In this document: piece by piece, positions 1 to 26,702 of the stretch
Numbering within the stretch: the first letter of the stretch is position 1
How the letters are laid out: the number at the start of each line of letters is the position of its first letter
IMG/VR virus record: IMGVR_UViG_3300032093_000709
Location: 1 to 26,702 of that record
DNA length: 26,702 nt
Strand: one strand, 5' to 3'
DNA from: a virus
Made by a program: the position numbers and the translations under genes
The notes under the pieces: generated by a model
Seen by the model: the letters and a program-made list of their open reading frames with translations, nothing else
Told to the model about the DNA's origin: nothing
The model's database searches: none

Positions 1-2
1 TT

Positions 3-302
3 GAAGAGTACGCACTCGAGAAGGCAGTCAACGAAAACAAACTGCCGACTGGGTTTAAGTTATCAACCACGGTAACGCACCGTAAGATTACCGATCAGAT
101 GTTAGCGGTTGAGGTACTAAAAGAAAAGGGCGTGCCAGAAGAACAGCTCTGGGAGTCACCAAAGCTCAAGTCAATTGCGACGCTAGAGAAGTTAAGACCA
201 AAGGGCCAAGTTGTGGCGTGGTTAGGTGAGCTAGTCCAGCGACCAGAGGGGTCACCCAAATTGGTCCGCGTCCAAGAGACCGCGTCGGAGGACTTTAAAT
301 GA
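3..302 (+). CDS. C-terminal end of a DUF2800-like phage nuclease-family protein (partial)
   Basis: The reading frame is open from the first base, so the start lies upstream of the window; about 99 residues are visible. The pattern is KLSTTVTHRKITDQ, then a helical stretch, then LKSIATLEKL, and a tail reading VAWLGELVQRPEGSPKLV. This matches the usual C-terminus of DUF2800 proteins, which are phage proteins related to Cas4/RecB-type PD-(D/E)XK nucleases and are often encoded beside the phage SSB (DUF2815) and DNA polymerase. The nuclease core is outside the window, so its catalytic residues cannot be checked. Its stop overlaps the next small gene in an ATGA arrangement. Family assignment rests on C-terminal pattern and on the SSB and polymerase downstream. 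Confidence 0.7.
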   Translation, partial: EEYALEKAVNENKLPTGFKLSTTVTHRKITDQMLAVEVLKEKGVPEEQLWESPKLKSIATLEKLRPKGQVVAWLGELVQRPEGSPKLVRVQETASEDFK

Positions 303-409
303 TCAAGAAGCTGATTAGTTTTATATTGTCACGTAATTGCCCCTGCTACAAAATGGGTTACCACAAGGACTGTGATTTTAGTAAACACAAAATTGGTGTT
401 AAAAAATGA
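299..409 (+). CDS. Small cysteine-containing hypothetical protein (36 aa)
   Basis: The ATG at 299 overlaps the previous stop (ATGA), which suggests coupled translation. The 36-residue product starts MIKKLISFIL and has a C-P-C pair (residues 15-17), a further Cys at 26, and a basic tail. The three cysteines and one or two histidines could bind a metal, but no family is recognised. Its own stop overlaps the following ATG in the same ATGA way. That chain of overlaps is the main support for it being a real gene. Confidence 0.5.
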   Translation: MIKKLISFILSRNCPCYKMGYHKDCDFSKHKIGVKK

Positions 410-549
410 GTACCTGGCTAATAGCAGCGATGGGCCTCGTGTATTTTATCGTGGCAATTGATCAATTTATGAAGGGCGGCGTAGGTACTGGCATCATGTT
501 TATTGGTTACGCAATTGGAAACGTGGGGCTCATACTCGTTGCAAAATGA
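406..549 (+). CDS. Small two-helix membrane protein (47 aa)
   Basis: The ATG at 406 overlaps the preceding stop. The product has two hydrophobic stretches, about residues 4-18 (WLIAAMGLVYFIVAI) and 29-46 (GIMFIGYAIGNVGLILVA). They are separated by a short loop with Asp, Gln, Lys and Gly residues, so a two-pass inner-membrane hairpin is likely. Small membrane proteins of this kind are common in early phage regions, but the role is unknown. It is followed, after one base, by the ATG of the next gene. Confidence 0.5.
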   Translation: MSTWLIAAMGLVYFIVAIDQFMKGGVGTGIMFIGYAIGNVGLILVAK

Positions 550-550
550 A

Positions 551-808
551 ATGAAGGTAAAATTTTACGGTGCGGAGTTTGATATCCCGGACCTAATGAT
601 TGACAAGTTTATAAAAGATTTTGATGGACTACCCGGGCGTGGTTTTCGCCAAGAAGTTAATATGCTCCGCGACTCAATCGGCAACATATTTGACGTGGTG
701 GCAGAAGATCCCGAGATACTACACGAGCCAGAGTATTTATCTGACTTTATTCAAGCAATGGCAATGAAGAAAGCGATGGAGAGACATGGAATATTCTACG
801 ACGCATGA
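551..808 (+). CDS. Hypothetical acidic protein (85 aa)
   Basis: I chose the ATG at 551, one base after the previous stop (547-549), because reinitiation would explain the lack of a strong ribosome binding site. The in-frame TTG at 503 would overlap the membrane gene deeply. The product starts MKVKFYGAEFDIPDLMIDKF and is predicted to be helical and acidic (GLPGRGFRQEVNMLRDSIGN). It has no signal peptide or membrane segment and no recognised domain. Position among replication genes suggests an early function, but none can be assigned. Confidence 0.6.
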   Translation: MKVKFYGAEFDIPDLMIDKFIKDFDGLPGRGFRQEVNMLRDSIGNIFDVVAEDPEILHEPEYLSDFIQAMAMKKAMERHGIFYDA

Positions 809-932
809 AGAGAAGTTATCACAAGAAGAGCTGTCAAAAATGCAAATGTCCCAAGAACAAACCCTTGCGGACTACTACAGAAGACGCTTGGAATATTGGG
901 ATTATCGTATTGTGAAAAATATAAATGAATAA
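786..932 (+). CDS. Small hypothetical protein, helical and charged (48 aa)
   Basis: The ATG at 786 has a GGAG sequence at 778-781. The product is Glu/Gln-rich at the N-terminus (EEKLSQEELSKMQMSQEQ) and then has an aromatic and basic segment (DYYRRRLEYWDYRIVK). It overlaps the end of the preceding gene by 23 bases. An alternative frame starting at 805 (36 aa, ending 915) overlaps the previous stop as ATGA but has a less protein-like composition, so this frame is preferred. The stop codon lies one base upstream of a promoter motif. Function unknown. Confidence 0.5.
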   Translation: MEYSTTHEEKLSQEELSKMQMSQEQTLADYYRRRLEYWDYRIVKNINE

Positions 933-933
933 G

Positions 934-951
934 TTTGCATTAGTATATTTA
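934..951 (+). promoter_or_regulatory. Putative phage promoter motif, copy 1 (upstream of SSB)
   Basis: TTTGCATTAGTATATTTA lies in the roughly 80-base gap before the SSB gene. The same 18 bases recur exactly at 3981-3998 in front of the polymerase, and close variants precede three minus-strand genes. Motif end to ATG is 61 bases here, the longest spacing of the five. No separate -35 element is obvious. Either an unusual extended -10 (TAGTATATT) or a phage polymerase promoter would fit. Confidence 0.65.
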
Positions 952-1012
952 GCAAAGGGTAGACGAACTGGCCCCTATTGAAGTCCAGTTCTACAGTTAT
1001 AAAGGAATCAAC

Positions 1013-1534
1013 ATGGCACAAGCCACTACTAAAGTAAAAGTTGTAACAGGTAAAGTTCGTTTCTCGTATGCGAACGTATTCCAACCCGCCTCCTCAATCG
1101 AGGGTGGCACACCGAAGTACTCCGTATCAATCATCATCCCCAAGTCTGACAAGGACACCATTGCACGTCTTCAGAAAGCATTTGAAGACACCAAGGCAGC
1201 AGCCGCGGCATACTTTGGTGGCGCGGTACCCAAGAACTTAAAGGGTGGCCTGCGTGATGGTGATGCAGAGAAGGACGACCCAGCGTACGCTAATAGCTAC
1301 TTTATCAATGCAAACTCGGCACAAAAGCCTGGCGTTGTTGACGCCGACTTAAACCCGATCATTGACACAAGTGAGTTCTACAGCGGGTGCTATGGTCGCG
1401 CATCAATCACGTTCTACCCATACAATGCTCAGGGTTCTAAGGGCATCGCATGTGGTTTGAACAATGTTCAAAAGTTAGAAGACGGCGAGAAGTTAGGCGG
1501 TAGTACTACCGCAGCAGCAGACTTTGCCGTATAA
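1013..1534 (+). CDS. Phage single-stranded-DNA-binding protein, Enc34/DUF2815-like
   Basis: A 173-aa product starting MAQATTKVKVVTGKVRFSYANVF, with AAAGGA seven bases upstream of the ATG. The order (T)GKVRFSYANVF near residue 13, a KYSVSIIIPKSD strand, a central helix with RLQKAFED, and SGCYGRASITFYPYN followed by GIACGLNNVQKL is typical of the DUF2815/Enc34 SSB family, an OB-fold protein coating ssDNA during phage replication. Length is normal for the family. The C-terminus is short, Ala/Thr-rich and not strongly acidic, unlike bacterial SSB. It is the first gene after promoter copy 1, and rubrerythrin follows seven bases later, so the two are probably co-transcribed. Confidence 0.85.
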   Translation: MAQATTKVKVVTGKVRFSYANVFQPASSIEGGTPKYSVSIIIPKSDKDTIARLQKAFEDTKAAAAAYFGGAVPKNLKGGLRDGDAEKDDPAYANSYFINANSAQKPGVVDADLNPIIDTSEFYSGCYGRASITFYPYNAQGSKGIACGLNNVQKLEDGEKLGGSTTAAADFAV

Positions 1535-1541
1535 GGAAATT

Positions 1542-1979
1542 ATGCCACAACAAGTAAAAGGTACAAGGACTGAACAGTCTTTAAAAGAAGCATTTGCCGG
1601 CGAATCTAAAGCTAACCGTCGTTACCTCTACTTTGCAAACCTTGCAGACGTAGCAGGCGCCAACGATGTAGCCTCGGTATTTCGCTCAACGGCGGAAGGT
1701 GAGACGGGCCACGCCCACGGTCACATGGAGTATTTGATTGCCGGCGGTAGTGGCGATCCTGAGACTGGCTTACCCGCCAAGACCGTTGAAGAGGCATTGA
1801 AGTCGGCTATTGCTGGTGAGACCCACGAGTATAGCGATATGTATCCCGGCATGGCCAAAGTCGCACGCGACGAAGGCTTTGAAGAGATCGCCGACTGGTT
1901 TGAGACATTGGCAAAGGCAGAACGCAGTCACGCCAATAAGTTCACTAAGACGCTTAACGCATACTTAGAAAACGCTTAA
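1542..1979 (+). CDS. rbr: Rubrerythrin (diiron peroxidase), ferritin-like domain only
   Basis: A 145-aa ferritin-like four-helix protein. I start it at ATG 1542, preceded by AAGGAA; an in-frame TTG at 1524 lies inside the SSB gene. The diiron ligands fall at E21, E54 with H57 (GETGH), E93 and E96, and E127 with H130 (ERSH). This is almost the same numbering as classical rubrerythrin. The C-terminal rubredoxin (FeS4) domain is absent, so an outside electron donor would be needed. Rubrerythrins reduce H2O2 in anaerobes and microaerophiles. Transcribed with SSB and closed by a terminator, it looks like an auxiliary metabolic gene protecting the infected cell or the phage's nucleotide supply from peroxide. 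That role is inference; the family call is firm. Confidence 0.93.
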
Positions 1980-1994
1980 GTAGTATAGTAGTGC

Positions 1995-2030
1995 AAGGGA
2001 GTGTCCGTAGAAACTGCGGCCTCCCTTTTT
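1995..2030 (+). terminator. Intrinsic terminator after rubrerythrin
   Basis: The outer stem AAGGGAG (1995-2001) pairs with CTCCCTT (2021-2027). An inner stem CCGTAG/CTGCGG closes on an AAA loop with one G-T wobble. The stem is followed by a run of T up to 2030. It separates the SSB-rubrerythrin unit from the reductase gene. No copy of the promoter motif lies between it and the reductase, so reductase expression depends on read-through or an unrecognised promoter. Confidence 0.8.
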
Positions 2031-2060
2031 CATCAACCCATATAACATAGAGAACAATAA

Positions 2061-3935
2061 ATGGATCAGTACCAAGAATACATTGCCGCCAGTAGATACG
2101 CCCGCTTTCAAGATGACAAGCAACGCCGAGAGACCTGGGCCGAGACAGTAGATCGCTACGTAGATTATATTTTTACTAGAACACCGGCGATAAAAGATAA
2201 GACAGAATTACGAAATGAAATTTTTGATGCTATCCATAACCTAGATTTGATGCCGTCCATGCGCGCCATGATGACGGCAGGAAAGAGTGCCGATCGTGAT
2301 AACACCTGTGTCTATAATTGCTCGTATCTCCCAGTGGATGACCCCAAATCGTTTGATGAGGCAATGTTCATATTGCTCTGCGGTACAGGAGTCGGGTTTT
2401 CGGTGGAGGCTAAATACATATCCAATCTGCCAGAAGTGCCTGAAAAACTATTTGACTCCGAGCACACCATCGTCGTCCACGACTCCAAAGAAGGATGGGC
2501 AAAATCACTCCGCCTGCTTATTGCAAATCTCTACGCAGGCGAGATCCCTAAGTGGGACGTCTCTTCCATCCGACCTGCCGGAGCAAGACTCAAAACATTT
2601 GGCGGAAGAGCTTCAGGGCCGGAACCATTAGTCGACCTGTTTAAGTTTACTGTAGCTACATTTAAACACGCGGCCGGACGTCGTCTGCATTCGTTAGAGT
2701 GCCACGATCTGATGTGTAAAATTGGTGAGGTAGTTGTCGTGGGTGGCGTGCGCCGCTCGGCAATGATCTCGTTGTCTGACCTTGACGATGAAAGGATCCG
2801 TCATGCTAAAGCTGGACCCTGGTGGGAGACTGCACCTCACCGTGCGCTCGCCAATAATAGCGCGGTGTATAATGAGACTCCTACCGTTGGAAAGTTTATG
2901 GAAGAGTGGCTATCTCTATACAATTCACACAGCGGAGAGCGTGGCATATTTAACCGTGAGGCTGCCAAGAATACCGTTGCTAAGTACGGACACCGTGATC
3001 CTAACTTTGAGTTCGGAACTAACCCCTGCTCAGAAATTATTCTTCGGCCCTACCAATTTTGTAACCTTACGGAGGCAGTGGTAAGACATGACGACACTGA
3101 GGAAACGCTTCTTAGAAAGGTACGAATCGCTTCGATTCTTGGCACAATCCAGGCCACTTTTACAAAGTTTCCGTATCTGCGCAAAGTGTGGCAACGTAAC
3201 ACCGAGGAAGAGAGATTGTTGGGAGTGTCGCTTACAGGCATTTACGACAACCCTCTACTAACAACACAGGGAGATAAATTAAATGAGTTACTATCACGAC
3301 TTCGAGAGGAGGCTCGAAGAGCCAATGAGGAATACGCAGCTCTGCTCGGAATACCTAAGAGTGCTGCGATCACTTGCGTTAAACCATCCGGAACCGTCAG
3401 CCAACTTGTTGATAGCGCATCTGGAATACACCCAAGACATAGTAAGTTCTATATCCGCAGAGTTAGAGGCGATAAAAAAGACCCTCTTACACAGTTCTTA
3501 ATTCAACAAGGGACCCCCAATGAGCCATGTGTTTACAAACCTGATCAAACGATTGTGTTCAGTTTTCCGCAAAAAGCCCCAGCAGGAATCACAAGATCCG
3601 ACGTCACACCAATGGATCATCTCGCCCTCTGGCTTACATTCCAACGACACTGGTGTGAGCATAAACCCAGCGTCACGATCTCCGTCGAAGAAAAAGACTG
3701 GCCAACAGTCGGCGCGTGGACCTGGGAAAACTTCAGCGAAATCTCAGGGGTCTCGTACCTCCCGTACGACGGCGGCACCTACCGCCAAGCCCCGTACGAA
3801 GAGTGCACCGAAGAAGAGTACAACGAGCTCAAAGCCAAGGTCCCAACGATCAACTGGAACGAGTTCAAAGAAGTCACAGACAACGTCGAGGGCGCGCAGC
3901 AGTTAGCCTGTTCAGCGGGATCTTGCGAAATCTAA
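2061..3935 (+). CDS. nrdJ: Adenosylcobalamin-dependent (class II) ribonucleotide reductase, monomeric type
   Basis: A 624-aa product of the Lactobacillus leichmannii RTPR type, which reduces ribonucleoside triphosphates to dNTPs using a B12-derived radical and needs no oxygen. The active-site loop NPCSEI gives C323 (thiyl radical) and E325. C334 lies 11 residues later, exactly the spacing of C408/C419 in the Lactobacillus enzyme. C87 in NTCVYNCSYLP is the likely partner cysteine. The C-terminus CSAGSC (C617/C622) is the CX4C shuttle pair. TCVKPSGTVSQLVDSASGIH is the typical phosphate-binding region. It is about 115 residues shorter than the Lactobacillus enzyme. The ribosome binding site is weak (AGAGAA). 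Such enzymes are common in aquatic phages. Confidence 0.93.
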   Translation: MDQYQEYIAASRYARFQDDKQRRETWAETVDRYVDYIFTRTPAIKDKTELRNEIFDAIHNLDLMPSMRAMMTAGKSADRDNTCVYNCSYLPVDDPKSFDEAMFILLCGTGVGFSVEAKYISNLPEVPEKLFDSEHTIVVHDSKEGWAKSLRLLIANLYAGEIPKWDVSSIRPAGARLKTFGGRASGPEPLVDLFKFTVATFKHAAGRRLHSLECHDLMCKIGEVVVVGGVRRSAMISLSDLDDERIRHAKAGPWWETAPHRALANNSAVYNETPTVGKFMEEWLSLYNSHSGERGIFNREAAKNTVAKYGHRDPNFEFGTNPCSEIILRPYQFCNLTEAVVRHDDTEETLLRKVRIASILGTIQATFTKFPYLRKVWQRNTEEERLLGVSLTGIYDNPLLTTQGDKLNELLSRLREEARRANEEYAALLGIPKSAAITCVKPSGTVSQLVDSASGIHPRHSKFYIRRVRGDKKDPLTQFLIQQGTPNEPCVYKPDQTIVFSFPQKAPAGITRSDVTPMDHLALWLTFQRHWCEHKPSVTISVEEKDWPTVGAWTWENFSEISGVSYLPYDGGTYRQAPYEECTEEEYNELKAKVPTINWNEFKEVTDNVEGAQQLACSAGSCEI

Positions 3936-3959
3936 ACAATTTCACATGGTGGTGATTTG

Positions 3960-3983
3960 GGGCCCTACGGGGCCCTCTTTTTT
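3960..3983 (+). terminator. Intrinsic terminator with UACG tetraloop after the reductase
   Basis: GGGCCC (3960-3965) pairs with GGGCCC (3970-3975) around a TACG loop. This gives a C(UACG)G tetraloop, one of the unusually stable UNCG class. It is followed by TC and six T residues (3978-3983). The T run runs straight into the promoter motif at 3981, so stop and restart signals share bases. Confidence 0.85.
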
Positions 3984-3998
3984 GCATTAGTATATTTA
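3981..3998 (+). promoter_or_regulatory. Putative phage promoter motif, copy 2 (upstream of DNA polymerase)
   Basis: TTTGCATTAGTATATTTA, identical over 18 bases to copy 1, with 29 bases between its end and the polymerase ATG. It overlaps the T tract of the terminator before it. Confidence 0.68.
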
Positions 3999-4027
3999 CC
4001 GATACGTCGGACAGCCCAAGGAGCACT

Positions 4028-5959
4028 ATGATTTATTCGATTGACTTTGAGACACGCAGTAAGGCAGATTTACCAGAGGTAGGCCTTGACAACTATGCCA
4101 ACGATGAGAGCACTGAGGTGCTGTGTATTGCGTTTGGCACCGAACCCGACGATGTGACAGTTGGAACACCCCATATAGATTATAAAATCTGCACCAACAT
4201 TAACTTGCCAGTTTTATTACTGCACGTTGAGAATGGTGGCAAAATAGCAGCCTGGAACGCCATGTTCGAGTATGCGATCTGGAACTGCGTCTGCGTGCCA
4301 AAGTACGGCTGGCCGGTACTAAAGCTCGAGCAGTGTATTGACACCATGGCCGTAGCAGCAGCCAATAACATCCCCCAGAGCCTTGATGACGCCGGTGCCT
4401 TTATGGACGCCCAGTACCAGAAAGACCCTATTGGCAAGAGGCTTATTCAAAAGCTCTGTAAACCCAATAGCAAGGGCGGCTTTAATGACGACCCCGAGCT
4501 GATGGCCCAATTGTTTAAATACTGTGCCCAAGACGTACGCACGGAGATGGCCCTAGGAGCCGTTTTAAGGCCCCTAGAAGACGTCGAACAGGCAGTCTGG
4601 ACCCTCACCCAGCGGATCAATACAAGAGGCGTTCCTGTGGACCCTAGGGAGCTCCAAAATGCCGTCCTGGCAGTGGAGAAGGCGCAGGCAGCCATAGACC
4701 GGGAATGTCTCGAGTTGACCGGCTGTAAGCCAAGCGAGCGTCAAAAGCTCTTAGATTGGCTCAACGCCCAGGGCGCCGGGTTGGAGGATCTGACCGCCGA
4801 GACCGTCTCAAAAATGCTGCAGTGCAGCATTCACACGCGCGTAAAAAAAGCGCTGGAGCTAAGACAGGATGGTAGCCAAACTAGCGTGGCTAAGTACGCT
4901 AAAATGTTGGAGGTACAAAGAGATGGCAGGATCAGAAATACGCTTGTCTACCATGGGGCTAGCACTGGGCGTTGGGCTTCTCGTGGTGGACTTAACCTAC
5001 AGAATATCGCTCGGCCTAATCTATCCGATGAAGAAATTGAGAGATGTATACCTCGAGTTTTTGATCAGGCGACTGGTAGCATGGGAGAGCTATCCTCTCT
5101 TGTTCGAAGTGGAATCAAGGCGCCGGATGGAAAAACCTTTGTGGACGTTGATTTCTCGTCTATTGAGAACCGAGTAGGTGTCTGGCTAGCCGGACAAAAA
5201 GATAAAGTCGAGATGTTTAGAAAGGGATTAGATGAGTACAAAATGTTTGCTTCGCAGTCGCTTTACCGAGTGCCTTACGAACAGGTCACAAAAGATCAAA
5301 GACAAATTGCTAAGTCCGCTGTACTTGGAGCAATGTTTGGACAGGGCGCAAAAGGCCTTGTCCGCTATGCGGAAGGAATGGGGGTTAAGCTCACCGAGGC
5401 GCAGGCAAAGAACGCGGTAGATAACTACCGTGGCTCGTATGTGATGGTCAAGGAGCTATGGGGGGCGTGCGAGAGCGCGGCGATCCAGGCCGTGGAGAAC
5501 CCAGGGTCGCCGTTCTCGGCGGGTGCTAAGATTATATTGAAGTGCGCGAAGAATGCGCTATGGATGCGCCTACCGAGTGGCAGGCTGATCTGTTGGCAGA
5601 GGCCACAGCTCGAGTTGCTCACCACACCCTGGGGGAGTGAAAAGCTCGGCGTTACGGTCCACAGCCAGAACACCTACAGTCGGCAGTGGACTAGGAACGC
5701 CATCATCGGCAGTAGTATTTTCCAGTCCGCGGTACAGGGTACCGCTCGGGACTTTCTTGCCGTGGCTATGCTTAACCTTGATAAAGCCGGTTACGAAGTG
5801 ATTAACAGCGTGCATGATGAAGTCTTACTCCTCGTTGAAGAACAAAACGGGGAGTCCGCAATGGCCGACGTAATCCGTATTATGACTACGCCACCGTCGT
5901 GGGCTCCCGATTTTCCTCTCGCAGCGGAGGGCTGGCACGGCAAGCGTTACCGTAAGTAA
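4028..5959 (+). CDS. Family A DNA polymerase with 3'-5' exonuclease domain
   Basis: A 643-aa replicative phage polymerase. The exonuclease (about residues 1-185) shows ExoI at D6/E8 (SIDFET), ExoII in AAWNAMFEY, and ExoIII in YCAQDVRTEM. The polymerase part has motif A at DVDFSSIENR (D375), motif B at RQIAKSAVLGAMFGQG and motif C at VHDEV (H596-D597-E598). No 5'-3' exonuclease domain is present, as usual for phage enzymes. Proofreading residues look intact. It starts 29 bases after promoter copy 2 with AAGGAG in front of the ATG, so it has its own transcription unit. Its stop abuts the stop of the opposite-strand late operon. No primase or helicase is in the window; they presumably lie upstream. 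Confidence 0.95.
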   Translation: MIYSIDFETRSKADLPEVGLDNYANDESTEVLCIAFGTEPDDVTVGTPHIDYKICTNINLPVLLLHVENGGKIAAWNAMFEYAIWNCVCVPKYGWPVLKLEQCIDTMAVAAANNIPQSLDDAGAFMDAQYQKDPIGKRLIQKLCKPNSKGGFNDDPELMAQLFKYCAQDVRTEMALGAVLRPLEDVEQAVWTLTQRINTRGVPVDPRELQNAVLAVEKAQAAIDRECLELTGCKPSERQKLLDWLNAQGAGLEDLTAETVSKMLQCSIHTRVKKALELRQDGSQTSVAKYAKMLEVQRDGRIRNTLVYHGASTGRWASRGGLNLQNIARPNLSDEEIERCIPRVFDQATGSMGELSSLVRSGIKAPDGKTFVDVDFSSIENRVGVWLAGQKDKVEMFRKGLDEYKMFASQSLYRVPYEQVTKDQRQIAKSAVLGAMFGQGAKGLVRYAEGMGVKLTEAQAKNAVDNYRGSYVMVKELWGACESAAIQAVENPGSPFSAGAKIILKCAKNALWMRLPSGRLICWQRPQLELLTTPWGSEKLGVTVHSQNTYSRQWTRNAIIGSSIFQSAVQGTARDFLAVAMLNLDKAGYEVINSVHDEVLLLVEEQNGESAMADVIRIMTTPPSWAPDFPLAAEGWHGKRYRK

Positions 5960-5966
5960 TTACTTA
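5953..5966. other. Palindrome formed by two convergent stop codons
   Basis: TAAGTAATTACTTA is a perfect 14-base palindrome centred between 5959 and 5960. The plus-strand polymerase stop (5957-5959) and the minus-strand stop (5960-5962) touch with no base between them. It is AT-only apart from one G and one C, and has no T tract, so it is unlikely to be an intrinsic terminator. Confidence 0.7.
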
Positions 5967-8884
5967 GGTATGGAATAGTAGCGGTCTCCAATTTTTACAA
6001 CCTTGGAGCCGCGCTCTTTTTCAGCCGCCTCGGCCTTATCAAATGTCTCATGTGCCTTGCCCTTAAGCATTACGTAGGCATCCCTTGGCAAATCTCTTAG
6101 CATGCGCTCATCGTCTGATGTTGGCGCGACAGATCCCCAGTGACCCAAATCTTCTCCGGTACCAGTCGGGCCCATGCCGTACGCCATGGCTGTCTGGTAA
6201 TCATAACCGGCGCCCTCTGGGTTAAACACACTACCACCACCGGCTTTTCCTTCAACAGCCTTCTTGACAGGTGTTGGGTAAAACAATAAACCAACGTCGT
6301 CATTGGCGTAGCCCTTGTAGCCTGCCTGCTTAATTAGACGCTCTAGCTCGTTGAGTTGTTGCTTCTCATCAACCTGTTGAATGCCTTGGCTCATTAGATA
6401 TGGGTCAAGGCTTTTTTGTTTGGCGATTGCAGACAGCCCCAGTGGGTCTTCATGCAGTGGATAAATATCTTCTGCCATTCCCTGATACTTGTGTGGGCCC
6501 AGTCCTTGCTCTGGTTTAACGCCAGGCTTGTCTACATAAAAATAAGAACGCGGCTTAATATCCAGCGCCTCTTTTAAGCGATCAGCCTCCGCGCCCTTGA
6601 TACCTTTACCGTACATGCGTGGGTCTAGTTGGCTGATTGATGGTGCGTTGGAAAAGTGTACGAACGGCAGTGACTTAGCGTGCTCTAACATTTTACCAAT
6701 TTTACCACCACCAGCAAATCCTGGGTAGTTAATATCAATCTGCTCTGGTGGCAGGATCAATGGTTTCTGTGGTGCGTACTTAAACTGTTGGCCTAACTTA
6801 ACAAGCTGATCATTAATTGCGCTGGGGTCGCCGCCAGACTTTATTAATTGCTCACGCTGGGCTTTTAGCTGATTCATTGCGTTAATTAATTCTTCGTTCA
6901 TGCCAGAGTAGCTAACTAAAGAGTTTTGGCCTCGCGTCTCAGTCGCAGCAGCTAAACGTGCTAGTGGTGAGTACATCTGTGAGTGTGCGCCGTAGGCTAG
7001 TTCTTCACCCTTAGGGCCAAACGATGCACCAGTAGTGCCATGACCAAAGTAATCGTGCACGGCCCTGAACTGTTCGTTTGCCTCTTTGTTAAGCGCTGGG
7101 TGTGGCTCACCACCCTGAAATACTGTTAGGCGTTTATTTTGTAGTGCATCCTCGAGCATCTCTTTGGAGCTCTTGTATGCCCTCTCACCAGTGGGGTCAA
7201 ACGATAACTTAACACCAGATCCCTGGAGTGCCTGGAACTGATCGGCTGTCTCTTTAGCCATCTGCTGGTAAGCCGCCTGGGTTAGCTCGTCGTAGTTAGT
7301 CGCACCAGATTTTTTAACAAGATCTGGATTCATCTGCAGATACTGTTTGAAGATCTGTTGCTTTACCTTTGGATCAACATTTTCCGATGACAGCATTTCA
7401 AACGCCTTTGCTACGGGAGTTTGTTTTTGCGCCGATGATACGGGCATGTTCTGTATTGCCTCTAAGCTAAACTTAGGTGCAATCTTTTTTGCCAGCTCAA
7501 CCGCGGCGTTTACTTTACCACCACCAGCATATTTCTTACCAGGGAAATCCGTAAGCTCTAGGCGTGGGTCGTTCCAGTCTGTTATCTCTAAGTCTTTACG
7601 TGGTGCGATAATGAGCGGGCCACTCTGTAGTTTTTCTTCTGCCCTAAATACCGGTAGCCCAGTGCTCTTGTCGTAGAACTGAGAGTGCCGGCGTGGGTCC
7701 ATACCGATCTGGGTATAGTTAGGATCGTTTAACATCTCGGCCATCATACGACGAACTTCGTCATCGGATGTACCAACGTTAGTGCCCTTTATAAGCGCAA
7801 AGGGGGACTTTGCAGAACCGATCTCTGCGCCTAAGGGGGTGAGAGCCTGCTCCTTCGTTCCGAGGCCTACACGGACCGCCTGGTTGGGCCTAGAGGTAAA
7901 CTCAACATCTTTGAGGTGCCCGGTTCTACCATAACTAATTGCTTTACCAGATGGATCGTGTGTTGTATCCACATACACGCCCTTTTGGGTATATGCTGGA
8001 ATATCTAAACGATTACCGACACGCATGCCCGCAGGAATAGGGGCCAGTGCCTTAGCCTGTTTGCTTGACATTAGAGCATTAATAATTTGCTCGTCAGTAT
8101 ATGCTGGTGGCAGTTCAGACCATTTACGAATAGGTAACTGCTGATTAAGAATGCGTATACGTTCTTCTTGGCTGATGTTACCCTTGAGATATTCTTCTAG
8201 CGCCTGAGCTACTTTGGGATCTTGACCGTGTGGATGCCGTTTAAGTGCAGACAAACCAGCTTTAATTGCGCCACCTTTGGCCTTCATAAACTCCGGCGAC
8301 TCGGCCTCTTCGGGATTGTACTTGGCAAACTTGCCACGGATCTTTGACGGGTCCAATACACCAACGTTTTGGTATCCAGACTCGTTAACGTTAAATGTCT
8401 TAATGCCACTTTCGCGTAGGTGTTGCAAAAACGCTGGAGACTCCATCGTCGTCCAGTTAGAGTGTGGGTCTTCAATTCTGGATTTAAACTGACGCGCCAT
8501 CTTGGGATCTTCAGCATATTTTTTGGCAACGTACGCCTCAACTAATGCGCGCCCTTCTGGTGACATTGGATCAAAATGATTTGACATGTCTACGCTAACT
8601 GGGTACATGGTAGAGCCCTTGTTATAGCTACCCAATGGCACAGCGTCGCCAGTCTTTAAACTAATGTATGGTCCCTTACCTGCGGTAAAACTATCGGCAA
8701 ACTTAGGGCTCTTTGTTACAAACGTAACACCGGGCGTAACAAAATCAACGTCGCGCACAGTTGACTTTAGTGGGTCAAATGCTTCGATGTTTGGATTTGG
8801 ACTGCCGTGATAAAAACCTGGAGTAAACTTTTTCTTGAACTCCTCAACAGCCGCCTTCATTTGTGCAGGTGTTAGCTTTGGCAT
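5960..8884 (-). CDS. Large polyvalent protein with two ADP-ribosyltransferase-like domains and an HDxFGH domain
   Basis: A 974-aa multidomain protein, last gene of the late operon. Residues 20-200 look like an ART domain of the polyvalent-protein type: FYHGS with H26-G27, then PGVTFVTKSPKFADSF, then LDPSKIRGKFAKYNPE. Residues 205-450 are a domain seen in other phage polyvalent proteins (GMRVGNRLDIPAYTQKGVYV and IGMDPRRHSQFYDKSTGLPV). Residues 451-720 hold RAVHDYFGH (H610, D611, H615) and TETRGQNS, resembling a metal or catalytic site. Residues 735-880 are a second ART-like unit (PRSYFYVDKPG, AGYKGYANDD). Residues 885-974 are a small conserved phage module (GHWGSVAP, LKGKAHETFDKAEAAEKERG). The segments are separated by KAKGGAI, YAGGGKV, FAGGGKI and KAGGGSV. 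Probably packaged and injected to modify host proteins; this is inference. The ATG directly abuts the upstream stop, with GGAAG in front. Confidence 0.75.
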   Translation of the reverse strand: MPKLTPAQMKAAVEEFKKKFTPGFYHGSPNPNIEAFDPLKSTVRDVDFVTPGVTFVTKSPKFADSFTAGKGPYISLKTGDAVPLGSYNKGSTMYPVSVDMSNHFDPMSPEGRALVEAYVAKKYAEDPKMARQFKSRIEDPHSNWTTMESPAFLQHLRESGIKTFNVNESGYQNVGVLDPSKIRGKFAKYNPEEAESPEFMKAKGGAIKAGLSALKRHPHGQDPKVAQALEEYLKGNISQEERIRILNQQLPIRKWSELPPAYTDEQIINALMSSKQAKALAPIPAGMRVGNRLDIPAYTQKGVYVDTTHDPSGKAISYGRTGHLKDVEFTSRPNQAVRVGLGTKEQALTPLGAEIGSAKSPFALIKGTNVGTSDDEVRRMMAEMLNDPNYTQIGMDPRRHSQFYDKSTGLPVFRAEEKLQSGPLIIAPRKDLEITDWNDPRLELTDFPGKKYAGGGKVNAAVELAKKIAPKFSLEAIQNMPVSSAQKQTPVAKAFEMLSSENVDPKVKQQIFKQYLQMNPDLVKKSGATNYDELTQAAYQQMAKETADQFQALQGSGVKLSFDPTGERAYKSSKEMLEDALQNKRLTVFQGGEPHPALNKEANEQFRAVHDYFGHGTTGASFGPKGEELAYGAHSQMYSPLARLAAATETRGQNSLVSYSGMNEELINAMNQLKAQREQLIKSGGDPSAINDQLVKLGQQFKYAPQKPLILPPEQIDINYPGFAGGGKIGKMLEHAKSLPFVHFSNAPSISQLDPRMYGKGIKGAEADRLKEALDIKPRSYFYVDKPGVKPEQGLGPHKYQGMAEDIYPLHEDPLGLSAIAKQKSLDPYLMSQGIQQVDEKQQLNELERLIKQAGYKGYANDDVGLLFYPTPVKKAVEGKAGGGSVFNPEGAGYDYQTAMAYGMGPTGTGEDLGHWGSVAPTSDDERMLRDLPRDAYVMLKGKAHETFDKAEAAEKERGSKVVKIGDRYYSIPK

Positions 8885-10759
8885 TTAGCACTTCCACTTA
8901 CGTAACGCTTTGTTGATACGTGAATCTGGATCGTTTGCTGTCTTGGATGATGTTAGCTTCTTCTTCATCCCGCCCATTCTGGCGCAGAATGACTTCTTAC
9001 GTGAGCCGCCCTCTGGCTGTGGTGCCTTTAGCTCGCCGCCAGTCTCACGCTTGTACGACGCGCGCCCCAGTGCGTTCAAGCCACCCGACGGGCTCTTGCC
9101 CTCAGAACGTTGCCATGCTGGTGTTGTAGAGCCGCCTTTAGCGTATCCTAGTTCTTGTAACGAACGTATTAACTTCTCATCAATAATTTGCGATGGAATA
9201 CCAACTGATTGACGATAGTTATAATCGGACAAAGGACGTCCGAGTTCTTTCATGGCTTTGGCTTCTAAGTCACGGAATAAAAACTCACGAGGCACAGGAG
9301 TAAATTGGTCTTCGCCTTTTTCTCCAATAATTAAATTCTTATATCCGGGGTGAACATCTGGTTTTAGTATTTGTGATTCTGCAGTAAATAATTGAGGACC
9401 AATAGCCCCTAACTCAGCCTCACGTAATGCTGGATCAATTGTTTCATCTAAGTGTCTTTGTAGATCAAGTGCTCCAATTCGCTTTTGACCCATAACGTCA
9501 GCGACCGCACCACGACGCTTAAACGCATTTGCAAACTCTAAAAACTCTTTGCTAGTAATATCAGGTGCGCCGGATAGTTCTTTCTTACCAGCCATTTTTG
9601 CGTTTAATGCTTCTATTTGTTGCGGCGTTACTTTACCAGAACGAATGTCTTCTAACAGTTCAGAGTACATTTTTTCAAACACTGGACGATTAGAGCGATG
9701 TGCTGTAGTGCTCATTAACATGGGAGAAACCACAGCACGATTTGAACCGCCAGCTTGGTTAACAGCATTCAATAGTCTATTAGCCGCACCGGGCGAATCC
9801 ATCGCCCAGGTGTACTCTGGATGTAAATTAATAAATCCAGGACCACCGGAGAACCCCCCTGTCGCCTTGGTGCGATCAGCCATTGTGCCGAGTAGTGTTT
9901 GTCCTTCACGAGGTATCAAAACCTCAGATAATTTTTTAGTAACACTTTTTGCTTTACCTAATTTACCGCCTTCAGCTAAGTGCACTAGACCACCGGCGGC
10001 TTTTTTCTCTTCCTCTTCTTTTGAAGGATAGAATATATCTTTAACTTCTTTGCCACCCTGCACGGTTGGTACTAACAAAGATAACCCGGTACCAATTGCA
10101 CGCAAAGGTTTAATGCGTGACTGGCTTAACGCACCACCAACTGTGCCAATGCCACTTAAAATAGCCCCACCGGTGTCGCCTTTTTCTATATCACTAATTG
10201 TTTTACCAGCCTCGGCACCCATGACACCCATGCCACCAATTCGTCTTGCGACACTTGGTTTACCTAGGCGTTCACTTGATATAATATTGGCCGCAGTTTT
10301 TTGTGGGAGAGATGGTTCGGCAGGTTGGTTTTCAATTCCAAGAAAACCCTTACGAATAGGAATTTGTGATCCACGAGATTGTACAGGTTTGCCTCGAGCA
10401 ATTTCACTTTTTTTGTAAGCCTCTTCAAACGTAGCACCACCAACATTGGGTCCAGTAGTCTGTGTGGCTAACCATTTAGCTACTTTGTCACCGCGCGGTG
10501 TGCCCTTTGGCCCAGCAACTTTTTCTGCAACTTTAGTTGCTGTGGTATCAACAGCGGAACCTACAGCGGGGCCGGCAATAGCACCAAAAGTGCTACCAAT
10601 AGCAGCGCCAGCCGCTGGATAAATCATATCACCAGAGCTGCTTTCTTCTTGGGCCTGCAATTGCCTAATGTAGTCCGCTAATTCTTTTGCGTCCTCTACA
10701 TTACCGGCAGCGTCTGCCTTCTCAAATGCGTCTATGGCTTCTTGTAATTGTGGATTCAT
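8885..10759 (-). CDS. Polyvalent / ejection-type protein with membrane segment and basic Cys-containing tail
   Basis: A 624-aa product. The N-terminus (residues 1-38) is a helical hairpin typical of phage ejection proteins (AFEKADAAGNVEDAKELADY). Residues 45-70 are a Gly/Ala-zipper hydrophobic stretch (GAAIGSTFGAIAGPAVGSAV) that could insert in a membrane, and another Gly-rich region follows near 170-225. After two GG motifs (KKAAGGLVHLAEGGKLGK, about 253-266), residues 270-535 form a globular polyvalent-type domain with INLHPEYTWAMDSPGAANR and VVSPMLMSTTAHRSNRPVFE. A third GG motif (YAKGGST, about 538) precedes a C-terminal basic domain: RKKSFCARMGGMKKK, then NDPDSRINKALRKWKC. This matches DUF6321-like tails seen in phage proteins. 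It shares its first base with the upstream stop (TAATG). An injected membrane-active effector is plausible but unproven. Confidence 0.65.
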   Translation of the reverse strand: MNPQLQEAIDAFEKADAAGNVEDAKELADYIRQLQAQEESSSGDMIYPAAGAAIGSTFGAIAGPAVGSAVDTTATKVAEKVAGPKGTPRGDKVAKWLATQTTGPNVGGATFEEAYKKSEIARGKPVQSRGSQIPIRKGFLGIENQPAEPSLPQKTAANIISSERLGKPSVARRIGGMGVMGAEAGKTISDIEKGDTGGAILSGIGTVGGALSQSRIKPLRAIGTGLSLLVPTVQGGKEVKDIFYPSKEEEEKKAAGGLVHLAEGGKLGKAKSVTKKLSEVLIPREGQTLLGTMADRTKATGGFSGGPGFINLHPEYTWAMDSPGAANRLLNAVNQAGGSNRAVVSPMLMSTTAHRSNRPVFEKMYSELLEDIRSGKVTPQQIEALNAKMAGKKELSGAPDITSKEFLEFANAFKRRGAVADVMGQKRIGALDLQRHLDETIDPALREAELGAIGPQLFTAESQILKPDVHPGYKNLIIGEKGEDQFTPVPREFLFRDLEAKAMKELGRPLSDYNYRQSVGIPSQIIDEKLIRSLQELGYAKGGSTTPAWQRSEGKSPSGGLNALGRASYKRETGGELKAPQPEGGSRKKSFCARMGGMKKKLTSSKTANDPDSRINKALRKWKC

Positions 10760-12756
10760 TACTGATATTTTTTCAATAGATTTTTTACGCGGTCTGATTT
10801 AATATCTGTTTTAGATGCTTTGCCTGGTGCTGCAGTCTTTTCTTCTGGGGGAACTTGAAGCGGATTATTATCTGTTATCTTCATACCTAAAATATCGCCA
10901 AGATCTTTATTGTGTTGAGCGATAATTGTCTTTCCTTCGTTTCGGAAAAACACATCAGGATCTGCATAGGTACCGGCACGATCTCTGTATTTAGCATATG
11001 CGTCTGCCATTTTCTTATCAAACTGTGCACGCTCAGCCATAACTTTTGACTGCATTAGCAAAATTTTTGCTGGATCTTTGGTTGATCCAACTGCTTGCTG
11101 TACTAATCTACGCTCGTTGTCTGATACGGCACCTTGTCCAGCTAGGTATACCTTGGCATACTCCAACTCTGCCTGTTTTAAATGTTTTTCAACACGTAAA
11201 AACTTTTCAATTTGTTGCGGAGAAGCCCCGGCTACCGTCAAGTTTCTTTCAAGATCACTAATACCAATTGTACCAAACTGACCAATACTTGCACCACTTT
11301 CAATTTGTTTTAAAATAAATGGTACCATACCCTGTTTAGATAGTTTACCAAATACGGCTTGCATGTCTTTGTCTTGTACAATAGAAAGAATATCATTGTA
11401 CCTAGTTTCACGTTCACCAGCAGATTGACCAAGACGGTTTACTTCAGCAGCAAGTTTACCAACGTCTTTACCTAACTCTTTAGCTGCCTCTCCGGCACCT
11501 GTTTTTTCAACCTCTAATTGACCAACAGATTTACGTTCTACTTTTGGTTCAGATGGTGCACCAGTGGGCACAGCCTCTGCCTGTTTAGTAGATGCCTCAG
11601 TAGGTCTTTGTCCGGATTCAAATTGTGTAATAGCGTTAGATACAATCTTACGAGCCTCATCCGTATTTGGAATAGGTGCGGTTGGGTCGATGCCTAATTT
11701 ACCAGCAATAAACTTAGCATAGTTGGCAGTTGACTCTGGGCTATTACCCGTAGCAGTTGACGGCGCCCATGTCTCGGCTAATAGTGACGGTGTCATAATG
11801 TTGGCATCTTCACCAAATCGCTGTCTAACTGCTGGGCTCTGACCACTGAGCTTTAATTTTAAGTCTTCGTCAAGGGCTTTTTGTCCAGCCTCTAACGTGT
11901 CAAACTTCAAAAACTCGCCGGTCTTAGTATCTCTTAAATTGCCAGGATTGTTGTTACGCACGCTTACAGGGCCCGCAGCAGGAGCAGCGGCAGGAGCAGC
12001 GGCAGGAGCAGCGGCAGGAGCAGCGGCAGGAGCAGCGGCAGGAGCAGCGGCAGCCGGTTTGGCTTCTGCGGGAACGGCGCCGGCAGGTGAGAAGCGATAC
12101 TCTCTTCCATCTGGACCAATGTAACTTTGTGGAGCGTAGCCTTTCTCTTGAATGGTGCGCAAGAAAATATCACGTTGCTCGGGCGGCAATGTTTGTGCAA
12201 ACGCAAGATTCTTCTGTAAGTCTGGGCGTTTTAATTCATGCTCAGATACTAATTTTTCAAATGCAGCAAAATCTCCACCAGCCAATGCTTTCTTAGCAAT
12301 TGGTTGAATGTTTGGTGGCAACGAGTTCAACATGATTTCATACGGAGCTGTACCACCAGCGGCAGGAGCTGCGCCAGGTTGTTGTCCACCAGCACCGCCG
12401 CCGGTCAGACCATACATCTTAGCGGCGCGTTCTTGCGCGGCTTGGTTTGCTCTTACCGCGGCCATCTGACTACGGATGTCAAACAGTTCACGCTGTTCGC
12501 GCATCTTTTGTTCATCGCGTGCCAAAACATTTCGTGTTGGATCAATAGCGGCGTACGCCAGCGCGTCTTTTAATCCGCTGGTAAATAAATTTAATGGGCT
12601 CTCGCGCTCGTCAATGATGCGCTGCATGTTAGCCAAAATGCTTTGTGTTTGCGTTGGGTCTAACGCAACGTTTCCAGGAACAGAGAACCCACCCTTACTC
12701 TTTGGTGGGGTTACTATTCCGCCTAAACCGCTTTGAACTTGAGATTCTTCAGCCAT
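10759..12756 (-). CDS. Virion ejection protein with peptidoglycan-degrading (transglycosylase-like) domain
   Basis: About 665 aa from ATG 12756; a TTG at 12768, directly after the upstream stop, is an alternative start adding four residues. After a helical N-terminal part, a Pro/Ala linker made by a perfect DNA repeat (about residues 235-259) leads to VRNNNPGNLRDTKTGEFLKF at R267. This is the hallmark of a lysozyme/transglycosylase-like domain in virion proteins, followed by SLLAETWAPSTATGNSPEST and NYAKFIAGKLGIDP. The C-terminal half is helical and charged, ending SDRVKNLLKKYQ, as in internal virion proteins. The likely role is opening the cell wall during DNA entry. It sits in a run of ejection genes with near-zero spacing. 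Catalytic residues cannot be named with certainty. Confidence 0.75.
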   Translation of the reverse strand: MAEESQVQSGLGGIVTPPKSKGGFSVPGNVALDPTQTQSILANMQRIIDERESPLNLFTSGLKDALAYAAIDPTRNVLARDEQKMREQRELFDIRSQMAAVRANQAAQERAAKMYGLTGGGAGGQQPGAAPAAGGTAPYEIMLNSLPPNIQPIAKKALAGGDFAAFEKLVSEHELKRPDLQKNLAFAQTLPPEQRDIFLRTIQEKGYAPQSYIGPDGREYRFSPAGAVPAEAKPAAAAPAAAPAAAPAAAPAAAPAAAPAAGPVSVRNNNPGNLRDTKTGEFLKFDTLEAGQKALDEDLKLKLSGQSPAVRQRFGEDANIMTPSLLAETWAPSTATGNSPESTANYAKFIAGKLGIDPTAPIPNTDEARKIVSNAITQFESGQRPTEASTKQAEAVPTGAPSEPKVERKSVGQLEVEKTGAGEAAKELGKDVGKLAAEVNRLGQSAGERETRYNDILSIVQDKDMQAVFGKLSKQGMVPFILKQIESGASIGQFGTIGISDLERNLTVAGASPQQIEKFLRVEKHLKQAELEYAKVYLAGQGAVSDNERRLVQQAVGSTKDPAKILLMQSKVMAERAQFDKKMADAYAKYRDRAGTYADPDVFFRNEGKTIIAQHNKDLGDILGMKITDNNPLQVPPEEKTAAPGKASKTDIKSDRVKNLLKKYQ
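11981..12052 (-). repeat. Six perfect 12-bp tandem repeats encoding a Pro/Ala linker
   Basis: The plus-strand unit GGAGCAGCGGCA is repeated six times with no mismatch. It encodes PAAA-type repeats in the minus-strand ejection protein, just before its transglycosylase-like domain. Each unit is four codons, so copy-number change would alter linker length without a frameshift. Partial units flank it on both sides. Confidence 0.95.
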
Positions 12757-12768
12757 GTTTTTTATCAA

Positions 12769-13761
12769 TCAATCATATGAAAAGTAATCAGACCAATCAG
12801 GATAATCTGTTGGGGGCACAAATGTATCAACGGCGGGAACGCCTCCACCATAATTAAATATGTCATACAGTTGTTGTTCTGTTATGCCATCTACATCAAC
12901 ATCACCTGGATCAACACCCTGTGCCGCTGCAATTTGATTTAGTTGTTCGGGTGTAAATGAGCTACTGCCACCTAAAAACTTACCAATATCTTTAAATGCG
13001 GTTGATAGTCCACCTTTAACGCCTAGATTTTCTAATAGCTTATTCGCACCAGCCGCGCCTCCACCTAATGCGCTGGCGATTGCGGTGATCTGGCTAAGTG
13101 GTGACATCTGCACGTCGCTGGTTACTGTTGTTGGTACAGTCACACCAGACAATATTTTACCTAAATTAGCAACGTTAGTAAACGGCGCGAGCTGTTGAGC
13201 CTGACCAACGTTCATCGCGTTACTAATTCCTTGCTGCGCCACGTTACCTAAATTAGCTGCGCCGCTAACACCTGTCGCTTGGTTCTTTAGGAACGCGTCC
13301 ATTTGATTAGCAAACAACTGTGACGCTGCGTCGGCCTTTGCCTTATTAACGGCGGTTTCGCCACGCAGGCTACCAAAGTTACCAGAGGCAATTGAGGATC
13401 CCAGTACCGGTGCCGTAATGTTTGGTAGCAATTGCTCAAGCTGTTGGTTTTGCGCTTGAAATAAACCACCCATGGCAGTTGACGTATTAGGAGTTACTTG
13501 ACCGGTTGGAGAGGTGATCCAAGGGTTGGCCGCGCCAGATGAAATGCTTTGGAGAGTGTTTTGAGCTTGTGTAAATGGATTAGACGGGCCGGGTTGCAGT
13601 GTATTAATGGCGCCCTGAGCTACCGTGCCACTTAACTGAGGCGCGGCCCCATAGGCGGTGGTTGCCTGGTTGACTAGGTTCTGTTGGGCGGTGTCGTACC
13701 ACGATGGCATCGTGGTCTGTTGCACGCCCTTGTTGGCTATAAAATTGGAAAGTCCTGCCAT
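12769..13761 (-). CDS. Putative internal virion / ejection protein (Ala/Gln/Asn-rich)
   Basis: A 330-aa product, low in charge, rich in Ala, Gln, Asn, Ser and Gly, with predicted helical heptads (GLFQAQNQQLEQLLPNI; VNKAKADAASQLFANQMDAF). The segment GNFGSLRGETAVNKAKADAA resembles a conserved stretch in podovirus structural proteins lying between nozzle and ejection genes. The C-terminal end is acidic and aromatic (DYPDWSDYFSYD). There is no signal peptide or membrane segment. It starts two bases after the upstream gene's stop and is followed closely by the transglycosylase gene, so the three are one unit. The exact virion role is not known. Confidence 0.6.
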   Translation of the reverse strand: MAGLSNFIANKGVQQTTMPSWYDTAQQNLVNQATTAYGAAPQLSGTVAQGAINTLQPGPSNPFTQAQNTLQSISSGAANPWITSPTGQVTPNTSTAMGGLFQAQNQQLEQLLPNITAPVLGSSIASGNFGSLRGETAVNKAKADAASQLFANQMDAFLKNQATGVSGAANLGNVAQQGISNAMNVGQAQQLAPFTNVANLGKILSGVTVPTTVTSDVQMSPLSQITAIASALGGGAAGANKLLENLGVKGGLSTAFKDIGKFLGGSSSFTPEQLNQIAAAQGVDPGDVDVDGITEQQLYDIFNYGGGVPAVDTFVPPTDYPDWSDYFSYD

Positions 13762-13763
13762 AA

Positions 13764-15314
13764 TTATCTCGCTTTACGTTTTGCTTCTAACAAATAACCA
13801 AGTGGGCCTTTACTATCAGGCGGAAGTTCGCGTGAGTCTGCGTTACGTTTATGCTCACGAATTACCTGCAAAAATTCATCTAATAGATGGGCACCACTGT
13901 CGTTACTTCCATTACCAAGACTAGATACAACATCGGCCGGTATTACAAACTCACCGTTGGCTAACATGGCCGGCACGTCATCGCTTGTGCCGTCACCGTC
14001 GCCTTTTACATATCTGTTTTGTAGTCCACCCTCACTAAAGAACTCTGGATTGTGTCCTTCAATAGATCCACCGTCGGCGTATGCGGCTGGTGTGTTCCAA
14101 TATTTTTGTAAACCAAAGTCAGATTTACCTCGGATTAAATTTGGTTTTAGTTTTGTTAATCCGGTTACGGTATCTTGGTAATTAGTGTCGGTGTATGAAT
14201 CTACATTGCTACCATCAGCATAGTTTTGTATATAACCACCTTCGGCGGCACGAACCGGCGACAGTGGTGAGTTAAATTGGTCTATGTTTAGGTCAATTGG
14301 TTGGCCACGAACAATTCCAGCGGTTAAATTTGGTATACCAAAATTTGATAAGCCGCCTTGGTCTGATGTGGTTGTTGGCATCGTGTATTGACCCAAACCT
14401 GGCGCGTTTCTTGCAACCATCGTTCCACCAACACCGCTTAGCATATTATATACTTGGCGCGCCCTGTTGGCCGCCTTTAATGCTTCTTGTGCGCTTGGTA
14501 GCGATGTATCACCACGATCCCACGACGTTGAGCTACCAGATGGTACATCGGTATTTCTCGCCTGCTCTTGAAGATCTTGCTCTACATATTGTGAATCGCC
14601 GGGGTACTGTGCTAAACCGCCCTCGTCTATTGGTTCATTTAATAAATACTCACCGTCGGGTGTGTCAACGTATGGGGCATCAAGATCAATGTCAGCATTT
14701 AAGCTAGGTAAACCACCTTGATCTATTGACTCGTTTAATAAATACTCCCCGTCTGGCATGTCTACATATGGCGCATCAAGGTTCATGTCAGCACTTAAAC
14801 CAGAGCCAGCACCTGCACCAGCGGCACCAGCGGCATTTGCGTAACCTTCCGCACCGGCGGTAATGTCGGCGTCCCAATTTGGGATACCGCTATCAGAGAA
14901 TCCACCCTTGCCAATATAAGAACCAGCGGCAGCCAAAGCCGCGCTCTTTAAAATATCTTCTGGGTCTCTGCCCTGGACGACTCCAGAGGTTGCGCTTGTT
15001 GCGGCAGCTAATGCGGCGGCTTGTCCAGCGGTTAACGCGGCTCCTGTTACATAGGGGGCAGCATATGGAACGGCAACAGAGGCAACGGTTGTCCAACCGC
15101 CAGGAATTGTATCACCTACAAATTCATCAACGTCTGCCAATACATCGCCCGCACCTTGAACCACATCGCTTACCGCATCACCCACTGAGCTAACGGCGTT
15201 TTCAACAATCTCAACAGGATTCCAAGAACCGCCGCCACCATAAAGTTTTATGTGTCGATTGCCGCAGTGCTCAAAAGCACCAAGCGGGAGCATTGTCTCC
15301 AGGTGATATCTCAT
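13764..15314 (-). CDS. Putative ejection/tail protein with GG motifs and SDDxPAMLxxGEFVI segment
   Basis: A 516-aa product. After a conserved-looking N-terminus (MRYHLETMLPLGAFEHCGNR) comes an Ala-rich hydrophobic stretch (VASVAVPYAAPYVTGAALTA) that may cross or enter a membrane. Residues about 172-235 contain a tandem duplication of a 32-aa unit. Downstream are three GG motifs: AAEGGYIQNYADG, YADGGSIEG and FSEGGLQNRY. The C-terminal GTSDDVPAMLANGEFVIPAD is followed by SLGNGSNDSGAHLLDEFLQ. This SD-xPA-x-L-x-x-GEFV pattern is widespread in phage ejection and tape-measure-like proteins. Its ATG overlaps the preceding stop (ATGA). Its position between the nozzle and the transglycosylase protein suggests an ejection protein. 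Confidence 0.6.
   Translation of the reverse strand: MRYHLETMLPLGAFEHCGNRHIKLYGGGGSWNPVEIVENAVSSVGDAVSDVVQGAGDVLADVDEFVGDTIPGGWTTVASVAVPYAAPYVTGAALTAGQAAALAAATSATSGVVQGRDPEDILKSAALAAAGSYIGKGGFSDSGIPNWDADITAGAEGYANAAGAAGAGAGSGLSADMNLDAPYVDMPDGEYLLNESIDQGGLPSLNADIDLDAPYVDTPDGEYLLNEPIDEGGLAQYPGDSQYVEQDLQEQARNTDVPSGSSTSWDRGDTSLPSAQEALKAANRARQVYNMLSGVGGTMVARNAPGLGQYTMPTTTSDQGGLSNFGIPNLTAGIVRGQPIDLNIDQFNSPLSPVRAAEGGYIQNYADGSNVDSYTDTNYQDTVTGLTKLKPNLIRGKSDFGLQKYWNTPAAYADGGSIEGHNPEFFSEGGLQNRYVKGDGDGTSDDVPAMLANGEFVIPADVVSSLGNGSNDSGAHLLDEFLQVIREHKRNADSRELPPDSKGPLGYLLEAKRKAR
14612..14803 (-). repeat. Two tandem 96-bp units encoding a duplicated 32-aa module
   Basis: The protein reads LSADMNLDAPYVDMPDGEYL and then LNADIDLDAPYVDTPDGEYL, each followed by LNE-x-ID-x-GGL. 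The DNA copies start near 14612 and 14708 and have diverged mainly at third positions. So the duplication is in frame and has been kept under selection for some time. Confidence 0.85.
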
Positions 15315-15673
15315 ACCCGCGCCATCCAGTTAAATTCGGGACGGTCAGAGTTTTCAACGGGAACACCTAACCGTTTGAGCATCTCTATAATTTCAATATT
15401 ATCAGCTTTTCCATAGACCGCTTCAATGTCTGATGCTTTAATTTTATCTACGAAATATTTAATAGACCGGGCTAAAGTTAACGGCGTGTCTTCTGTAAAT
15501 AAATGCAACTCCATTGCATGACCTTCAAGTTCTTTTAGAACAAGAACAGAATCATTTTTTTGAAGCATGACGGCAACTCCCGCTTCAAGATGTTTTCTTA
15601 AAGAAACAAGAAGTGTATTGGGGTCAAGGTTGCGCTCAATGGCGTCAGCTTTAATAATCTCTGTTGGGGTCAT
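15311..15673 (-). CDS. GNAT-acetyltransferase-like / T7 gp13-like small virion protein
   Basis: A 120-aa product, predicted as alternating helices and strands. The layout resembles the acetyltransferase-fold phage proteins typified by T7 internal virion protein gp13: an N-terminal helix (TEIIKADAIERNLDP), a strand pair (AVMLQKNDSVLVLKELEGHA), a central helix (SIKYFVDKIKAS), and then IEIIEMLKRLGVPVENSDRP near the C-terminus, where the last helix and strand of a GNAT fold would lie. Catalytic acetyl-CoA residues are not evident, so a structural use of the fold is as likely as an enzyme. Its stop overlaps the start of the ejection gene downstream. No clear Shine-Dalgarno; a hairpin sits just before the start. 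Confidence 0.5.
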   Translation of the reverse strand: MTPTEIIKADAIERNLDPNTLLVSLRKHLEAGVAVMLQKNDSVLVLKELEGHAMELHLFTEDTPLTLARSIKYFVDKIKASDIEAVYGKADNIEIIEMLKRLGVPVENSDRPEFNWMARV

Positions 15674-15689
15674 TTTTTAGATGTGACAA

Positions 15690-15715
15690 AGTAGCCGTGG
15701 GTCAGCAAGGCTACT
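15690..15715 (-). other. Hairpin between two late genes
   Basis: AGTAGCC (minus strand, 15715-15709) pairs with GGCTACT (15696-15690) around a 12-base loop. There is no T tract, so it is a poor terminator. It lies 16 bases upstream of the next start codon and could act as an mRNA processing or stability site, or influence translation of that gene. Confidence 0.4.
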
Positions 15716-15732
15716 GTTGTTTATTCAAATTA

Positions 15733-15891
15733 TTAGGCTGCTGCTTTTTCTTGGGCGCGTTTTGCTAAGGTCTCTTCGACAACCTTGGCAAACTCAGGGT
15801 TTACTGAGTTAGGATCCCGTGCGTGTTTTGCCATAATGGCATCGGCCGCAGCTTTGTCGTTTAGATATTTCATGGTTTGTTGGCCGTGCAT
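15733..15891 (-). CDS. Small helical basic/acidic protein (52 aa), first gene after a promoter motif
   Basis: ATG at 15891 is preceded by a strong AAGGAG ribosome binding site seven bases away. The product starts MHGQQTMKYLNDKAAADAIM and ends with an Ala/Lys-rich helix (EETLAKRAQEKAAA). It is fully helical by eye, with no membrane segment and no cysteines. It lies 29 bases downstream of promoter copy 3, which together with the ribosome binding site makes it a convincing gene despite its size. The ejection-protein block follows. Function unknown; a scaffold-like or chaperone role would be a guess. Confidence 0.7.
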   Translation of the reverse strand: MHGQQTMKYLNDKAAADAIMAKHARDPNSVNPEFAKVVEETLAKRAQEKAAA

Positions 15892-15920
15892 ACTATCTCC
15901 TTGGGTTAAATGCTTCTACT

Positions 15921-15934
15921 TATACTAATGCAAA
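15921..15934 (-). promoter_or_regulatory. Putative phage promoter motif, copy 3 (upstream of ejection block)
   Basis: On the minus strand TTTGCATTAGTATA is followed by AGTAGAAG. It matches the first 14 bases of copies 1 and 2 and points towards the 52-aa gene, 29 bases away. No hairpin terminator precedes it, unlike copy 2, so read-through from the nozzle operon is expected as well. Confidence 0.62.
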
Positions 15935-15957
15935 TATATGGTCTTTATCGCCCTAAA

Positions 15958-16209
15958 TCAAGTGGTTGGACCATTTAAAATAAAACTAAGAGCCGAGGCC
16001 CACTCCTGCCAGGTCTCAAACGCCTCTGGGTCTGGCACGGGGTAGCTTTCAAACGTGGTAAGCTGGCTAATGTTTTTAGCAACCTGTTTCCAGTTTTCTT
16101 CAATGTCGTACATAATTGGCTCTTCGCCAAAGTAATGTAAGAAGTTACCGTTCCAATCTTCCCAAGACATATACTCTGGGTTGATTGGGAAGAATGTTTG
16201 GATACTCAC
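15958..16209 (-). CDS. Small conserved-looking protein downstream of the nozzle gene (83 aa, GTG start)
   Basis: The product starts at GTG 16209, overlapping the nozzle gene's stop as GTGA; coupled translation would make up for the missing ribosome binding site. It is acidic and very Trp-rich for its size (MSWEDWNGNFLHYFGEEP and FETWQEWASALSFILNG). The pattern W-x-x-WN-x-x-FLHYFGEEP is reminiscent of small proteins found beside gp10-like genes in other podovirus-like genomes, but I cannot name a family. It is the last gene before promoter copy 3. Confidence 0.6.
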   Translation of the reverse strand: MSIQTFFPINPEYMSWEDWNGNFLHYFGEEPIMYDIEENWKQVAKNISQLTTFESYPVPDPEAFETWQEWASALSFILNGPTT

Positions 16210-18341
16210 GGACGCTCGTCGCCGTACTCTGCCGTAATCAACAGGCGGCCCATTTGGAAGTCACCGTCGAGCACGTTGGACTCAAACTTTAACCTAACCT
16301 CACGATGCTCTACGCGCAGGTCAATCTTGCCGGTGTCTGGGTCAAAGTAAAATGGTCCAGAGGTTTCTGTATCTCCGCGGGCAAACTTACGGCCCAGGAT
16401 AGTCATAGCCATCGTGCCGGACTGTACAAAATCTGGTTCAATACGTCTTAGGTGCATACGTCGGTTTACGCCGGTGGCGCTGTCTTGTGATGGTATCCCA
16501 CCAACCCAGCTAATGTCGCAAGTCGTGATGCTAGATGTAATGGCAAACTCTTGGTTAAACGTAATTGCGTTTGTGCCAAACTCATGCTGCCAGAGTGGAT
16601 ATCCACCTTCAATATAATATATGTAATCGCCGGCTACTTGAATTGGGTCAAAGTTTTCTTCTACAGTGATTAACGTCACACCCTCTGGGTTTGTGGCGGT
16701 AATTGCTGAGGTAAACATAAAGACACTTGTCGTAATTTTATATACTACGGGCGTGCCTGTGTTTGTTAATGATATATAATCACCGGCACCAAAGGTAGCC
16801 GTAACGTCCCCGTTAACATATACTTGGTTATTATTTGCAACCGGTTCGCTTGGTGGGTTATCAATTACCTCAAACGGTATGCTAAATGTATTAATGTCTT
16901 CCCATCCGGCCCAGATAGGTGTTGGGAATACCTCGGTGGTGTATCCGCATGATCTACGTGATCCAGGCGCGCTTCCGGCGTCGTACCAGATTTTGTCTTT
17001 GACGTTGTATACAATTGCGTCGGTGCATTCTGTGGCATCGCCGCGGGGATAAAAAAACCAGATCTCATTATACCTAGGTACTTTGGTTGCCCATACCTTT
17101 TGGCGCTGTACAAAGTTGAGGTTATCAAATAGCCAGTTTACGTTTTTATCATTTGGCAGTACAGAGACCGCACCATTGTATAGGTAGAAACGGTCGACAC
17201 CCATCCAGTAAAATATACCATCCATCTCAACAAAGCACGAGGATGATATGGTAGAGATCTGGCTAGAAATAATATCATAGCGCCAGTACAACGGAGCCGT
17301 GCCAGTAAATGAGACACGGATCAAACTATCGGTTGCCCAGAACAATCCAGATGGTGAGTTAGTACCGCCACGCACCGGTATACCCTTAACAATCTTAGAC
17401 GAGGCCATGTTGACCTGGTTAGACGTTGGGCCATTCCAGTCGGTGATCGTTTGCTGATTGTATGTGGTTAAGTCTGCGTTTGTGTCAACGTTGTTGTTAG
17501 CAATAAAACCATCCGACCCATACACAAACGTGTAGGGATACAACACGCAAACACCACCATCTACTACGATTGGACGATAGGTTGGGTTTTGACCACCCGT
17601 ATCAGCCAGTCCATAAAAATTCCATTCGTTCAGTGAGTCTGGTAAAAGTCCACCAGTTAATACCTGGGTCTGTATGGCGTTGTCAATGTTTACCAAATTA
17701 CGGCCGGGGTGTGCTAATACCTGTAGTGACCCGCCCGCTGGCGAGTACTGTAAGTCAAACTGCCACAACAAAGTTGGATCTGGTGTAAACGTTACGTCAT
17801 ACAATGACACTGTTGTTGGTGTTCCTGCAATACTAGCGGCCGTTACAGTTACCGTTGTATTTGGTGCTAAATACGTTGCACTTACCACTGTAGTTGAAGT
17901 AGTAATGTCGTCGTCAAATATAACCGTCATTGCGGCGGGAAACGCTGCTGTTACGTCGCCAGCAATTACAAAGGTGCTAGTTGTATTTGATACCAACGTA
18001 AACGGTGAGTAGCCGGGTAAAATATTTACAGTAAGCGGACCACTGCCAACGCCAAACGTAGTGCCTGTTGTAAATGCTTCTAAACCATACTGGTTACCAA
18101 CAAAAATGTAGTTAACTCCGTTAAAGGAGTTAGATATCATGCCTCTTGGTATGCCGGTAAACGTTGCAAACAACTCACGGTAGCCGCCCATTTTTCTGGG
18201 TGTGCCACGTTGAAAACGGCACCATTCTCCGTCACTAAACTCGCGTGACTCAAATACTGTGCCGTCTCGTTTTATGCCTGGCTGTACGCCAAGCGTGTAG
18301 ACCAGATTATACTGATCTGGTAGCTTGTTTTCTCCAGCCAT
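16206..18341 (-). CDS. Tail nozzle / packaged-DNA stabilisation protein, P22 gp10-like
   Basis: A 711-aa, strand-rich protein of the P22 gp10 type, the beta-propeller hub or nozzle that closes the head after packaging. Typical features are an N-terminal segment (ESREFSDGEWCRFQRGTPRK, GGYRELFATF), propeller-blade strands such as SNSFNGVNYIFVGNQYGLEA, the mid-protein FYWMGVDRFYLYNG, and VWATKVPRYNEIWFFYPRGD. A domain with three Thr/Val-rich repeats (about residues 95-180) looks like an added surface domain. Its place after the gp4-like adaptors matches the P22 order. It shares one base with the fibre-like gene upstream (TAATG) and overlaps the 83-aa gene downstream. Confidence 0.8.
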   Translation of the reverse strand: MAGENKLPDQYNLVYTLGVQPGIKRDGTVFESREFSDGEWCRFQRGTPRKMGGYRELFATFTGIPRGMISNSFNGVNYIFVGNQYGLEAFTTGTTFGVGSGPLTVNILPGYSPFTLVSNTTSTFVIAGDVTAAFPAAMTVIFDDDITTSTTVVSATYLAPNTTVTVTAASIAGTPTTVSLYDVTFTPDPTLLWQFDLQYSPAGGSLQVLAHPGRNLVNIDNAIQTQVLTGGLLPDSLNEWNFYGLADTGGQNPTYRPIVVDGGVCVLYPYTFVYGSDGFIANNNVDTNADLTTYNQQTITDWNGPTSNQVNMASSKIVKGIPVRGGTNSPSGLFWATDSLIRVSFTGTAPLYWRYDIISSQISTISSSCFVEMDGIFYWMGVDRFYLYNGAVSVLPNDKNVNWLFDNLNFVQRQKVWATKVPRYNEIWFFYPRGDATECTDAIVYNVKDKIWYDAGSAPGSRRSCGYTTEVFPTPIWAGWEDINTFSIPFEVIDNPPSEPVANNNQVYVNGDVTATFGAGDYISLTNTGTPVVYKITTSVFMFTSAITATNPEGVTLITVEENFDPIQVAGDYIYYIEGGYPLWQHEFGTNAITFNQEFAITSSITTCDISWVGGIPSQDSATGVNRRMHLRRIEPDFVQSGTMAMTILGRKFARGDTETSGPFYFDPDTGKIDLRVEHREVRLKFESNVLDGDFQMGRLLITAEYGDERP

Positions 18342-19603
18342 TAGAACGTCCCGCCACCAATTAATCCTGCGTTAAATGTTGCTGGTGTGGATACCTGTGG
18401 GTCTAATGTGTTAGTGTTATCAATATCTAACATTAATACGGAGTTGGCAGAAAACCCTAAATTATTGGTACCAACCAAATACATACCAGTGTTTGTATCA
18501 CTTGTAAAAGAAAAAGATGGAGCTGCGGCAGAGCCGTTGTCTGCATAGTAAACGCCAACAGTTGTCTGGCTAATAACATATAGCTGGTTACCATCACTGA
18601 GCGCCAAAATAACACCACCATTACTTAATGCAATAGGTGTCTGTAAGCTACCAGAGATTTGGAACGTGACATTGTATCCTGGCTGACCTGTATTGTTTAC
18701 CAACACATACAACTGTGTGGTGGCTGGTAACGTAACATCTAAATCAACCGCACGGGTGCCAGCCAACGCAACGTATGTCTGAATAATTGGTGCGTATGAT
18801 ACTAAGCTAAATGTGTTACCAACAATAGAGTCTACGTCATACGTTGCAGATGTGAACGTTACATTTGATGGTACCGACAAACCAACCGTAAAGAAGTTAC
18901 CAGAGGATTCTTGGAAGACAATAAAACCAGACTCTGCGGGGTTAACGGTGATAGTGGCTAAACTGTCAATTGTTGAAGTGCCTTGTGGCGTGATTGTAAT
19001 CGCACCAGTTCCGTTATTTCTAAACGCAATATACCAACCAGTAGTTAAACTAGCCGCCGTTGGTAGTGTAAATGTGCCATTGCCGCCCGTCCAAACAAAT
19101 GTAGCGGCACGGCTTGCGTCTGTAATTGATGGTGTTGACGATACTTCTACAATGTTTTGTGTAGTGTTTAATTTGCCAGATAGCGCAACTAAACCGTTTC
19201 CAGCTAACGAAGCGGCATCGGCGGATGATGTGCCAGCGCCAAAGGTTACATTTTGCCAGACACCGGCTGAGGTGGAGTTATCCGATAGATAAAAATATTT
19301 AGACACTCCTGCGGGGATTGACACAGATCCTGTACCAGCAAAGTCTTGTACAGTAAATGCTACGCCACCAAAGTTACGAATTAAGATATCCGCGCCGGTG
19401 GTTCCCTGATTTCCCTCAGGCAGGGAGATAACTAAACCAGAAGTAGACGGCGTGCAGTCAATAATACGGGCGGCTGGTACCTGCTGTGGATTAACAACGG
19501 CAGGCCAGTAAAGCTGCACATTCGCACTGAAGTTAAGTTCGTAGTACGATACGTCCGTTGGCTGGACAACTGTTCCGGTAAACGGTGATGTATAAATTGG
19601 CAT
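18341..19603 (-). CDS. Tail fibre/spike-like or decoration protein
   Basis: A 420-aa protein, Thr/Ser/Gly/Asn-rich and poor in Lys and Arg, with repeating strand patterns (GFIVFQESSGNFFTVGL, GVILALSDGNQLYVISQTTV). The C-terminal part FSFTSDTNTGMYLVGTNNLG followed by FSANSVLMLDID is a tailspike/fibre-type motif seen at the base of receptor-binding proteins. It lies between an adaptor and the nozzle gene rather than with the other fibres (24837-26686). That position would suit a protein attached to the nozzle or adaptor ring. AGGAA precedes the ATG. Whether it binds a receptor or decorates the tail is undecided. Confidence 0.65.
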   Translation of the reverse strand: MPIYTSPFTGTVVQPTDVSYYELNFSANVQLYWPAVVNPQQVPAARIIDCTPSTSGLVISLPEGNQGTTGADILIRNFGGVAFTVQDFAGTGSVSIPAGVSKYFYLSDNSTSAGVWQNVTFGAGTSSADAASLAGNGLVALSGKLNTTQNIVEVSSTPSITDASRAATFVWTGGNGTFTLPTAASLTTGWYIAFRNNGTGAITITPQGTSTIDSLATITVNPAESGFIVFQESSGNFFTVGLSVPSNVTFTSATYDVDSIVGNTFSLVSYAPIIQTYVALAGTRAVDLDVTLPATTQLYVLVNNTGQPGYNVTFQISGSLQTPIALSNGGVILALSDGNQLYVISQTTVGVYYADNGSAAAPSFSFTSDTNTGMYLVGTNNLGFSANSVLMLDIDNTNTLDPQVSTPATFNAGLIGGGTF

Positions 19604-19606
19604 ATA

Positions 19607-20227
19607 TTATGGTTCCTGAACCGTAGTATTTCTATCAATACGACGCGAGTTGTCTTCTTTTTTCAACGCAGCTAATGACTCGGTGTAGTATGCTTTCCAA
19701 ACCGGCAGCTTGTCCAACGCCTTTAAATAGCCTTGGGCCTGTAGTAAGGTACCAAACAACATCGCCTGCGGGCACTCGCGCGTGAACAAGTTAGTCTGGT
19801 TGCTTGTGTCAAGTGGCTGAATTAGGCTGTAGTAAATAATTTCTACAGGATAATCTTGGTCTGGTTTTGGTGCAAAGTTCCAGTTGTTGTAGTCATACTC
19901 ACCGTAATACTTTGGTTGACCATTACTTGACTCAGATTGGTACTGTGCAATATAATCCTGTGAGCGCAACAATATGGGCGCGCCGTTTACTTTCATTGAA
20001 ACGGTTTTGCGCCAGCGTGCTGGTTTAGCTAGTACATCTTGGTTAGTTGCCAAAGTAGTTTCTACTACGGTTAATTGTAGTAGTGACTTTAACTCGGCGG
20101 CAATCGCTGCCTCAGCCAATCCAATTAGGCTGGGGATCTGTGCAACAAACCCAGGGTCATCACGTTCCATGTAACGCTGGACGTCATCCACCAAGTTGTC
20201 GTAGGTCATTACGTATGCGCCGCTCAT
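19607..20227 (-). CDS. Head-tail adaptor protein, gp4/SU10-adaptor-like (short paralogue)
   Basis: A 206-aa helical protein with the adaptor N-terminal pattern (YDNLVDDVQRYMERDDPGFV, then IPSLIGLAEAAIAAELKSLL). A mid region DVLAKPARWRKTVSMKV follows, then a C-terminal helix bundle (AMLFGTLLQAQGYLKALD). It belongs to the connector proteins that bind below the portal. ATGA overlap with the larger gp4-like gene upstream suggests stoichiometric co-translation. MTYDN at residue 7 is a possible alternative start. Confidence 0.7.
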   Translation of the reverse strand: MSGAYVMTYDNLVDDVQRYMERDDPGFVAQIPSLIGLAEAAIAAELKSLLQLTVVETTLATNQDVLAKPARWRKTVSMKVNGAPILLRSQDYIAQYQSESSNGQPKYYGEYDYNNWNFAPKPDQDYPVEIIYYSLIQPLDTSNQTNLFTRECPQAMLFGTLLQAQGYLKALDKLPVWKAYYTESLAALKKEDNSRRIDRNTTVQEP

Positions 20228-21303
20228 CGTGTATAGTAGCTGTAGTTAGGTTGGAAGTAAATTGGCGACTTGTCGCGCTCTTCTTGTGCCGCGTCGTACT
20301 CTAATTGAGTGGCCATCTTTTCTAAGTACGCAATTCGTTGCAAATCAATCTGTGGTAACTGCATTGCTAGTTTGTGCGACAAGCTGGCCTGGATAGAACC
20401 AATCCAACGATTTGGCAGATATAGTTCATTTGTTAACGAACCAACGTCTGGCATCTGCGTCTCAACAATTAACTGAAACACTTGATAGTTATTGTTTGGC
20501 ACGGGCCACAGGTACATGCGCGGCTCAACTAAACGGTCAAACCAATACTGCAGTGTTCGCTGGCTGGGGAATTGTTTATTGGGGAGGCTCCAGTAATCGT
20601 TACGGTTTAGTCTGGCCATAGGAATAACCTGCTGGCTCTGTGCGAACTGGATGGCACGCAACGAGAATGTTGCTAATGTGTTTCGGTTTTTTAATCTAAA
20701 GTAATAGAACTCTTGTGTGGCGTTTATGCTAAAGTATGCCCACTCACGGTCAGCCAGTGTGGTGGATGGGAACGACTCCCACACCGTCCAGTTTGTTCCG
20801 TCGTTACTGACCTCAAAGTCTAAAGTATAAGTTGCCGTTGTTCCGGGGCAGTACGCGTTAAATCCAACGTAAAACAATCGTGTCTGCGGGCTGTATGCAG
20901 CACCGAAGTAATTATCTACTAGCGTCGTAGTTGCAAAAAGATCTAGTGTGTCGTTTGCGTCTTGGTCAAACAAATTAACCACGTTTGGGTTTGATGCTGG
21001 CAATAATCCACTGTACGATGGATTTGTAATATAAACCCAGTTTGCCTCGCGCACGTCAATCGTGCTCTCGGGTAACGAAACCCATTGTGCATTTGTTGGA
21101 GCGCCGATGACTTTATTTTCTAAGAGCCACAGGTTAACGCCGCGGTTAGATAGGTTCTGTAAAATATAATACAGCGCCTGTTTACCGGCGTCAATATATT
21201 CAGGCGTTATCTCTTCTGCCGTTTTACCAGCATCACGATATGCGTACGAGATCAACTGATCTACGTTGATCTTGGTCTGGTTAATGGTACCAGAGTATGA
21301 CAT
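20224..21303 (-). CDS. Head completion / tail accessory protein, P22 gp4-like, with inserted beta domain
   Basis: A 359-aa product. The N-terminal helices (INVDQLISYAYRDAGKTAEE, YIDAGKQALYYILQNLSNRG) and the C-terminal part (LVEPRMYLWPVPNNNYQVFQ, RWIGSIQASLSHKLAMQL) match gp4-like head-completion proteins of short-tailed phages. Between them, about residues 115-220, lies an inserted strand-rich domain (YTLDFEVSNDGTNWTVWESF, then EFYYFRLKNRNTLATFSLR). It looks like a discoidin or galactose-binding-like fold and is not part of the P22 protein. It starts three bases after the 55-aa gene's stop and overlaps the next adaptor by four bases. Confidence 0.72.
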   Translation of the reverse strand: MSYSGTINQTKINVDQLISYAYRDAGKTAEEITPEYIDAGKQALYYILQNLSNRGVNLWLLENKVIGAPTNAQWVSLPESTIDVREANWVYITNPSYSGLLPASNPNVVNLFDQDANDTLDLFATTTLVDNYFGAAYSPQTRLFYVGFNAYCPGTTATYTLDFEVSNDGTNWTVWESFPSTTLADREWAYFSINATQEFYYFRLKNRNTLATFSLRAIQFAQSQQVIPMARLNRNDYWSLPNKQFPSQRTLQYWFDRLVEPRMYLWPVPNNNYQVFQLIVETQMPDVGSLTNELYLPNRWIGSIQASLSHKLAMQLPQIDLQRIAYLEKMATQLEYDAAQEERDKSPIYFQPNYSYYTR

Positions 21304-21306
21304 AAA

Positions 21307-21474
21307 TTAACGTCCTCTGCCGGATGAGCGTTTAGTTACTTTTTGTGGGAGGTTTGGCTTTGCTTTGCCGGCCTTGATAAACTCTTTGCCAACCTTCTTA
21401 GGGATGCCAAGGGTTGACTTACCAGCGGCCGCTGCATACATCGCCTTCTGTTGCTGCTTAGACTCTATTGGCAT
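21307..21474 (-). CDS. Small basic conserved-looking phage protein (55 aa)
   Basis: The product starts [20 protein letters not shown], then [17 protein letters not shown], and ends in a basic tail (KRSSGRGR). The pattern KS-x-x-QQ-x-x-MY near the start followed by KEF-type helices resembles DUF3008-like small phage proteins of unknown function. One base separates its ATG from the stop of the Lys/Gly-rich gene, and three bases separate its stop from the gp4-like gene. It is basic, so nucleic-acid binding or packing inside the head is possible. Too short for most gene finders but supported by position and recurring pattern. Confidence 0.65.
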
Positions 21475-21475
21475 A

Positions 21476-22228
21476 TTAGCAAGCCTTTCCGCCGCGTTTT
21501 TTACCGGTTAGTTTACGGTACTTTGCCTCGTAGCTAGATGGGTCTTTTTCAGCAATTCTTTTTTCTTGTTCGGCGGCTTCTTTGTTTTGCTCTGGTGTAC
21601 CCATCACGTTTTCGTATAGTTTTTTACCGACGGCTTTAATATTGTCTACAATACCGCCGTCAGCATACTTTTTTACTTCACCGCCTTTTTTAGCGTAGCC
21701 CATCTTGTTACGGACGTTGGTTGGGAGTTTGGCCAGGCCAGGGTTCTCTTCTGCGTCGACAGATTTTAACGAGCCGCCCTCAGCACACTTTTTTGCGTAG
21801 CCACCCTTCTTCATCATTGGGGGCATCGCACCCATGTCTGGCGCTGGCTCGGCAATGTTTGACATCGCTGGCTTAATAGCCGCCTTAGATGGAGCTGCGG
21901 CTTTTTTGGGTTTGGATAGTTTAATTTTCTGGATGTCTTTAATGTCGCCAGAGTCTTTCTTCATACCAATCGAACCGCCCGCCTTGTAGCGACCAACGCA
22001 ACCGCCGTCTTTCTTCTTCATGCGGCCACCCTTTTTGAGTTTGGCCAGGTCAGTCTTATCACCCTCGTGTGACTGCTTGTCGTGCATGGCAAACGCCTTT
22101 TTCACGACTTTTTTGTCTTGTGCAATGTCTTCGCTCATCTCTGACTTTTCAGAGTGGCGTGATTTATACTTTACAGCGCCACCTTCTTTGAAGCACTGCA
22201 TCTTTGGTGAAGATTTAAAGCCGTCCAT
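21476..22228 (-). CDS. Lys/Gly-rich protein with an array of GG motifs (250 aa)
   Basis: The ATG at 22228 has AAGGA in front and lies 31 bases after promoter copy 4. The sequence is strongly basic and low in complexity, with repeated short motifs: [66 protein letters not shown]. Cysteines occur at four or more places, often next to a GG. Between them is a charged helical part ([20 protein letters not shown]). No enzyme domain is visible. It heads the operon of head-tail connector genes, so a minor virion or DNA-binding head protein is likely. Its motifs match those at the domain borders of the polyvalent proteins. Confidence 0.6.
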
Positions 22229-22259
22229 GTTGGTTCCTTCAGGTTAATGGTTCTATATC

Positions 22260-22271
22260 TACTAATGCAAA
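22260..22271 (-). promoter_or_regulatory. Putative phage promoter motif, copy 4 (upstream of connector operon)
   Basis: On the minus strand TTTGCATTAGTA is followed by GATATAG, a variant of the consensus TATA continuation. It starts inside the T-rich tail of the lysozyme terminator and is 31 bases from the ATG of the Lys/Gly-rich gene. Confidence 0.55.
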
Positions 22272-22291
22272 ATAAGGGGCCTTTACGCCCC
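22269..22291 (-). terminator. Intrinsic terminator overlapping the lysozyme stop codon
   Basis: On the minus strand GGGGC (22291-22287) pairs with GCCCC (22280-22276) around a GTAAAG loop, followed by TTATTTT (22275-22269). The lysozyme stop codon TAA (22285-22283) sits in the loop, and the T-rich tail merges into promoter copy 4. Confidence 0.65.
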
Positions 22292-22816
22292 GGCCAAGAA
22301 CAGCGAGCGCTCTATTTGTCTACGCTTTTTAAGGACCGGCGGGGTGCTCCAGTTAAGGAACGCGTCGCCTGCCTTGTGCACGTTGCCGTCGTTAAAGTGC
22401 TTGACGACCTCCGAGCGGGCCATGTTGTCCGGTCCAATGTTATGGCACAGGCTCATCAAGGCGTCGATCTGGTGCCTCTTAGGAGTGCTGTTTAAAGCCG
22501 ATTCTAGGGCCGTAGAGCACTTTTCTAGGTCTCGGTGTAGGATACCTATCACCTCGGCCTCAGAAAGCTCCCTATGGAGCAAATGGGCGTCCTTTTGGCG
22601 TATTAGGTGCCCCACGCCAGTCGTCCACTTACCGCCGGCATCTTGGTAGGCGCGGTAGCGCTTTCCTTCAAAGTGTTCAATTAGTTCAACGGTTGAGTCA
22701 GCAACCCACTGGAATGGGGTGCTGGCCATGGCCCATTTAGCTAGGGGGTCGTGAAAACACACGCCCCAGACAAGCGCAATCGCGCAGGCGTACACCGCCA
22801 GGTGATGTCGTAACAT
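22283..22816 (-). CDS. Endolysin: GH24 lysozyme with N-terminal SAR signal anchor
   Basis: A 177-aa lysozyme of the T4/P22 type. The catalytic triad E50, D59 and T65 appears as FEGKRYRAYQDAGGKWTTG, giving exactly the E-x8-D-x5-T spacing of GH24, followed by VGHLI. Residues 6-21 (LAVYACAIALVWGVCF) form a weakly hydrophobic N-terminal segment with Ala, Gly and two Cys, as in signal-arrest-release endolysins that are exported by Sec and stay inactive until the membrane depolarises. GAGGAG precedes the ATG, and promoter copy 5 lies 22 bases upstream of it. The C-terminal LKKRRQIERSLFLAG is typical of the family. It has its own transcription unit, separate from the holin. Confidence 0.88.
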   Translation of the reverse strand: MLRHHLAVYACAIALVWGVCFHDPLAKWAMASTPFQWVADSTVELIEHFEGKRYRAYQDAGGKWTTGVGHLIRQKDAHLLHRELSEAEVIGILHRDLEKCSTALESALNSTPKRHQIDALMSLCHNIGPDNMARSEVVKHFNDGNVHKAGDAFLNWSTPPVLKKRRQIERSLFLAGA

Positions 22817-22838
22817 AGAGTCTCCTCGTTAGTTTGCT

Positions 22839-22853
22839 ATATACTAATGCAAA
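22839..22853 (-). promoter_or_regulatory. Putative phage promoter motif, copy 5 (upstream of endolysin)
   Basis: On the minus strand TTTGCATTAGTATAT is followed by AGCAAAC, closely like copy 1 (TATATTTAGCAAAG). It lies in the gap between the M15 peptidase stop and the lysozyme ATG, pointing at the lysozyme. Confidence 0.65.
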
Positions 22854-22859
22854 TTTATG

Positions 22860-23294
22860 CTAAGAAAAGGCTCTTGTGCCTGTTTTGTCAATAATAAGCG
22901 CCTGCTTACGGGGTGCGGTGTCTTTAGTGTTTGGCACGCTGATATGCGTCCAGGAGCCAAACTCTTCAATAATCTGGTCAAATGGTATTCCTCCATCGAT
23001 GCAGGCCTGTACGACCTGTTTGGGGGTCAATCCGGGGACTCTGATATCGGCGGCACAACCTATCCTATGCTGGCTAGTGTCCTTGCTACCGACAGAGTCG
23101 TTAACTGGCTTAGAGCGAAACGCTGAGTTTACAAGGATCGGCTTGTTAAGTAGCGATCTGACTTGTTCTAATAACTCTGCGGTGCGTACTAGGTTAGCCG
23201 TTTCGGTGGCGTTTGGGGTGTTGTCTAGCCCCTTGCGCTGTGCCACCTCGCTGGCGGTTAGTTCCTCTAGTGTAAAGTTAGGGCTTAGGTTCAT
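22860..23294 (-). CDS. Peptidase M15-family endopeptidase (second cell-wall hydrolase)
   Basis: A 144-aa product of the M15A (PF08291-like) type, which cleaves peptide bonds in peptidoglycan with one zinc ion. Zinc ligands are H76 and D83 in SQHRIGCAADIRV and H117 in WTHISV, the standard H-x6-D...H set. The N-terminal LSPNFTLEELTASEVAQRKG and ILVNSAFRS are also typical. There is no signal peptide, so it would depend on the holin for release. It overlaps the holin gene by 17 bases and is translated with it. A cytoplasmic endopeptidase next to a self-exporting lysozyme makes two complementary lysis enzymes. Confidence 0.88.
   Translation of the reverse strand: MNLSPNFTLEELTASEVAQRKGLDNTPNATETANLVRTAELLEQVRSLLNKPILVNSAFRSKPVNDSVGSKDTSQHRIGCAADIRVPGLTPKQVVQACIDGGIPFDQIIEEFGSWTHISVPNTKDTAPRKQALIIDKTGTRAFS
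22862..22881 (-). terminator. Weak terminator at the end of the M15 gene
   Basis: On the minus strand AGGC (22881-22878) pairs with GCCT (22871-22868) around ACAAGA, followed by TTTCTT. The stem is only four base pairs and lies inside the last codons of the peptidase gene, just before promoter copy 5. Confidence 0.3.
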
Positions 23295-23691
23295 TCTTGC
23301 CTTTCTTCATTTCCATTATCTTCTCCAGCGAACGTCCGCCGAAATAGAATGACATAATTAGCATGCCCCACTGGCCCAAGAGCTCAACATAATTGTTGTT
23401 GACCTCGATGTCTGCGGCGCTCATGGCGGCGAATATGGTGTACACAATCAATATAAAGATCAGCGTCAAGGGGCGGATGTTCTTAGACAGCCACGAGTCG
23501 CTTGCCATGTCGGCCTGCTGGCGCTTGGTTAGCTCTTGTGCCTCAATGTTGTCGGCGTTAAGCTCGGCCAGCCTGCCTTCTTGTTGCATTTTGAGAAGTT
23601 CTTGTTGTGCCTTGGCCTTAGCCTCTGGGTCTGGTATAAACTTGTCTAGGATTTTCATCCCAACGTCAACGATGGCGGTTAGTGGGAACAT
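23278..23691 (-). CDS. Holin of the three-TM (GTA-holin-like) type
   Basis: A 137-aa product. An amphipathic N-terminus (LTAIVDVGMKILDKFIPDPE) and a Gln/Glu-rich helix (AKAKAQQELLKMQQEGRLAE) precede SWLSKNIRPLTLIFILIVYT, the first clear membrane segment, and a second one near YVELLGQWGMLIMSFYFGG. The KAKAQ-ELLKMQQEG-LAELN-x-D helix followed by W-x-x-x-x-RPL is the recurring layout of 3-TM holins (PF11351-like). The tail is basic (KIMEMKKGKNEPKP). It sits between a small one-TM protein and the M15 peptidase, the expected place for a holin. Confidence 0.8.
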   Translation of the reverse strand: MFPLTAIVDVGMKILDKFIPDPEAKAKAQQELLKMQQEGRLAELNADNIEAQELTKRQQADMASDSWLSKNIRPLTLIFILIVYTIFAAMSAADIEVNNNYVELLGQWGMLIMSFYFGGRSLEKIMEMKKGKNEPKP

Positions 23692-23951
23692 TATTTTTTG
23701 CCCCTTTCTTCAAGTAACTTGACCCGTACATGAAGATCGTGCAGTTCTTTGTACAGTTCTTCACGCATCTTAGCCCTGCGCTCGGCAGATATTGGGCTGT
23801 CTGTAGGCACGCCTTCGGTAGTAATTAGAGCGGGCATCTTGCCCTCAATCTGGGTTAGGCGGGTCTGAAATGAGGATACTTGACCGAGTAGCCATGCTAT
23901 ACAGGCTACCAAGATCGGGATCACCGCCTTCATAATGTCTTGCATGTTCAT
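23691..23951 (-). CDS. Small membrane-anchored coiled-coil protein, possible i-spanin
   Basis: An 86-aa product with one N-terminal membrane segment (VIPILVACIAWLLGQVSSF, about residues 10-28) followed by a charged helix rich in heptads (KMREELYKELHDLHVRVKLL). This is the topology of an inner-membrane spanin (Rz-like), but no overlapping lipoprotein (Rz1-like) is apparent, so a holin regulator is equally possible. It shares one base with the holin start (TAATG). Confidence 0.55.
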   Translation of the reverse strand: MNMQDIMKAVIPILVACIAWLLGQVSSFQTRLTQIEGKMPALITTEGVPTDSPISAERRAKMREELYKELHDLHVRVKLLEERGKK

Positions 23952-23957
23952 TTTAGT

Positions 23958-24401
23958 TTACCCCTTATGGCCCCACGTAAGGTACCAAGCAATGACACCA
24001 GCCGCGATAAAACAGTAGAGCTGAACTCTTTTAATTTCGTGTAGGTCTTTGTTAAACAGCTTTTCATTTTCTTTTTTCTCCTTTAAGAGACGCGCCTTGA
24101 TGACCTGTATGTCATCCCACGCCTTGGGGCCGTAGTTTCGTGTTACCTCGGCCTTCATCTTTTGCTCGAGGCGCTTGACTTCCTCGATGATCTTGAACTC
24201 GTCAAACGCCTTTAGTATGGTCTGGTCGACGTGGACCTTTTGCGCCCTGATGCGCTCTTGGGCGCGTTGCTGGGCTAGGTCGGTTGCTTCTTTTTGTACG
24301 TTGGCGATGCTGGTAGATAACTCCTTGCTGACCCCGCGCGCGGAGTCAAGGGTGCTACCAAGAGATTTTGCTCCTTCTAAAAAGCCAAATTGGTCTGACA
24401 T
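23958..24401 (-). CDS. Coiled-coil protein with C-terminal membrane anchor
   Basis: A 147-aa product. The N-terminal part is Ser-rich (GSTLDSARGVSKELSTSIAN), the middle is a long charged helix (DEFKIIEEVKRLEQKMKAEV, KARLLKEKKENEKLFNKDLH), and the C-terminus is a single membrane segment (LYCFIAAGVIAWYLTW) with a short basic tail. The layout, including NYGPKAWDDIQVIKARL, resembles unnamed proteins near the lysis genes of other podovirus-like genomes. Role unknown; a tail-anchored partner of the lysis apparatus or a superinfection factor are both possible. Spaced six bases from the previous gene. Confidence 0.6.
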   Translation of the reverse strand: MSDQFGFLEGAKSLGSTLDSARGVSKELSTSIANVQKEATDLAQQRAQERIRAQKVHVDQTILKAFDEFKIIEEVKRLEQKMKAEVTRNYGPKAWDDIQVIKARLLKEKKENEKLFNKDLHEIKRVQLYCFIAAGVIAWYLTWGHKG

Positions 24402-24407
24402 TATTCA

Positions 24408-24578
24408 TTATTGTAGTTTTATGAGTAGGGCGATCATGGTCGCCACAATGAATCCCACCGACCCGACTAGGATCTGCTCGATGCGTTTTAGTCTGGCGTT
24501 GATGCCGGCGTAGCGCTCGGCGCAGACCGCCTCGTGGGCGGACAAGGCGGCCTCGTTTTTGTCAATTAGGTCGGACAT
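24408..24578 (-). CDS. Small tail-anchored membrane protein (56 aa)
   Basis: ATG at 24578 overlaps the preceding gene by 17 bases. The product starts MSDLIDKNEAALSAHEAVCA, continues with ERYAGINARLKRIEQILVGS, and ends in one membrane segment (VGFIVATMIALLIKL). The HEAVCAERY pattern followed by a short coiled coil and a C-terminal membrane helix recurs among small phage proteins close to holins (XhlA-like in layout). With the next gene it makes a pair of C-tail-anchored proteins in the lysis region. Exact function unknown. Confidence 0.65.
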   Translation of the reverse strand: MSDLIDKNEAALSAHEAVCAERYAGINARLKRIEQILVGSVGFIVATMIALLIKLQ

Positions 24579-24834
24579 TGTTTAGCCTTTGTGCTTGTTC
24601 AGCCTTAAATGTTTCGTATGCTTGGCGAACTTCGGGTGTCCATGCCGCATTGCAAATGTCTTGTACCTTCTGCTCTTGGTCGCTAATGTCCATATCAGGT
24701 TTTAATACCCAACGATGAAATGTGCGTGATACAAAGTCACCATCTCGTTCAATAACAGTAGCTTGGCGAACTTGGATAGTCCAACTACTTACAACTTCAA
24801 TGCGGTCAATTTCAATTTTTTCTGTAAGAGCCAT
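24562..24834 (-). CDS. Small phage protein downstream of tail fibres (90 aa)
   Basis: I chose ATG 24834, two bases after the fibre gene's stop; an earlier in-frame start at 24888 would overlap that gene by 52 bases and adds an unlikely N-terminus. The product MALTEKIEIDRIEVVSSWTI continues with VRQATVIERDGDFVSRTFHR and a helical C-terminus. The strand-then-helix layout is common among small proteins encoded right after tail-fibre genes, where some act as assembly helpers. No firm family call. Confidence 0.65.
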   Translation of the reverse strand: MALTEKIEIDRIEVVSSWTIQVRQATVIERDGDFVSRTFHRWVLKPDMDISDQEQKVQDICNAAWTPEVRQAYETFKAEQAQRLNNVRPN

Positions 24835-24836
24835 AA

Positions 24837-25370
24837 TTAAGCCACCCGATAAGTTATAGAAATTGAATATCTGTAATTTGTTCCCCAACTAATAGCACCA
24901 TTTGTGGAAGTCCAAATTGATGAGTTGCTAGTTCCACCATTTGCAACGCCAAAAAACCAATTTCCAGTAGCGTTTGTTTCTCTACAAGAACCTGTGTAAT
25001 CTAAATTTGAATTATAAGCAACTTCAAATGGTAAATTTGTTATGGTTGCAGAACCGCTTGCTGATCCAGGATCTGTTAATTGAAAAACATAAGCAACTAA
25101 AACCATTTTTCCAATTTTTATGTATGTTCCAGTTGAAGTATAAGAAGTAATACTTCCACCGCCTGAATTAACTGTTGGTGTCCAAGTTCCTTCTTCATAA
25201 TCATCTAATGTATTTGCATCAGTAGAAGCAGATTGAGTTGCTGGGAATGTAATACCAGCACCGCTTGTTGATGGGGTAGCACCGCCCACGCCTATAGTCG
25301 TTGCAACGATTGGAGTTGTTAATGTCGTGCTGGGAAGAATCATCCCGCCTTGTACTTGTGTCAAAGCCAT
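24837..25370 (-). CDS. Tail fibre / receptor-binding protein (177 aa)
   Basis: A small fibre protein. It starts MALTQVQGGMILPSTTL, then has the widespread phage fibre motif DANTLDDYEEGTWTPTV, followed by a strand-rich C-terminal domain (TGTYIKIGKMVLVAYVFQLT, ATITNLPFEVAYNS, NYRYSISITYRVA). DYEEGTWTPT modules sit at the tips of fibres and probably bind surface sugars. It shares one base with the gene upstream (TAATG). Sequence here is visibly AT-richer than in the lysis genes next to it. Confidence 0.8.
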   Translation of the reverse strand: MALTQVQGGMILPSTTLTTPIVATTIGVGGATPSTSGAGITFPATQSASTDANTLDDYEEGTWTPTVNSGGGSITSYTSTGTYIKIGKMVLVAYVFQLTDPGSASGSATITNLPFEVAYNSNLDYTGSCRETNATGNWFFGVANGGTSNSSIWTSTNGAISWGTNYRYSISITYRVA

Positions 25371-25588
25371 TATGGAAGCTCCTTAATAAAATCGTCTGCT
25401 TGTTCTTGTGTCATCACATTCCCATCGGCATCTTGCAGTTCTGCACCAGCTAAGACTTCTTTTTTGAATGTTTGGTAGTCGGTGTTGGCTGGGTCAAAGG
25501 GAATGTATGCGTTGTCAGCAATACGCAATATTGCATTTGCATCTACTAGACCATTTGGTGTTTTTTGTTGTGGTAATAATTTATACAT
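25370..25588 (-). CDS. Small tail-fibre-associated protein (72 aa)
   Basis: The product contains RIADNAYIPFDPANTDYQTF, matching the phage motif 'D-x-A-[FY]-IP-x-DPxNxDY-x-x-[FY]' found in short proteins next to fibre genes and at fibre C-termini, followed by a short acidic helix (TQEQADDFIKEL). It directly abuts the 365-aa fibre gene upstream and shares one base with the fibre gene downstream. Probably a fibre assembly or attachment factor. Confidence 0.7.
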   Translation of the reverse strand: MYKLLPQQKTPNGLVDANAILRIADNAYIPFDPANTDYQTFKKEVLAGAELQDADGNVMTQEQADDFIKELP

Positions 25589-26686
25589 TTATAGCTCCGC
25601 ACTTGCTCTAATTGTTACATTTCCATTTGGGTATAACCAAGTAGTATTACCTTGCACAAAAGATGCTGAATAAGATCCCCCTGATATTACAAAATTATTT
25701 ACGCTAGGATTATTAACTGCATGAGTTCCTGTTGATGCTGGATAACTACCAGAGCTTGTTAAAAATGATATTGTTCCTGATGTTTGTCCAGCGGAGGGTA
25801 AAGTAATCGTTGGATTTGAACGCATTGTTTGTAACAAAATTATTGTACATTCTTGATTAGTTGTTGTAGTGCATAAACCAACAGCCAGTATTGAGTTAGC
25901 AGTATAAGCAATGGATTGATAATAGCGTTGGCAAAGCATTAATTCAGTTCCATAAGGTCTGTAATCAAAGCTAGTAGCTGTAGAGCCTACCTCTAGCTGA
26001 ACTCCTGTGATGTAGAAGGTTGCTCCGTTTGTTCCTACTACGGATGTTGAGCCTGTTGCTTGGAAAGCAACACTTGATGTCCAAGCACCGCCAGTTGTGG
26101 TGTATGTAGAACCTGATCCTAATGAAAACGCAACAAAAACAAAAGCAGTGTTTGATACTGTCCAAGTTCCGCTAGTTGGACCAGTGATAGGTACTGTGAT
26201 ATATGTCCAAGTATTAGCAGAAGAAATTGTATAACTAAATGGGAAGTTATATGTAGCTCCGCTGTTTTGTAATGCACCACCAAAAGTGCCTGTTAAGCTA
26301 GAGCGAACCCAAAATGACAAGGAAACCGATTTAGCATTTGCTGTGCCCCATGCCAAATCTGACATGTTTAAACCTTCAACTATTTGTTGAAAGCCAAAAT
26401 AATCAGAAGCCCCAACTGAATACGCAGAAGATGAAGTGCACCCTAAATAGTTAGTAAACCCCACTGGTGGAGTTACAGAGCCTTGATTTTGTTGTAATGT
26501 AAATTTAGATGCTTGAGAACCATACATTACCCATCTATCTAATGTATAGACACTGCCAGCGGTGTTGGTTACTTGAGCACCAGCATTACGCTGGTCAATC
26601 ACCATCGCACCATTGATGATTCTATTTTTGAAACCCTGAGATACCCCTGTTGAGGCTTGTTGGGCTAAGGCTACGGCTTGTGTCAT
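25589..26686 (-). CDS. Tail fibre protein with carbohydrate-binding-type domain
   Basis: A complete 365-aa gene, with AGGAGC before the ATG. The sequence FKNRIINGAMVIDQRNAGA, YTLDRWVMYG, FQQIVEGLNMSDLAWGTANA and VSLSFWVRSSLTGTFGGALQ, then TYNFPFSYTISSANTWTYIT, VVGTNGATFYITGVQLEVGS and DYRPYGTELMLCQRYYQS, is a very widespread phage fibre domain with a jelly-roll-like fold, thought to bind polysaccharide. The C-terminal 90 residues are a separate strand-rich end (SGTISFLTSSGSYPASTGTH). It is the first late gene seen, and its promoter must lie outside the window. Confidence 0.85.
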   Translation of the reverse strand: MTQAVALAQQASTGVSQGFKNRIINGAMVIDQRNAGAQVTNTAGSVYTLDRWVMYGSQASKFTLQQNQGSVTPPVGFTNYLGCTSSSAYSVGASDYFGFQQIVEGLNMSDLAWGTANAKSVSLSFWVRSSLTGTFGGALQNSGATYNFPFSYTISSANTWTYITVPITGPTSGTWTVSNTAFVFVAFSLGSGSTYTTTGGAWTSSVAFQATGSTSVVGTNGATFYITGVQLEVGSTATSFDYRPYGTELMLCQRYYQSIAYTANSILAVGLCTTTTNQECTIILLQTMRSNPTITLPSAGQTSGTISFLTSSGSYPASTGTHAVNNPSVNNFVISGGSYSASFVQGNTTWLYPNGNVTIRASAEL

Positions 26687-26702
26687 TCTGTTGCTCCTAA
26701 CT

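Follow-up and report, generated by a model that had tools for sequence, protein, structure and literature searches.

The motif [YFK]-A-x-GG-x-[VI] is almost certainly a joint between protein cassettes that is conserved at the protein level, and the large late proteins of the lineage in which it occurs are strings of exchangeable domains that end and begin at the GG, with whole cassettes gained, lost and swapped between joints. The window analysed is a stretch of 26,702 nucleotides from the IMG/VR virus record IMGVR_UViG_3300032093_000709. Its 16 minus-strand late proteins contain the exact pattern of the preliminary description, [YFK]A-x-GG-x-[IVK], seven times, with the first G of the GG at residues 204, 455, 726 and 883 of a 974-aa protein, 256 of a 624-aa protein, 415 of a 516-aa protein and 191 of a 250-aa protein. 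Shuffling these proteins gave a mean of 0.14 copies and reached at least seven in none of 2,000 trials, and the reversed pattern occurs once. This confirms the earlier claim of a motif recurring in at least four late proteins. Three stringencies of the pattern (exact, medium and loose) were used across the tests; the medium one, [YFHK][AKS]xGGx[IV], is found 10 times in the same 16 proteins and never reversed (shuffle mean of 0.18). Among 1,099 proteins of L002-L102, which are mutually related so that copies are not independent, the exact pattern has 119 forward, 20 reversed and 6.1 shuffled matches, and the medium pattern 259, 5 and 9.0, respectively. Other phage contigs have 88 forward and five reversed matches. 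The shuffles, the reversed pattern and the GG pairs outside the motif, used as a control, speak against a low-complexity or composition artefact, which was rejected. Across four long related records, 154 late-strand proteins hold 30 copies of the medium pattern and 83 early-strand proteins a single one; GG doublets are themselves more frequent in the late proteins (736 vs 59), so that the difference per GG is small and the late-gene excess is largely an excess of GG. An unsupervised first view of the GG flanks was dominated by redundancy.

The 974-aa protein has the following organization, all joints matching the exact pattern:

5960..8884, minus strand: 974-aa polyvalent-type protein, five modules and four joints
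8285..8884, minus strand: module 1, residues 1-200, possible ART-like fold from weak Pfam and structure matches
8264..8284, minus strand: joint 1, KAKGGAI, residues 201-207
7532..8263, minus strand: module 2, residues 208-451, folded at about 221-445 in the model
7511..7531, minus strand: joint 2, YAGGGKV, residues 452-458
6719..7510, minus strand: module 3, residues 459-722, matching phrog_3170 (E 3.3e-22 over 532-662)
6698..6718, minus strand: joint 3, FAGGGKI, residues 723-729
6248..6697, minus strand: module 4, residues 730-879, where relatives' homology blocks begin or end
6227..6247, minus strand: joint 4, KAGGGSV, residues 880-886
5963..6226, minus strand: module 5, residues 887-974, about 95% identical in L003 and L038

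The residue numbers given earlier for these joints were correct to within a few residues. In L003, joint 4 is joined directly to module 1, and module 2 has relatives in phages CRP-9, CRP-207 and ctYwJ313; the first two infect Roseobacter and have the motif. Module 1 matches Pfam ART-PolyVal below the cut-off (E 0.019), and its VIA-align scores to 6kyf (Z 7.7) and 9k3a_B (Z 7.8) lie under the level that the tool calls safe; a Foldseek search of the pdb for the ART-like fold had no match at E 0.001. Sequence searches of solved structures with the 974-aa protein, a 669-aa protein of the window and L100 returned no useful match. In the predicted structure of residues 1-470, two domains are folded and each is followed by a joint at pLDDT under 50, whereas the AlphaFold2 model of the full chain is poor (mean pLDDT 42.7), which leaves homology as the basis for joints 3 and 4. 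The structure prediction suggested as a check thus favours the border role for joints 1 and 2, which lie in low-confidence coil after folded domains, and is uninformative for the other two.

The other proteins with motif copies in the window are:

8885..10759, minus strand: 624-aa protein of the same block
9983..10003, minus strand: joint KAAGGLV, exact pattern, residues 253-259 of the 624-aa protein (GG at 256)
9959..9979, minus strand: looser joint LAEGGKL, residues 261-267 (GG at 264)
9125..9145, minus strand: looser joint YAKGGST, residues 539-545, before DUF6321 (GG at 542)
8894..9100, minus strand: DUF6321 domain (Pfam PF19846, E 1.1e-19), residues 554-622
13764..15314, minus strand: 516-aa protein with a tape-measure-like C-terminal element (phrog_6090, E 5e-7)
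14061..14081, minus strand: joint YADGGSI, exact pattern, residues 412-418 of the 516-aa protein
21476..22228, minus strand: 250-aa Lys-rich protein with many looser motif copies
21647..21667, minus strand: motif YADGGIV, exact pattern, residues 188-194 of the 250-aa protein

DUF6321 is the only Pfam match above cut-off in the window. The 516-aa protein has further GG doublets in AAEGGYI at 359 and FSEGGLQ at 429. The earlier counts were three copies for this protein and at least six for the 250-aa one; each has one by the exact pattern, and one and six, respectively, by the loose pattern, so that those numbers require looser matching. The 250-aa protein belongs to a Lys-rich, motif-rich family in which the copies occur without domains; its 44 members average 4.36 loose-pattern copies, compared with 0.21 when shuffled, and homologues of the 250-aa protein in annotated phages were not found at E 0.01.

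Comparison with related proteins places the motif at the borders of exchanged segments. The breakpoint set consisted of 40 of 49 modular proteins, near-copies having been removed. In this set, 57 of the 284 homology breakpoints fall within 6 residues of a motif (14.3 expected) and the remaining 227 lie farther away; GG pairs outside the motif have no breakpoint excess. Because the pattern had been loosened between tests, the analysis was repeated with the exact pattern, giving 32 breakpoints where 6.8 are expected. Gene starts and gene ends mapped inside larger proteins behave in the same way: 25 of 44 starts are within 6 residues of a motif (3.3 expected), most of them from one domain, DUF6321, and 64 of 82 ends are within 10 residues (9.4 expected). 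The count of fused DUF6321 omits L159, which is likely a stand-alone gene, as its upstream text leads into MAK immediately ahead of the domain. Of 313 insertions, the 44 in which both proteins carry motifs were testable, with the residues after GG left free. Both cassette ends and the empty site of the relative are at a motif in 26 of these (random mean 0.81, maximum 4 in 1,000 trials), and four have no site at one. ART-PolyVal cassettes are flanked by two joints in L087, L100, L110, L127 and L135. The preliminary description had proposed the motif as a marker of domain borders; breakpoints, internal gene starts and ends, insertions with their empty sites and the two-domain model all bear this out, and the border role holds more strongly than was stated there.

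A plain flexible linker, in which the motif is a favoured interdomain loop and swaps merely land in loops, would account for part of these observations, since loops are the expected place for domain swaps and the joints lie in low-confidence coil of the model. We consider it quite unlikely, as conservation is far higher in the motif residues than in their neighbours. In the alignment of joint 1, all 26 rows share the K, A, G and G and the residues beside GG vary, so mere flexibility is insufficient; joint 2 has GG in 16 of 16 rows. The lack of a breakpoint excess at other GG pairs, and the recurrence of the motif text in unrelated proteins with its reverse rare, both among the relatives and in other contigs, also argue against a plain linker.

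Alternatively, the shared nucleotides rather than the peptide could be kept, as a DNA site that promotes recombination. Exchanges do occur at GG codons, and GCTGGTGG, which we take to be the E. coli Chi octamer, lies inside two joints of the window; its other four sites are away from joints. Glycine codon usage at the motif departs from that in the rest of these genes, with GGC at 0.65 vs 0.42 in the 250-aa family and GGT at 0.71 vs 0.46 in the modular proteins, a bias that could also come from shared descent of the joints. However, GGC-GGC makes up 44% in the 250-aa family and GGT-GGT 53% in the modular proteins, and within a single insertion the codons of the left, right and empty joints are not the same. 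As gene families use different glycine codons, a single DNA signal, Chi-like ones included, is disfavoured, and we regard this explanation as highly improbable.

The main rival explanation is a proteolytic site, where a phage or host protease would cut after GG and free the modules. The big proteins would then be polyproteins, and small basic peptides would come from the 250-aa protein. In 15 of 17 DUF6321 rows the second Gly is at the Met position of stand-alone genes, so a cut there would give a near-native start. The text V-x-E-(G/S)-A precedes the domain in cyanomyovirus-like DUF6321 proteins; we take it to resemble the T4 prohead protease site and counted it for cleavage. A precedent is given in passages of PMC5512222 and PMC12810830, in which DdrB and DarA of phage P1 are processed before or during packaging. 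However, Peptidase S78 was found in none of nine related records, and S49, ClpP and C39 proteases in none of ten (E up to 1, some records being fragments), with which cleavage lost some ground, and copies a few residues from the C-terminus would release almost nothing. Overall, we find cleavage rather unlikely.

The window virus is of a P22-like podovirus lineage, and its relatives are water-living bacterial viruses. A gp10-like tail gene is followed by proteins including a muralytic domain, a feature of P22-type ejection blocks: a 711-aa protein has matches in MW202545 and MW202879 that bear the name phage stabilization protein, and the 669-aa protein matches phrog_873 endolysin (E 3.8e-11). 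A search for gp10-like relatives in bacterial genomes gave 24 pattern matches, none confirmed. Judging from the place of their genes, the large joint proteins probably travel inside the virus particle and are ejected. Relatives fuse disparate domains, such as ART-PolyVal with DUF6321 in L127 and L135, or ART-PolyVal (1.5 bits below cut-off) with SLT in L075; cassettes of this kind, ART-PolyVal included, suggest that the joint proteins are of polyvalent type.

These proteins resemble the polyvalent proteins as presented in passages of Iyer et al. 2017 (PMC5512222), which are large multidomain products of late genes that mix unrelated domains, have ART-PolyVal among them as the relatives do, and have an inferred packaging and injection. 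Those passages mention no common joint motif, and the words linker and glycine are absent from the main text, whereas here one short motif marks the borders. Literature searches returned no description of this GG joint, and nothing for DUF6321. The gene order, with a place after a gp10-like tail gene, and the muralytic-type domain also recall the P22/T7-type ejection proteins in passages of Swanson et al. 2022 (PMC8954989), where domain swapping of ejection proteins is known. Unlike those, the block here has extra polyvalent proteins with GG joints, and the 974-aa and 669-aa proteins had no sequence match to solved ejection proteins. Shuffling of fragments between phage proteins is likewise described in passages of PMC10684548, from whose main text the words linker, ejection and glycine are absent.

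Of the three functions put forward in the preliminary description, cleavage has lost ground, a plain flexible joint falls short, and a docking or packaging tag, as we infer, fits best. The joint-bearing proteins would be virion-internal, ejected and of polyvalent type, and the joint would be a short tag read by a putative partner in the virion or in assembly, be it scaffold, portal or coat. Each cassette would then carry its own ticket into the particle, and the glycines may give the chain the flexibility to leave through the narrow tail. The explanation as a whole, combining cassette joint, virion-internal ejected proteins and tag function, seems to us evenly poised; docking or packaging as the main molecular role of the joint is put forward tentatively, at somewhat under an even chance. 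In its working the tag would be akin to the T4 capsid targeting sequence, with copies recurring between the domains. The T4 sequence is single and N-terminal, unlike the joint, whose copies are mostly internal and whose packaging role is a proposal. In passages of PMC3012670, the internal proteins of T-even phages are varied defence proteins that share nothing but the targeting sequence; the likeness, with no sequence relation claimed, is that one short sequence recurs on proteins that are otherwise unrelated and, here presumably, internal and injected. Packaging in a dependent order is described for the P1 Dar proteins in passages of PMC12810830. In favour of a tag, copies occur apart from domains in the Lys-rich, motif-rich family and lie near the N-terminus in three of four scaffold-like proteins. 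Counting against a tag, most breakpoints are off-motif, N-terminal copies are rarer than chance outside the 250-aa family and motif proteins do not cluster on contigs. Such clustering was considered as a sign of a trans-acting partner and rejected, as 6 of 80 contigs have at least three motif proteins and permutation gives 5.9. The cyanophage A4 ejection complex, whose ART-like domain seemingly does without GG joints, also counts against it. Outside the 250-aa family, N-terminal copies number 18 vs 31.8 by chance and C-terminal copies, barely commoner than chance, 24 vs 18.6.

As a cargo tag, the joint would provide a sequence rule for phage domains carried into cells, effector cassettes would be readable from unannotated late genes, and a short peptide could be tried for loading reporters into phage. 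Even as a joint only, it is an exon-like border at which occupied and empty sites among relatives reveal gain and loss of whole cassettes, and it delimits domains for structure work.

A broader reading, which we hold to be unlikely, is a general code for virion entry or tail passage, with one GG tag across podovirus polyvalent proteins, scaffold-like proteins, a motif-rich Lys-rich protein and tape measure proteins from phages with long tails. Phages could then add new effector cassettes to proteins borne in the particle with no other adaptation needed, in a plug-and-play cargo system separate from the T4 targeting sequence. Joint-like GG text precedes the tape measure element ..GTSDSIPAxLSNGEFV.. 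in sampled phages: of 11 sampled loci, with the tape-measure-type loci L212 and L215 counted as misses, two are unmatched, four match a looser pattern and five match the medium pattern. The same element of annotated phages is present in the 516-aa protein.

The 26,702-base window, which is the entire virus record, is probably a fragment. As far as the sequence indicates, the plus strand carries replication-type genes, among them a putative family A DNA polymerase and a putative ribonucleotide reductase. The minus strand holds the late genes, encoding a protein of 711 aa and then proteins of 516, 330, 669, 624 and 974 aa. Sequence searches with the 711-aa protein returned genes named phage stabilization protein, which we take to be of the P22 gp10 type. 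The match for the 669-aa protein is an endolysin PHROG, and DUF6321, a domain found elsewhere as a stand-alone gene, lies at the C-terminal end of the 624-aa protein. In our reading, this late block is an ejection block of P22 type to which polyvalent-type proteins have been added. A search for the host of the window virus gave none. Further features of the window are:

1524-1979: 151-aa putative rubrerythrin, recognised by eye, an unusual neighbour for phage replication genes
11978-12053: 12-base perfect tandem repeat, 6.3 copies, encoding an Ala-Pro stretch of the 669-aa protein
14626-14805: 96-base imperfect direct repeat, 1.9 copies, inside the 516-aa protein
21476-22228, minus strand: Lys-rich 250-aa protein with many loose copies of the motif [YFK]A-x-GG-x-[IVK]

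The recurrence of this motif (the joint) in late proteins, proposed in the preliminary description, was borne out. The exact pattern occurs seven times in the 16 late proteins of the window, with a shuffle mean of 0.14 and none of 2000 shuffles reaching seven, and the reversed pattern occurs once in the same proteins. Among related records (L002-L102, 1099 proteins), the exact pattern was found 119 times forward, 20 times reversed and 6.1 times in shuffles, and a medium pattern, [YFHK][AKS]xGGx[IV], 259, 5 and 9.0 times. Corresponding values for 80 other contigs (1056 proteins), chosen solely for DUF6321, were 37, 7 and 3.6 (exact) and 88, 5 and 5.1 (medium). The motif is thus non-random. In four long related records, 154 late-strand proteins have 30 copies of the medium pattern versus one in 83 early-strand proteins, a comparison that adds little because GG itself is commoner in late proteins (736 versus 59 pairs).

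The joint marks the borders of cassettes, the domain blocks between joints, and three tests agree with the earlier claim that it lies at domain borders. Breakpoints, defined as mid-protein stops of homology to another member, numbered 284 in 40 non-redundant proteins. The loose motif lies within 6 residues of 57 breakpoints, with 14.3 expected (s.d. 3.7, maximum 27 in 500), and the exact pattern near 32, with 6.8 expected (maximum 16); GG pairs outside the motif account for 32 versus 35.6 expected. As 227 breakpoints lie elsewhere, the joint is not the sole place of change. Of the gene starts and ends that map inside larger proteins, 25 of 44 starts, mostly of DUF6321, are within 6 residues of the motif (3.3 expected), and 64 of 82 ends are within 10 residues (9.4 expected); the exact pattern accounts for 5 starts (0.8 expected) and 40 ends (3.8 expected).

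The third test used insertions of at least 70 residues, of which 313 were distinct and 44 lay between two motif-carrying proteins. In 26 of the 44, against a mean of 0.81 by random placement (maximum 4 in 1000), a motif lies within 12 residues of each of three sites, namely the left end, the right end and the empty site of the relative. These 26 come from 18 long proteins on 18 contigs and are not independent, since related proteins share events. Of the remainder, 12 have two sites at a motif, two have one and four have none. For instance, a 295-aa version in L003 joins modules 1 and 5 of the five-module 974-aa protein within the GG itself (FMKAEGG directly followed by SVFSPEG), and in L038 that place is taken by another module, about 190 aa long. 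A 167-aa insert in L005 is flanked by NFKEGG and MFAEGG, and the empty site in L025 reads NFKEGG followed by STTPAW. The ADP-ribosyltransferase domain of polyvalent proteins, ART-PolyVal, is flanked by two joints in L135 (E 2.4e-17), with a single joint there in L127. The same domain lies between two joints in a 393-aa protein of G001 (E 5.3e-12), encoded between terminase and portal, and in the relatives G002 and G004 the protein is shorter and has only one joint there.

Structure prediction upheld the placement outside folded domains for joints 1 and 2 of the 974-aa protein; the quality of the whole-protein model (mean pLDDT 42.7) was insufficient for joints 3 and 4. A model covering residues 1-470 (29 sequences, mean pLDDT 72.8) has two well-folded stretches at about 90-185 and 221-445. 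Values below 50 are found at residues 186-220, containing joint 1, and 453-464, overlapping joint 2; confidence is low at residues 38-91 of module 1 too. All 26 alignment rows have the same K, A, G and G at joint 1, and in 25 the next-but-one residue after GG is V or I, with the residues immediately before and after GG variable. At joint 2 all 16 rows have GG, and all 16 have Y or F. The best second-look fold matches of module 1 were 9k3a_B, belonging to the pre-ejectosome of cyanophage A4 (Z 7.8, 143 residues), and the anti-CRISPR protein 6kyf (Z 7.7, 129 residues), followed by toxins and PARP-type enzymes. An ART-like fold is thus predicted, and ART identity is likely, not proven, because Z below 8 can reflect a common arrangement.

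We favour the joint as a portable docking or packaging tag doubling as a linker, since the motif occurs at cassette borders, without domains, in tandem, in scaffold-like and tape-measure settings, and in Roseobacter phages CRP-9 and CRP-207 and uncultured phage ctYwJ313. The step to a tag is one we infer: it would be recognised for docking or packaging, and the same stretch would serve between domains as linker. The motif is found without domains in a motif-rich, Lys-rich family (44 proteins, 170-458 aa), in which 30 copies lie no more than 15 residues from the C-terminus versus 16.6 expected. Tandem copies are often spaced by 8-9 or 14 residues, and three of four proteins called scaffold-like from gene place and composition only have the motif near the N-terminus. 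Tape measure proteins, like ejection proteins, exit through the tail. Their element GTSDSIPAxLSNGEFV is preceded by joint-like GG text, with the medium pattern in five of 11 sampled loci, a looser one in four and two unmatched; the query itself contained the motif, and several matches did not need it. In CRP-9, CRP-207 and ctYwJ313 a relative of module 2 is encoded between portal and coat, with GG motifs downstream (e.g. GYAEGGSV in CRP-207). T4 offers a precedent for such a tag, since a capsid targeting sequence is the single feature that its diverse internal defence proteins have in common (PMC3012670), and the Dar proteins of P1 are packaged in a dependent order (PMC12810830). Counting against a tag, N-terminal copies outside the family of the 250-aa protein are rarer than chance, and no GG joint was seen in the ejection proteins of cyanophage A-4L. 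Anabaena phage A-4L gp27 (L217:20116-25269) has ART-like text and is presumably chain B of 9k3a_B; a podovirus ejection complex seems here to have an ART-like domain but no GG joints.

The main rival is cleavage after GG, freeing the domains. In 15 of 17 DUF6321 rows the second Gly sits at the position of the Met of the stand-alone gene, so a cut would leave DUF6321 with a near-native start, and P1 proteins of polyvalent type undergo processing (PMC5512222, PMC12810830). Against it, four protease families were not found in 9-10 related records, which may include fragments. Among the best 80 of at least 600 stretches matching DUF6321, 65 have it as a stand-alone gene whose start lies a few residues ahead of the domain. 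With L159 set aside, GG precedes 10 of the 14 fused copies; L171 is an exception. L179, L189 and L197, whose text resembles that of cyanomyoviruses, have V-x-E-(G/S)-A in place of GG, a text that may be linked to the T4 protease site, and two annotated cyanomyoviruses have LMEGVA and VIDEKSA before DUF6321. Phages therefore differ in the short text that attaches this cassette. In this small sample, the difference fits a tag as well as a cut site, either of them suited to the assembly of the phage concerned. The cyanomyovirus DUF6321 proteins at L123:985-3555 and L124:1216-3315 are without a GG joint; that of L123 repeats FSNWRDD, FSNWRDN and FSSWRDD, perhaps the lineage's own tag.

Both polyvalent proteins and the domain mosaicism of phages are already known. 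The literature searched, in the passages covered, does not describe a joint motif shared by cassette borders. The GG codons of joints are GGC-GGC in 44% of cases in the family of the 250-aa protein versus GGT-GGT in 53% in modular proteins, and within a single insertion they differ between the left joint, the right joint and the empty one; these differences favour a protein-level constraint. Within each class, motif Gly codons are also unlike Gly codons elsewhere in the same genes; a DNA effect could lie behind this bias, although shared descent may explain it. Many motif-bearing small proteins (window 21476-22228 and L126-L205) have a C-terminal Cys a few residues after GG (GGKAC, GGYC, GGKC).

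Follow-up and report, generated by a model that had tools for sequence, protein, structure and literature searches.

A phage-encoded protein built of exchangeable GG-linked cassettes carries an unnamed all-helical HDxFGH domain, probably a metal-dependent enzyme

Results

A complete minus-strand ORF beside the virion genes

The window, which is the whole stretch of 26,702 nucleotides analyzed here, comes from a virus record (IMG/VR, IMGVR_UViG_3300032093_000709). It encodes a polyvalent-type protein of 974 aa with its ATG at 8884 and its stop codon at 5960-5962, while the plus-strand frame of the same interval contains many stops (Table 1). The original prediction, made from the sequence alone, had placed this ORF exactly but gave no strand, and its positions for H610-D611, H615 and the TETRGQNS stretch with E649 were correct. 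Relatives were found in IMG/VR at 21 loci on about 20 contigs; one is identical and the others share 48-95% identity in their best segment. Compared with these relatives, dN/dS (given where computable, with several dS values saturated) was 0.02-0.10 for modules B, C and D, about 0.10 for module E and 0.15-0.31 for module A, with the lowest values in module C (0.025-0.056) and the highest in module A. Related sequences at 21 loci, low dN/dS and an invariant HDxxGH motif confirm that the ORF is real rather than a product of chance, and that it is under strong purifying selection.

The ORF ends against a convergent DNA polymerase gene (4028-5959; DNA_pol_A, Pfam) and begins with zero intergenic gap after a modular neighbor. 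In relatives of this neighbor the N-terminal part and the C-terminal DUF6321 are shared and the middle is exchanged. Further upstream lies a block of virion and ejection genes arranged as in the isolated Caulobacter phage GB2A. There, a virion structural protein (the homologue of 16206-18341) is followed by a small ORF, the tape measure, two hypothetical genes and a "lytic tail protein", and then by convergent replication genes including the DNA polymerase. This order recurs in the window, where the genes at 8885-10759 and 5960-8884 occupy the last slots. Elsewhere in the window, the plus-strand gene at 1524-1979 encodes a rubrerythrin (Pfam E 5e-25).

Table 1. Features of the 974-aa ORF and its surroundings in the window.
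Feature	Position	Strand	Basis or remark
Polyvalent-type protein, complete ORF	5960..8884	minus	974 aa
Module A, residues 1-207, ART-PolyVal-related	8264..8884	minus	Weak Pfam match and profile-profile match
GG linker 1, MKAKGG (G204-G205)	8270..8275	minus	Exchange point; L014 and L016 switch there
Module B, residues 208-453, conserved domain	7526..8263	minus
GG linker 2, KKYAGGG (G454-G456)	7517..7525	minus
Module C, residues 457-722, all-helical HDxFGH domain	6719..7516	minus	AlphaFold2 model, PHROG 3170
E545-x3-Q549, conserved pair in long upstream helix of C	7238..7252	minus
H610-D611-x-F-G-H615, invariant putative metal ligands	7040..7057	minus
E627 and H634	6983..7006	minus	Invariant in 81 cores
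E649-T-R-G-Q653, third putative carboxylate ligand and conserved Gln	6926..6940	minus
GG linker 3, GFAGGG (G725-G727)	6704..6712	minus
Module D, residues 728-880, with invariant H743	6245..6703	minus	AlphaFold2 model
GG linker 4, GKAGGG (G882-G884)	6233..6241	minus
Module E, residues 885-974, C-terminal module	5963..6232	minus
Upstream neighbor, modular, C-terminal DUF6321 (PF19846)	8885..10759	minus	Zero intergenic gap to the 974-aa ORF
Virion/ejection gene block	10759..18341	minus	Gene order as in Caulobacter phage GB2A
phrog_873 "endolysin" stretch	10759-12768	minus
Gene in virion/ejection block	12769-13761	minus
Tape-measure-like gene	13764-15314	minus
Stabilization-protein homologue	16206-18341	minus

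Five cassettes exchanged at GG linkers

The relatives do not align with the 974-aa protein from end to end; some blocks are common to them and others are missing. For example, one relative (L014) consists of block A, a foreign block and block E, and another (L016) joins block A directly to block E. In L010, module B is followed by module D, with module C skipped and the junction at GG linker 2, while in L006 module B is divergent and an additional block lies between D and E. Module A, in some cases together with B, lies within or beside longer chains at six loci (L009, L011, L012, L016, L019 and L021), some of them including parts of the 8885-10759 protein, and in L012 and L016 the chain ends in DUF6321-like sequence in place of E. 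The switch points coincide with the GG motifs at residues 204-205, 454-456, 725-727 and 882-884. The protein thus consists of five separable cassettes, and (Y/F)-A-x-GG linkers are the points of recombination among the relatives. A polyvalent-type modular chain had been anticipated from the sequence, and modules A, B and C are indeed each separable in relatives; the original segmentation was broadly right, but the breakpoints of the homologues shift the borders to those listed in Table 1.

Over 20 relatives, the pattern A.GG was observed 75 times against 14.8 in shuffled sequences, and [YF]A.GG 35 times against 1.1, figures that are descriptive as the 20 sequences are kin. All 15 relatives compared, down to 34% identity, keep the two glycines that follow module B. 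Since the motif is enriched, sits at the switch points and has invariant glycines, we regard the linker as a conserved feature. The enrichment at module borders and the persistence of the glycines after B would also suit processing sites, where individual effectors would be released from the chain during delivery or ahead of it, and cleavage of polyvalent proteins by peptidases was predicted by Iyer et al. 2017 (PMC5512222). Against this, a Pfam search of the 974-aa chain found no peptidase family, GG motifs of similar type are also present elsewhere among the proteins that the window encodes, and a flexible hinge would account for the linker equally well. We therefore hold processing to be rather doubtful; it would in any case add to the reading of the protein as an ejected effector (see Discussion) and not replace it. 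A separate minus-strand gene at 21476-22228 encodes a 250-aa Lys/Gly-rich protein with nine linker-like GG motifs and no family match.

An ART-PolyVal-related N-terminal module and three further cassettes

Module A is matched by the Pfam family ART-PolyVal (PF18760) with E 0.019 and 16.2 bits, below the curated cut-off of 31.2 bits. Profile-profile comparison gave a much clearer result: Prob 91.9% and E 7e-7 over 162 columns (columns 4-196), where the ART-PolyVal profile was built from five regions of bacterial genomes, E-values are per single comparison and unrelated-pair controls reached 0.2-1.4%. The alignment covers module A over nearly its whole length, from a YHGSP start to an IRGKFAKYNPE end, and this full-length match supports a relationship to ADP-ribosyltransferases (ARTs). 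H26, the presumed strand-1 His, and the acidic E168 are the same in all 18 sequences of module A. Unlike the ART-PolyVal (Tox-ART-HYD2-like) clade, for which Iyer et al. (PMC5512222) give the residues H, Y and D, module A has Glu168 in place of the Asp and Thr or Phe at the presumed position of the canonical strand-2 Tyr. With this Tyr replaced and the Pfam score below cut-off, module A may be inactive.

The original prediction had framed the protein as carrying two ART-like domains, at residues 20-200 and again further downstream. The N-terminal one is borne out by the profile comparison; the second, module D, found no significant profile or PDB fold match. Its AlphaFold2 model has pLDDT 85 and pTM 0.81. 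The profile comparison gave Prob 1%, leaving an ART assignment by sequence unsupported. Foldseek against PDB gave a best E of 0.12, which is not significant, and the weak matches include the ART-fold proteins OspC3 (three chains), PltA and TccC3. Conceivably, module D is a degenerate second ART.

Module B is also found within a large protein of Roseobacter phage CRP-207 and podovirus ctYwJ313, encoded there between the genes for portal and capsid. Module E has no Pfam match and may serve incorporation into the virion, although a role as a widespread virion tag is not borne out, because its matches are limited to 12 close loci.

Module C is a confidently modeled all-helical domain

A catalytic-looking HDxFGH domain had been proposed for residues 451-720. 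The corresponding module C yields a confident, enzyme-like AlphaFold2 model (39 sequences; pLDDT 95, pTM 0.90) that is helical nearly throughout, with H610-H615 at one helix end, E627 and H634 on the next helix and E649 on the helix thereafter. Foldseek matched this model to no solved structure in PDB (best E 0.9), and no family was found in Pfam or NCBIfam; matches to FAS_I_H, UPF0449 and DUF1592 in Pfam fell below cut-off, were not family-wide and were taken as chance. The function-unassigned PHROG 3170 matches residues 532-662 with E 3.3e-22. All 39 aligned phage domains carry HDxxGH, as do all of 81 non-redundant cores from phages and bacteria, in which N603, F606, R607, H610, D611, G614, H615, F622, E627, H634 and E649 are all conserved at 100% and Q653 at 98%. 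The invariant His/Asp/Glu set fits the earlier suggestion of a new hydrolase or metal enzyme, and module C probably works as a metal-dependent enzyme from an unnamed, all-helical family. In this enzyme, H610, H615 and E649 would form the putative metal site together with D611, E627 and H634, and R607 and Q653 may help to hold a small substrate.

Relatives of module C in phages

A profile search of IMG/VR with module C returned at least 564 confirmed stretches. Relatives include domains of other polyvalent proteins, genes of mycobacteriophages and Gordonia phages, early genes of T7-like phages and solo genes on bacterial chromosomes. Among viral models, Foldseek recovered the module C family itself and small phage proteins, one of them from Pseudomonas phage LKA1, at probability 1.00 and 12-25% identity. 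LKA1 ORF7 is a protein of 188 aa encoded in the early region (L188:3662-4228). Its relatives (PHROG 7806) occur in 123 phage records and belong to the early genes in T7-like phages that infect Pseudomonas and other hosts; phi15 ORF2 lies ahead of the RNA polymerase gene, and in phage Kanksi the relative is gene 1. Seven LKA1-like proteins matched module C by profile at Prob 97.1% and E 6e-11 over 119 columns. They conserve N, F-R, H-D, the second His (mostly as GH), Glu, Asp/Glu and usually Gln, with Gln at the position of H634 and Asp at that of E649, and their motif is HDxGH, one residue shorter than HDxFGH.

Thus PHROG 7806 carries the same domain as module C by profile and fold, and PHROG 3170, with Mycobacterium phage Sebata gp107 and Gordonia phage Skog gp166, does so by sequence. 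In contrast to module C, which is part of a long chain, the proteins of both groups are single-domain or short, and those of PHROG 7806 are early-region genes. One record names Skog gp166 "glycosylase" and another lists it as hypothetical; the name looks unsupported, because HDxFGH is the only domain recognized. The genome of Gordonia phage Yvonnetastic contains an LKA1-like ORF where no gene is annotated. The open-access literature yielded no paper on the function of the HDxFGH domain, phi15 ORF2 or LKA1 ORF7.

Chromosomal relatives fall into distinct neighborhoods

A profile search of bacterial and archaeal genomes found 105 stretches. Solo chromosomal HDxFGH genes encode roughly 160-300 aa and fall mainly into three clades of the tree, in which the chromosomal-solo label changes at least 7 times, as forced by well-supported branches. 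The first clade holds solo genes of Micromonosporaceae and Pseudonocardiaceae, which branch together with those of mycobacteriophages and Gordonia phages. At about 20 Micromonosporaceae loci a Cas3-HD gene lies some 3.5 kb away, with an N6-methylase on the opposite side where checked, and this synteny may reflect simple inheritance; UvrD is also found near some chromosomal relatives that have N6-methylase and Cas3 genes nearby. Two loci (L118 and L137) have upstream repeat-like ORFs that resemble CRISPR arrays and are candidates for such.

The second clade comprises marine Proteobacteria in which the gene shares a cassette with an AdoHcyase-like gene and DUF3293. This three-gene cassette was seen in scattered marine bacteria (L157, L162, L170, L116 and L158/L160). 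For the Ruegeria and Enterovibrio HDxFGH queries, the query genome was the sole match among 149 and 150 sampled genomes of the family, respectively. Finally, the third clade belongs to Actinomycetota and lies near aminotransferase class V (cysteine-desulfurase-like) genes together with sulfur-metabolism or FGE-sulfatase genes. At four loci (L174, L173, L187 and L175), neighbors of the HDxFGH gene encode aminotransferase class V, a methyltransferase, a Cys/Met enzyme, homocysteine S-methyltransferase, FGE-sulfatase or ThiS; these surroundings are possibly clusters for sulfur-containing natural products. Assigning a function from chromosomal neighbors was not successful: there are three differing contexts, one of them phylogenetically confined, and because the contexts differ no single pathway follows. 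Nevertheless, these contexts speak for a genuine catalyst and against a mere structural part of the virion.

Candidate chemistries for module C

The HDxFGH motif, followed by one further helix and then a Glu on the next (H610, H615 and E649), resembles the biopterin-dependent aromatic amino acid hydroxylases (PF00351), which are mononuclear Fe(II) oxygenases with a 2-His-1-carboxylate site: PheH has 'LARLYWYTVEFGL' where module C has 'LARLAAATETRGQN'. Comparison of module C with six PheH-type sequences gave, with wide profiles, Prob 18% and P 0.0013, a P value that is biased because the motif itself had prompted the comparison. Across the comparisons Prob was 3-18% and depended on the motif alone. 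Structures of these hydroxylases are present in PDB, yet the pLDDT 95 model found no match there; nor was there a significant profile match or a Pfam match, and the LKA1-like relatives have the shorter HDxGH. We therefore treat the likeness as one of motif only and a distant PheH-like hydroxylase as improbable.

A metal-dependent hydrolase or lyase, such as a nucleotidase or phosphodiesterase with HD-domain-like chemistry in a fold of its own, is the likelier of the two, if still tentative; the remaining readings are some other chemistry or none. An "HD" pair with additional His, Glu and Gln suits hydrolysis as well as oxidation. Enzymes that degrade nucleotides or SAM, such as the T3 SAMase, are among the first-expressed genes of phages, and some chromosomal relatives lie near N6-methylase, UvrD, Cas3 or AdoHcyase-like genes. 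On the other hand, Foldseek found no HD-domain fold in PDB and the upstream His expected of that family is not invariant in the 39 phage domains, so that module C is not assigned to the HD-domain phosphohydrolases proper. The family appears as an unrecognized group whose chemistry could be new.

Discussion

The protein joins at least two disparate domains in one polypeptide and is encoded by a phage near virion genes, in a tail-block order shared with GB2A. In these respects, and in its ART-type domain, it resembles the polyvalent proteins described by Iyer et al. 2017 (PMC5512222). It differs from them in two ways: the domain of module C goes unnamed in the accessible text of that paper and has no Pfam or NCBIfam model, and the cassettes are joined by a conserved GG linker, the words "glycine" and "linker" not being found in that text.

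Because the gene order matches that of an isolated phage, expression with the virion genes and packaging are likely. The protein would be produced late, alongside the tail proteins and the internal proteins of the particle, packaged, and then ejected with the DNA, as the gene order suggests. The same order in a tail and ejection block could belong to a structural ejection protein, comparable to the internal core proteins of T7, whose domains are non-enzymatic blocks or remnants, and module D has a weak fold match to a pre-ejectosome chain of cyanophage A4 (E 0.14). However, close relatives do without individual modules or exchange them, and module C keeps a dense set of invariant polar residues across phages and bacteria and also exists as small solo genes. 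A purely structural role is thus unlikely in our view. We favor, with fair though not high confidence, an ejected polyvalent effector in which module C is a probable metal-dependent enzyme. Within this effector, module A would probably modify a host protein or nucleotide, since it is ART-like. Module C may act on a host metabolite, nucleotide or defense component in the first minutes of infection, a timing suggested by its distant relatives among the first genes of T7-like phages.

Taken together, the phage and chromosomal relatives can tentatively be read as a new superfamily of all-helical metalloenzymes. Phages would bring it into play right as infection begins, and in two ways: as a cassette injected within polyvalent proteins and as an early-expressed gene of T7-like phages. 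Bacteria would have taken it up several times into accessory pathways, namely the AdoHcyase-like/DUF3293 cassettes, the sulfur-compound clusters and the Cas3/N6-methylase neighborhoods.

The GG-joined cassettes offer a clear case of phages shuffling delivered effectors. No Pfam or NCBIfam model covers the HDxFGH family, which counts several hundred phage members at the least and roughly a hundred in bacterial assemblies, and it has neither a relative in PDB nor a known activity. As its members are located among the anti-host tools of phages and in discrete bacterial operons, a single assay on a small solo member could explain a widespread function of early infection.
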